Assembly: GCF_010672525.1 (NCBI RefSeq)
Contig: NZ_JAAHGH010000049.1
Span: 1-48,754, forward strand
DNA from: Okeania sp. SIO2B3
Lineage (GTDB): Bacteria; Cyanobacteriota; Cyanobacteriia; Cyanobacteriales; Microcoleaceae
Length of the DNA stretch: 48,754 nucleotides
Reading direction: 5' to 3'
In this document: piece after piece, positions 1-48,754 of the stretch
Position numbering within the stretch: position 1 is the first letter of the stretch
Layout of the letters: each line of letters begins with the position of its first letter
Made by a program: the position numbers and the translations under genes
The notes under the pieces: generated by a model
The model's input: only the letters and a program-made list of their open reading frames with translations
The model's database searches: none
Told to the model about the DNA's origin: nothing

Positions 1-2497
1 ATTTACCTATACCCATTAGGTAATCATTAGGGTTTATTTCTCCTTGAGATTGAATATCTTCTATTAAGTTGTCAATGTCGATACTATATGTATCTCTGAG
101 TAGTTGTTTTTCCCGTTCTGGTAGTTCTAATTTTTCATCATCTTTAAAAAATACTGTGCCAAATAATTCTTTGTCTTGGTGTATATATGCTGTAGTAGAA
201 TTATTTCGGGTGGCAATTAAGTCGGTATTATACCCGTTCAGGATATCAATAAAATCATCTAAACTATCAATGATGTCTTGATCGAACCACCATGCTGCTC
301 TCTCTACAGCTTCTTCTATAGTTTTTGCATAGTTTGAAAATGCTGTTTCATGGCTTATGAAGAATAGACCAAGACTTTCATCTCTGTCGGTGATTTTTAC
401 CCAGTCACTACTATTTTTATCATCTGTTTCATAGAGCATTACTTGGCTATGATCAATAGCTTCTAATACCCAATTTTCTGATATTAATGGTTCGATTTTT
501 TTGATTAGTGGTAAAGTAGTTTCAACTTCTGTGTGCTGACTATTTGTTGAAGTTTTTACCTCTCCATATTTGCTAAAAACTTCATTAAATTTGTCTGCGT
601 TTTCTCCCCAATAAACTAGGCAATGGGATTGTCGTGCGGGTAGTTTTGGTTGGTAGTTCGTATCTAAGAATTTGATGCGTCCTTTCCAGAAACAGATGGG
701 TTGATTCCATAGTGGAGCGAACCATTTTGTGTCTGTTGATGCTGGTAAGAGGGCGATCGCTTCTGTGACGTTACTGTCATTAACTTCTGAAATCAGTTTC
801 TCTATCCATTTACCAGGACAGCTATAGGGTGGGTTGATGAATACTTTCCCCTGCCATTGTTGGTTGAGTCCGTCCTCTATTGCTGTATAGTGTAGTTTTG
901 CTGGTATGTGCTTCCCATCGTCGGAACAGGGGTCTAGGTCTATTTTTCCTAATACAAGTTCTACTAATTCAACAATTTCTGGTGGTGTGTACCAACAGTC
1001 GGAATTTTTAACTGTATTCTTTTCGGTAGTTTCCTCTACTCTGGCCTCTTCAGCTTCGGGTTCACCTTGGTTGAATTCTTGCAATACTGCATCTATCAAG
1101 GGTTGAGTAATGGGATTAATGTCTCTGCTCCACCTCTTTGCTGATGATGTTTTCTTGAGTCCGACTTGGTATTCATTTTTTCTGCTGTTCCAAAAGATTT
1201 GAAAAAACCTTCTTTCTTGGCCTATGATGATTTCGCCATTATTTTTGTCGTACCAAAGGAGAATAGGTTTTTTGCTTCCTACTATAGGTTTCAGTAAATC
1301 CTTGACAAAGTGATTAAGATCGTGATGGTAAGCAGGTTCTTTATATTCATCTTCTGGAATTGGATGTGATTTAATGTACTGAGTTAGCATGGCTTCAAAT
1401 ATATCCAGTTCTTCGCCTGCCATGTTGTCTACTTGAACTACGTTATTTATATCGATAACTTGACTGTCTACCAACTTTTCCAGAACAGGAACTTTCTGTA
1501 TCGCACGGTTTACAGCATGGATGTTTTCTTGTTTTTGTTCAGAGTAGGAATTATCTACATCGTCGTCGTCGAAATTATCCTCGTCATCAGATGTATCTGA
1601 TGTGCTGGATGATGTATCTGCTTTCAAACCTTTCAAGATTTCAGCAAAGGCAAGAACGTCGCCAGAACAGTAGACTTTTTTATGTCCGGGACGTATGAAC
1701 CACCAGCTATTGTTTTGATAACCTACTTCGGCAATTTTTTGGTCTTCGATATAGAAGAAACCCAAACTGGTAAAATTGTCACTGGGATATTTACAGAATT
1801 TACTTCCTACTTCAGCAGCAGCATTCTGGAGTTCTTGTTCGATACCACCATTTACTGATGGATTGTCAAATGCATTTTTCCACACAGCATCAGTGAATTT
1901 TTGAGTGGTGGGATTAACATCTTTACTCCATCTCTTGGCGGTTTCTGACTTTTTGAGTCCGATGTAATATTCATCTTTTTTGTTGTCAAAGAAGATGTGA
2001 AAAAATCTGTGTTCGTTTTTGATAATGACTTCACCACTGGATGAGTTGTACCAAGTAACAACAACGTCTTTTTCGGTATTGTTTTCAGTGGGTGATGATA
2101 GACTTTCAGTCCCCTGACGCGATAGAAAATCTGTTCCGCTCCGCGAACGTTCTGTTTGGTTGTCTATACTATTATCATCTAGACAATTATTACTTTCGGC
2201 ATATTTTGAGAGTTTTGTGTCCGAGACTACATTTTTTTGTTCGTCTTTTCGATAATCGCCATCAACTATTTCAATTACTCGCAGTGTTGGTGACGGTAAT
2301 GTTGGTAAGATTAATCCGAGTTGTTCGGCAACTTCGGATCGATATACGGGATACTTTGCGAGTATTGGAGCTAATTCTCCTGTTAATGCAGAAATTTTCG
2401 TATCTGCATTACTCATGTCTTCTAGACGTTCTTGTTCTTGCTGTAGCTGGATTTGAAGAATACGCACCAGCTCTTGCTGGCTTTGTAGATGTATCAT
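1..2497 (-). CDS. Phage-type DNA N6-adenine methyltransferase with duplicated N-terminal domains (partial, 3' end outside window)
   Basis: This is an open minus-strand frame from ATG at 2497 to the left edge, 832 codons without a stop; it runs off the window. Residues about 480-650 read as a phage Dam-type N6-adenine methyltransferase. They contain CWYTPPEIV, then IDLDPCSDD near residue 520 and the catalytic-type FINPPYSCPGKW near 555, followed by an aromatic block ending in SHCLVYWG. Such enzymes methylate adenine in DNA and are common on phages and plasmids. The N-terminal half is not part of the family. It holds two copies of a ~60-residue unit (about 146-200 and 406-462), each with a WY pair, RFF-x-IF-W/F and the pattern GLKK-x(5)-KRWS. 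An acidic Asp-rich linker lies between them (near residue 310). The C-terminal part beyond about 660 is unassigned. Family assignment is firm; target sequence and role are not visible. Confidence 0.82.
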   Translation of the reverse strand, partial: MIHLQSQQELVRILQIQLQQEQERLEDMSNADTKISALTGELAPILAKYPVYRSEVAEQLGLILPTLPSPTLRVIEIVDGDYRKDEQKNVVSDTKLSKYAESNNCLDDNSIDNQTERSRSGTDFLSRQGTESLSSPTENNTEKDVVVTWYNSSSGEVIIKNEHRFFHIFFDNKKDEYYIGLKKSETAKRWSKDVNPTTQKFTDAVWKNAFDNPSVNGGIEQELQNAAAEVGSKFCKYPSDNFTSLGFFYIEDQKIAEVGYQNNSWWFIRPGHKKVYCSGDVLAFAEILKGLKADTSSSTSDTSDDEDNFDDDDVDNSYSEQKQENIHAVNRAIQKVPVLEKLVDSQVIDINNVVQVDNMAGEELDIFEAMLTQYIKSHPIPEDEYKEPAYHHDLNHFVKDLLKPIVGSKKPILLWYDKNNGEIIIGQERRFFQIFWNSRKNEYQVGLKKTSSAKRWSRDINPITQPLIDAVLQEFNQGEPEAEEARVEETTEKNTVKNSDCWYTPPEIVELVELVLGKIDLDPCSDDGKHIPAKLHYTAIEDGLNQQWQGKVFINPPYSCPGKWIEKLISEVNDSNVTEAIALLPASTDTKWFAPLWNQPICFWKGRIKFLDTNYQPKLPARQSHCLVYWGENADKFNEVFSKYGEVKTSTNSQHTEVETTLPLIKKIEPLISENWVLEAIDHSQVMLYETDDKNSSDWVKITDRDESLGLFFISHETAFSNYAKTIEEAVERAAWWFDQDIIDSLDDFIDILNGYNTDLIATRNNSTTAYIHQDKELFGTVFFKDDEKLELPEREKQLLRDTYSIDIDNLIEDIQSQGEINPNDYLMGIGK

Positions 2498-2585
2498 AAT
2501 GAATTTTATTGATATCGTTTACAGAATTTCCTGGTTGCAGACAGTGGGAATTCCGTGTACATCAGGGCGTGGTGGGTTGCGGGGG

Positions 2586-2774
2586 TTAATTGAAAATCTT
2601 GTATATACGATTCGCGATCGAAAATAACACAACTGCAGCTATATACAACAGTATAGTTTGGTATTTTTTGAACGAACGATCGCAGTTCAAGATTTTTAAC
2701 ATGAATGCAATATCACTTTGATGCAACGGAGGTACGGATGGAGTGATGCTCGGCTCAAGTGTAGTTGGTTGCAC
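2586..2774 (-). CDS. Possible small membrane protein (GTG start)
   Basis: A 62-codon frame starting at GTG. The last ~20 residues (ILLYIAAVVLFSIANRIY) would form one membrane helix, giving a tail-anchored layout; the N-terminal half is Pro/Ser/Thr rich. There is no convincing Shine-Dalgarno sequence and the start is non-ATG. It could be a chance frame. It fills most of the 307-bp gap between the methyltransferase and the HTH gene; I see nothing else there. Confidence 0.25.
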   Translation of the reverse strand: MQPTTLEPSITPSVPPLHQSDIAFMLKILNCDRSFKKYQTILLYIAAVVLFSIANRIYKIFN

Positions 2775-2804
2775 TTGATTACACGGGGGAGCGATCGCTA
2801 CATC

Positions 2805-3212
2805 CTATCCGGTTAATACAACCCACTTTTTGTGCAATTGATGGGCCAATCGGCGTACTTTTCGAGATGGTTTGTTCTGGCCATTAATCCAGTGGCCAAT
2901 GGCTCTAACCGAAACTCCTAGAGCCTCAGCTAATGTATCTCTGGAAATATTGAAATTTTTGAGCAGTTGTAGCGGGTCCAATTCTGCTGTTTCGATTTTT
3001 GGAGGAAATGGTAGTGGCCAGTTCTTGTAGATTTGTAAAAGCTCAGAGGCTAGCCGTTGGATGGTTTTGCTTGGTCTTGTGGCCTTAGATAGCCATTTTG
3101 AAACAGATGAAGGATTGACTCCCAAGGTGTCGGCTAGCTGCGCTTGGGATAGCCACTGGAATTGCAAAAGTAGGGAGACTGGATTTGTCTCCTCGAAAAG
3201 TGCTATACTCAT
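2805..3212 (-). CDS. Tandem helix-turn-helix DNA-binding protein
   Basis: A 135-residue protein made of two Cro/CI-like helix-turn-helix units. Unit one (residues ~17-60) contains QAQLADTLGVNPSSVSKWL, unit two (~82-125) contains RDTLAEALGVSVRAIGHWI. Both follow the same plan (LAxxLGVxxxxxxxWI/L followed by a basic xxPSxxxxRLA segment), so the gene is an internal duplication. Such proteins bind operator DNA. A palindromic sequence lies 38 nt upstream (3250-3266) and may be its own operator. No Shine-Dalgarno is obvious. It sits in the same orientation as the methyltransferase and could regulate this small-gene block. The DNA-binding role is inferred from the fold motif only. Confidence 0.7.
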   Translation of the reverse strand: MSIALFEETNPVSLLLQFQWLSQAQLADTLGVNPSSVSKWLSKATRPSKTIQRLASELLQIYKNWPLPFPPKIETAELDPLQLLKNFNISRDTLAEALGVSVRAIGHWINGQNKPSRKVRRLAHQLHKKWVVLTG

Positions 3213-3249
3213 AATTCAAAAGTTTTTTAATGATCTTTTTTGGCTATAG

Positions 3250-3266
3250 GGAAGTTTGTAACTTCC
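3250..3266. promoter_or_regulatory. Inverted repeat upstream of the tandem-HTH gene
   Basis: GGAAGT-TTGTA-ACTTCC is a perfect 6-bp inverted repeat with a 5-nt spacer, about 40 nt upstream of the HTH start. It fits an operator for that protein. A role as a weak terminator for the upstream gene is less likely because no U-run follows. Confidence 0.3.
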
Positions 3267-3313
3267 TTGTAGCTTTTTATTTAGCTCTATGGTAACTAAG
3301 TATTACTATCCAG

Positions 3314-3613
3314 TCAAGTACCATCAACAAAATGTTTTTTGAATAACTGACGGAATTCGTTGATGATGTTGGCCTGTTTTAGTATGACCTTGACATAGTC
3401 TGGATGCCCTTTGAAATCAGCTCCCCAGTTTTTTATAGATTGCTCGGTAAAACCTGTGACTTTTGCTAGCTCTTCGATACAGCGAGCTTTGTACCCTCGC
3501 TGTTCTGGTAAAGTGTTGTAAAGTACAGGGACCCATATTTGACAATACTCTTCAGGACTCATGCCAGTTTTAATATATGAATTATTTTCTACATGGCATT
3601 TTGTTATAGGCAT
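3314..3613 (-). CDS. Hypothetical HTH-like protein
   Basis: A 99-residue soluble protein. The segment CIEELAKVTGFTEQSIKNWG (residues ~46-65) resembles a helix-turn-helix (AKVTGF-x-xxSIKNW), so DNA binding is likely, but I do not recognise the family. No clear ribosome binding site precedes the ATG at 3613; an internal ATG (residue 18) is an alternative start. It lies between two other minus-strand small genes with ~100-bp gaps, so it may be transcribed with them. A small inverted repeat (GGTAA/TTACC, 3649-3665) lies 36 nt upstream. Confidence 0.5.
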   Translation of the reverse strand: MPITKCHVENNSYIKTGMSPEEYCQIWVPVLYNTLPEQRGYKARCIEELAKVTGFTEQSIKNWGADFKGHPDYVKVILKQANIINEFRQLFKKHFVDGT

Positions 3614-3648
3614 TGTCTAGGGTGAATTTGAACTATATCTATATCTAT

Positions 3649-3665
3649 GGTAATCAATAGTTACC
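3649..3665. promoter_or_regulatory. Short inverted repeat GGTAA...TTACC
   Basis: A 5-bp inverted repeat with a 7-nt spacer just upstream of the gene starting at 3613. A related GGTAAC half-site occurs near 3290. It is a possible operator; the arms are short and could be chance. Confidence 0.2.
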
Positions 3666-3729
3666 TTTGACTCATATCTGGCGATCGCTACAAAACTCAA
3701 CTCATTTTCTAAAAGCTGTTTTTAGAAAA

Positions 3730-4002
3730 CTATTTTCTAGAACGAATTTGTTCAGCTTTGAGGAGTTGTAATTCTGACAACAAGGTGTGTACAGCCTCTA
3801 GGTGCTCCACTTTGAAATGAATTACAAACCCTTTTCCATCCCGGGTATAGCCGGGACAGTTTAAGGCTACCCCCTCCTCACCCTCTCTAAACGTCGTTTT
3901 TGTCGAAAACAGCCCGTCGTCGGAGGTTAGGCTGTAATGAGTGTCCGTCCACGTCTTGTGGTTTGACTCTTTGTGAGTAGTTTTGTCCATAACGAGTGAC
4001 AT
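3730..4002 (-). CDS. Hypothetical protein, 90 residues
   Basis: A small hydrophilic protein with a patterned beta-rich middle (TDTHYSLTSDDGLFSTKTTF, ALNCPGYTRDGKGFVIHF) and a C-terminal helix rich in Leu. I do not recognise the family. The ATG codons at residues 1 and 5 are both possible starts, and no strong ribosome binding site is visible. The gene is divergent from the gene at 4213; the 210-bp space between them contains a long imperfect palindrome (4020-4065). Confidence 0.4.
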   Translation of the reverse strand: MSLVMDKTTHKESNHKTWTDTHYSLTSDDGLFSTKTTFREGEEGVALNCPGYTRDGKGFVIHFKVEHLEAVHTLLSELQLLKAEQIRSRK

Positions 4003-4019
4003 TTTTATACTGCACGAAT

Positions 4020-4065
4020 CTCGACCTGTCTATATTTGACAAATAAATATAGTTGCCATGTCGAG
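4020..4065. promoter_or_regulatory. Imperfect palindrome between divergent small genes
   Basis: Arms CTCGAC...TATATTT and AAATATA...GTCGAG flank a short centre, forming a 46-bp imperfect palindrome. It sits just upstream of the gene ending at 3730 and 148 bp upstream of the divergent gene at 4213. The position between two divergent units suggests an operator or a structured leader. This is inference from symmetry and position only. Confidence 0.35.
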
Positions 4066-4212
4066 GTCTACCCAGGCATTAGTTATTTATCTAAATTGTA
4101 CTATCCTTTTATATTTTTTGTCAAGAATAGTACATAGATTTTTTGCAAAGATATAGTTAGGGTAGTACGAATACTAAATACAATTTATATATGAAGGAAA
4201 TAATGGATAATA

Positions 4213-4617
4213 ATGCCAAGGCCAGCTAAAGGACGCAAATTAGTTTGTTTCTATCTTGAACCTGAATTAAAGCAGGCCATCGACATACTCAAAGCTGTCG
4301 ATGGCTTGTCACAACAGGATTGGTTAGAGAGCTTAATAGAAAAAGAAGTAAAAAATCGTAAAGATAGTTTACCAATATCAAAGCCAGAGCCGGGACTAAC
4401 AATTGCCCAAATAATAAACGATAATTGGGTAGTCTTGGCAGAAGATTCGGGAATTAAATTGGATAAATTATTAAATTTGGCGAAAGGAGCAAAGCCAACA
4501 GAACCAGAATTAAATAAACTAGCTGAATCTCTAGATAAAGATATAGATGAGCTTCAGCAAATATGCGATCGCAATTTCCCACATAAAAAGGAGAATGGTA
4601 ATGCTGCAAAATCTTGA
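4213..4617 (+). CDS. Hypothetical protein, possibly RHH-type regulator at the N-terminus
   Basis: A 134-residue protein. The first 50 residues (GRKLVCFYLEPELKQAIDIL followed by a helix ending LESLIEKEVKNRK) fit a beta strand plus two helices, as in ribbon-helix-helix proteins. The rest is helical and acidic (LAKGAKPTEPELNKLAESLD). It is the first gene of a two-gene unit: its last 17 nt overlap the WD40-type gene. I do not recognise the full-length family; a plasmid-type DNA-binding role is plausible. Confidence 0.5.
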   Translation: MPRPAKGRKLVCFYLEPELKQAIDILKAVDGLSQQDWLESLIEKEVKNRKDSLPISKPEPGLTIAQIINDNWVVLAEDSGIKLDKLLNLAKGAKPTEPELNKLAESLDKDIDELQQICDRNFPHKKENGNAAKS

Positions 4618-5038
4618 AACTCAGGGTTGGAATTATTTACCGGGTAAGTCTTGTATTGTGCTAGTTGCCCCAGATAGATCGGCAGCAAATGAGATGATTG
4701 AATATGCTTATGAATGGCTAAAGGCTATTGCTAATGTATGGGGTGAGGTTGTAATCAGATGGAATGGTTGCAGGCGTGGATTTAATTCCAATACTCCAAT
4801 TACCATGATGGGAGAGAGCAGGAAAGTTGATTCACTAGCGGTTATATCCGATCTAATTTTTGCAGGCCGAGTTGATGGTACTGTTCAAGTTTGGGATTTA
4901 GCTAGTAAAAACCTTGTGACCAACTTCAGTGGCTATCACAGCGACAAAGTGAAGTCTCTAGCTGTTACTCCAGATGGCAAAACCCTTATAAGTGGTAGTG
5001 CTGATAAGACCGTAAAGATTTGGGATTTTGATTTTTAA
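4601..5038 (+). CDS. Short WD40-repeat protein
   Basis: A 145-residue product. ATG at 4601 is chosen because AAGGAG lies 7 nt upstream; another in-frame ATG is at 4595 and a longer frame opens at 4547. The C-terminal half has two WD40 repeats, ending VQVWDLASKN and VKIWDFDF, the second containing the typical TPDGKTLISGSADKTVKIWD core. WD40 repeats normally form 6-8-bladed propellers, so two blades must pair with other copies, or the gene is a fragment of a longer one. The first ~65 residues are unassigned. It overlaps the upstream gene, implying translational coupling. Confidence 0.6.
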   Translation: MLQNLETQGWNYLPGKSCIVLVAPDRSAANEMIEYAYEWLKAIANVWGEVVIRWNGCRRGFNSNTPITMMGESRKVDSLAVISDLIFAGRVDGTVQVWDLASKNLVTNFSGYHSDKVKSLAVTPDGKTLISGSADKTVKIWDFDF

Positions 5039-5080
5039 TTTTATACAACTTTCAAGTAAGCGACGGAGCTTAAGTACGAC

Positions 5081-5110
5081 ATTTTTCGATAGTATTTGCT
5101 ATCGAAAAAA
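5081..5110. repeat. CGATAG...CTATCG hairpin repeat
   Basis: TTTTTCGATAG-TATTTG-CTATCGAAAAA forms an uninterrupted 11-bp stem with a 6-nt loop, 43 nt after the WD40 stop. The A/T ends on both strands make it a possible bidirectional terminator. Close relatives (CCGATAG-CATTTG-CTATCGG) recur in the tandem repeat at 37.3-37.7 kb, so it is a dispersed family. Confidence 0.6.
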
Positions 5111-5136
5111 CAGAGTAATAAAAAGATGTGACAAAT

Positions 5137-5448
5137 ATGGCCTTAACTATTCCTGATACAATTTCTTCAGCCAGCCGAGGCGAAAAGCGCCTATTCAAGA
5201 TACTTAGAGATGAACTACCAGATGATTTTTTCATCTACTACGAGCCAAATATTAAAGGCTCCTATCCCGATTTTATTATTCTTAGTCCCGAACTTGGACT
5301 ACTAATCTTGGAGGTGAAAGGTTGGAGTGCCGACCAAATTCTTAAAGCAAACCATCAAATATTTGAAAATGATCTTAATCTTCTTCCAAAGCATTATTTA
5401 TGGAAACTCTTAATTTTTCAGCCAGCGCCCGAACATGAGGTTCTCTAA
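5137..5448 (+). pseudogene. Truncated NERD-type nuclease / helicase N-terminus
   Basis: From ATG at 5137 the product begins ALTIPDTISSASRGEKRLFK and contains a PD-(D/E)xK-like core, YPDFIIL ... LLILEVKGW, typical of NERD domains (nuclease-related, often fused to superfamily-I helicases). After about residue 78 (near 5370) the similarity stops. The frame then reads antisense into the 3' end of the A-T-TE gene and ends LLIFQPAPEHEVL, which is not NERD-like. The gene is thus cut at the point where the biosynthetic locus begins. NERD assignment is by motif; truncation is a strong inference. Confidence 0.65.
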
Positions 5449-8128
5449 ACATGGAAGTGTGACCACCAGGAACTTCATAAACCTCCAATTCTCCACTAGC
5501 TAGTTTACCCCAACCCATTTGAGGGTCAACTTGCCATCCTTCAGGTGTTGACTTATGAATAGCTCGGAATAAAGCGACTTTGCCTGGGTAAACTTGGGGA
5601 ACATATTTTCTACCCGCTTGTTTATTAGCTCTTTGTACAATTTGGTTGGGATGGATATTGTCTAAGGAACTTGTATACTTATGGGAAAGCTTGAAGGAAT
5701 TTCTTTGATTTCTCTCTTTAATTCTATGCTTGAACCACTGGAATCTCCCTGTTATTTTCTTGAGGATATAGTTTGCTCCAAGTTTCCAAAAGTTATCAAA
5801 ATGCTCGGAAAGTCGCTGATTTAGTGGTATTCGAGTGAAACATCCTGGTGCTGGAGTATCAAATACAACTAATAGAGCCACCGTTTGACCTTGGGCGATT
5901 AGTAGTTGAGCTACTTCCAAAGCTACCATACCTCCAAAGGAAGAGCCTCCCACAATATAAGGTCCTTCGGGTTGGATAGTTTGTATTTCTTTGATGTAGT
6001 GAGCAGCCATATCTTCTATTTTAGTTAGAGGGGGTTGCTTTCCATCTAAACCTTGTGCTTGCAGTCCATAGAATGGTCGCTCTAAACCTAACTGAAGTGC
6101 TAATCTTCGGTAGTACAACACACTCGCACCAAGAGCGTGGATACAAAATAAAGGGGTTTTAGAACCAAGTGGTTGAATTGGCACTAGCGATCGCCATTGT
6201 GCTGACCATCCTTTTTTACGAATGACGCTGGCTAGTTGTTCAATCGTTGGTGCTTGGAAAAGGGTTGCTAGTGGAATCTTGTTGTGCAATTCCTCCTCAA
6301 TTTGGCTAAACAAATGCACGGCTAATAGGGAGTGACCGCCCAAGTTAAAGAAATTATCTTCGATGCTAATAGGTTGGATGTCTAATGTTTTTCCCCAAAT
6401 GTGGGCTAGTTGGAGTTCTAATTCATCACGGGGTGCAACAAAAGTTTGTTCTGCTTCTTGCTGAATAAGTTCATCAATTTGTTTAATGAGACCATCAAAT
6501 TCACCCGCTTCTAAACGCTGTTTAAGTTGCAAACGTTGAATTTTGCCCGTTGCTGTTCTGGGAATTGCTTCCTTCTCAATGGGAATTATGTAAGTGGGAT
6601 TTACCCCCAAGGATTGAGCTACTTTTCCTCTAATTTGTTTAACTAATTTTGCTAACTGACTATCTTCTGTAATTATTGTGTGGAAAAAGATAGCTAAATC
6701 GTCAGTTTCGCTATCTTGTTGTCGGATAGCACAGGCAATGGTGTAAGCAGGTTCAACACCTTCAACTTCTTCGGCTACTAACTCAATTTCGTGGCAAGAA
6801 AAATTCCGAGCATTGATGATAATAGTTTCTTTTTCACGTCCTGTAATTGTTAATTTTCCATCTTGCAGAAAGCCTAAATCCCCCGTGTTCATCCAACCAT
6901 CTTCAGTAAATAGCTCGCGAGTCAGCTCTGGAGCTTTATAATAGCCTGATGTCATTGATGGACCTGTAACCTGAATGCGACCTATTTGACCTTCTTCAAG
7001 GATACTGCCCTGTTGATCTACTATCCTTATAGAATGTCCTCTTGTTGGCTTGCCGATTTCGACAAAGCGATCGTTATCAGGTGTTTTGGTTAAGGAGAAA
7101 CCTTCTCGACTACCTGCAATTGGTCCACATTCAGTCATGCCATAAGCTGGACGTAAAACATTAGGTCTGAGGTTATATTTACTCAATATATCTAAAAAAC
7201 TTCGGGCGGTTTTAGCAACAATAGGTTCGGCTCCAATGCCTATTTTTTGTACAGAGGAAAAGTCCCAATCTTTGGAAGGATTAGTTTTTAGTTGCTCAAC
7301 AATAAGTGATAAGATAAAGTTAGTTGTTTGGGCATGGGTTACTCGATACTTACTTAAGATATCAAGCCACAATAAGGGATTGCAAATTATAAGTTCTGCT
7401 GGCAAATATATATTTTTTTGAAACCTGTTTGGAAGTATAGTGACTAGACCACTAATGCTTTCAAGGGGAAACCAACTCAAAAGGGTTTGGATTGGGGAAT
7501 CATTATTTTGACTAATCGATTTTTTAAAAAAACGATAAATAAAAGTTTGACTGCTTATTTCAACTAATTTTGGCTTTCCCGTGGTCCCAGAACTAGGTAA
7601 CAGTAACGCTAGTTCATCGGGCTGGAGTAGGTGTAATCTTGTATCTGAACTATGGGTTTCAATTTCTTCAATTATGGCAGTCTTGACATTTTTTTTTCCA
7701 TATAGCTGTAAGCCAGCATGAATTTGTGATGCTAGTTTTGCGTTAGTTAGTATTGTGGGACAGTCTAATTGTTGCCAAATATTATGTAGTTTTAATAAAG
7801 CTTGGTTTGGTTGGGAGTAGTCGGGGGCAATCAGTACAGGGACTGGGATAAAACCACCCATGATACAACTCCAGAGGGCAGGAGCAAAGTCCTGGCTAGT
7901 GTCTATTTGAAAGATGATAGTGTTTCTAGGTTGTAAACCACAAGCTTGTAATCCAGTCAATATCTTTTGAGCACGTTTCCATATCTGGGAATAGGTCTGT
8001 ACAATTTTACTTCCCTCTGATTGGATAAAAATAAGTTGTTTCTCCAAATTTAATTCCACAACATACTTTAAACCCATATTCCACAGGTTGTTTCGGCTAC
8101 CAAGTATTTTTGTATCTTTATTATGCAT
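5375..8128 (-). CDS. Free-standing adenylation-carrier-thioesterase (A-T-TE) protein
   Basis: A 917-residue three-domain enzyme. An adenylate-forming domain (residues ~20-555) has the P-loop SSGTTGKPK, YGMTECGP, the TGDLGF motif and the final ATGKIQR lysine segment. A carrier domain follows with the phosphopantetheine serine in NLGGHSLLA (~598). The C-terminal thioesterase has the nucleophile motif GGSSFGG (~728), an Asp in VVFDTPAPG and the His in GGHTSMF. There is no condensation domain. The A4 region reads SWFPLESISG rather than FDxS, so the Asp that holds an alpha-amino group is absent. A carboxylic, keto or aryl acid substrate is therefore likelier than an amino acid. Domain order and length resemble atromentin/ralfuranone-type A-T-TE synthetases. 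It could be an independent synthetase or the acceptor and release module for the NRPS, whose last domain is a C domain. Confidence 0.85.
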   Translation of the reverse strand: MHNKDTKILGSRNNLWNMGLKYVVELNLEKQLIFIQSEGSKIVQTYSQIWKRAQKILTGLQACGLQPRNTIIFQIDTSQDFAPALWSCIMGGFIPVPVLIAPDYSQPNQALLKLHNIWQQLDCPTILTNAKLASQIHAGLQLYGKKNVKTAIIEEIETHSSDTRLHLLQPDELALLLPSSGTTGKPKLVEISSQTFIYRFFKKSISQNNDSPIQTLLSWFPLESISGLVTILPNRFQKNIYLPAELIICNPLLWLDILSKYRVTHAQTTNFILSLIVEQLKTNPSKDWDFSSVQKIGIGAEPIVAKTARSFLDILSKYNLRPNVLRPAYGMTECGPIAGSREGFSLTKTPDNDRFVEIGKPTRGHSIRIVDQQGSILEEGQIGRIQVTGPSMTSGYYKAPELTRELFTEDGWMNTGDLGFLQDGKLTITGREKETIIINARNFSCHEIELVAEEVEGVEPAYTIACAIRQQDSETDDLAIFFHTIITEDSQLAKLVKQIRGKVAQSLGVNPTYIIPIEKEAIPRTATGKIQRLQLKQRLEAGEFDGLIKQIDELIQQEAEQTFVAPRDELELQLAHIWGKTLDIQPISIEDNFFNLGGHSLLAVHLFSQIEEELHNKIPLATLFQAPTIEQLASVIRKKGWSAQWRSLVPIQPLGSKTPLFCIHALGASVLYYRRLALQLGLERPFYGLQAQGLDGKQPPLTKIEDMAAHYIKEIQTIQPEGPYIVGGSSFGGMVALEVAQLLIAQGQTVALLVVFDTPAPGCFTRIPLNQRLSEHFDNFWKLGANYILKKITGRFQWFKHRIKERNQRNSFKLSHKYTSSLDNIHPNQIVQRANKQAGRKYVPQVYPGKVALFRAIHKSTPEGWQVDPQMGWGKLASGELEVYEVPGGHTSMFREPHVRALAEKLRVSINNALEED

Positions 8129-8594
8129 ACGTTACAGTCTATTGTATAGCAAACTATAATACATAGTATTTTTTACAAACTTCTCCAAAATTTCCTAACC
8201 TGTCTCAACCTGGATTTCAGACTTATCGCTGGAAATCAAAATAGGCAGGGTGAAAACAAAGAAAAATTACAAGATTTAATTTTTCACGATCAATCCCTAG
8301 TAAACGTTGAGTGTCTTGCGGATATTTTTGGAGATACTCCAAAGTCGATTTTGCATCATTTTTTGATTTTTATAGCAGTAAGCCGTTAGCTTTCAGCAAG
8401 AGCGTCCAAGTTCTGCCAATTCAAGCTATTGGCACTTTGTAATTGTCCTAACCTCCGTCGGTATTGCTATACTACTGGGCGTATCCGAATCATCAGAATT
8501 GATTATCTGAAGTCGCCTTAATATATCTCTTGCAAAAGTTACAAAAATCAGCGATTTTTCTATCCTCTTAATCCAATATTGTCATTGCGAGGCG

Positions 8595-8783
8595 ATGATT
8601 TTAGCATTAACTCACCTGATAAAAGCATTAAAGCCGAAGCAATCTCCCATTTCTTCCCCAAGATTGACTTATGCAAGAGGTCTAATAATTCAATATAAAT
8701 TGGGAATAAGTGACTGGGAGACAGTGGAACAAATTCGAGAGAATCCGTACATACAATATTTTATATCATGTCCGGATGATTAG
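8595..8783 (+). pseudogene. Remnant of an IS1182-type transposase
   Basis: A 62-codon frame whose second half, GLIIQYKLGISDWETVEQIR then ENPYIQYFIS, matches the N-terminal DUF772-like segment of IS1182/IS5-type transposases (LIIKEKLG..., ENPYLQYFIG). The rest of the ~450-residue transposase is missing. It lies in the 770-bp gap between the A-T-TE gene and the FAD oxidoreductase gene, so mobile DNA has rearranged this spot. The remaining part of the gap (8129-8594) shows no gene I can support. Confidence 0.6.
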
Positions 8784-8876
8784 TGATAAAAAAAACTTTC
8801 TCTTTCTTCTTCTTTTTTCCCTCCTGACTCCTGACTCCTTCATCATTTATTTATAACTGTTCAACCGGACATGATA
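8764..8876. repeat. Inverted repeat, MITE-like, ends ATATCATGTCCGG
   Basis: ATCATGTCCGG (8765-8775) and its complement CCGGACATGAT (8865-8875) bracket ~90 bp that includes CTCCTGACTCCTGACTCC. Similar termini recur at 45914-46055 and, with AAATCCG, at 44841-44934. This points to a family of short non-autonomous elements. It overlaps the end of the transposase remnant. Confidence 0.45.
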
Positions 8877-8899
8877 TTATTGGGCCGAAGAGTATGTCT

Positions 8900-10285
8900 T
8901 TACCATTCAGCCATCTGTCCTGCAATTCGTCCGAAATGAGAGCCAAATAGTAGTCCTGTTCCACCAGCATAATTATGATAATAAAGTCCACCAGCCAACT
9001 CACCTACTGCAAAAATATTTCGGAAAACATAGCCGGATTTTGAAACAATTCTGGCACTCGAATCAATCTTGATACCTCCATAGCAGAAAGTTAGACCTGC
9101 TCTGACAGGTGCAATATAGAATGGCTTTACTTCAATAGGAGATGGCTTCTCTTTAGACTTGAAGTGTGTAAGATTTATCCTGTGATTCTTAAAATTTTGG
9201 TTGAATTGTGCGATAGTCATCTCTAAATTTTCTACCGGAATTTTTACTGCATAAGCTAAACCTCGCAATGAATCAGCTCTAAAAAGGTTATTAGTTAAAA
9301 AATACCCATGAGATACCTTCTGTATAGAGCAACTGTCAAATATTTGAAATGCAATAGCATCTGGCTGTTTAATAATTGCAGAGCCAAACTTTGCATATAA
9401 AAAATTGGGAAGATCGGCATGCTCATCAAAAAAACGTAAGCCTTTTTTGTTTACTGTAATCCCAAAATTGAAGGCATAACGTGAATTGTTTTGACTTTTT
9501 TCATTATCTCCAGGCAATATTTCACTAAATTTTGAACATTGTGGTGTTGCATGACAAGATGAATAATCACCACTAAGTTTAAATTGATGCTTCAGAGCTA
9601 GCTCGATGCCTTTTCCCGTATTAAAAGGAACACCTCTTAAGTTAATATCTTTCCATTCCTCTCCCAAAAACCGTTTTCTCAGTGTCTTATTTGCCTGAAA
9701 ACTACCACATGCGAGGATAAGATTGCGAGAATAAAAAACTCCTCTGCTCGTAACCACCTCAATTTTCTCTTTGTTAAAAGCAATATCTTGAAGTTCGGTA
9801 TCATACAGAAAATGTGCCCCCATTCGTTCTGCCACAGAAAAGTTAATTTCCTGTAACTTACTGCCTGAACCTTTTATCCGAATCGGAAGACTTCCTGACA
9901 AAATATTTGGCTTTACCTCCCACCTGTGCCCCAAACTATAAAGCCACCGAATTGTTTCAAACCCATGTCTAACTAAACAGGTTAGAATTTCGTGTGAAGC
10001 TTGTCTTTTAGTGATTCGCATAATATCTTGATACATCTGTTCAGGACTATATGACTTATACTCCTTCAGTAATTCACTTCGCCTCGAATCGTCCTTGTCG
10101 ATCAAAAAAAGAATATCTTCTATGGATGTATGAGGAAATCTGAAATTCATAGTCAGAGAACTGTTTCCTCCTCTCAAATATTTGGGTGACTTTTCGACAA
10201 CTAATACCCTCGCGCCTCTTTGGATACCAGATATAGTTGCACATAATCCAGCATTTCCAGCTCCAATAACTATGATGTCATACAT
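8900..10285 (-). CDS. TcuA-like FAD-dependent oxidoreductase
   Basis: A 461-residue flavoprotein of the FAD_binding_2 (fumarate reductase/succinate dehydrogenase flavoprotein, tricarballylate dehydrogenase-like) family. The start is taken at ATG 10285, giving MYDIIVIGAGNAGL with the dinucleotide-binding GxGxxG at residues 8-13. The longer frame opens at a TTG inside the YcaO gene. Other family features are VVEKSP, RGGNSSLTMNFRF and the C-terminal AGGTGLLFGSHFGRIAG that closes the FAD site. Length is normal for single-chain members. Its start is 11 nt downstream of the YcaO stop, so co-translation is likely. In this setting it may dehydrogenate or otherwise oxidise the modified peptide. It is not the FMN nitroreductase-like dehydrogenase that usually oxidises azolines in YcaO pathways. 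Substrate unknown. Confidence 0.8.
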   Translation of the reverse strand: MYDIIVIGAGNAGLCATISGIQRGARVLVVEKSPKYLRGGNSSLTMNFRFPHTSIEDILFLIDKDDSRRSELLKEYKSYSPEQMYQDIMRITKRQASHEILTCLVRHGFETIRWLYSLGHRWEVKPNILSGSLPIRIKGSGSKLQEINFSVAERMGAHFLYDTELQDIAFNKEKIEVVTSRGVFYSRNLILACGSFQANKTLRKRFLGEEWKDINLRGVPFNTGKGIELALKHQFKLSGDYSSCHATPQCSKFSEILPGDNEKSQNNSRYAFNFGITVNKKGLRFFDEHADLPNFLYAKFGSAIIKQPDAIAFQIFDSCSIQKVSHGYFLTNNLFRADSLRGLAYAVKIPVENLEMTIAQFNQNFKNHRINLTHFKSKEKPSPIEVKPFYIAPVRAGLTFCYGGIKIDSSARIVSKSGYVFRNIFAVGELAGGLYYHNYAGGTGLLFGSHFGRIAGQMAEW

Positions 10286-10296
10286 TAGATCTTTAT

Positions 10297-11271
10297 TTAG
10301 CAAAATGGGTCTTCCTCTAAGTATGGGTACTGAATTCTGCTTTTTTCTTTGGTCAGTGCATAACTGCTGTAAGCTCTATATAAAATTAGTGATTGTCTTT
10401 TTTTTATAGGACAAGTATAGATAGTTTCAAATGGAAATTGAATTGCTTTACAAATTTCCATTATATCGTATTTTTGATAGTTGATTTTGGTTGGCGGAAG
10501 GTTAGAAACTTTTATTAAAAAGTAGCGAAGTTTATTCAAAACAGCAGAAGTGCAAAGATTTCTCATTCGTTTCAAGCTTAAAATATTGTTGCTAGTGTCA
10601 CTGCTACTTTTGCACAGGAAGTTTCCTGCCAACATTAGCGCCTCAATTCTGGATGACATAAGAGCATCAGATTGGTTTTCCTTGAGTGAAGAACCACATA
10701 AAAAAATTGGCAAATTTTTATTTTGCAAGACTGCCAAAATGAAAGGTGATGCTTGAAGAGTTGTATAATAGTCTATGAAATATTCAAGAGGAAGATTTTC
10801 ACGACTTCCAATTTTTCTGATCTTTCTGTCCTTATACCAAATTTCACAAAGTATATGTCTTTCAAGCATCTCCAGAATAGCATGTTGTTCGGCTAGATTT
10901 GATTTTGAGTGTGCGCCAAGTCCCGTAGTACCAATTAATGGATTGCCGTTGCGTATCAAATAATCTTTTGCTAACATTATGCGTGTAACCGTTGGATCTA
11001 AATAATTACTGAACAAGAGCGGTTTCATTGAAAGATTTGCTAATGGACTAGCCATAACTCGTTCGAGAATTTCAATTCTGGAGATCAATATAGCTTCATC
11101 AAAACATTTTTTTCCACTGTGACCAAAAAATAAATGACGAATACCTTGTCGATCTATTAGTACAGTTGAACTATCAACATAGTATGTATTCCGATCTAAA
11201 GGATGGGAATAGAAAGTAGAAATAATTGGAATCCCATCAAAATGTCCCTTTATTAAATAATCTTTCTCCAT
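10297..11271 (-). CDS. YcaO-domain protein (ATP-dependent peptide backbone modification)
   Basis: A 324-residue YcaO homologue. Visible motifs are SRIEILERV (residues ~64-72, the SxxxEaiER ATP/Mg element), GTTGLGAHSKSN followed by AEQHAILEMLERHI (~114-140, the second acidic ATP-binding element), and RIEALMLAG (~213). YcaO proteins use ATP to activate a backbone amide, making azolines, thioamides or amidines. At 324 residues it is shorter than many ~400-residue members, and it has no fused E1-like/RRE part. No separate E1 or TfuA gene is in the window. The start codon lies 2 nt after the hydroxylase stop, so the two are translationally coupled. The precursor has no Cys in its C-terminal half, so thiazole formation there is impossible. 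Thioamide, amidine or oxazoline chemistry remain options. Confidence 0.8.
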   Translation of the reverse strand: MEKDYLIKGHFDGIPIISTFYSHPLDRNTYYVDSSTVLIDRQGIRHLFFGHSGKKCFDEAILISRIEILERVMASPLANLSMKPLLFSNYLDPTVTRIMLAKDYLIRNGNPLIGTTGLGAHSKSNLAEQHAILEMLERHILCEIWYKDRKIRKIGSRENLPLEYFIDYYTTLQASPFILAVLQNKNLPIFLCGSSLKENQSDALMSSRIEALMLAGNFLCKSSSDTSNNILSLKRMRNLCTSAVLNKLRYFLIKVSNLPPTKINYQKYDIMEICKAIQFPFETIYTCPIKKRQSLILYRAYSSYALTKEKSRIQYPYLEEDPFC

Positions 11272-11273
11272 AT

Positions 11274-12278
11274 TTACAGTAGATCATTGAAACTGTCTCT
11301 AATACGTTCACCGACTGTAGTTAATTTTGCCTTTTCAGAATAGACAGTATCCAATCCAATTTCTAGTTGTAGCTTGCAAAGTTGCAAGCGATCTCGGAAG
11401 CGAATATCCATACCCATCATAGAAAGCTTCTTAAAAATACTAACCATTCGCTTCAATACAAAAGTTGCATGAAATATTCCACGCATTGGTCTTAGATCGT
11501 CGCGAATTGGGGCACGAAATTCTTTCTGAGAAGATGGATTTAAGACTATTTTGTCATGAAAGAACAAAGCTTCAAGTCTCAAATGTGAAAACTCATGCAC
11601 AATATGTTCAATCCAATATCCAACTTGATCTTCTAGCTCGTGGGGTACTCTTAGCCATATAGCTCCAAAGGTTCGAGGTGAAGTATCACCTCGAAGAACT
11701 TTTCCTCTAAATAGTTTAATATGGGTAACAAACTCCTTGAATTCAGCGAAAAATTCAGGCTCCGCATCTTGAATTAATGTAATTGCTGAACGAATATTTT
11801 CTTGATGTACAGTGAGTTGATTATTCTCAATAGGTAGGATATCTGCACTTTCACCACGAATATTCTTTTGGTCATAAGAACGCAAATGTTTTATGTAAGG
11901 ATATTCCCATGATTCAGTTTCTATGGATGTAATAGTGTATTTACAAGGATATAGCAAGTATAACCCAGAAAAATTTTGGTACATTGTCGCCAATCTAGCT
12001 TTGATAACTGTTACTGTTTTTGTTTTCATGGCCTCACGAAGTTCATATGCCTCAAGAAAAATAAGAGGATGCCAGCGGAATTCCACATCTAACCCTTTAA
12101 TAACCCTAGTTATGTGGCTGCAGTCAATATTTGTATGTTGCAGACAATCTAGATGCATTAGTACACTCGTTTTAACAACTTCTCTTACTGACTTGTTAAT
12201 TTCAAAATTAAGTTTTGAATTTGGAATGACCGTTTGCCAGTCTAAGGGGACTTTACTAATAATTTTATCCATAGACAT
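11274..12278 (-). CDS. aKG-HExxH-type peptide beta-hydroxylase homologue
   Basis: A 334-residue protein. The metal-binding HEFSH is at residues ~228-232, preceded by RTFGAIWLR and followed by a basic/acidic block, FRAPIRDDLRPMRGIFHATF. This layout is typical of the HEXXH-motif RiPP proteins now known as aKG-HExxH peptide beta-hydroxylases, which use iron and 2-oxoglutarate rather than acting as peptidases. The start is uncertain: ATG at 12278 or 12272, or a GTG at 12296 extending the frame. It is the first gene of the tightly packed hydroxylase-YcaO-FAD unit and lies 830 bp downstream of the precursor gene. Candidate substrate residues in the precursor are the Asp/Asn of its C-terminal part. 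Function as hydroxylase is by family; the target is inference. Confidence 0.78.
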   Translation of the reverse strand: MSMDKIISKVPLDWQTVIPNSKLNFEINKSVREVVKTSVLMHLDCLQHTNIDCSHITRVIKGLDVEFRWHPLIFLEAYELREAMKTKTVTVIKARLATMYQNFSGLYLLYPCKYTITSIETESWEYPYIKHLRSYDQKNIRGESADILPIENNQLTVHQENIRSAITLIQDAEPEFFAEFKEFVTHIKLFRGKVLRGDTSPRTFGAIWLRVPHELEDQVGYWIEHIVHEFSHLRLEALFFHDKIVLNPSSQKEFRAPIRDDLRPMRGIFHATFVLKRMVSIFKKLSMMGMDIRFRDRLQLCKLQLEIGLDTVYSEKAKLTTVGERIRDSFNDLL

Positions 12279-12377
12279 TCTTGAAAAAATTAACACCCTA
12301 CAATGGTTGAAATCTTTATCTAACTTTGCTTAGGGAAATTTATAGTTGAACGAATTATTTTGATTATTGACAATATT

Positions 12378-12661
12378 AGAGTTGTTAAGAAATAAAAATT
12401 AAACAATGCTCAAAATCTTATAGAATAAGCTTTTCAGGATATCCGGAAGAAAAAAGCACTATAAACTATAGAGTTGTTGGTAATTAAGCTAAAAAAATGG
12501 CTAAAACCCTTATCAGTCAAAGTTTATAGCATTCTTTATGCCTTAAATCGTAAAAGCCTTATATGGTAAGCTTTTGAGCATTGTTCAACTTTTATTTCCC
12601 AACAACTCTTATGATTAATAAAGGTTTGAGCCATTTTTTTTACTTAATTCCCAACAACTCT
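12378..12661. repeat. Two interleaved inverted-repeat (MITE-like) elements
   Basis: Four ~45-50 nt arms occur in the order A-B-A'-B'. A (12378-12430) pairs with A' (12555-12609), and B (12470-12512) pairs with B' (12620-12661). All outer ends carry AGAGTTGTT / AACAACTCT. A and A' share AACAATGCTCAAAA, B and B' share an AAAATGGCT-like core. The pairs cannot both fold fully at once. This fits one MITE inserted into, or recombined with, a second copy. The rest of the 830-bp gap between the hydroxylase and precursor genes (12662-13108) holds no supportable gene, only a short palindrome around GTGCTTAAAGCAC (12699-12711). Confidence 0.65.
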
Positions 12662-13108
12662 ATTATCAATAAAGAACTTGAAAAGTCTGCGTTCGCTTTG
12701 CGTGCTTAAAGCACCGCAGGGATTTCTCAACTACTAGAGTTAATTGATAATCAATGTCTTAGCAGATTTTGCCTATAAGCCTTAATGGTTTTATGTTACA
12801 GATGTTTTGTGATATCGAACTCAGGTGAACTCTTATTGTTTGTGGAATTACCAATACGCATCAAAATCATGACTGCTTCAGATGGCTATAGTTGTTGCAA
12901 GTAACCCGCTAGGCAATGTGAGGTTTTTATAGCAGCGCCAGATTGCTTAGGACACTCTAATTATGCCTTAAGTTATTACAGGGTATTTGGTAATAATAAA
13001 ATGTTCTAAGAGTCATGGCGGCTGCTATATTTTGATTTCCTGAGATGTCTATAGTTCTATAACCAAGGCTAAGTACATTAGTTTACACACCTCATGTCAA
13101 TGAGCAGG

Positions 13109-13285
13109 CTAATCTTCCTGTAATGCTGCGGGACTAATAACTTCTGGTGGAAAATTATCAAAATTGACAACTTCAAAACTGTCTTGAGGCATTTCTTGAG
13201 CTACTTCTTGAGCCACTTCTTGAGCCACTTCTTGAGGGGCTTCAACCTTTCCCACACACTCTTGAATAATTTCTTGATCTTTCAT
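13109..13285 (-). CDS. RiPP-like precursor peptide, 58 residues
   Basis: ATG at 13285 is chosen because CGGAG lies 7-8 nt upstream; a longer frame opens 7 codons earlier without such a site. The peptide begins MKDQEIIQECVGKVEAPQ, then has three EVAQ repeats and a variant EMPQ (residues 19-34, a 12-nt DNA repeat). It ends with SFEVVNFDNF, PPEVI, SPAALQED. An acidic helical leader followed by a distinct C-terminal segment is the usual precursor layout. The only Cys is residue 10, in the leader. The C-terminal part has Ser36 and Ser51, several Asp/Asn and three Pro, and no Thr, Tyr, Trp or His. It sits between the NRPS and the hydroxylase/YcaO/FAD genes on the same strand, which is the main reason for the call. 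A cleavage site cannot be assigned. Confidence 0.7.
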   Translation of the reverse strand: MKDQEIIQECVGKVEAPQEVAQEVAQEVAQEMPQDSFEVVNFDNFPPEVISPAALQED

Positions 13286-13318
13286 AAAAGTCTCCGTTAT
13301 GCACAATATAAGTTAATA

Positions 13319-13405
13319 GTCCGGACAGTTTTCGCTTGTTATCCCTGAAACCCTGATTATACTGTTAGCAATTAGGGCTAGATGGTGTGGCTGAAAAATT
13401 GTCCG
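13319..13405. promoter_or_regulatory. Candidate control region of the precursor gene
   Basis: On the minus strand a TATAAT-like hexamer lies at 13356-13361, but I find no good -35 partner. Two similar sites in inverted orientation flank it: CGGACAGTTTT (13322-13332) and AAAAATTGTCCG (13394-13405). GTCCGGAC at 13319-13326 is a perfect palindrome. This could be a regulator-binding arrangement for the precursor. It is inference from symmetry and position. Confidence 0.3.
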
Positions 13406-14115
13406 AAGTACTCTACACATTTAATTATAACATCGAACGGTGATTCTTGTCTCTTTTTTTCATTTTATCGCCTTATTCTTGCTACTGGAGTTTAGACTAA
13501 ATTTTGGGGTCTTCAGATAATTTGCTCAGAAGCAATGAAGACTTGAAACTCAGACCCCTTGGAGAATATAAGGGGTGCTGATGTTTTCAATGCTGTTGAT
13601 CATTTTTCTTTTTTGGCGAGGCAAGGATGAACCTGACATTATTCAAACTATTCAAAAACTATTCAAAAAGTCTTTCCAGGGCACGATTAACCTATAGCAC
13701 AGGCTATGGATAAGTAGAATGGTGGAAAAAAACAGAAGTATGTAACGAAAAGTAAATTCCCAAAAACTCTTTTCCCTTCTGCCTTCTGCTATCCTGTTCT
13801 TGCCTTTTTATAACGATAATTTTCAACACCGACCTACTTAATTGACTAAAAAGTGTTTGTAATGCTGCAATGCGAAATAGTTTCAGTCTTATTGGCCTAT
13901 TTCACTATTCTCCGTCGGCAAGTTTCCGGCCTGCCTTAATTAGTCTAAACCCCAGTTGCTATGTGACAGGGTAGTGCAGTAAGCGAACAGGTTTACAAAA
14001 AATAATAATGTGTAAATATGCCAGAATGCACTGCTACAGTTAGTCCAAACTGTGACATACTTGAAGTGAAATGGTATAAGTTGTAGCCAGTAGCTAGTCA
14101 CTTTCTGAGAGAGTA
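13406..14115. other. Long spacer between NRPS end and precursor promoter
   Basis: No gene is supported here. ACCCCTT-9 nt-AAGGGGT (13554-13576) can form a 7-bp hairpin in the NRPS 3' transcript. At 13985-14031 there is a dispersed repeat (AACAGGT-TACAAAAAATAAT, AATATGCCAG) that recurs at 47355-47394. The length argues for separate promoters for the NRPS and the precursor. Confidence 0.5.
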
Positions 14116-17100
14116 TCAATATTTAATTTCATAATTCTGGGTAATTCTTTGCAATAAGAGAATAAAATCTTTCGTGATTTGCTTTATAAAGTTAGTACCA
14201 AATAAGTCAGTTCTATATTTAAAAAACCCAGATACATTTCCCTGACATAAATTAATGACTAATCCCAAAGTACGGTTTGTAAAACGAACATCAATTGGTA
14301 TATAGTTAGATTTTACATTTGTAATCGATAATGGTTGTGAACTTTGATAGTTAAGCTGAAAAAATACCTGAGATAATAGAGAGTATGTGTTATTGTCCCA
14401 ACTGATCGGTTGTAAAGACATAATCGAACCAGGCAAAAACTGAAAATAATGAGCCTCAACAACTGCCTTGTAGACTTTATCTAATAACTCTTTGAAGGTC
14501 AAATTGCTACTGAACCGGATTCGTATTAATTGACTATTAGAAAAATAACCTATTACTCCCCTAAATTCTTTCCTAACACGATTTGAAAAAGAAGATGCCA
14601 CAACAATATCTTTTTTATCTGTGTATTTATACAATAAGAGTTGAAAAACTGACATAAAAAGAATAAATAGTGTAACTCCTTGAGCCTGACTAAGAAATTT
14701 TAGTTCTTTATATAGTGAATTAGATAAAGTAAATACTTCATATCTACTATTAGGAATTTCTGTCTTTATCTTAGATGCTTGAAATAGCGGTGAGGCTTTT
14801 AAAAGATGTTTTTTTCTTTTGGAAATAAGCTCCTTAAAATATTCAGTTTCTAGCTGTTTTTGTTCCCAAAGAACAAAATCTGAGTATTGAGTAGAAAGTT
14901 TTGGCAAGGGAGAGGTTTGACGAACGGAGAAAGCATTATAGAGTATTGATATTTCCTTGAGAAAAATATCGAATGACCAACCATCAAATATCATGTGATC
15001 AATTATAAATAGAAGAATATTTTCTTGTTTACGAATGCGAAAAAGTTGTAGTCGCATGAGGGGAAATTGCGATATGTCGAATGGCTTATGAATTTCTCTA
15101 ATAGTATGCTTATTGACGTATTCTTCTTGAGCGTTTTCTGAAAGATGACTTATATCAAAAACTGGTATAAATAGAATTAGTTCTGATTGAACACTCTGAG
15201 TTGGTTGTCCTGCTATAGCAGTAAAGTTAGTTCGTAAAGCTTCATGCCGACGCACCACTTCGTTAAATGCTTGCTCCAAAGCAACTACATCGAGTGATCC
15301 TATTAAACGTATGACTGTAAAAGGATTAATAACAAATCTGTTAGGATTAGATATACAACGGGACCATCGGCGTTGTTGGCTGAGTGAGAGAGAAAAATTA
15401 TTCCTCCGCAAAGTAGGGCTAGAAATAGGGAAGTTTTGTAAAACCTGCTCCAACCTCTCAATATGATCTGCAAGTTTCTTAATAGTTGGTCTTTCTAAGA
15501 TACTACGCAAAGATAGTTCATAATGAAAAGCTTCACTAATTTGAAACAGTAGCTGAGTAGCTAAAAGGGAATGCCCTCCCAATTCAAAGAAGTTATCGTG
15601 AATGCCAACTTGCTCTACCCCTAAAAGATTGCTCCAAATTGTCGCCAATATTTCCTCTGTAGGTGTACGAGGAGCAACAAAAATGGCTTCGGAGCTGAAG
15701 TTCGAGGAATCGGGACTCGGTAATGCTCTTCTATCTACTTTCCCATTCGGGGTAAGGGGCATAGCCTCCAATATGACAAAAGCTGAAGGCATCATATAAT
15801 TTGGTAATTTTTCCTTGAGAAAGCGACGTAGTTTACTGATATTAATAGCTTGTTCAACGGAAATGATATAGGCGACAAGACATTTATTTCCGAGGCTATC
15901 TTCTCTAGCAATAACCACTGTTTTCTGAACATCCTGGTGTTGAGACAAAACCGCTTCAACTTCACCCAGTTCAATGCGAAAACCACGAATCTTAACCTGA
16001 TTATCAATCCGACCGAGAAACTCAATGTTGCCATCAGGTAAATAACGAACCTTATCCCCAGTCTTGTATAATTTTGCATTAGGTTCGTCGCTAAAGGGAT
16101 TAGAGATAAATTTATCAGTCGTTAATTCAGGACGATTCAGGTAGCCTCGGGTTAAACCTGCACCTCCAATATGCAACTCACCAGCAATACCAATAGGTAC
16201 AGGTTGAAGTTGAGAATTTAAAATATAGATTTTGGTATTGTTAATAGGATGACCAATAGAAGGAAGATGTTGTTGATTTTCTGTTTTAGCAACAACCCCA
16301 GAAGTTGTTACAACCGTATTTTCCGTGGGGCCATAGTTATTAATCAACCTGAAAGGTAAAGATATTGATGGGTAATCATGAAGCTTATCCCCTCCTGTTA
16401 AGATAATCCGCAAATCAGTCTTTTCAGTCCATTCCAGAGATAACAAAAGCTCTACTAAAGGCGTTGGCAAAAAACAAATTGTGATTTTTTGGGATATTAA
16501 CCAGTTTTTAAGCTTTTCTGCTAAACCAATAATTTCAGGGCTAATGATAAAAAGACTTGCCCCACTTGCCAAGTAAGGCCAAATTTCCCAGACTGAAGCA
16601 TCAAATGCTGTTGATGCTATTTGAGTGGCTCTGTCTAATGGAGTAAGTTCAAAAGTAAGCTGATGCCAGAAAACTAAATTTGATAATCCTCTATGAGGAA
16701 TCAGCACTCCCTTGGGCATTCCTGTAGAGCCAGAAGTATAAATAACATAGACTAAATTCTCTAACTTGACACAGCTACATAAGTTGTTATTGCTCTCTTG
16801 AGAAATAACCTTCCAATCTGAATCTAAACGAACTAATTGTGCCTTATGTACGGGCAATGTCTCCACAAGCTTCTGTTGAGTAAGTAGTAACGATACCTGA
16901 GCATCTTCGAGCATAAATTTCAGACGCTCTTGGGGATAATTTGGATCTAAAGGCACATAAGCCCCACCTGCCTTGAGAATCCCTAACAAGCCTACAATCA
17001 TCAAGGGCGATCGCTCCACACAAATCCCCACCAGTACCTCTGCTCCCACTCCCAGCTTTTGCAAATAGTGTGCTAACTGATTAGCGCGACAATTCAATTC

Positions 17101-20100
17101 CTTATAGGTCAACTGTTGCTCTTCAAACACCACAGCAACTGCATCAGGAGTTTTCTTCACTTGTTCCTCAAATAACTGATGTATACACTTATCTTGAGGA
17201 AACTCGGCTTCAGTATCATTCCACTCCACCAGTAACTGATGTCGCTCTTGTGCTGTCAATAAGGGCAAATCCGAAACTCGCTGTTGAGGGTTCGTGACAA
17301 TCCCCTCCAGTAAAGTCTGAAAATGCCCACTCATCCGACCTATCGTTGCTGCATCAAATAAGTCTGTGTTGTATTGCCATACTCCTTTTAGCCCTTGCTC
17401 CGTTTCTTCCATCAATAGGGTTAAATCAAACTTAGCTACTGTATTCTCTATCTCGAAAGGAATCAGGGTCAAATCAGGTAACTCTAACTTTTCCTTGGGT
17501 GCATTCTGTAGTACAAACATTACCTGAAACAGAGGGCTGTGGCTCAGAGACCGTTCCGGTTGCAAAACTTCTACAACTTGCTCAAACGGCACATCCTGGT
17601 GAGCATAAGCCGACAAAGCAACCTGCCGTACCTGTTCTAACAGCTCTTGAAATGTAGGCTCTCCCGCCAGACTAGCGCGGAATACTAAAGTATTCACGAA
17701 AAATCCAATCAAAGACTCTGTTTCCAGACGATTGCGATTGGCAAGGGGAGAACCAACCACAATATCTTCTTGCCCATTGTAACGGTATAATAAGACCACA
17801 AAAGCAGTTAATAAAGACATAAACAGAGTTACTTCTGACTTCTGAGTTAGGGTTTTCAACTGCTGAGTTAGTTCAGCACTTAGCTCAAAAGACTCGCTAC
17901 ATCCTTGAAAAGTCTGTACTGGAGGGCGAGGGTGGTCAGTTGGCAGTTCTAACAAAGGTGGAATCCCTTGCAGTTGTTGCTTCCAGTAGTTAAGTTGACT
18001 TTCCAGCACCTCTCCTTGTAACCATTGTCGCTGCCAATCAGCAAAATCGGCATATTGAATAGACAGGTTTGGTAGAGGAGAAGCATCTCCTTGGGAGAAA
18101 GCTGTATAAAGGCTGGAAAACTCTTGCAGGAAAATTCCTAGCGACCAACCATCAGAGACAATATGGTGCATAGCGAGCAGCAGAACATGAGACTGCTCAC
18201 CTAACTGTAGTAGGGTAACGCGCAGCAACGGACCCTTAACTAAATCGAACGGTCGCAGTGCTTCTTCTTTCCCTAAGTGTCTTACTTCACCAGTCTGCTC
18301 CTCCTCTGCTAATCCTCGCAAGTCAACTACTGACAATTTTCCAGTCCAGGTTGCGCCAATTACCTGAACCGGAGAACCATTAACTCTGTCGAAAGTCGTG
18401 CGTAGCACCTCATGACGGTTGATAATTTCTTGGATAGCTCTCTCTAAAGCCCCTCTATTCAGCTTACCAATGAGGCGTAGGGCTAGGGGAATATTATAAA
18501 TTCCACTCGCTCCTTCCAACTGGTCAATAAACCACAGTCGCTGTTGGGCAAAAGAAAGGGGTATTTTGCCCTCTCTTGGTACTGGGACAATCGTTGGAGT
18601 AAGCAGACTTTGGTTTTGACTGTGACTAGCCTCAATCGACTCACCTAACTCAGCGATGGTAGGTGCTTCAAATAAGCAACGTACTGGTAACTCAACTGAA
18701 AATGCCTCCCGTAATCGTGAGATAACTTGGGTTGCTAAAAGGGAATGTCCCCCTAATTCAAAGAAGTTATCGTAAATGCCAACTTGTTCTAATTCCAGAA
18801 GATTGCTCCAAATACTCGCTAATACTTCCTCTGTTGGTGTACGAGGAGGAACAAAACTGGTTTCGAGACTGAGGTGGGAGGAATCAGGAATTGGTAATGC
18901 TTTTCTATCTACTTTTCCATTAGGGGTGAGGGGGATAGCTTCCAACTTAACAAAAACTGAAGGTATCATGTATTCAGGCAACTTTTGCTTAAGAAAGCAA
19001 CGTAGCTCACTAATCTCGACAGTTTGTTCAACGGGAATGATATAGGCAACAAGACGTTTATCTCTGGGGCTATCCTCTCTGGCAATAACCACTGTTTTCT
19101 GAACATCCGGGTGTTGAGATAAAACCGCTTCAACTTCACCTAGTTCAATCCGAAAGCCCCGAATCTTAACCTGATTGTCAATCCGACCAATAAACTCAAT
19201 ATTGCCGTCAGATAAATAACGAACCAAATCTCCTGTTTTGTATAGCTTTGTATTTGATTCATCACTAAAGGGATTGGGGATAAATTTCTCTATTGTAAAA
19301 TCAGAGCGATTTAGATAGCCCCTTGCTAAACCAGCCCCTCCAAGATGTAGCTCACCTGTTACACCGATAGGAACAGGTTGCTGATAGGCATCTAATATAT
19401 AGACTTGTGTATTAGGAATTGGACGACCAATGGGAGGAGCTTTTTCCCAATCCCGCTCCACTAACGCATAAGTCGAATAAACAGTGTCTTCAGAAGGACC
19501 ATAAAGATTAAACAGTTTCTCAATACTATCCTGTTGATAGATAAGTTGTACCAGGCGTTGAGGTAAAGCTTCTCCAGCTAAGTTAATTGTGCGAACGTTT
19601 TCAGGAATTTCCTTAGCTCTTACTAATTCAGCGATAGCCGAAGGAACCGTATTGATTAACGTCACATCCTCAACAGCAGGCAAAGTAGGCAGATGCAGGA
19701 TATTTTCCGCCAGAATAATCTTGCCACCACAGCTTAAAGGTACAAATAACTCAAAAACCGAAATATCGAAGCAAAAAGACGTTGATGCTAGAACTCCAGC
19801 AAGCTGTGCTGTGGTAAACACCTCTGTTGCCCAACTCAAAAGAGCAACTACACTGCGATGTCCAACTGCAACCCCTTTGGGCTTACCTGTCGAACCTGAA
19901 GTGTAGAGGACATAAGCTAAGTTGTCAAACTGAATATTACTTGTTAAATTATCAACACCTTCTTCTACCCAAAGGTCATAATTGTCTAAATCAACTACTT
20001 GTGCGGAATACTGGGGAAGTCCCTCAATAAGTTTCTGTTGAGTAAGTAGTAAGGATACCTGAGTATCTTCCAGCATAAAAGCCAAACGCTCTTGGGGATA

Positions 20101-23100
20101 ATTTGGGTCTAAAGGCAGATAAGCCCCACCTGTTTTGAGAATTCCCAGAAGTCCAATTACCATTAAAGGCGATCGCTCTACACAAATTCCCACCAAAGTC
20201 TCTGGTTTGACACCCAACTTTTGTAAATAATAGGCCAACTGATTGGCTTTACTATTCAATTCCCGATAAGTCAATCGCTGGTCAGCAAAAACCAGAGCTA
20301 TTGCATCCGGTGTTTTCTCCACCTGTTCTTCAAACAATTGATGAATGCACTTATGCTTTGGATAATCTAAAGCAGTATCATTCCATTCCACCAACAATTG
20401 ATTTAGCTCTGCTTGTGTCAGTAGGGGTAATTCAGAAACTCGTATATCTGGGTTCGCGACAATCCCCGCTAACAGCGTTTGAAAATGTCCGACCATCCGA
20501 GATATAGTCGTCTCATCAAACAAATCGCTGTTATATTCTAAGACCCCTCTCAGCTCTGATTCCTTCTCTTCTATTGCTAAAGTTAAATCAAACTTAGCGG
20601 TGACACTCTCTATCTCTAAAGGAGTCAAAGTTAAACCTGGAAACTCCCAATCTTCAGACTCAGCATTCTGTAAAACAAACATCACCTGAAACAGAGGATG
20701 GTAACTCAGATTTCGTTCAGGTTGTAGTTCCTCCACTAACTTCTCAAACGGCAAATCCTGATAGCAATAAGCATCCAAAGTAATCTGCTGCGTCCGTTTG
20801 AGTAATTCTCGGAAGCTAGGATTACCAGAAAGGTCAACTCGTAACACTAAAATATTAACGAAAAAGCCAATCAAAGACTCAATTTCTTGACGATTACGGT
20901 TAGCCATGGGTGTACCCACAACAATATCTTCTTGATGAGTGTAGCGACTTAGAAGTGTCATAAACACTGCTAAGAGTGTCATAAATAGAGTTGTTCCTGA
21001 TTGGCGACCGAGTTTTTTAAGTTGCTGTGTTAGCTCCCCATTTAATTGAAATGTCTGGCTACTACCTCGGAAAGATTGAACAGGAGGACGAGGATGGTCA
21101 GTAGGCAAGTCTAACAGAGGAGGAACATCAGCTAATTGCTGCTGCCAATAATTAAGCTGACTTTCTAACACTTCGTCTTGTAACCACTGCCTCTGCCAGT
21201 GCGCAAAATCAGCATATTGGATAGGTAAATGGGGGAGAGAAGCAGATTCTCCACATGAAAAAGCTTTATAAAGGAGGGAAAGTTCTCGGAATAAAATGCC
21301 CATAGACCAACCATCAGAGACAATATGATGGATTGTTAACAGCAGAAAATAAGACTCCCTTCCCAACCGCAACAGCGTCAGACGTAGTAGAGGAAACTGA
21401 GTCAAGTCAAAACTATTTTGACTCTCATCTCTAACTAATCGTTGTATCTCAGTTGTTTGTGCAATTTCAGGCAAAGTTTCTAAATTTACCGAAGAAATAG
21501 AAATATTTACCTGATTATGAATTATTGGAATAGCCACTCCATCGATCACAGAAAAAGTAGTCCGTAGAATCTCATGGCGTTCCACGATTTCATTGATTGA
21601 TTGTTGTAAAACAGCTTCATTCAGTGTTCCGGTTAAATAGAAGCCAGATAAAATATTGTAAGTGGTATTTTGTTCCTCTAATTGATTGAGAAACCACAAT
21701 CTTTGTTGAGCAAAAGATAAAGTAAGTCTTTCTTTTCTAGGAATAGGTTGAAGAGTAATTGTCGGAGAAATATTTGATTCCTGAGAGCGGATGTTTTCTA
21801 TGTGCTTAGTAAAATCCGCTACTGTCGAAAATTCAAACAAACAGCGTATAGGCAGTTCAAGGGAGAACACATCACGCACCCGAGAAATAACCTGAGTTGC
21901 TTTTAAGGAATGCCCACCAATATCGAAGAAATCATCATTAATACCGACTTGCCCTAATCCCAAAACCTCTGCCCAAATACCTGCCAGTAGTTCCTCCACT
22001 GGAGTACGAGGAGCAACAAAATTCTCTGAATCGTCAATTTCTGCCCAGTTTATTGTTGGTAAGGCACTTCGATCTACTTTCCCATTGGTAGTTAACGGCA
22101 GTGTGTCTAGCACCATAAAGCCTGACGGTATCATGTAATTTGGTAACTTCTGTTTAAGAAAGCGACGCAAATCATCAATCGCAATGGTGTGTCTTTGATT
22201 CAGAACTACATAAGCAACTAAATTTTTACTCTCAACATTATCTTCCCTGATAATGACCACACACTCTCTTACTGCTGGATGTTGTGCCAATATAGTTTCG
22301 ATTTCACCGAGTTCAATGCGAAAGCCACGAATCTTTACCTGATTGTCAATCCGACCAATAAACTCTATGTTTCCATCCGGTAAATAGCGGGCTAAGTCGC
22401 CTGTTTTGTAGAGTTTGGCATTTTGTTCATCGCTAAACGAATTTGGGATAAATCTCTCAGCCGTTAATTCTGGGCAATTTAGATAACCTCGTGCTAAACC
22501 TGTACCCCCAATATGCAACTCACCTTCAACTCCAATGGGTACAGGTTGAAGTTGAGAGTTAAGGATGTAAACTTGTATGTTGGCAATTGGTCGTCCGATG
22601 ACTGACTTGATATTAGATGTTCTGATGTCACAAATCGTACTATCTACAGTACATTCTGTAGGGCCATAAACATTGAAAAATTGGATATGTTTAGCTTGGT
22701 TCAAACTTGACCACATTGATGGATTGATAGGTTCGCCACCAACCAGTATGCACTCAGGGCCAAGATTACTATCTAATAAACCTGCGGAAATAAGCAATCC
22801 TAGTTGAGATGGTGTGCAGTCAAATACATCTATCTGGCGACGCTGTAAATAAGATAACAGAGCAGTTCCATCAAAACGTAAATCCTCTGGGATAATTTCG
22901 AGGGTGTGACCCGATAGGAGCTGAATGATTTGTTTGACAGAGGTATCAAAAGCTAAAGAACCATTTAAACTAACTTTAAGTTGGTCTTTTTTATGTTCTG
23001 TATAAATTATTTGATTAAGAGCCATTGCTAGATTAATCACCGAGCTATGCTCAATCATTACTCCTTTAGGCTGCCCTGTTGTACCTGAAGTGTAGATAAC

Positions 23101-24921
23101 ATAGGACAAATTATTGCCTTTTACGTTACTCTTCGGATTTTCTTTACTCTCTTGAATAATTGCCTCCCAGTCGGCATCTAAACAGATTGGACGAGGCTTA
23201 TGTTTAGGCAACCTAGCTACCAACTTCTCCTGAGTCAACAACACTGGCATCCCTGAATCAGACAGTAAGTGGGCTAGACGCTCAGTGGGATAGTTTGGGT
23301 CTAACGGTACATAAGCTCCACTAGCTTTGAGAATACCTAAGAGACTTACTAGCATCTCCGGCGATCGCTCTATACAAATCCCTACTAAAACTTCCGGTCC
23401 TACTCCTAATTTCTGCAAGTAATGTGCTAATTTATTTGCTCTAGTATTCAACTCTTGGTAGGTCAACTGTTGACCTTCAAATACGACTGCCACACGTTCG
23501 GGAGTTCGTTTCACCTGTTCCTCAAATAACTGATGAATACATTTATTTTTGGGAAATTCTGCCTGAGTATCATTCCACTCTACTAAAAACTGATGTTTTT
23601 CTGCTGCTGTTAAAAATGGTAATTCACTCAAACATTGTTGAGAATTAACGATGAAACCATTAAGTAAAGTATCTAAATGTCCTAGAATGCGGGCAATCGT
23701 CTCATCATTAAATTGACTAGAGTCATAATCAATTTTAAGAATTAACTCTGATTCAGCATACACAGCTAGAGTCAGAGGATAGTTAGGCTGTTCGAGAAGC
23801 TCAAATTCTCTGGATTCCCAATTTTTTCCATGCCTACGCAGAGCAGTATTCAATTCATAATTCTCAAAAACTAAAAGGCTTTCAAACAAAGACAATCCTT
23901 TGGGAACTTCACTCCATTCCTGAATCTTTACTAAAGGAGTATGTTCATAATCCCGCAGAGCAATCCATTGTGCCCGCAATTCCTTCAGCCATTGCAACAA
24001 TGGTTTATCAAAATCAACCTGAACCCGCACTGGTAGGGTATTGATAAAAAGTCCTACCATAGAATCCATATCTTTGAGGGCTGAACGTCTACAGGCTCTA
24101 GTTGCTCCAAAAACTACATCCTCTTGCCCGCTATAACGATTTAGTAATAAAGCCCATGCTGCTTGAACTAAGGTATTGAGAGTCAACTGGTTTTTCTGAG
24201 CTAAATCCTGCAAAGCTGAGGTACATTCTTGGGATAATCGAATTTTTTGGGTGTTATAAGATGATATACTTTCAGTTTTTGATTTAGTAGCGATTAACAA
24301 CTGAGTCGGTGATTCAAAACCCTGTAATTGTTGCTTCCAGAATTTTTCTGCTTCTATTAATGACTGTTGCCCAAGCCAATTAATATAATTGCCATAAGGA
24401 TGAGCTAGTTCTAATTTAAGTTCTTGATTTTGGCAAAACGCTTCATAAAGAGAAAAAACTTCTTTGAGAATAATAACAATAGAACGACCATCCAACAAAG
24501 CATGATGGAACGTCCAAACTAGCTTGTAATCTCTCTCAGGCAACTGAAAAAGTGCAAAACGCATCAGTGGAGCTTCTGCAATTTTAAAACCTTTTTGGCG
24601 ATCGCCTTGAAGATAAGAGTTTAACTGACTTGACTGCTCCGATAGAGACAGATTTTGCCAATTCTGCTGTTCTATTGGCAGTTTAACTTCCTTATATACC
24701 GACTGCTGAAGATTATGTGAATCATCCCAGTCAAAACCAGTTCTTAATATAGAGTGGCGCTCGACAACCAGTTGCCAACTTTGTATCAGATTTGAAACAT
24801 TAAGATTTTCATCCAAACTACAAATGACTTGCTCAATGTAAACTCCAGATGAATGCTCATATAGACTATGAAACAGCATACCATTTTGCATTGGTGATAG
24901 TGGGTAGCTTTCTTCTATCAT
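14116..24921 (-). CDS. Non-ribosomal peptide synthetase, C-A-T-C-A-T-C-A-T-C
   Basis: About 3,600 residues; the ATG at 24921 (MIEESYPLSPMQNGMLF) is preferred over a TTG three codons upstream. Order: C1 (HHALLDG), A1, T1 (DIGGHSL, ~1007), C2 (HHIVSDG), A2, T2 (ELGGHSL, ~2062), C3 (HHIVSDG), A3, T3 (~3120), C4 (DHMIFDG, ~3313). No epimerisation, methylation or thioesterase domain is present. Aligning A4-A5 with GrsA, I read the pocket codes DTKDLGVVD (close to the Glu/Gln code DAKDLGVVD), DIFNNALVY (close to the Ala code DLFNNALTY) and DAWFLGNVV (the standard Leu code). A Glx-Ala-Leu order is thus predicted. C1 at the very N-terminus implies an upstream acyl or peptidyl donor or a starter acid. 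C4 has no following module, so it must pass the chain to a partner or act in release. The first catalytic His of C4 is replaced by Asp; the second is kept. Confidence 0.93.
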   Translation of the reverse strand: MIEESYPLSPMQNGMLFHSLYEHSSGVYIEQVICSLDENLNVSNLIQSWQLVVERHSILRTGFDWDDSHNLQQSVYKEVKLPIEQQNWQNLSLSEQSSQLNSYLQGDRQKGFKIAEAPLMRFALFQLPERDYKLVWTFHHALLDGRSIVIILKEVFSLYEAFCQNQELKLELAHPYGNYINWLGQQSLIEAEKFWKQQLQGFESPTQLLIATKSKTESISSYNTQKIRLSQECTSALQDLAQKNQLTLNTLVQAAWALLLNRYSGQEDVVFGATRACRRSALKDMDSMVGLFINTLPVRVQVDFDKPLLQWLKELRAQWIALRDYEHTPLVKIQEWSEVPKGLSLFESLLVFENYELNTALRRHGKNWESREFELLEQPNYPLTLAVYAESELILKIDYDSSQFNDETIARILGHLDTLLNGFIVNSQQCLSELPFLTAAEKHQFLVEWNDTQAEFPKNKCIHQLFEEQVKRTPERVAVVFEGQQLTYQELNTRANKLAHYLQKLGVGPEVLVGICIERSPEMLVSLLGILKASGAYVPLDPNYPTERLAHLLSDSGMPVLLTQEKLVARLPKHKPRPICLDADWEAIIQESKENPKSNVKGNNLSYVIYTSGTTGQPKGVMIEHSSVINLAMALNQIIYTEHKKDQLKVSLNGSLAFDTSVKQIIQLLSGHTLEIIPEDLRFDGTALLSYLQRRQIDVFDCTPSQLGLLISAGLLDSNLGPECILVGGEPINPSMWSSLNQAKHIQFFNVYGPTECTVDSTICDIRTSNIKSVIGRPIANIQVYILNSQLQPVPIGVEGELHIGGTGLARGYLNCPELTAERFIPNSFSDEQNAKLYKTGDLARYLPDGNIEFIGRIDNQVKIRGFRIELGEIETILAQHPAVRECVVIIREDNVESKNLVAYVVLNQRHTIAIDDLRRFLKQKLPNYMIPSGFMVLDTLPLTTNGKVDRSALPTINWAEIDDSENFVAPRTPVEELLAGIWAEVLGLGQVGINDDFFDIGGHSLKATQVISRVRDVFSLELPIRCLFEFSTVADFTKHIENIRSQESNISPTITLQPIPRKERLTLSFAQQRLWFLNQLEEQNTTYNILSGFYLTGTLNEAVLQQSINEIVERHEILRTTFSVIDGVAIPIIHNQVNISISSVNLETLPEIAQTTEIQRLVRDESQNSFDLTQFPLLRLTLLRLGRESYFLLLTIHHIVSDGWSMGILFRELSLLYKAFSCGESASLPHLPIQYADFAHWQRQWLQDEVLESQLNYWQQQLADVPPLLDLPTDHPRPPVQSFRGSSQTFQLNGELTQQLKKLGRQSGTTLFMTLLAVFMTLLSRYTHQEDIVVGTPMANRNRQEIESLIGFFVNILVLRVDLSGNPSFRELLKRTQQITLDAYCYQDLPFEKLVEELQPERNLSYHPLFQVMFVLQNAESEDWEFPGLTLTPLEIESVTAKFDLTLAIEEKESELRGVLEYNSDLFDETTISRMVGHFQTLLAGIVANPDIRVSELPLLTQAELNQLLVEWNDTALDYPKHKCIHQLFEEQVEKTPDAIALVFADQRLTYRELNSKANQLAYYLQKLGVKPETLVGICVERSPLMVIGLLGILKTGGAYLPLDPNYPQERLAFMLEDTQVSLLLTQQKLIEGLPQYSAQVVDLDNYDLWVEEGVDNLTSNIQFDNLAYVLYTSGSTGKPKGVAVGHRSVVALLSWATEVFTTAQLAGVLASTSFCFDISVFELFVPLSCGGKIILAENILHLPTLPAVEDVTLINTVPSAIAELVRAKEIPENVRTINLAGEALPQRLVQLIYQQDSIEKLFNLYGPSEDTVYSTYALVERDWEKAPPIGRPIPNTQVYILDAYQQPVPIGVTGELHLGGAGLARGYLNRSDFTIEKFIPNPFSDESNTKLYKTGDLVRYLSDGNIEFIGRIDNQVKIRGFRIELGEVEAVLSQHPDVQKTVVIAREDSPRDKRLVAYIIPVEQTVEISELRCFLKQKLPEYMIPSVFVKLEAIPLTPNGKVDRKALPIPDSSHLSLETSFVPPRTPTEEVLASIWSNLLELEQVGIYDNFFELGGHSLLATQVISRLREAFSVELPVRCLFEAPTIAELGESIEASHSQNQSLLTPTIVPVPREGKIPLSFAQQRLWFIDQLEGASGIYNIPLALRLIGKLNRGALERAIQEIINRHEVLRTTFDRVNGSPVQVIGATWTGKLSVVDLRGLAEEEQTGEVRHLGKEEALRPFDLVKGPLLRVTLLQLGEQSHVLLLAMHHIVSDGWSLGIFLQEFSSLYTAFSQGDASPLPNLSIQYADFADWQRQWLQGEVLESQLNYWKQQLQGIPPLLELPTDHPRPPVQTFQGCSESFELSAELTQQLKTLTQKSEVTLFMSLLTAFVVLLYRYNGQEDIVVGSPLANRNRLETESLIGFFVNTLVFRASLAGEPTFQELLEQVRQVALSAYAHQDVPFEQVVEVLQPERSLSHSPLFQVMFVLQNAPKEKLELPDLTLIPFEIENTVAKFDLTLLMEETEQGLKGVWQYNTDLFDAATIGRMSGHFQTLLEGIVTNPQQRVSDLPLLTAQERHQLLVEWNDTEAEFPQDKCIHQLFEEQVKKTPDAVAVVFEEQQLTYKELNCRANQLAHYLQKLGVGAEVLVGICVERSPLMIVGLLGILKAGGAYVPLDPNYPQERLKFMLEDAQVSLLLTQQKLVETLPVHKAQLVRLDSDWKVISQESNNNLCSCVKLENLVYVIYTSGSTGMPKGVLIPHRGLSNLVFWHQLTFELTPLDRATQIASTAFDASVWEIWPYLASGASLFIISPEIIGLAEKLKNWLISQKITICFLPTPLVELLLSLEWTEKTDLRIILTGGDKLHDYPSISLPFRLINNYGPTENTVVTTSGVVAKTENQQHLPSIGHPINNTKIYILNSQLQPVPIGIAGELHIGGAGLTRGYLNRPELTTDKFISNPFSDEPNAKLYKTGDKVRYLPDGNIEFLGRIDNQVKIRGFRIELGEVEAVLSQHQDVQKTVVIAREDSLGNKCLVAYIISVEQAINISKLRRFLKEKLPNYMMPSAFVILEAMPLTPNGKVDRRALPSPDSSNFSSEAIFVAPRTPTEEILATIWSNLLGVEQVGIHDNFFELGGHSLLATQLLFQISEAFHYELSLRSILERPTIKKLADHIERLEQVLQNFPISSPTLRRNNFSLSLSQQRRWSRCISNPNRFVINPFTVIRLIGSLDVVALEQAFNEVVRRHEALRTNFTAIAGQPTQSVQSELILFIPVFDISHLSENAQEEYVNKHTIREIHKPFDISQFPLMRLQLFRIRKQENILLFIIDHMIFDGWSFDIFLKEISILYNAFSVRQTSPLPKLSTQYSDFVLWEQKQLETEYFKELISKRKKHLLKASPLFQASKIKTEIPNSRYEVFTLSNSLYKELKFLSQAQGVTLFILFMSVFQLLLYKYTDKKDIVVASSFSNRVRKEFRGVIGYFSNSQLIRIRFSSNLTFKELLDKVYKAVVEAHYFQFLPGSIMSLQPISWDNNTYSLLSQVFFQLNYQSSQPLSITNVKSNYIPIDVRFTNRTLGLVINLCQGNVSGFFKYRTDLFGTNFIKQITKDFILLLQRITQNYEIKY

Positions 24922-25825
24922 ATTCGTCAATAATGTTGTTTGGAGTTGTCAATTAGCAGATGTTTTAGCTAGGGACTGGTGATGGAAAAAATAGGAATTA
25001 AATTTTAGGTATTATAAATAAAAAGCTGGAATTACTTAATTATTATTTATTTTTCAGCTAAATTATTATAGCTGCATCGTCTTACTGCCTTTTAGTCTTA
25101 AAAAAATCCCCAAAAACAATAATTCTTAGTTAGTAAGAATAATACTAAACTTATGGCATGGAGTAAATAATAGTCATACTCCTAAAATAAAACAATAGTA
25201 AATTTAATATCTTTACTAAAAATTTACATAGTTAATATTTGTAACAATATTATTGATTTTTATAGTTATAAATACTCTATTAAAAAAAACAAATTTTTCT
25301 ATAAATTACTAAGTGTAAAATAAACACAATTCTCGATATATAACACTTTTAGTGATTTTAAATTTAATATCTTAATTATCAATAGTCATAAAATTATTGA
25401 CTGAATAATATTGCATTTTATTAAGTATTAAATATTTTACAACCATGTAATAACGTAGCAACGTTTAAGCAATAAGTTTTACTTATTGTATATTTTCATA
25501 AACACGAGGGATTCGTCTTTACATAATCTTTAAAAAGCCAGGAAAATCCATTCGGTTTTCAAGATGGACAATATTTTTGTCGCTCTACTAAATTTTCATC
25601 TCAACGTTGGTTGGAGACCCGCGTTCTCCCGTAGGGGAGCGTCGTCCGCGAAAACCAATCAATAAGAGCGGTTTCACATAAATGCAACTCTAAAAAACAC
25701 CCTCAAATATATTAATGTTGTTGAAGTTGAACAGCAAGAAACTTGCTCTAGTTTTTAAAACTTACACTCGCAAAATGGTGGTGGGATTTGTATTCCACCG
25801 CCAGCAAGACCTGCCCGAATTGGTT
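24922..25825. other. AT-rich upstream region of the NRPS
   Basis: About 900 bp with no supportable gene. It holds a perfect 7-bp inverted repeat ATTCTTA-GTTAG-TAAGAAT (25122-25140), about 200 bp upstream of the NRPS start, which could be an operator. A GC-rich short repeat of the kind scattered in cyanobacterial genomes (GCGTTCTCCCGTAGGGGAGC, 25621-25640) lies further out. No convincing promoter hexamers were found. Confidence 0.4.
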
Positions 25826-26818
25826 TTATGAGACTTTTTCTAGCTCTTTCTCTGCGGATTTGGAGGGCTTCAGTAAGAAAACGCCTAATCCTATGGTTGT
25901 CAAGATACCTAAAATAATCGACGGCTCAGGACTTCTTTTATATGCTCCAACAATCTCACCTGAATTGTTAATTCCTCTAGCAAATGTAGATATAGCTCCA
26001 GGAAAATCAATCGTTGTAAAAATATCATCAGTTAGTAAAAAACCCTTTGCACTCAAACTAGATGGTCTCTCTGGAACAAAAGTTCCAACAATATCGCCAA
26101 ACTCATTAATATCATTGATAAATGTCTCTCCAATAGTTGGAAAATTGATAGAAGTAAAGTTATCTTCTTCAAGAATAAAGCCATGAAATAGTCCAGTAGA
26201 ATCAGAATAATCTCCAACAATATTACCTATATTATTAATTCCTCCTGCAAATGTGTCCTGTGAACCTGGAAAATCAATATTAGTAAAGTCCCCTGCACTA
26301 TTTCGGAAAAAACTATTAACACTTCTATCAGCATCAGGAAAAATTCCAACAACCTCTTGTAAATCATTTATACCTGTAAGAATAGTTCCACTAGCTCCAG
26401 GAAAATCAATTGTAGTAAAGATTCCGTTATCTAACAAAAACCCGTGAAATAAGCCTGTAGTATCTAAATAGCTTCCAACAATTTGTCCTAAATTATTAAT
26501 ATCCTCAACTCTGGTAGCTGTAGCAGTAGGAAAATTTATTTCTGAGAAATTACCGTCAGCATCCCGAAAAAAACTGTTTTCTAAAAACGTTGGATCATTA
26601 CCCCAAAGTCCAATAATTTCTCCAGAATCGTTAATTCCATTTATCATTGTTTCATCTGCATCTAGAAAATTAATAGTCTCAAAAATCCCGCCGTTAAGAA
26701 AATAGCCATTACTAACAGGAGAATCTTGTGCAGATACAGGCAAAACAACACCAGCAATTATAAAAGAAGGTGTTAGTAAACAAGCTGTAAAACTAGAGTA
26801 AAGTTTTAAGGAACTCAT
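25826..26818 (-). CDS. Exported HAF-repeat protein with PEP-CTERM anchor
   Basis: A 330-residue protein. An N-terminal signal peptide ends near VLPVSAQ. Then come about seven ~38-residue repeats of the type F-TTIDFPGA-x-T-x-GINN-GEIVG-Y, the HAF/extracellular-repeat pattern. The C-terminus has PEPSIILGILTTIGLGVFLL followed by KPSKSAEKELEKVS. PEP-CTERM proteins are exported, sorted and processed by an exosortase. The tail after the membrane segment is longer than usual and is shared with the next two genes. It is likely a surface or extracellular-matrix protein; ligand unknown. Confidence 0.8.
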   Translation of the reverse strand: MSSLKLYSSFTACLLTPSFIIAGVVLPVSAQDSPVSNGYFLNGGIFETINFLDADETMINGINDSGEIIGLWGNDPTFLENSFFRDADGNFSEINFPTATATRVEDINNLGQIVGSYLDTTGLFHGFLLDNGIFTTIDFPGASGTILTGINDLQEVVGIFPDADRSVNSFFRNSAGDFTNIDFPGSQDTFAGGINNIGNIVGDYSDSTGLFHGFILEEDNFTSINFPTIGETFINDINEFGDIVGTFVPERPSSLSAKGFLLTDDIFTTIDFPGAISTFARGINNSGEIVGAYKRSPEPSIILGILTTIGLGVFLLKPSKSAEKELEKVS

Positions 26819-26983
26819 AAATTATTTAGATAATGAACTTCAAGTCTAATTTTATTAAAGTAGTTGATAGCAAAATTAGACGATCAAACTTTGTATTTCT
26901 TGTTATAGTTTCTTTCTAGAAAGTTCAAATAATAGAAAAAACCGGAGAGTGACAAAAGAGGGATATTTTTGCACTGAATTAGT

Positions 26984-28060
26984 TTAGGAGACTTTTTCTA
27001 GATCTTTCTCTGCGGATTTGGAGGACTTCAGTTTGCGTTTGAGGGTTGATGCTGCACCGAGCGTACCAATAGCTAGGAGAGATAGAACTGAGGTCGGTTC
27101 AGGAATTTTTTTTCCATCAACTGATACTTCACCTGTTGAAATAGCTGAGATAGTAAGATTATTAGATAAATCGAGAATATTACTATTGAAAGAAAGAAAG
27201 CTTGAGTTTCCGTTCTCTGTATAAGTTTGCAAGCCATCGAGATAAGGGGAGTCGATAAAGTTATTCACACTAATATTAGTAAGATCATACTGAAACTCAC
27301 TATCAAATTGTGGTTCTCCTCCTTCTCTAAACAAAAAACCATTTACTAAATCTGCTGTTAGTACGGGAACTTCACCAACTAAATATTCAATTGTACTGTT
27401 AGACAAAAACCATCCTTGTTCTATATCAACATCCAATAAAGTTGAAGTACCAATCGTTATTGTAGCTCCTTCTAATGGATCAGCTATGCTGTCAGAACCA
27501 TCATTAAGTTTTAGAGTTGGAGTTACAGTCATGTTTCCAAAAGATAAAGTTTGACTTTCATTATCAAATGATATTTGAGCATCATTACTTTGATCTCCAC
27601 TCCAATGAGATAAAGGATCACTTTTTTTACGTGGAGGTTCTATAGGTTCTCCATCTTTTGTAAATATAGTTGTATCTAATTTAATTTGGTTAGATTTTAC
27701 TATAAATTCAAATGTAACCATACCACCATTATTTAAATTCTCATTGAGGTCTATCACAATGTCAGTAGGTAAGTTATTAGGATTTTCTTCTGGAGGAATA
27801 GGATTTTCTTGTCCACTTTTTATAGTACCAGGAGGATCAAATAAAAAAGGATCAGTTATATTGCCACCAGTTCCTAGAACTGTTATATGAACATCATTAA
27901 TATTTTTTCCTGTATTATTAGTCACTTTGCAAGTAGCAGTAAAAGTTCCATCTATAGCACTAAGTAGTTCTGTGTCACAAGATTGAGCTAAAGATGGAAG
28001 AGAAAAAATATTAAGGCTTGATATTATTATGAATAGTGAAAAGTTTTTCTTTTTTAGCAT
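26984..28060 (-). CDS. PEP-CTERM exported protein
   Basis: A 358-residue protein with a signal peptide (FSLFIIISSLNIFSLPSLAQ), a beta-rich body with few charged clusters, and a PEP-CTERM end: KIPEPTSVLSLLAIGTLGAA, then a Lys-rich KRKLKSSKSAEKDLEKVS tail. There are two Cys near the mature N-terminus (SCDTELL, TATCKVT), possibly a disulfide. No enzymatic motif is visible. It is one of three adjacent codirectional paralogous ends (25826, 26984, 28459), separated by 165 and 398 bp. Confidence 0.78.
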   Translation of the reverse strand: MLKKKNFSLFIIISSLNIFSLPSLAQSCDTELLSAIDGTFTATCKVTNNTGKNINDVHITVLGTGGNITDPFLFDPPGTIKSGQENPIPPEENPNNLPTDIVIDLNENLNNGGMVTFEFIVKSNQIKLDTTIFTKDGEPIEPPRKKSDPLSHWSGDQSNDAQISFDNESQTLSFGNMTVTPTLKLNDGSDSIADPLEGATITIGTSTLLDVDIEQGWFLSNSTIEYLVGEVPVLTADLVNGFLFREGGEPQFDSEFQYDLTNISVNNFIDSPYLDGLQTYTENGNSSFLSFNSNILDLSNNLTISAISTGEVSVDGKKIPEPTSVLSLLAIGTLGAASTLKRKLKSSKSAEKDLEKVS

Positions 28061-28391
28061 GATTAAATACTTTTAGGAGTGTAATACTAAGTGTTTGATA
28101 ACTTTATTCTTAAACATGAAAATAAAGCAATGACAAATCTCTCCAATTGATGAAGAAGTAAGGAGTATTGTGGTGTTTTATTAAAGGCTTAGAAAACTTT
28201 TGATAGCCTTTTATATTTGGATTTAGGTGGTTTACAATAGCTGAATTCTAGATAAATCGAAAAAAAACGACTGATTTAATGCAAAAAAAGCTGTATTAGG
28301 TTTTGACCTTATTTTTAACTTATTTTTTTCTAAAGTCCAGATGGGTAAGTTAGATTCATAATTTATCCTCCCAATAAGGTTCAAATTAATA

Positions 28392-28459
28392 ATCGCACAA
28401 TAATTCCACGGTAATCGCTCATTTTTCTGCTCATTTTTCGATGCAATTGTTCACTTTTT
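28392..28459 (+). repeat. Iteron-like array 1 (short)
   Basis: After CGCACAATAATTCCACGG come GCTCATTTTTCT, GCTCATTTTTCG, GTTCACTTTTTT units directly abutting the 3' end of the next PEP-CTERM gene. It is a shortened relative of the arrays at 29412 and 32172, and inverted with respect to the one at 43915. The remaining bases upstream (28061-28391) show no gene. Confidence 0.6.
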
Positions 28460-29370
28460 TATGAGACTTTTTCTAGCTCTTTCTCTGAGGATTTGGATGA
28501 CTTCAGTTTACGCTTGAGGGTTGAGGCTGCTCCTAGAGTACCCAAGGCAAGGAAGCTGAGAGTGAAGGTAGGTTCGGGGATTTTCTCTACTTCTATATCT
28601 AAAGAACTAGAGACATTAAGATCGTTACTTCCGTTTGCTATAAAACCAGATCCTAGTAATATATTTTCTGGAAAAACAAATGAAATTTCATCATTAATTA
28701 AGTCTAAAGAAAGATCAGACTGATAAATAGTAGGTAACTGTTGTTGAATATCTATAAAAATAGTTGATAACCAATCATCAATATCATTACCTCCCAAATC
28801 GCTGAATAAAAATTGTGAGCTTACAGAAACATTTTCTGAAGGTGTTTCAAAACCTAATGAAGCTACAAACTCAGATTCATTTCCACTAGAATCTAAACCC
28901 GACAGTGAAGATGCTATTTCTATAAAAGATCCATCAATTTGCCCTTCTTTAGCTTTTTGTCTGTTGACAGCTTCAAGTCTGGTAGTTTCACCAGTTGTAT
29001 CTCTAATTTTTTCAAAAACATCAATATTTCCTGGAAAAGTTAACATATTTCCCATTCTTTGAGTTTGAATACCACGTTGTTTTATCTGACCAGGGCCATT
29101 CGGATTCGGAATATTAGGAGGATTTAGAAAAGCATTTTGTAATAAAATAGCTTTTCCAACAGAAGTTGTCCCTTCAGGAACATTAACTTCAACTTCGGTA
29201 ATTGAACCATCTCCAAAAGTTACTCTAGCTCTAATCAAGCCTGCTTTTTCAGGCTCGCCAGTCGTAAGTTTAATATCTGCAAGTGCTTTGTTAGTGAATG
29301 TCAATACAGAAAAAAATGCTAAAGGAGTCGCAATAGTAGACAGAAGTACTTTACTTTTTAAAATATTCAT
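28459..29370 (-). CDS. PEP-CTERM exported protein
   Basis: A 303-residue protein with a signal peptide ending TFTNKALA, a body without recognisable catalytic motifs (ARVTFGDGSITEVEVNVPEG, many Ser/Asn/Asp), and a C-terminus KIPEPTFTLSFLALGTLGAA followed by KRKLKSSKSSEKELEKVS. The last ~35 residues are almost identical to those of the gene at 26984, and the final block EKELEKVS to that at 25826. Family is clear; role is a surface or matrix protein of unknown ligand. Confidence 0.78.
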   Translation of the reverse strand: MNILKSKVLLSTIATPLAFFSVLTFTNKALADIKLTTGEPEKAGLIRARVTFGDGSITEVEVNVPEGTTSVGKAILLQNAFLNPPNIPNPNGPGQIKQRGIQTQRMGNMLTFPGNIDVFEKIRDTTGETTRLEAVNRQKAKEGQIDGSFIEIASSLSGLDSSGNESEFVASLGFETPSENVSVSSQFLFSDLGGNDIDDWLSTIFIDIQQQLPTIYQSDLSLDLINDEISFVFPENILLGSGFIANGSNDLNVSSSLDIEVEKIPEPTFTLSFLALGTLGAASTLKRKLKSSKSSEKELEKVS

Positions 29371-29411
29371 AAAAAACCAGTTTAAGTCAATTTGAAATTC
29401 TACCTGTTGAT

Positions 29412-29791
29412 AATCTCACAGTAATTCCACAGCGATCGCTCATTTTTCTGCTCACCTATCTGCTCATTTTTCTATTAAACTGTTCATTTTTCTGTTCACT
29501 TTTCTATAAAACTGCTCACTTTCTGTTCACTTTTTTATTCAGAACGTTCAGAAACAAAGAATCTACGAGACTATGGCCAGCATCTAAATCTTAGAGTGGG
29601 TAAGCTTCCTATCGTTATCTAGAGTTGTTCAAAACATGAAGAGAGAACCGAGGAATGTCTCTTAGCAGTACTTTTGGTATTTATAAATGGGCCAACTAAA
29701 TGTTTATTGAGAAATGTTAAGTCAAGGATTGATATCCCAGAGCGATCGCTCAAACTAAATGTGGACGTTCTAGCTTTGATGTGCAAAAAAA
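29412..29791 (+). repeat. 380-bp direct repeat, copy A, containing iteron-like array 2
   Basis: It begins with CTCACAGTAATTCCACAG, followed by seven G(C/T)TCA(C/T)TTTTCT-type units between ~29438 and 29540 at ~12- or ~19-nt steps. Then comes a further ~250 bp of conserved non-coding sequence with a HIP1 site. It aligns without gaps to 32172-32551 (offset exactly 2760 bp) with about 29 mismatches by my count, roughly 92% identity. It ends just before the regulator gene at 29819. Confidence 0.85.
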
Positions 29792-29818
29792 GCTTCCCAG
29801 TAAATAAGTGCTACATGG

Positions 29819-30043
29819 CTAATCACTCTGAGTGGTTCGCGATCGCTTCAACATTTCCAAAGCTAATATAATGAGATCGTTTTTGCTCTCCCCTGTTCTG
29901 CAGGTTTCTGCTTTCATCCAATCATCCAGACTCTGATTCAGCCTAAACGAGCCTCGGATATTCCTGGGTTCTGAATACGGACTTTTAAACAACCCTTCTT
30001 CTCCTCTGTCCACAACATCAAAACCAGTTTTCCTTTTGCTCAT
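29819..30043 (-). CDS. Probable ribbon-helix-helix repressor / antitoxin-like protein
   Basis: A 74-residue product. The C-terminal half, RGSFRLNQSLDDWMKAETCR then a helix ending LIILALEMLKRSR, fits a strand-helix-helix (RHH) DNA-binding unit like CopG-type or VapB-type antitoxins. The N-terminal ~28 residues are polar. It is divergent from the acidic peptide gene at 30293; the space between them has two related palindromes, one inside the promoter spacer. This suggests it represses the divergent gene. The ATG at 30043 is preceded by an AAAGAGGAAAG-type site. Confidence 0.6.
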   Translation of the reverse strand: MSKRKTGFDVVDRGEEGLFKSPYSEPRNIRGSFRLNQSLDDWMKAETCRTGESKNDLIILALEMLKRSRTTQSD

Positions 30044-30078
30044 AAGACTTTCCTCTTTAACCCATTATTTATTTAGTG

Positions 30079-30097
30079 TACCGTGTCATACACGGTA
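30079..30097. promoter_or_regulatory. Operator palindrome O1
   Basis: TACCGTGT-CAT-ACACGGTA is a perfect 8-bp palindrome 36 bp upstream of the repressor-like gene. It shares the core GTGTCATACAC with O2 at 30160-30176 on the other strand, so one protein probably binds both. Confidence 0.7.
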
Positions 30098-30153
30098 TAA
30101 GCAAGTTTAGTTGGAAGCAAGCCTATCTATAGGGAACACTAATCATAAAAGGG

Positions 30154-30183
30154 TTGACTTCGGTGTATGACACCGAGTATTAT
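30154..30183 (+). promoter_or_regulatory. Promoter with operator O2 in its spacer
   Basis: TTGACT (30154-30159) and TATTAT (30178-30183) are 18 nt apart. The spacer is almost filled by the palindrome TCGGTGT-ATG-ACACCGA (30160-30176). A repressor bound there would block RNA polymerase. It drives the gene at 30293 after a ~100-nt leader containing GGGACA and TGTCCC segments that could pair. Confidence 0.7.
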
Positions 30184-30292
30184 ATAAATGTGGAGGAAAG
30201 GAAAGAGCCTCTACAAAACCAAAAGGGACACCACTCAGACCGTCCAAAGCTTGTGTGATGTCCCACCCCTAAACTACTAGGAGACATTAATT

Positions 30293-30595
30293 ATGTTAGC
30301 ACAACAAATCCCCACAACAGCTACAATTACTTCTACAGTTCCTTCAGCTTCTCCCAACAACAACTGGCTTTATGCAGGTACAGATGATGCTTGGTTATAT
30401 ACCGACTATAGTCAAGCTCCTTACAACATTTGTACTTGCACTGAGGCAGAAACTACTGCATATAAGCTTCCAGACTATGAGGAGGATTGGGGTTGTTATG
30501 ATTACTCAACTCCTGCGAAGACACCAGAGCAAATCTGGCAAGAGGTAGAAAAGTTTAAAGCATCTGCATCACCCGATGATTACGACGAATTCTAG
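30293..30595 (+). CDS. Acidic, arginine-free small protein (paralogue A)
   Basis: A 100-residue protein with a good GGAG site 9 nt upstream. After a Thr/Pro/Ser-rich ~24-residue start come NNWLYAGTDDAWLYTDYSQA, PYNIC and the end EQIWQEVEKF-KASASPDDYDEF. I count 17 Asp+Glu, 4 Lys and no Arg, a very acidic protein with many Trp and Tyr. It is a close paralogue of the gene at 33109; leader, coding region and a 3' hairpin are all conserved. Function is not recognised. Strong acidity plus a divergent operator-binding regulator could fit a DNA-mimic or an antitoxin/toxin-like partner, but this is a guess. Confidence 0.65.
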   Translation: MLAQQIPTTATITSTVPSASPNNNWLYAGTDDAWLYTDYSQAPYNICTCTEAETTAYKLPDYEEDWGCYDYSTPAKTPEQIWQEVEKFKASASPDDYDEF

Positions 30596-30612
30596 GTACT
30601 CGCCATGACGAG

Positions 30613-30664
30613 CATAGAGGTAGCGATCGCGTAAGCGGACTGGAAGTCTATCGCTGCTTCTATG
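30613..30664 (+). ncRNA. Conserved 3' hairpin downstream of paralogue A
   Basis: CATAGAGGTAGCGAT (30613-30627) pairs with ATCGCTGCTTCTATG (30650-30664), 13 of 15 positions, with a 22-nt loop. The whole ~75 bp is nearly identical at 33417-33492 after paralogue B. There is no U-run, so it is more a stability or regulatory element than a terminator. The rest of the gap to 31091 has no gene. It includes a dispersed repeat (30801-30846, see 41091) and a TTTCAGCCTTAGCGT segment also found near 44750. Confidence 0.4.
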
Positions 30665-31091
30665 GACTCAGTAAAGTTAGCTGAATCACCGATAAGCCTC
30701 ACGTCATAATATGCAGATTTGGCGACCCGATGAATCGGCGAAAAATTGAATTGGTTCGATGCTCATTCAATTATGTTAATATAGCGCGATCGGTAGTAAC
30801 GGTACGAAAACGTACACTAAGACCATTCGAGCTGTTGTGAGAATCCTTAAAGCCCTGATTAACTCGTAAACACTGCACCTCAGAAGTTGATGGATTGTAA
30901 AATTTACCTAAAATTTACCTAAAATTTTGGGGACTAAAATTCAATTACAGTAAGAGTTTCAGCCTTAGCGTACAAATTCGTTCTATTACTACTGATCGCC
31001 CTACTTTGAAATATTTACGACTTTCTTAACTTGAAAAAGCCGATTTTCTCGTTGATTCAGGCTTTTTAAAACAGGAGTAAAAAAAAATTGT

Positions 31092-32009
31092 TTAGTTTTT
31101 TTTCGAGTTTAGCAATCCTACACCAGAAAATACTAATAATCCTAAAATAGCTGTAGGTTCTGGTGTGGTTTTAATAAAACCGTCTTGTGAACTAATTGTT
31201 ATATCAGTTACACCCGAAGAACTCTCATTTAAACCTATCTCAAATAATTCATATCCTTTAGCTACTATTTTTCCTTGTGTATTAAGCCAGTTGACATTTA
31301 TGGAAGTATATAATTCTCCAGTAGTTGATGTTACAGAAAAAGTTCCCGGAACAGATGCTATTGATTTATCAAGAGTAAACTTATCAACATTAAATAATCC
31401 TAAAGATGGTATGTTAAAATCAACTACATCCAACTCATAATTTTCTATTGCTACTTCAAAAAAATCTGATGTTATTGGTATTAATTCACCTGAAACTGAA
31501 AAATTTACTGTTTCTAAATTTATCACTGCATCATTTTTGAGTATTAAGCTTTTATTATAAAAGTCTAAATTTTCTAAGCTAAATGAAAAAATTCCACCAG
31601 TTTCATTACCTGGTGATCCTTCTATATCACCTTCACCATTTGAATTAGACCATGCATCTTCTTTATCCATAGAAAACATTCTTCCACTACTTCTAAAATC
31701 TTTAAATCTTTTTTTATTTGGCCCATCACCTATCATCAAACCTTTTATACTATCAGCGGGTAGTGGACAAAATGGATCTGAACCTTGGCACATAAACATT
31801 CCTGCACCATCAGTTTGTCCAGCATCTTGACCATTAAAAAATACGTTTTGATTTGGTTTATTACTATTAATTGTAATTTTTTGTATTCCTATATTAGGGA
31901 GTCTTTCTATTACTACATTTATATCAGATGCCTCAGCTATAGAAGAAAATACTAAAGAATAAGCAGATAATATAGAAGCAGTGGTTAATTTTAAAATCGA
32001 TGTTTTCAT
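31092..32009 (-). CDS. PEP-CTERM exported protein between the two duplicated modules
   Basis: Start at ATG 32009 (MKTSILKLTTASILSAYSLV), which gives a proper signal peptide ending at SIAEA; a frame opening 7 codons earlier is less likely. It is about 305 residues, with a beta-rich body and two Cys near FMCQGSDPFCPLP. It ends TPEPTAILGLLVFSGVGLLN then SKKN, a canonical short PEP-CTERM. It lacks the EKELEKVS tail seen in the three genes at 25.8-29.4 kb. It is probably a secreted or surface protein. Confidence 0.75.
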   Translation of the reverse strand: MKTSILKLTTASILSAYSLVFSSIAEASDINVVIERLPNIGIQKITINSNKPNQNVFFNGQDAGQTDGAGMFMCQGSDPFCPLPADSIKGLMIGDGPNKKRFKDFRSSGRMFSMDKEDAWSNSNGEGDIEGSPGNETGGIFSFSLENLDFYNKSLILKNDAVINLETVNFSVSGELIPITSDFFEVAIENYELDVVDFNIPSLGLFNVDKFTLDKSIASVPGTFSVTSTTGELYTSINVNWLNTQGKIVAKGYELFEIGLNESSSGVTDITISSQDGFIKTTPEPTAILGLLVFSGVGLLNSKKN

Positions 32010-32171
32010 AAAAAGTATATATTTAAACATATAATTTGTATCTCTTTTTTTTACAAATTTTGCTATTCTACATTTTATTTAGCTTTTTGATAACTTTTTT
32101 GATGTCTATTGTTCAAACCAACGATTTCTTGTAGAAATCAGGTTTCTTTGCGTAAGCCCTGTGCTTAAAAT

Positions 32172-32551
32172 AATCTCACAGTAATTCCACGGCGATCGCT
32201 CATTTTTCTGCTCACCTATCTGCTCATTTTTCGATGCAATTGTTCACTTTTCTGTTCAGTTTTCTATAAAACTGCTCACTTTCTGTTCACTTTTTCATTC
32301 AAAATGTTCAGAAACAAAGAACCCGCGAAACTATGGCCAGTGTCTAAGTCTTAGAGTGGGCAAGCTTCCTATCGTTATCTAGAGTTGTTCAAAACATGAA
32401 GAGAGAATTGAGGAATGCCCCTTAGCAGTACTTCGAGTATTTATAAATGGGCCAACTAAATGTTTATCAAGAAATGTTAAGTCAAGGATTGACATCCCAG
32501 AGCGATCGCTCAAGCTAAATGTGGACGTTCTAGCTTTGATGTGCAAAAAAA
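32172..32551 (+). repeat. 380-bp direct repeat, copy B, containing iteron-like array 3
   Basis: Counterpart of 29412-29791. The array here has the variant TTTTTCGATGCAATTGTTCAC, as in the short array at 28392, so copies have exchanged segments. It ends before the regulator gene at 32580; that gene is unrelated in sequence to the one beside copy A. No gene in 32031-32171. Confidence 0.85.
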
Positions 32552-32579
32552 AGAGCGACCCAAGAGCAGTAGAGGTAGG

Positions 32580-32846
32580 TTAAATCTCCTCTGGTAAATT
32601 GTTTACCGTCTCAGCAATAGGTATCCTTTTTCTCTTCATATCCTCTACCACTGCACTGGTTATTGCTTCCCTAATGAGAATTGTTCTTTCTTTTACGGGA
32701 AGTGATCGCAAATATGTATCTATATCTACCTCTAATTTTATACCTATTACCTTTTTTGCAAGAGGTTTTAGGGGTCTGTTGGTTTGAGCTACATTTTTAT
32801 TTTTATGGAAGGCTGAGTCTTTAGGTTTAGGATTACGATTTGGCAT
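32580..32846 (-). CDS. Probable RHH-type repressor of the second module
   Basis: An 88-residue protein. A basic N-terminus (NPKPKDSAFHKNKN) precedes KVIGIKLEVDIDTYLRSLPV-KERTILIREAITSAVVEDM, a pattern of strand, helix, turn, helix as in RHH proteins. It shows no obvious similarity to the 74-residue regulator at 29819 although both occupy the same place in a duplicated module. It is divergent from paralogue B at 33109, with three GTTAAC-centred palindromes in between. Function as repressor is inferred from fold pattern and context. Confidence 0.55.
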   Translation of the reverse strand: MPNRNPKPKDSAFHKNKNVAQTNRPLKPLAKKVIGIKLEVDIDTYLRSLPVKERTILIREAITSAVVEDMKRKRIPIAETVNNLPEEI

Positions 32847-32896
32847 ACAAAAGATTATTTTCCTCTATACCGTATTCTCTTATTGTACGGGCAAAA

Positions 32897-33003
32897 TATC
32901 CCAGTTAACCAGGATAGATAAGTTATGCTTATTGTTATCCGAGTTAACCCATAATAATATTCATCTGTAGAGAGTTGTATATCCAGGTTAACTAGGATAT
33001 AAT
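32897..33003 (+). promoter_or_regulatory. Three GTTAAC-centred operators and promoter of paralogue B
   Basis: Sites of the form TATCCnnGTTAACnnGGATA lie at 32897-32916 and 32980-32999 (full), with a half-degenerate copy at 32936-32955. The last overlaps the promoter TTGTAT (32975-32980), 17 nt, TATAAT (32998-33003). Layout equals the first module but the operator sequence is wholly different, matching the different regulator protein. Confidence 0.7.
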
Positions 33004-33108
33004 CTAAGTATAGAGGAAAAGAAAAGCCTCTGCAAAAACTCAAAAGGGACATCACCCTAACCGACCAAAGTTGAAATGATGTCCCGCCCCCTTATTAGGA
33101 GAACTACA

Positions 33109-33423
33109 ATGTTAACACAAATACAGACAACAAGGCCAGCCCCACCTCAACTGAAGCTAGTCGCACCACCAGTACAAACATCTCAAACTAACGATAACTG
33201 GCTATATGACGGGACTGATGAAGCCTGGTTGTATACAGACTATAGTCAAGCTCCTTACAACATTTGCACTGAGGTAGAAACAACTGCATATAAACTCCCA
33301 CAGTATGAGGAAGACTTGGGATGCTATGACTGGTCAACTCCTGTGAAGACACCAGAGCAAATCTGGCAGGAAGTAGAAGAGTTCAAGGCTTCTGCATCAC
33401 CCGATGATTTCGACGAATTCTAG
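33109..33423 (+). CDS. Acidic small protein (paralogue B)
   Basis: A 104-residue product from ATG 33109, preceded by TAGGAGAA; an upstream in-frame ATG at 33076 lacks such a site. It contains NDNWLYDGTDEAWLYTDYSQ, APYNIC, then a TTAYKLPQYEEDLGCYDWST block and a C-terminus matching paralogue A (EQIWQEVEEFKASASPDDFD). The first ~30 residues diverge. The leader (GGGACATCACC ... GATGTCCC) is conserved with paralogue A, so the expression unit was duplicated as a whole. Function unknown. Confidence 0.65.
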   Translation: MLTQIQTTRPAPPQLKLVAPPVQTSQTNDNWLYDGTDEAWLYTDYSQAPYNICTEVETTAYKLPQYEEDLGCYDWSTPVKTPEQIWQEVEEFKASASPDDFDEF

Positions 33424-33440
33424 GTGCTTGGAATGACGAG

Positions 33441-33492
33441 CATAGAGGTAGCGATCGCGTAAGCGGACTGGAAGTCTATCGCTGCTTCTATG
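33441..33492 (+). ncRNA. Conserved 3' hairpin downstream of paralogue B
   Basis: Same stem as at 30613-30664 (33441-33455 with 33478-33492). Here its 3' arm contains the start codon of the small gene at 33490, so folding could hide that start. Confidence 0.4.
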
Positions 33493-33648
33493 GAACTAGG
33501 TAGAATAGTTTACCCGGAGTACATAGAGGCAGCAGTGGGGGTAGGTGATGAGATATCAATACTGACACCCGATGCAATTATCACCATACCAAGACGAATT
33601 TTTCAAACCTACATAACCGACTGGTTAGAAGCAGTCGTAGAAATCTGA
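33490..33648 (+). CDS. Small hypothetical protein, 52 residues
   Basis: MELGRIVYPEYIEAAVGVGD followed by EISILTPDAIITIPRRIF and an amphipathic end (TDWLEAVVEI). Composition looks protein-like and it ends 36 nt before the start of the next gene. No strong ribosome binding site; the start codon lies in the hairpin at 33441-33492. It may be translated with paralogue B. Family unknown. Confidence 0.4.
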   Translation: MELGRIVYPEYIEAAVGVGDEISILTPDAIITIPRRIFQTYITDWLEAVVEI

Positions 33649-33684
33649 CCTATGTCAAATTCTACACAAATAGGAGCAAGAAGA

Positions 33685-33975
33685 ATGAAATCGGTCAATT
33701 ATTTTGTAAGTAAAAAGCCTTCAGACCAAGACCAACAAACACTCGATCGACTTGATGAATGGATTCCCCAGATGAACTTTGAAGAATTGTTGGTTTCAGC
33801 TTATCAAATTCTGGATAATCTAGCCTGCTGTATTGAAGATACTAATTTATCCACGAAAGTTGTGGACTTGGCAACAGCTTTGGATGAAGATAATCCTGAA
33901 GCTAGCCCTGATGCAGCTCAGGTCGCAGTATTGAAATTAATTATGCACAGATTAGGAGATCCATCTGTCCGTTAG
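33685..33975 (+). CDS. Hypothetical acidic helical protein
   Basis: Start at ATG 33685 because AGGAG lies 8 nt upstream; the frame extends up to 33652. The 96-residue product is mostly helical (QQTLDRLDEWIPQMNFEELL, AYQILDNLACCIEDTN) and acidic, with no recognised domain. It follows the 52-residue gene in the same direction and is followed by a hairpin (34007-34028) suited to ending transcription. Confidence 0.5.
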   Translation: MKSVNYFVSKKPSDQDQQTLDRLDEWIPQMNFEELLVSAYQILDNLACCIEDTNLSTKVVDLATALDEDNPEASPDAAQVAVLKLIMHRLGDPSVR

Positions 33976-34006
33976 GGGTTTCGTCTGGTAGTCAAGAGCC
34001 TTCAGC

Positions 34007-34028
34007 TATTCGCGCTGTCCCGCGAATA
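34007..34028 (+). terminator. Hairpin TATTCGCG / CGCGAATA
   Basis: A perfect 8-bp stem with a 6-nt loop, 32 nt after the stop at 33975, followed by GTCTTTAT (weak U-run). It is a likely terminator or one of the GC-rich short repeats common in cyanobacteria. Confidence 0.45.
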
Positions 34029-34053
34029 GTCTTTATGATAATAGCTGATTAAT

Positions 34054-34335
34054 ATGAACACAATAACTGATTACTTAGAATTCATTAAAATCAAAAATCA
34101 AATTAGGCAATATTTGAATGAATTTGACTGGGAATTCACACATTACCTCGATGATATTTACTCCGAAGAAAAAGGGCATACTTATGTGTTTAACACTGAT
34201 AATTATTGTTATGAGGTAAAATTTTGTATCGATCATCAAAAAATAAAAATAACCAAAATTAGTAAGGAGCAAGCATTTGTTCAGACAAAATTTATCAAAA
34301 AATATGTAGATTTTCTAGATTTGTTAGAAAATTAA
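34054..34335 (+). CDS. Hypothetical protein, 93 residues
   Basis: A charged, aromatic-rich small soluble protein (RQYLNEFDWEFTHYLDDIYS, then CYEVKFCIDHQKIKITKIS). Alternating strands in the middle and a C-terminal helix are suggested. No family recognised and no clear ribosome binding site. It stands alone between a hairpin and the next small gene in the same direction. Confidence 0.4.
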   Translation: MNTITDYLEFIKIKNQIRQYLNEFDWEFTHYLDDIYSEEKGHTYVFNTDNYCYEVKFCIDHQKIKITKISKEQAFVQTKFIKKYVDFLDLLEN

Positions 34336-34450
34336 TTGAAGTCTATTTGTTCTAAACTCAAAGCGGTCGCGAACTACTCAGCGTGCTAGCTGTCCATCAA
34401 ATGGGCGCGATTGCAGCTCATCATAATTTATAAATTTATCCTTTGAAACC

Positions 34451-34723
34451 ATGTGTAAAATTGAAACTAGATGGCACGACGAATCAGAAATTAATGATAT
34501 CCCCACAGGACCTTGGAGAGATAATAAAAGGAGTAGTAATTTGTTACTGCTGGCTTATCGAAAAAAAGGAGGGTGGACTTATAAAATAGGCACCTATTAT
34601 GTCTACAAAGATAAAGATAACTACAATGTATATGTTTGGGATTGTGGAGACGAGAGATACAACTATCCTCCTGCTTTTTGGAAAGAAATAAAAATTGTAG
34701 AGCCTTCTCCAGAAATTGAGTAA
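34451..34723 (+). CDS. Hypothetical protein, 90 residues
   Basis: A Trp/Tyr-rich protein (GPWRDNKRSSNLLLLAYRKK, YYVYKDKDNYNVYVWDCGDE) with a beta-rich pattern. It has two Cys, one near each end. Family not recognised. The start at ATG 34451 is 116 bp after the previous gene; there is no clear ribosome binding site. Confidence 0.4.
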   Translation: MCKIETRWHDESEINDIPTGPWRDNKRSSNLLLLAYRKKGGWTYKIGTYYVYKDKDNYNVYVWDCGDERYNYPPAFWKEIKIVEPSPEIE

Positions 34724-34775
34724 ATTGAGTCAGAGGTTATTTATTAACGCGCTCTGATTAACCTCTATAGTCGGC

Positions 34776-34911
34776 GAACACACAATCCAGGCCGCTCCGC
34801 TAAAACTTTTCCCCAACACGCCCCTAGTTAAATTAATGCAGAAAACAAAAGTTGTTGGTGAGGCGGGGCGGTTGGGGCGCTAACGCTAAAAGTTTTGCCT
34901 GGATTGTGTTC
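34776..34911. repeat. Long inverted repeat upstream of the IS5-type element
   Basis: GAACACACAATCCAGGC (34776-34792) pairs, with a 2-nt bulge, with GCCTGGATTGTGTTC (34897-34911). Inner segments around CTAAAACTTTT and GGGGCG partly pair as well. It can form a large hairpin after the gene at 34451. It could be a MITE or a structured terminator; otherwise 34724-34970 is empty. Confidence 0.45.
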
Positions 34912-35816
34912 AAATTTGGTTGTTACAGATAGATTTTAGATGAGACAAGATATTAATTTGTGAAAGTTTTAGAGCTGATTCATAAAGAGAATCTAAAGAA
35001 AGTTTATCCTAGTCAAATGAGGTGTTATTGTTGAGTATAGTTGAGCCATATTATAACCAATGAGTCGTCTGCCTGCGATCGCTAACCCTAAACGTCAACC
35101 ATACCCAAGCGACCTGAGTGATTCACAATGGGAGATACTCAAGCCTCTGCTACCTAAACCTAAAGGCTTTGGGCATCCTGTTCAAGTGGATTTCCGAGAA
35201 ATTCTCAATGGTATATTTTATGTACAAAGAACAGGATGCCAATGGGAAATGATGCCCCATGACTTACCACCCTACACAACTGTATACAGGTACTTCCAGA
35301 AATGGCAGCATCGTGGTTTATGGCAACTTCTTCACGACCAAGTTCGCCAAAAATTAAGAACACAACTAGACAGGGATAAAAACTCCACAGTTGCGATCGC
35401 TGATTCTCAATCAGTCAAAACGACAGAAAAAAGGGATCTGTCTACGGTTTCGATGGTGGCAAGAAAGTTAAAGGCCGTAAGCGCCATATAGTCGTAGATT
35501 CTCAAGGATTATTAATTGGAGTTCTGGTGAGTGAGGCAAATGCCTCAGAACGTTTAGGAGCAGTAGTTGTACTCAATGAGGCCAAGGACAAGCTATCGAA
35601 AGAGCGAGGTAATCTGGGTAGATCAGGGTTATTCTGGTAAAAACTTTGCCAATGCTGTTAGGCAGGTTTGTGGCGATGGCGTCAGAGTGGAAGTGATCAA
35701 ACGAACCTCAGAGAGTTTTGAGCAATTGCCTAAACGATGGATTGTGGAACGCACTTTTGGGTGGCTAAATAGATTTAGGCGCTTAAGTAAGGATTATGAA
35801 GTCTATTCAGATGTAA

Positions 35817-37149
35817 GTAGCCGTGTAAAAATAACTTGAACAATTTAAGTTATTGTTCTCGGCTTAATCACATAATTCCATTCACCATGAAAAGAGTCTG
35901 GTTCAATTCTAATGGCATTAAATTCTTCGCGACTTACTTTAATTCCTGTTTCGTAAAAATTTTTGTCTAGGTGGGCAACTACATTTAATCCTTGTGTGGT
36001 AGTAGTATTGTTAATTAGATTAATCACGACTTGCAAGCTAGTTAAAGGTCTGCCACGCCAGTTTTGGGTTATCTGGCAAAACAAGCGATGTTCAATTTTG
36101 TTCCATTTACTTGTACCGGGAGGAAAATGAGACACATGAATAGTCCGATTAATCTCGTCGGCAAGTTCTTGTAGTTTTAACTTCCACAGTCGGGAGCGAT
36201 AACTATTACTACCACCACAGTCGGCTGTAATCATTATCTTTTGACTATCTGGATAAAGTTCTTCACCCATTGAGTACCACCAATGGCGAATCGACTCCAC
36301 TGCAAAGCAGGCTGTGTCATGGTCGATACCAACATTGACCCATCCAGTATTAATAGTTTTGTCATAAATTCCATAGGGAATTGCTTTACCTAATTTTGGG
36401 TCAGCAAAGTCGTGCATTCGTACTTCTACTGGTTGTCCATTAACACAGCATTCACTACCAGAGTTCTTAAAATCTCCAATTAATTCTTTTTTCTTGGTAT
36501 CAACCGAAATGACTGGTTGATTTTCAGATTGGAAATATTTAACTTGTTGAGTAATATGTAAAAACTGAGCATCCCGATCTGGGTGAGACTTGCGAGCGCG
36601 AGTCTTGCGATTTGATTGTAGGCTGTAACCAAGAGACTCCAGTAAATTATAAACACTTTTAGGGCTGATTCTGTGTCCCTCTTGATTCAATCCTGCTTAA
36701 TTTAGCTACACTTTTTGAGGTCCATTTCAGAGGAGATTCTGGGTCTCCTAAAGTTGCGGGTTCAATCAGTAATTCCAAATCTGTTAACAGAGTTGGGTCT
36801 TTTTCTTCTAGTAGTTTACGGCCACCACCAAATTCACGAATTCGATCGCTGTAGTCCGATCTTGTTGTTCCATCTGATTTACAGAGATTATCCATACCCC
36901 CATGAATTGTGGTGCGGGATAGTCCAGCTGCTTTGGCCACCAAGGTAATACCTCCCCAACCCAGGCTTTGAGCTTCAATGGCTGCCCATATACGTCGTGT
37001 TTTTTCGTTTAAGTAAGGCCACAACAATTCATACTTGTCTTGAATAGTTTTGACTACAGAGTTATCAGACATATTACCCAACAATAAACGTGATAATTTT
37101 ATTATTTAGCTTTGGGAGTAATTTGTTCAAGTTATTTTTACACGGCTCC
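35817..37149. mobile_element. ISAzo13-like element inside the IS5 transposase
   Basis: A 1333-bp element with ~27-bp terminal inverted repeats, left GTAGCCGTGTAAAAATAACT, right (complement) GGAGCCGTGTAAAAATAACT, and a 3-bp target duplication TAA (35814-35816 and 37150-37152). Removing it restores the host transposase reading frame ...SDVSEAMIYG, which confirms the boundaries. A 99-bp derivative with the same ends is at 47418-47516. Confidence 0.88.
35845..37084 (-). pseudogene. ISAzo13-type (Rhodopirellula-type DDE) transposase, frameshifted
   Basis: The N-terminal part (36659-37084) contains RRIWAAIEAQSLGWGGITLV and a helix-turn-helix (AKAAGLSRTTIHGGM). The C-terminal part (35845-36690) contains the DDE residues in ISVDTKKKE, ITADCGGSN and WNKIEHRLFC. 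The two overlap out of frame near 36675: the frame should pass from VAKLSR directly to LNQEGHRISPKSV. There is no slippery heptamer at the junction, so I favour a disabling frameshift over programmed shifting. Confidence 0.82.
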
Positions 37150-37316
37150 TAAGTGAAGCAATGATTTATGGCTCATTAATCCAACTCATGGTCAAGCGAC
37201 TAGCTAATTTAAGATTTACTTTATAAATCAGCTCTTATATATCAAAATCTTTATTGGATTTACAGCTCGGAAGCTGGGTTGCATATATGTGTATCAATAA
37301 AAAAATCTTACCATGA

Positions 37317-37681
37317 GATTTTCCGATAGAGTATGCTATCGGAAAATATTTAGGAGCTTACCTCAACCGTAGGTAAAAAGGGCAACTCAGCAGTGGATTT
37401 TGATAATCTAAACCTGTGTAACTTGTGAACCGCTATACTCTTGATAGTGTCTATATTTTTGTTTTCTAATATCCTTTGTTTGTCAAGTTTTCCGATAGCA
37501 TTTGCTATCGGAAAAAGTCTAGGAGCTTACATCAACAGCAGGTTGAAAAGGCAAATCAGCAGTGGATTTTTGATAAACTTGTGTAAGTAAAAAACCGCTA
37601 GACTCTTGATGATGTCTATATTTTTGTTTTCCAATATCCTTTGTTTATCAAGTTTTTCGATAGCATTTGCTACCGGAAAGA
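37317..37681. repeat. Tandem ~170-bp repeat with CCGATAG...CTATCGG hairpins
   Basis: Two complete units and the start of a third. Each begins with a hairpin (at 37317-37347, 37487-37516 and 37652-37680; stem TTTTCCGATAG or variant) followed by a conserved block with AGGAGCTTAC, AGTGGATTTT, ACCGCTA and GTCTATATTTTTGTTTTC. Hairpin arms covary in part (TTTTTCGATAG in unit three and at 5081). It is not CRISPR: the repeated part is nearly the full unit. Function unknown. Confidence 0.7.
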
Positions 37682-37922
37682 CACAATAACTCTAGATAAT
37701 AAAACTAATCTTTTTTTGAACAAATCAACTCAAATATACTGTAATCAATAGGTTAGAAGATTTTTTTTGACCGTGCATTATTGTGTAAAAAATTGATTCT
37801 GTGTAACTTAAAGTCATATTTGATAAAATTTTAGCTACTTTAATCTGTGGAAGCATTCTTTATCTGCTATATTAAAAAATAACTAGAGAAGCGTTGCGAT
37901 CGCTTTCTCTAGTAATGACGAC

Positions 37923-37965
37923 GGCCATCATTACAGAACTCGCCAAAGTAACAGTAATGATGGCC
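37923..37965. promoter_or_regulatory. Hairpin upstream of KilA-N gene
   Basis: GGCCATCATTAC (37923-37934) and GTAATGATGGCC (37954-37965) form a perfect 12-bp inverted repeat ending 20 nt before the ATG at 37986. It could be an operator for the KilA-N protein or a leader hairpin covering the ribosome binding region. The rest of 37682-37922 shows no gene. Confidence 0.5.
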
Positions 37966-37985
37966 ACTTATCCAAATTATAAACT

Positions 37986-38798
37986 ATGCCGATACAAATT
38001 TCAATAATTAACCACGAACTTAATGGCCATATAGTACCTCAACAGAGAAATAATGGCTATATCAACCTAACTAAGTTGTGTGCTGCTGGTGGTAAAAAAT
38101 TAGCCAACTGGAATCAAATGAAATCCGTCAAAACCTATCTAGAAGTACTATCCAGCGATATAGGAATTCCTATATCGTCAACCGACGGAAGTGAGGCGCT
38201 AATTGTCTATACTAACGCCCGTGGAGAGCAATCAACATGGGGTCATCCTGAAGTAGCTGTGGATGTTGCTAAGTGGGTCTCAATTTCATTTCGGATACAA
38301 GTAAACCGATGGTTTGTAGAATGGAGTACGAACAAGAATCAGCAAAATGCCCAGGCTTCACCTAAACTACCTGAAGTAACAGACAGGACGATAGAAGTGC
38401 ATAGTCAAGCAATCCAAATGTTTTCTGATTCTGGTGATTTACAATTGGCACAACTATTGAAATCACGGCTTGGTAACCTAGTGTTAGCAGAGCAACAACA
38501 GTTGCTAGCATCAACTACGACCAAAGCTGCTGTAGTCGAACAGTATGAGGGTGCAGTTGACGTGGCAATCCGCCTGGGTTTTTCTGTTCCTTCCAACTAT
38601 GAAGGTAGCTTAGGGACGGCAGTAAAAAAGAAATGTGAATATCTTTTAATAGGCAAAAATAACCGCTACAGCACAACTTCTCAAAAACAAGTGCCTGCTA
38701 ATATGTACCCGAGTAACCATCCAGAAGTTGAGGCAGCAGTAAAAGATTATTGTGTCAGGAAAGCTTTCAAGCACCGTGACATTACAATACTAGGCTAG
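37986..38798 (+). CDS. KilA-N domain protein
   Basis: A 270-residue protein. The N-terminal ~105 residues form a KilA-N domain: GYINLTKLCAAGGKKLANWN, the YLEVLSSDIG helix, then TWGHPEVAVDVAKWVSISFR and the FVEWS end. KilA-N is a DNA-binding domain of phages, plasmids and large DNA viruses. The C-terminal part is helical (QLAQLLKSRLGNLVLAEQQQ) and ends in a small basic region (NRYSTTSQKQVPANMYPSNH), without a known partner domain. A strong hairpin precedes it and another follows. Confidence 0.78.
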   Translation: MPIQISIINHELNGHIVPQQRNNGYINLTKLCAAGGKKLANWNQMKSVKTYLEVLSSDIGIPISSTDGSEALIVYTNARGEQSTWGHPEVAVDVAKWVSISFRIQVNRWFVEWSTNKNQQNAQASPKLPEVTDRTIEVHSQAIQMFSDSGDLQLAQLLKSRLGNLVLAEQQQLLASTTTKAAVVEQYEGAVDVAIRLGFSVPSNYEGSLGTAVKKKCEYLLIGKNNRYSTTSQKQVPANMYPSNHPEVEAAVKDYCVRKAFKHRDITILG

Positions 38799-38815
38799 GC
38801 TAATAAGCGATCGCT

Positions 38816-38845
38816 AACGCGAAGACTCTTCGCGTTGTTCCGCGT
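38816..38845 (+). terminator. Hairpin AACGCGAA / TTCGCGTT with downstream U-run
   Basis: An 8-bp perfect stem (38816-38823 / 38829-38836) with GACTC loop, then GTTCCGCGTTTTTA. It is 17 nt after the KilA-N stop and fits a factor-independent terminator, or a dispersed palindromic repeat used as one. Confidence 0.5.
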
Positions 38846-38936
38846 TTTTATAGCTTACAAGCTTTTTAAATGCCAACTATTATTTCAGTAATTCAGTAAT
38901 TTGTACTGGGTATTTTCTAGTAAAAATTTTAGGATA

Positions 38937-39017
38937 AATAGGTAAGTTTTTAATTTCAACCTACCTATTTGTTCTAACCTAATTTTGATATAAATTTATG
39001 AAACGCTAATTAGCGTT
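38937..39017. repeat. Two palindromes in the spacer between the KilA-N genes
   Basis: AATAGGTA (38937-38944) pairs with TACCTATT (38962-38969), and AACGCTAATTAGCGTT (39002-39017) is a perfect 16-bp palindrome. Both lie in the ~500-bp spacer, with no gene seen around them. They may be operators. Confidence 0.35.
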
Positions 39018-39296
39018 CCTTAAATAGATTGATATATAGCTTTGATATAAATCAATGATTTATGGAGTTATAAAAATCTATCAATTATTAGTAAAGATCA
39101 AAAAAAAATCGGGTAACTTATAATACGAAATATTCCTATTTTTCATGTAGAATGAGACAAAAAAAACACAATTCAGAGGGATATAATTGAAGGATAATAT
39201 GTCATAATTACCAAAAAGCGTAACGGTGAGACGTATATATATCAATATTTTTACCGTAACTCTTCAAAGCGTAGCGGGTTTTTAAAGAAGTACAAA

Positions 39297-39833
39297 ATGA
39301 GTGAAATAATTAATTTGTTTGAAGGCGAAAAAATCGTAATAAATAAATATGGAATGTGGGATGCTACAGCTATGTGGAAAAAGTATAATAAACGGGTGAA
39401 TATTTTTTTCAGAACACAACAAACAAAAGATTATTTGTCAGCTCTAAAAAGAAAATATAATTATTCAGATGATGAGCTGGTTCAGGTAATTCAGGGCGGT
39501 AACAATCAAAAAGAGCAAGGTACCTGGATACACCGCAAGGTAGCTCTCAAACTGGCTGCATAGCTAAATCCTGACTTTGAAGTATGGGTTTTTGATATTA
39601 TTGAGAAATTGTTAACCCAAGGTGAAGTCAAACTAAAGGATGAAATTGCAGAATTGCAGAATTGTCTAGATATCTCTGAATATAGGTTAGAGGAAAGCAA
39701 AGCAAAAGCTGAATATTGGCAGAATGAATACAGTTTATATCGACACGGACATCACCCCGAATATGAAGAAGTAGGACAATTCCAGGAGGGAGACTTACTA
39801 TTGGGAATGCCAACAGAAAATAAGGTGGACTAA
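39297..39833 (+). pseudogene. KilA-N domain gene with one in-frame amber codon
   Basis: The first 88 codons give a KilA-N domain (VINKYGMWDATAMWKKYNKR, TWIHRKVALKLAA), then TAG at 39561-39563. The same frame continues for 89 codons: LNPDFEVWVFDIIEKLLTQG, then a coiled-coil-like KLKDEIAELQNCLDISEYRL. In KilA-N domains this position is usually Trp (LAQWL/LAAWL), one base from TAG (TGG). So a single substitution broke a 178-codon gene. An amber-suppressed product is possible but unsupported. There is little relation to the neighbouring KilA-N gene outside the domain. Confidence 0.75.
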
Positions 39834-39979
39834 TTAGAGATTATCATAGTCGATCGCTCAAACTAATGATTATAGGGTTTACCAAGTAGGTGATGATGTA
39901 GTTGTAAAGCGCGACCGCATCATTACCGATAATTTGAAGTTGACTAACTATCGTCAATGCATCTAAAATCAAGTAAAAT

Positions 39980-40183
39980 ATGTCCAACAAACCAAGGTAT
40001 GATGAAGATGAGAATGTATCTCGTCACAGCGCAACTCACCCGAAAAAGTGTGCTGAAATGGCAAAGAAATATGGGTGGGAATTGAACCGTATTGAGAAGA
40101 ATGAAAATGATTCAATTTTAAAGGTTGACTGTGTTTTCAAGGGTAAGACTGAATTTCCTAAACATTATACAGAGGAGGAATAA
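39980..40183 (+). CDS. Hypothetical protein, 67 residues
   Basis: A small, highly charged protein (NKPRYDEDENVSRHSATHPK, KKCAEMAKKYGWELNRIEKN) ending FPKHYTEEE. No family recognised. Its stop overlaps the ATG of the next gene by one base (TAATG), indicating translational coupling. Confidence 0.5.
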   Translation: MSNKPRYDEDENVSRHSATHPKKCAEMAKKYGWELNRIEKNENDSILKVDCVFKGKTEFPKHYTEEE

Positions 40184-40593
40184 TGGCTAAATATATTATA
40201 TTTCAAGCTGATGAAGATGAACCTTTTTGGGAAGATAGAATGCTGCAACATACTCAAGCATTGACTGGAATGCTGCAAGAAGTATGGGATTATAGCGATA
40301 AACCTATTCCAGAGCCAGGATACAGACCACTTGATTATGTGCAAGTCAAAGAAGATTATAATCCCGAAATTCATGCCCACAGCACTCACTATCGGCAAAG
40401 CAATTGGGAAGTAACAAGAGTAGAGGTTTATACTCCTGAAATCCCCGTCACAAAATTTGACCAAATAGTGATTTGTTATTGTAGATATAATCCTATTAAT
40501 TCAGAACTTAAACTCATGCCAGGACGACAAATATCAAAAGATTCTTTTGATACGAAAGAACAATATGAGGAGTGGTTAACTACCAAACAGTAA
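40183..40593 (+). CDS. Hypothetical protein, 136 residues
   Basis: Starts at ATG 40183 with AGAGGAGGAAT directly upstream, an excellent ribosome binding site located within the end of the preceding gene. It is soluble and acidic (ADEDEPFWEDRMLQHTQALT, YRPLDYVQVKEDYNPEIHAH), with a beta-rich second half and a C-terminal DSFDTKEQYEEWL helix. Family not recognised. Part of a three-gene run with the 67-residue protein and the lipoprotein. Confidence 0.6.
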   Translation: MAKYIIFQADEDEPFWEDRMLQHTQALTGMLQEVWDYSDKPIPEPGYRPLDYVQVKEDYNPEIHAHSTHYRQSNWEVTRVEVYTPEIPVTKFDQIVICYCRYNPINSELKLMPGRQISKDSFDTKEQYEEWLTTKQ

Positions 40594-40615
40594 ATTTATA
40601 GTCAATCTAATCTAA

Positions 40616-41074
40616 ATGAAGAATAATTTTTCTATCGTGAGAATAAAAAGTCTGATTTTATTAAATGTAAGTTTGGCCTTATTAGTATTATCAGGCTGCA
40701 AAGTTAACGTCCAATTTAGCTGGGAAACAACAGCAGACCAATTAATAGAAAAAGTATTTGATGGAGATGAAAAAGGAAATTCAATTGTTGATTCAATTGT
40801 GGGCAACTATGAAAATCATCAGTATGACTCTGGAGGAAAAAACGATTGGCATTATGTAACTATTAGTCGAATTGATGATACCACGCTTCAGTGGAGAAAT
40901 CGAGCTGGTAGAACCTGGACACTTCAGACAACAAAAAATAGAGAAATACTTAAAGTTGGTAAAGATTGTCCGTACTTTGATGACGGTCATACTACTGCTA
41001 CGGTAATATGGGATGGAAATCAAGTCTCAGGAATACTAGGGCCTTGGAATGAATTATATGAAAAGTCTGACTAG
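40616..41074 (+). CDS. Predicted lipoprotein
   Basis: A 152-residue protein with an N-terminal lipoprotein signal: basic start, hydrophobic LILLNVSLALLVLSGC with lipobox LSGC (Cys ~27). The mature part (VNVQFSWETTADQLIEKVFD, HYVTISRIDDTTLQWRNRAG) looks like a small beta-rich domain. Ligand unknown. It is 22 bp after the upstream gene and in the same direction, so likely co-transcribed. Confidence 0.65.
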   Translation: MKNNFSIVRIKSLILLNVSLALLVLSGCKVNVQFSWETTADQLIEKVFDGDEKGNSIVDSIVGNYENHQYDSGGKNDWHYVTISRIDDTTLQWRNRAGRTWTLQTTKNREILKVGKDCPYFDDGHTTATVIWDGNQVSGILGPWNELYEKSD

Positions 41075-41090
41075 GGCAATCCGTAGTTTC

Positions 41091-41136
41091 GTTACGGAAA
41101 CGTATGCTAAGACCACTTGAGCTGCTGTAAGAATCC
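41091..41136. repeat. Dispersed ~46-bp repeat, second copy
   Basis: Matches 30801-30846 with about 8 mismatches, sharing CTAAGACCA and GCTG-TG-AGAATCC. It lies right after the lipoprotein gene; the copy at 30801 lies after the acidic paralogue A unit. No coding content. Confidence 0.45.
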
Positions 41137-41308
41137 GTATATACTTTTCACATTTACGCCTTTTCACAGAAATCTTTAAATAAGTTTTTCTGTAAATCTG
41201 TAAGTTCTAATGGAAGCTGACAAACAAAAGTAGCTTAATCAAAAAAGATTGAGAAAAATGCCTGACATACTCAATACCAAAAGTTACTAAAATGTTCAAA
41301 TGCAGATA

Positions 41309-41470
41309 TCAAATGATTGATGAGTCGAGCGCTTCAATATGTTGATGATTGATTTGTAGAATATATTCACTGTAATTAGCTACCTCATCCAATCCTGTGA
41401 AATTCAGAAAGAATTCAGTGGCGAGCCAAATAAACAAGATTAATATTAATTTTTTCCATTTCATGTTCAT
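41309..41470 (-). CDS. Small single-pass membrane protein, 53 residues
   Basis: From ATG 41470 (GGAGGG 11 nt upstream): MNMKWKKLILILFIWLATEF then FLNFTGLDEVANYSEYILQ and a polar end. One N-terminal membrane helix with a positive start and a short amphipathic tail. A protein of this look is widespread in cyanobacteria as an uncharacterised small gene, as far as I recall. The rest of 41075-41742 has no other supportable gene. Confidence 0.6.
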   Translation of the reverse strand: MNMKWKKLILILFIWLATEFFLNFTGLDEVANYSEYILQINHQHIEALDSSII

Positions 41471-41742
41471 GAGGTTTTACCCTCCAGCTGAATCTATTGT
41501 TCTTAAAAACCTACGATTATCTATATAAATCTATGATTTTCTTGCTGATAATCTGTTCTATTCCTGCTTCGCTCCTGGCAACTTCGGCGTTATCCAGCTC
41601 CTCTGGTTGCCACGGTCGAATAGTATGCTCTAAGCAAGGAGTGAAGTACCTCAACTAAACTTCGTTATAGTTGAGGCTCCCCCATCTAAAATGAAACACT
41701 TTTAGATGAGGACTTCTTATACCTTCTGTCAGAGTGATAGTT

Positions 41743-42060
41743 TTAATAAGTATATTTGAAGATAGCATCACCTAATGCTTTCCATGTTTCAGGACCTACC
41801 ACTCCATCTACTGCAATATCAGGCGATGGAAAAGGAAAAGTAGCGTTATAATTTTTTTGAAACTCAGTTACTATTTGTTTGGTTTGATTATCATATTGGG
41901 CATCAAATATTACATTATCGGTAATAAGAGCTGGTCTACCTTGTTGCAGACCAAACCAATAGATTGAAGATAATAATTGTTCAAGAAACCGAACACTATC
42001 TCCACTATCTCCTTCTTTTAATACTGGCATTGTTGATACAGTCATTGTTGATACAGTCAT
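41743..42060 (-). CDS. Peptidoglycan-binding-domain protein, 105 residues
   Basis: A stand-alone PG_binding_1-type domain: PVLKEGDSGDSVRFLEQLLS (residues ~12-31), TKQIVTEFQKNYNA, and the closing DGVVGPETWKALGD. The family binds cell-wall peptidoglycan; no catalytic domain is attached. The N-terminus has a 15-nt direct repeat (MTVSTMTVSTM), so several ATG codons compete as start; AAGGAATTT lies just upstream of the first. No signal peptide is visible, so export is uncertain. Confidence 0.72.
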   Translation of the reverse strand: MTVSTMTVSTMPVLKEGDSGDSVRFLEQLLSSIYWFGLQQGRPALITDNVIFDAQYDNQTKQIVTEFQKNYNATFPFPSPDIAVDGVVGPETWKALGDAIFKYTY

Positions 42061-42376
42061 TTGAGAAAATTCCTTAGTTTAGTTGAATACGCATTAACGC
42101 TATATATAGCGTATAAATTGGCATTTATCTTGATAAATCCACTATAATTAGTGTAGTTGCGTAAGTTTTACTCTATATTTTTATCATCTCCTAGTTTTTG
42201 GGGAAGTGGGAAAATGTGCATGAGTTATCACAACGCCACTTTTTATTGTGGATGGACGTGCATTTTCTTGCACATTGATTAGCAGTCAGGGGTGGCATTC
42301 GGCTATCACAACAGTTTTGTTGGGATATATGGTTTAATATCTGAACTTTGACCTATTAATTATCAAGTTGAAATTC
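42061..42376. other. Spacer with small inverted repeats
   Basis: No gene seen in about 316 bp. AATGTGCA near 42213 and TGCACATT near 42273 form an inverted pair, and GTGCATTTTCTTGCAC within it is a second one. ATCACAAC occurs twice (near 42227 and 42306). Possible regulatory region of the peptidoglycan-binding gene; nothing firmer. Confidence 0.3.
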
Positions 42377-42952
42377 CTATAGTTTGCCAAAAGGCTGTCC
42401 CCAAAATTTCCATGATTCTCTATTGAAAGGCGATCGCCACTTTTCAATTAATTTAGATTCTAATTGTTGTCGTAATTTTCTCTCAACAGGAACATCAAAA
42501 TAAAAAGCCGATACAACAGCAACTTGCATCTGATATTTTCTGTGCAGTTCAATATAATTAAAAATGTAATTTTTACAATCATGGACTCCCTTCCAACGTT
42601 TTCTAGGGGAATGTTGAGATTCCCCAATATATAGTAGTAAAGGTAGATTGTTATCAATTATAAAATATATACAATTAGAATCATCGTGCTGTTGAGGTTT
42701 CTGGTCATAAAATTCACAATTGTATAGTTTAAGAGAAAAGGGATTAATTTTGTCTGCATCGAAACGATTTGAAGAGATATCTACTTCAAATAAAGATAGT
42801 TGTTGTACTTGTGATGATTGCTCAGTAATCACTTGTTGTTGATGCTTAAATATTTGATTTTTCCAGTTTTTTAAATTATCCTTACTCATCTCTAGAGTAG
42901 GTTGTTTATTGATAGAATCAGAACTATAGTTAAAGAGATTAAGCTGTTTCAT
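42377..42952 (-). CDS. GIY-YIG nuclease domain protein
   Basis: A 191-residue protein. The C-terminal half has a GIY-YIG fold signature: CIYFIIDNNLPLLLYIGESQ, where IYF and YIG flank a short hairpin, then a conserved Arg (RKRWKGVHD), a KYQMQVAVV strand and a Glu in QLESKLIEKWRSPFNRESW. GIY-YIG enzymes cut DNA. The N-terminal ~85 residues are Gln/Asn-rich and unassigned. It is divergent from the zinc-ribbon gene at 42988 with only 35 bp between. It could be a repair or mobile-element nuclease. Confidence 0.68.
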   Translation of the reverse strand: MKQLNLFNYSSDSINKQPTLEMSKDNLKNWKNQIFKHQQQVITEQSSQVQQLSLFEVDISSNRFDADKINPFSLKLYNCEFYDQKPQQHDDSNCIYFIIDNNLPLLLYIGESQHSPRKRWKGVHDCKNYIFNYIELHRKYQMQVAVVSAFYFDVPVERKLRQQLESKLIEKWRSPFNRESWKFWGQPFGKL

Positions 42953-42987
42953 TTAATATATTTAGGAAGAAAAACTACTATCTTAAT

Positions 42988-43470
42988 ATGAAGAATGTCA
43001 ATATAAAAGAATGTGAATATTGTATTTATAATGCCTGGCATGATTTGATAGTTTGTGCCTTACACCCCAAAGGCCCTAATGATAAAAATTGCCCAGACTT
43101 CAAAACAGACCCCGAATTAGAAGGGAAAAATTTTAGAGATTTTCTTGCTGTTGGAGAGCCTGTTGAAATCAATGGCAGTATAAATAATCCTTACCATCCT
43201 GACCCTGAAGAAAACTGGTCTCCACCAGGAACTTGTTACGTTAATGGTGAATTAGTATTTGAAGATTCATATTATGATGGTGAGAGAATAAGTCAGCCTC
43301 ATCAACGTTTTACTGAAGAGGAAAAGCTCTATCTATTAGATACTCATCCCCTATTCACTGGAGTTTGCCCAAGATGTAATTATGTATTTACAGAACAAAT
43401 TCTCTCAAAAAATTGTACTTGTCCCGACTGCGGTTGGAGTGATGATGATATTCAGCCTGGTAGGATGTAA
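42988..43470 (+). CDS. Cys-rich zinc-ribbon protein
   Basis: A 160-residue protein with two Cys-rich ends. N-terminal: ECEYCIYNAWHDLIVCALHP and NCPDF. C-terminal: a clear zinc ribbon, GVCPRCNYVF ... NCTCPDCGWS (two CxxC pairs). The middle has NPYHPDPEENWSPPGTCYVN. The protein probably binds zinc and perhaps nucleic acid. Its last ~89 nt overlap, in a different frame, the signal sequence of the next gene. A 34-bp relic of its codons for CIYNAWHDLI lies at 45030. Confidence 0.6.
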   Translation: MKNVNIKECEYCIYNAWHDLIVCALHPKGPNDKNCPDFKTDPELEGKNFRDFLAVGEPVEINGSINNPYHPDPEENWSPPGTCYVNGELVFEDSYYDGERISQPHQRFTEEEKLYLLDTHPLFTGVCPRCNYVFTEQILSKNCTCPDCGWSDDDIQPGRM

Positions 43471-43894
43471 CCGCAGCAGTAAAACTATCACAGCTTTTCG
43501 AGATAGTGGGATACCTGAGACTGAGTATTGGGGTATAGAATCTATCCAAAGTGGCGATCGCTTAACTATCAAAAAAGGATTTCGACAACGTACTCTTCAA
43601 CTATGCGGTGTAACTGATTTGACTTCAGAAGCTAAGTCTTATTTAGAGGAGCAAGTTGAACAATCTCCTGAAACTGTCCCTACGATATTTGCAGGTAAGG
43701 ATAAAGAAGGAGTTTGGTATGGCGATGTTTGGGTAGGTATGGGAGATGATGAGGAATCTTCCAGTGGATTGTTACTGTTTAATGGTCTAGCTAAACTTAG
43801 CCAAGATTACTATACCTGTCCTAATGCTGATGCTTTGAAATTGGCTGAGGATTTAGCTAGGGAACAAAAGGTTGGTGTTTGGGATGGCAACTAA
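43382..43894 (+). CDS. SNase-like predicted lipoprotein
   Basis: A 170-residue product. From ATG 43382 the N-terminus (NKFSQKIVLVPTAVGVMMIF then SLVGC) is a good lipoprotein signal with lipobox LVGC (Cys 29). An internal ATG at 43442 would leave too short a signal, so the overlapping long start is favoured. The mature part resembles thermonuclease-like (SNase) domains: IQSGDRLTIKKGFRQRTLQL-CGV, then ESSSGLLLFNGLAKLSQDYY and EDLAREQKVGVWDGN. Catalytic Arg/Glu positions are not clearly met (LQLCGV replaces VRLxGI), so activity is uncertain. It likely acts in the periplasm. Confidence 0.62.
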   Translation: MYLQNKFSQKIVLVPTAVGVMMIFSLVGCNRSSKTITAFRDSGIPETEYWGIESIQSGDRLTIKKGFRQRTLQLCGVTDLTSEAKSYLEEQVEQSPETVPTIFAGKDKEGVWYGDVWVGMGDDEESSSGLLLFNGLAKLSQDYYTCPNADALKLAEDLAREQKVGVWDGN

Positions 43895-43914
43895 TTATAT
43901 TCTATTTTCTAAAC

Positions 43915-44018
43915 TGAACATTTTGAATAGAAAAATGAACAGAAAGTGAACAATTTAATAAAAAAGTGAACAGATAAGTGAACAGAAAAATGAACAATCA
44001 CTGTGGAATTACTGTGAG
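43915..44018 (-). repeat. Iteron-like array 4, inverted
   Basis: Read on the minus strand it starts TCTCACAGTAATTCCACAG and continues with GTTCATTTTTCT, GTTCACTT, GTTCACTTTTTT units. It matches arrays 1-3 but points the opposite way. It lies 21 bp after the SNase-like gene. Confidence 0.75.
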
Positions 44019-44292
44019 ACTATTAGTTTGAATCTTGTAGTTTTATTGAGAAAATAAATTATGAATCAAACTAACTTATTAAAAAGGCTGTCTTCTTTAG
44101 GTTTGGACTTTGGACAAAAAAAGTAGTTAGCGTAATATTTACACTCACTACTTTGATTAAGGTTTAAAGAGCGAATTAAATCTGGAATTATCTTCGTTTC
44201 TGACATTATTTATCCCATTTGAAAATCATAGGATGGGTCTGGTTCAATTTCTCCACCAAATACGAAGAAAGAAAAATTTATTTAAATAGGCG

Positions 44293-44494
44293 TAAAACTA
44301 GGGAAGCTGATATTTAGTGCCAAGTTCTCTACAATCACAAACTAGATAACGAATTTACGCGATTTCAGGCTTCACTACTTATTAAAAATAGTTAATGAAA
44401 GGTGTAGCATACTTTTTTAGGTAAGAGCTTAAAAGTCTTGGCACAAAAGAATTATAGAATTAGTTGGCACTAAAATGCAGCTTCTCTAGTTTTA
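44293..44494. mobile_element. ~200-bp MITE
   Basis: Left end TAAAACTAGGGAAGCTGATA...TTTAGTGCCAA (from 44293) pairs with right end TTGGCACTAAAATGCAGCTT...CTAGTTTTA (to 44494), ~30-bp imperfect terminal repeats. The right half (TAGTTAATGAAAGGTGTAGC, CTTAAAAGTCTTG) matches, inverted, 48417-48530. No coding capacity. Flanks 44019-44292 and 44495-44840 hold no supportable gene. Confidence 0.6.
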
Positions 44495-44840
44495 GCCCAA
44501 CAGCTATGGATCTCGGTTATATCACCGCACAACTACTAGTTTCTGGGAGTTGAGTAGCAATTGAAACCCCGTTAAGGTATTTGCGATTACTGCACCAATT
44601 AAACCTCTCTGAGAAAAGAAGTCTGAAATTCTTGATTTATGGTTCTAAATTTCTGTACCAAATAAACTACAGTTTAACTGGTACACCCATTCATATACAA
44701 AACCTAACAAAAACTGATGCACTACCAACTCATTTATAGTAAGTATTTCAGCCTTAGCGTGGTTTTCTGTACAGTTGCTACTTAAACCCCTTTCTTCTTA
44801 AGAAGAGCATAGAGTTGAAATCATTGTTCCGGTTCGGAGT

Positions 44841-44934
44841 GATATCAAATCCGCCTAATTGCACATAGATCCAATAAGGTAATAATCAGGGTTTTAAGCT
44901 ATTGATTGTGAGGGTATTTAACCGGATTTGATAT
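44841..44934. mobile_element. ~94-bp MITE with GATATCAAATCCG ends
   Basis: GATATCAAATCCG (44841-44853) and CGGATTTGATAT (44923-44934) are perfect inverted ends around a short AT-rich centre. Related ends (ATATCATGTCCG) occur at 8764-8876 and 45914-46055. Confidence 0.55.
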
Positions 44935-45029
44935 GACCCGTCTTAGCAAGCTAAAAATCATCCGAAATTTGACAGTTCTAATGTTCAAATTGATTGGAAC
45001 CAAAAAATTGCGATTTGTCCGAAAGGTCA

Positions 45030-45063
45030 TATTGTATTTATAATGCCCGGCATCATTTGATAA
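45030..45063 (+). pseudogene. 34-bp relic of the zinc-ribbon gene
   Basis: Matches 43018-43051 at 32 of 34 bases (codons for CIYNAWHDLI), directly at the 3' end of the next PEP-CTERM gene. It is too short for function but marks a past duplication or recombination joint about 2 kb from the source. Confidence 0.55.
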
Positions 45064-45858
45064 CTAAATATGTTTTTTTAGGTTATAGTAAAAATGTAAT
45101 CCCAAACCTAGTAAAACCAAGGTTGCAAAATTTGTAGATGATTCAGGTATGGATTCTGCTGGAATAATACCTAATCCACTATATTTCATTGGATGAACAA
45201 CATCATCTATTGTACCTGATGCTATTTGAATACCTAGGCCAACTAAGCTGGAAAAATCAGAAGTATTAACTACTAAATCATAGATGATAAAATAGTTAGG
45301 AAGTTCTGGTGTTAAAGGAGAGTTAGCAAAACTAGCCTCAGACACACTTAGATCACTAAAAGTAAACCAATTAACAGGATTTGAAGAAATTGGACTGGTC
45401 ATCCCATCTGGATTTAAAGTCCCATTAACTAAACTTTCTTTAATGTTGTTATCTACTTCAAAATTGAAAACTTTTTCTCCATTGTCTTCCAGCTCAACAA
45501 AAGTATTAATAATATTGTCGCTATTTCCTCTTCCTACTCTTGCATTAATAATTTGTAATGAAGAAGGAAAACTTTGTGGAAAAGAAATTCCTGTAGCACA
45601 TTGACTGCTAACATCAGGAAGAGGTAATGGATCTGGAGAATCTACAGCAATTGCTATTAATCCATTGGTAACATTAATGTTGTTTCCGATTGGCTTTAGC
45701 CATATTCCTGAAGGTGGATTAAATCCAACAATATCAGGTACGGGTATACAACTATAAACTGGCTTAATACTCATGCCACATTCGTAAATAATAGTCATAA
45801 TTATAGTTGATAATAAGATGCTGGTTTTCTTAAAACTTGTAGTTAATAGATTTTCCAT
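45064..45858 (-). CDS. PEP-CTERM-like exported protein
   Basis: A 264-residue product. The hydrophobic N-terminus (SILLSTIIMTIIYECGMS) may be a signal peptide. Next comes a Cys-containing start of the mature part (VYSCIPVPDIVGFNPPSG), a beta-rich body, and an end IPESSTNFATLVLLGLGLHF followed by YYNLKKHI. The PEP triplet is PES, a tolerated variant, and the closing basic stretch is short. It shares the motif STNFAT with the gene at 46072, so these two are related at their C-termini. Likely surface or secreted; ligand unknown. Confidence 0.68.
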   Translation of the reverse strand: MENLLTTSFKKTSILLSTIIMTIIYECGMSIKPVYSCIPVPDIVGFNPPSGIWLKPIGNNINVTNGLIAIAVDSPDPLPLPDVSSQCATGISFPQSFPSSLQIINARVGRGNSDNIINTFVELEDNGEKVFNFEVDNNIKESLVNGTLNPDGMTSPISSNPVNWFTFSDLSVSEASFANSPLTPELPNYFIIYDLVVNTSDFSSLVGLGIQIASGTIDDVVHPMKYSGLGIIPAESIPESSTNFATLVLLGLGLHFYYNLKKHI

Positions 45859-45913
45859 CTTGTATTATTTAGTCCACATTCAAAAAGTATTTTTAGAAGA
45901 ACGACGATAAGTA

Positions 45914-46055
45914 ATATCATGTCCGTTTGCATCGTTTGTGTAAAAGCTAACGTGGATATCTACAGGAAATTTAAGTTTTTCTTGCTTTTAAGTCTTCCAG
46001 CCTGTTACCTATTGACTACTTTAGCTATATAATAGCGATACTACCGGATATGATA
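45914..46055. repeat. Weak inverted repeat, MITE-like
   Basis: ATATCATGTCCG near 45914 and CGGATATGATA near 46045 are imperfect inverted ends (10 of 12) between two PEP-CTERM genes; same family as 8764-8876. Confidence 0.35.
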
Positions 46056-46071
46056 CGACTTTTTACTGCTT

Positions 46072-46884
46072 TTAAAGTTTACTGGTCTTTTTTTTTAGTT
46101 GATGCTTTGTCGCTGAGATTAATCCTAAACTTAGTAAAATAAAAGTTGCAAAATTTGTAGATGGTTCAGGAACTAATTTAGAACTTGTAGAAATATAATT
46201 CAGTTCTAAAACATTTGCACTTGATTGGAATTGCTCAAAATCAGTAATTTGATTGGACAAAGTAAAAGATATACCAGAACCAACATAATTATATGTACCT
46301 TCAAAAGTAGCTGAAATTCCATTGTCTAAAATAAGAGTACCTTTTTCTAGAATACTGTCATCTCCATTAGGAATTAAAAGTTGTTCATAAAACAATATAT
46401 TAGCAATAGCCTCAGCTCCAGTTGGAACACTACCTGTAAATATAGTATGCCCTTCTTGTAAAAGAATACTAGGAGAAGATGCTAAAACATCTATATTAAG
46501 AATAGAATTGTTGGTATCATTAAAATTCCAAACTCTATTATGAGAATAATTACCACCAGTGATTTCAAAAATATTATGTGGACAATCAAATCGTACCCTA
46601 GAAGGCCTAGGAAAAGGAGATTGATTACTCTTTCTAGTGAAAAGAATTGAAGTCCAATTTGAATTTGAAATATCAGGCGGAACTATAGAATCAAAATTTA
46701 TTGTTCTAGCTCCTATACCAGTATCAGTGCTAGTTGTAGCAATATCAGTACCTGAGAAACTAAATCCATTTAAAGTACCTGAGATAGTCGTATTGTGATT
46801 GAGTGTGTATGCACACGCAGATGACGCAATAAAATTATAGAAAATTAGACCAAAACCTATAAAAAAGGATTTATTATATAACAT
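46072..46884 (-). CDS. PEP-CTERM exported protein
   Basis: About 270 residues from the internal ATG (MLYNKSFFIGFGLIFYNFIA), which gives a proper signal peptide ending SSACA. A frame opening 15 codons earlier adds a polar stretch before the signal and is less likely. The body is beta-rich (NHNTTISGTLNGFSFSGTDI). It ends VPEPSTNFATFILLSLGLIS plus ATKHQLKKKTSKL, a typical PEP-CTERM sorting tail. Role unknown. Confidence 0.74.
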   Translation of the reverse strand: MLYNKSFFIGFGLIFYNFIASSACAYTLNHNTTISGTLNGFSFSGTDIATTSTDTGIGARTINFDSIVPPDISNSNWTSILFTRKSNQSPFPRPSRVRFDCPHNIFEITGGNYSHNRVWNFNDTNNSILNIDVLASSPSILLQEGHTIFTGSVPTGAEAIANILFYEQLLIPNGDDSILEKGTLILDNGISATFEGTYNYVGSGISFTLSNQITDFEQFQSSANVLELNYISTSSKLVPEPSTNFATFILLSLGLISATKHQLKKKTSKL

Positions 46885-47068
46885 ATTGTTTACATTTTTA
46901 GCTCTAAATAAACTATGAAAATCTAGCATTAATTTTGGTTATTTAAACAAAGGATTAATATAACGTTAGTGCAACGGAAGTGTTAATGAGTCATAAAAAT
47001 CTCTGAAACCCTTATTCTTTCATTCCATGACTATGTAAAATAATCATCACAAAAAAACAGGGGAGATA

Positions 47069-47209
47069 ATGGCTAAAACCTATAGGAATCAAGATATTCA
47101 GCCTGTAGTTATCACTCATTGTAAGAATTTTTTATTTACTCCTACTAAGACTAAATCTTTAGGAGAGCAGGCTTTGCGAACTTCTGAAAATTTAGTTGCA
47201 CTTGGCTAA
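47069..47209 (+). CDS. Possible small protein, 46 residues
   Basis: ATG with AGGGGAGAT directly before it. Sequence AKTYRNQDIQPVVITHCKNF then a basic/polar end. Start spacing (3-4 nt) is tight. Family not recognised; it may be a chance frame. The rest of the 46885-47527 gap carries a repeat (47355-47394, matching 13985-14031) and a MITE. Confidence 0.3.
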   Translation: MAKTYRNQDIQPVVITHCKNFLFTPTKTKSLGEQALRTSENLVALG

Positions 47210-47417
47210 TTTTGCCTAGTTGGAGTTGATGAGATCGTGGTTATGCTTGATTTTTATTAAAAAAGCAATTTTAACCAGAGTTAACTTTAAAATGTTTTCT
47301 CTATAGGAATGAGCACTCAGGTATTTACAATGTTCAGTTCAAAATGTAGTCTAGAACAGGTGTACAAAAAATAATGTCTAAATATGCCAGCGCACATTAC
47401 TATAAGTTTAAACATAA

Positions 47418-47516
47418 GTAGTCGTGTAAAAATAACTTGAACAGTTTTTTTAATGGAAGTTATATTTCACAATTTATCCTAGATAAAATTTGTACAACTT
47501 ATTCTTACATGGCTCC
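47418..47516. mobile_element. 99-bp MITE derived from the ISAzo13-like element
   Basis: Left end GTAGTCGTGTAAAAATAACT and right end TTACATGGCTCC match the ends of the 1333-bp IS at 35817-37149, and it has the same 3-bp target duplication TAA (47415-47417, 47517-47519). It has only ends and a short AT-rich centre. Confidence 0.75.
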
Positions 47517-47527
47517 TAAATGGGTAA

Positions 47528-48094
47528 TTAGTTAAAATTTTTTCTCGGCTTTAATAGACCTACTCCTCCAAACATTAATAATGCTAAAACTGCTGTTGAC
47601 TCTGGTGTTTTTACAGGTTCAATAGGAAAACCTGCATGTCCTGCATCTATAACAGGTATTTCAGGAGGAGTTATAACCAGACACATTGTATTAGGATCAC
47701 AATTAGCAATAAATGATGAAGTAGATAAACCTATAGGTTCTGCAAATTCAGGGTTAGTTGATAATGATTGTTCAAAAAAAAGTCTTATTATATCATTTCC
47801 ATCATTTTCATCTATTGATACGATTGAAAGTTGATTTTCATCAGAGGGTAAATCTGGAGATAAAGTGCTAAAAATTTGTCCATCGTAATCAGGAATTCCA
47901 GTATCTTCAATAAGAATTGAAATATTTTTATATCCTAACTCACTGAAGGAGAATTGACCTGTTGCTCTACCTCCTCCTTCAAAATCAATATTAGCAGAAT
48001 AAATTGTGGCTGCTAATGTTTCATTTAAGTTAGGTAGAAACATAGTAAAAGTGAGACTAATGCTTGTTAATCCTAATTTTAAAAGAGTATTCAT
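47528..48094 (-). CDS. PEP-CTERM-like exported protein
   Basis: 188 residues from ATG 48094, chosen because AGGAG lies 8 nt upstream and a signal peptide (MNTLLKLGLTSISLTFTMFL ... LAA) then starts at once; the frame extends 18 codons further. The mature part begins TIYSANIDFEGGGRATGQFS, a pattern seen in small secreted cyanobacterial proteins. The C-terminus is TPESTAVLALLMFGGVGLLK then PRKNFN, a PES variant of PEP-CTERM. Confidence 0.72.
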   Translation of the reverse strand: MNTLLKLGLTSISLTFTMFLPNLNETLAATIYSANIDFEGGGRATGQFSFSELGYKNISILIEDTGIPDYDGQIFSTLSPDLPSDENQLSIVSIDENDGNDIIRLFFEQSLSTNPEFAEPIGLSTSSFIANCDPNTMCLVITPPEIPVIDAGHAGFPIEPVKTPESTAVLALLMFGGVGLLKPRKNFN

Positions 48095-48208
48095 TGTTTT
48101 TCTCCTATTTTTGTTTAAGTATCTCATTAATCGTGGCTTACGCAGCATTACTAATTAGGTTCTCGGCAATCAATCTTGATTAATTGTTCAATAGGGACTG
48201 TTCTCAGG

Positions 48209-48334
48209 CAGGGAAAACGCATCTAAATTCTGGAAGTTTCTACTGTTAAGCTTTAGAGATGCAATGAGTATAAATAATTATAAGCCTAACACGCTTGCCC
48301 TGTCAGAACTTCAAAATAAGATGCGTTTGCCCTG
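48209..48334. repeat. IS-end pair / MITE with CAGGG(A/C)AAACGCATCT termini
   Basis: CAGGGAAAACGCATCT (48209-48224) and AGATGCGTTTGCCCTG (48319-48334) are inverted ends with one mismatch. An inner CTTGCCCTG segment repeats part of the right end. Looks like joined ends of a lost insertion sequence. No gene in 48149-48754. Confidence 0.55.
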
Positions 48335-48416
48335 TGTTGTCAGGTAGCAAGGTTATATCGCTACAAGGACTAAAATACGAGTTGGCAAGTTCATATAAGC
48401 TTCCTTAGTTTTAGGC

Positions 48417-48530
48417 TTAAAACTAGAGAAGCTACTTTAGTGCCAACTAACTTTATAACCCTTTTCTGGCAAGACTTAAAAGCCTTTGGCTAGAAAAGTG
48501 TGCTATACCTTTCATCAACTATTTCTAATA
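48417..48530. repeat. Half of the 44.3-kb MITE family
   Basis: TTAAAACTAGAGAAGCTACT ... TAGTGCCAACTAAC ... GACTTAAAAGCC ... TTTCATCAACTATTTCTAAT is the inverse of 44380-44494. The second terminal repeat is not found before the window ends, so this copy may be partial or the end of a larger element. Confidence 0.55.
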
Positions 48531-48754
48531 GAGTTGTCGCTAAATAAAGGAAAAAAATCACTCTAACTTAGACAGAGCAATAATTCCAAGCATTTTTATA
48601 TTCCAATAGCTACAATCCTTACAGAACGGCGTAGATCGAAGGTTCGTGTCACCAGGTGCAACGTTGTAAAGTTTTGTAAAGAAAACGTACCTGCGTGTTG
48701 GCAACTGTCTGAGCGCAAAAGATGAAATTGACTTTCCACCTTCGTCTATTAATT

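Follow-up and report, generated by a model that had tools for sequence, protein, structure and literature searches.

The 48,754-nucleotide stretch of DNA from the marine cyanobacterium Okeania sp. SIO2B3 analysed here (the window, contig C194 of a 10.0 Mb genome) most likely encodes, judging from its sequence, a RiPP-type cluster lying beside an independent NRPS. Two enzymes of the cluster, an HExxH-type peptide beta-hydroxylase and a stand-alone adenylation, carrier and thioesterase (A-T-TE) protein, have relatives in other bacteria that are fused to each other or encoded side by side.

Organization of the Window

Six genes stand in a row on the minus strand and encode an NRPS, a small peptide, an HExxH protein, a YcaO-like protein, a TcuA-like flavoprotein and an A-T-TE protein (Table 1). 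The sequence-only reading had described them in this way, and the list of open reading frames and the domain scans agree with it on all six. The two short gaps that it gave for the tailoring genes, 2 nt between the HExxH and YcaO genes and 11 nt from the YcaO gene to the ATG at 10285, are both correct by coordinates. The other spacings are 830 nt between the NRPS and peptide genes, 812 nt between the peptide and HExxH genes and 771 nt between the flavoprotein and A-T-TE genes, so the HExxH and A-T-TE genes are separated by two genes and the last of these gaps. A promoter and terminator scan gave signals not above those of shuffles. The window has 44 open reading frames of at least 80 aa, of which 11 were scanned with Pfam. 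Short plus-strand frames with WD40 and NERD matches, possibly remnants, lie beside the A-T-TE gene (4547-5448), and a HAF-repeat protein and PEP-CTERM-like proteins are encoded upstream of the NRPS (25826-29370). Shared strand and order are by themselves weak evidence; the fusions found in other genomes exceed chance.

Table 1. Features of the cluster and the adjoining NRPS, in order of position in the window.
Feature	Position	Strand	Basis and remarks
A-T-TE (adenylation, carrier, thioesterase)	5375-8128	minus	Pfam AMP-binding, PP-binding, thioesterase
TcuA-like FAD protein	8900-10303 (ATG at 10285)	minus	NF006130
YcaO-like protein, 324 aa, C-terminus DPFC	10297-11271	minus	Pfam YcaO E 1e-4, below cut-off
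aKG-HExxH-type peptide beta-hydroxylase	11274-12296	minus	TIGR04267; start may be ATG 12278 or 12272
Imperfect inverted repeats	12373-12666		52-nt arms 87%, 81-nt arms 75% complementary; between peptide and HExxH genes
Candidate precursor peptide, 58 aa	13109-13285	minus	ORF with AACGGAGACTTTT before ATG
NRPS C-A-T-C-A-T-C-A-T-C	14116-24930 (ATG at 24921)	minus	Pfam

The HExxH Hydroxylase and its Relatives

By its sequence the HExxH protein belongs to the aKG-HExxH peptide beta-hydroxylase family, and hydroxylation of a peptide by it is predicted. The marks of the family are all present: a score above the cut-off of NCBIfam TIGR04267 (63.7 bits against 40), HExxH with a downstream His, and the fold of ChlH, whose HExxH domain (8s5f) is the best fold match of the structure model (pLDDT 86.3; TM 0.59, rmsd 8.2 Å). 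The protein carries HEFSH at residue 234 and GIFHA at residue 273. All nine rows of an alignment keep HExxH and, downstream of it, the stretch Arg-Pro-x-x-Gly-x-x-His without change, and a profile built from nine HExxH relatives matches ChlH 8s5f with E 1.3e-20. As far as excerpts of the two reports go, HExxH enzymes hydroxylate RiPP precursors at Gln, with backbone cleavage (PMC12636437), and at C3 of Pro in a ribosomal peptide (PMC13060819).

Counting its own genome, the window protein finds matches in 6 of 386 genomes of the phylum and 8 of 61 of the family, and the HExxH profile matches 14 of 340 genomes of the order. The phylum and family matches other than itself are 24-38% identical, mostly over partial length. 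The nearest relatives found come from Bacteroidota and Chlamydiota MAGs (L050, 36%; L051, 39%; L052, 34%). The HExxH tree, in which placements are not firm because several branches are long, joins the window protein with Bacteroidota/Chlamydiota MAG proteins (97/91), its neighbours being L050, L051, L052 and L101. Since both the nearest relatives and the tree placement lie in these MAGs, the sequences suggest lateral acquisition of the gene. HExxH searches, in counts that include the starting genome, gave matches in 3 of 341 genomes around L055, 2 of 129 around L052 and 2 of 217 around L051. HExxH genes were also seen on Pantoea and Xenorhabdus plasmids (L021, L022 and L023); an MFS transporter is the direct neighbour in L021, and in L023 one gene separates the two.

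Physical Links between HExxH and A-T-TE Proteins

In two other Okeania genomes, presumably Okeania hirsuta (NZ_RCBY01000209.1) and Okeania sp. SIO2C9 (NZ_JAAHGO010000012.1), HExxH and A-T-TE form a single ORF of 1444 aa (L061 and L065). In L061 the HExxH region occupies residues 264-435 and is followed by AMP-binding, PP-binding and thioesterase domains; the HExxH-fused protein matches the window A-T-TE at 46% over 918 aa. Upstream of each fusion are two tandem small peptide genes with a shared leader, whose products hardly vary in their N-terminal part (MKSLNYSQLNPEQK..., MINSINYSQLNQEQK...) but differ in a Gly-rich tail. The link extends to other lineages in the form of abutting or overlapping genes. 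A 56-aa LLGF peptide in Bradyrhizobium (L055) precedes HExxH and an AMP-binding/PP-binding/thioesterase/DUF7024 protein, which lie in a single frame, and in an alphaproteobacterial genome (G821, L103) the HExxH gene overlaps the following A-T-TE gene; a precursor peptide was looked for at L103 and none was found. At 10550-10640 of L055 a single TAG codon stands between the in-frame HExxH and A-T-TE parts, which may reflect either two starts or a recent split.

A six-frame scan of 27 other HExxH loci found A-T-TE at four and YcaO at one, and neither a TcuA-like protein nor a C domain at any, absences that are soft because the flanks differ in length (loci of 3 to 21 kb). Duplicates, the plasmid loci L021-L023 and the short-flank loci L007-L009, L012, L090-L092 and L107 do not enter the count. 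The A-T-TE-linked proteins occupy two parts of the HExxH tree, L014 being joined to the Okeania fusions (100/98) and L103 to L055 (91/81), and both parts are separate from the group of the window. On this distribution, either A-T-TE would have been recruited repeatedly or an ancient link would often have been lost. Because L050, L051, L052 and L101, the tree neighbours of the window protein, have no A-T-TE in the flanks covered, the pairing in the window itself is argued from proximity and analogy.

An exclusive link is weakened by the occurrence of A-T-TE without HExxH. A-T-TE matches at E 1e-100 were found in 12 of 60 family genomes, most of them limited to the A domain; apart from the window protein and the two fusions, matches at two places extend over the T and TE parts. 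One (L067, genome G430) encodes a full A-T-TE, 34% to that of the window, with no HExxH in 18 kb, and the other (L066, genome G431, at a contig edge) encodes T-TE and part of A (53%) with no HExxH in 3.3 kb. Both genomes gave zero HExxH matches in the family-genome search. The A-domain tree does not resolve the window and fusion proteins as sisters, and a plasmid search with the L055 A-T-TE at E 1e-60 found none. No description of an HExxH and A-T-TE pairing was found in the titles and abstract openings of the open-licence literature.

The A-T-TE Protein and its Possible Substrate

The A-T-TE protein has the carrier motif GGHS at residue 597 and the thioesterase motif GSSFG at residue 728. Its closest solved structure is McyG A-PCP (4r0m, E 1.4e-132), and its best NCBIfam matches, none of which reaches the cut-off, include fatty acyl-AMP ligase models. 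The McyG A-PCP and fatty-acyl AMP ligase loading modules have the same type of A domain; unlike them, the window protein continues from A-T to TE and has relatives joined to HExxH, namely the Okeania fusions. In the alignment an acidic residue occupies the position of the Asp that binds the amino acid in NRPS A domains, so the protein may activate an amino acid instead of a carboxylic acid of the McyG or fatty-acid type. The window TE keeps Ser and His (GSSFG, GGH). The thioesterase-like domains of L055 (10586-14002) and L103 (6979-10002) have a Cys nucleophile and a Tyr at the aligned catalytic His; with Cys replacing Ser and Tyr replacing His, the chemistry of these alphaproteobacterial domains may differ from that of the window TE.

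The YcaO-Like Protein and the Flavoprotein

The YcaO-like protein scores 22.2 bits against Pfam PF02624, below the cut-off of 25.7. Its relative in the Chlamydiae MAG L052, which it matches at E 5e-19, passes that cut-off with 44.3 bits, and both proteins terminate in DPFC; other YcaO enzymes generally have a Pro-rich C-terminal end. The window protein has EILER at 67 and EMLER at 134, which were compared with what we take to be the ATP-site Glu/Arg stretches of YcaO enzymes, and E67, E70, R71, E134, E137 and R138 are common to it and the L052 protein. The structure model is unusable (pLDDT 33.6) and the best solved-structure match has E 0.013. In L052 the gene order is a 43-aa peptide, HExxH, YcaO and a MatE exporter. 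Among 386 cyanobacterial genomes the YcaO-like protein was found in one, that of the window; none was found on plasmids, and a concatenated HExxH and YcaO scan of genome contigs confirmed zero relatives.

The flavoprotein scores 347.9 bits against NF006130, under the equivalog cut-off of 369, and is 34% identical to Deinococcus TcuA in the plasmid search. Searching 60 family genomes with it at E 1e-30 gave only its own match. The trio of HExxH, YcaO and flavoprotein was seen at no locus besides the window.

Candidate Precursor Peptides

The short precursor-like gene expected beside the modifying enzymes of a RiPP cluster is present as a predicted 58-aa peptide, which is acidic, has VAQE repeats and contains one Cys, two Ser and no Thr; it lacks the Cys/Ser/Thr-rich core expected of an azole-type TOMM RiPP. 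In its comparison with the 43-aa peptide of L052, 2 of 2000 shuffles attained the observed score, and the match lies within a repetitive stretch. Comparisons with L050, L051 and L101 gave scores reached by 462, 1395 and 1561 of 2000 shuffles, and those with the L061 and L055 peptides by 304 and 541. The L052 peptide against L050 and L051 gave 1702 and 480 of 2000, while L050 and L051 have matching peptides (0 of 2000). NCBIfam at E 0.1 returned zero matches for the L102, L061 and window peptides. As the L052 match is weak and the L050, L051 and L101 comparisons are at shuffle level, the window peptide is a plausible though unproven candidate for the precursor.

LLGF-type peptides adjoin HExxH in 5 of 19 loci scanned (L055, L102, L013, L053 and L062), a 25-aa frame with LGFR in L022 being left out of the count. 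In L102, L013, L053 and L062 the peptides beside the HExxH enzymes form a family with an LLGF leader and AK(I/V)G motifs; the L055 peptide has LLGF and no AK(I/V)G motif. L013 (6855-7961) encodes five LLGF-type peptides adjoining HExxH and a RimK-like ATP-grasp protein, and L102 (about 8074-8330) a peptide with five GAK(I/V)G repeats beside HExxH.

These peptides bear on the reading that RiPP-type enzymes were recruited to a non-ribosomal pathway, with HExxH hydroxylating a T-bound acid or amino acid and the small peptide irrelevant. The fusion of HExxH with A-T-TE would fit such recruitment, which gains further support from an enzyme annotated as a lantibiotic dehydratase that is reported to function in an NRPS-PKS cluster (PMC11212132). 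Against it, shared-leader small peptides adjoin HExxH in both Okeania fusions and in the five LLGF loci, and the L050 and L051 peptides match each other; recruitment of this kind is considered unlikely.

The NRPS as a Probable Neighbouring Pathway

The NRPS has four condensation, three AMP-binding and three PP-binding stretches and ends in a fourth C domain (C4) without a TE. Its A-domain motifs presumably specify Glu/Gln, Ala and Leu, in agreement with the sequence-only reading. The sequence-only reading had proposed that thioester logic and RiPP tailoring meet in one product. This part of the proposal gains support for A-T-TE, fused to HExxH in L061 and L065 and adjoining it in L055 and L103, but not for the NRPS. 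Tailoring sets without an NRPS, which that reading had named as the first of two findings against itself, are what was found: HExxH, HExxH-YcaO and HExxH-A-T-TE all occur without a C-domain protein in the flanks covered (3 to 21 kb in all), at 27 of 27 other loci, and none of these loci pairs the tailoring genes with a C-domain NRPS, as conserved co-occurrence would require. In four other Okeania genomes the terminal C domain has no close relative, its best match being 35%. The NRPS as an integral part of the cluster was accordingly rejected as the main reading, and it is probably a neighbouring pathway or a window-specific addition. C-T-TE proteins with a C domain about 35% identical to the terminal C of the NRPS are encoded in two Okeania genomes (L072, 1354-3951; L073, 1354-3957).

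A full hybrid, in which the NRPS chain either is transferred to the tailored peptide on release by the terminal C domain or continues to A-T-TE as the last module (C // A-T-TE), seems improbable. The six genes share one strand, the NRPS ends in C without TE and the cluster also encodes an A-T-TE that has one, C4 retains the second His and DG of HHxxxDG, and the acidic residue of A-T-TE that aligns with the amino-acid-binding Asp would suit it. It is opposed by the lack of a C-domain protein at the 27 other HExxH loci scanned, including the four with A-T-TE, by the isolation of C4 among the Okeania genomes, by the 830 nt between the NRPS and peptide genes, and by the A domain of A-T-TE, which is nearest McyG-type acid activators and would by inference offer no amine for C4. 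A product joining Glx-Ala-Leu with a precursor fragment, as had been envisaged, finds no support beyond proximity.

Proposed Pathway

The reading to which we give about an even chance is a RiPP-type cluster in which the 58-aa peptide is tailored by HExxH, YcaO, the flavoprotein and the stand-alone A-T-TE, the NRPS being separate. Comparison of sequences gives the family membership of HExxH, the A-T-TE architecture, the HExxH/A-T-TE ties elsewhere and the recurrence of HExxH-YcaO; from these we infer the peptide as substrate, every reaction and the reaction order. HExxH would hydroxylate the beta position of, for example, an Asp, Asn, Gln or Pro residue. YcaO would then spend ATP to activate a backbone amide, and ring formation through the new hydroxyl is an attractive option for a peptide that is Ser/Cys-poor and Thr-free; the flavoprotein would oxidise or reduce the YcaO product. 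The A domain would adenylate a carboxylic acid and load it on the carrier, from which the TE, as an acyltransferase, would pass it to the new hydroxyl (O-acylation). For a hydroxylase fused to A-T-TE, hydroxylation followed by acylation is the simplest reading. A more specific version, held at somewhat under an even chance, is that HExxH and A-T-TE form one machine, a single polypeptide in Okeania, in which a hydroxyl is made on the peptide and then esterified or lactonised via the carrier thioester, the window adding YcaO cyclodehydration of the hydroxylated residue; this would be an undescribed RiPP logic.

The same fusion and operon evidence fits a reading in which A-T-TE acts on the ribosomal peptide itself, its C-terminal carboxylate being adenylated and held as a thioester on T before the TE macrolactonises it onto the HExxH hydroxyl. 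TEs do cyclise chains in NRPS. This reading is unlikely, as the closest relatives of the A domain activate small or fatty acids and no A domain is known to accept a ribosomal peptide.

Relation to Known Systems

ChlH, BpmH, PflC/PosC and PesO resemble the window protein in family, in HExxH with a downstream His, in fold and in having small peptides nearby. The characterised aKG-HExxH enzymes, as the available parts of the reports describe them, partner radical SAM, MNIO, nitroreductase or asparagine-synthetase-like enzymes, whereas the window has YcaO, a flavoprotein and A-T-TE. Lipidated RiPPs include, besides prenylated cyanobactins, the lipolanthines, goadvionins and selidamides (PMC9505594, in excerpt), which carry an acyl group on a ribosomal peptide as is proposed, and only proposed, for the window. 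They use polyketide partners or GNAT enzymes, whereas the window has an NRPS-type A-T-TE that is hydroxylase-fused in relatives. No GNAT or PKS partner as in selidamides or lipolanthines, and no TfuA or E1-like partner, was found among the 11 of 44 window ORFs scanned with Pfam. YcaO-dependent RiPPs comprise azol(in)es, thioamides and amidines. The window likewise has a YcaO-like gene beside a peptide-modifying enzyme and a small peptide, but the composition of its peptide and the DPFC end of its YcaO set it apart.

Peptide synthesis on the ribosome and on assembly lines is normally separate. If the proposed pathway is true, a genetically programmable peptide would gain an NRPS-style acylation or cyclisation step. 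The HExxH family would gain A-T-TE as a partner type, one unmentioned in the excerpts of the HExxH papers cited here. The fusion or adjacency of HExxH and A-T-TE in relatives of the window proteins suggests a new way to modify ribosomal peptides.
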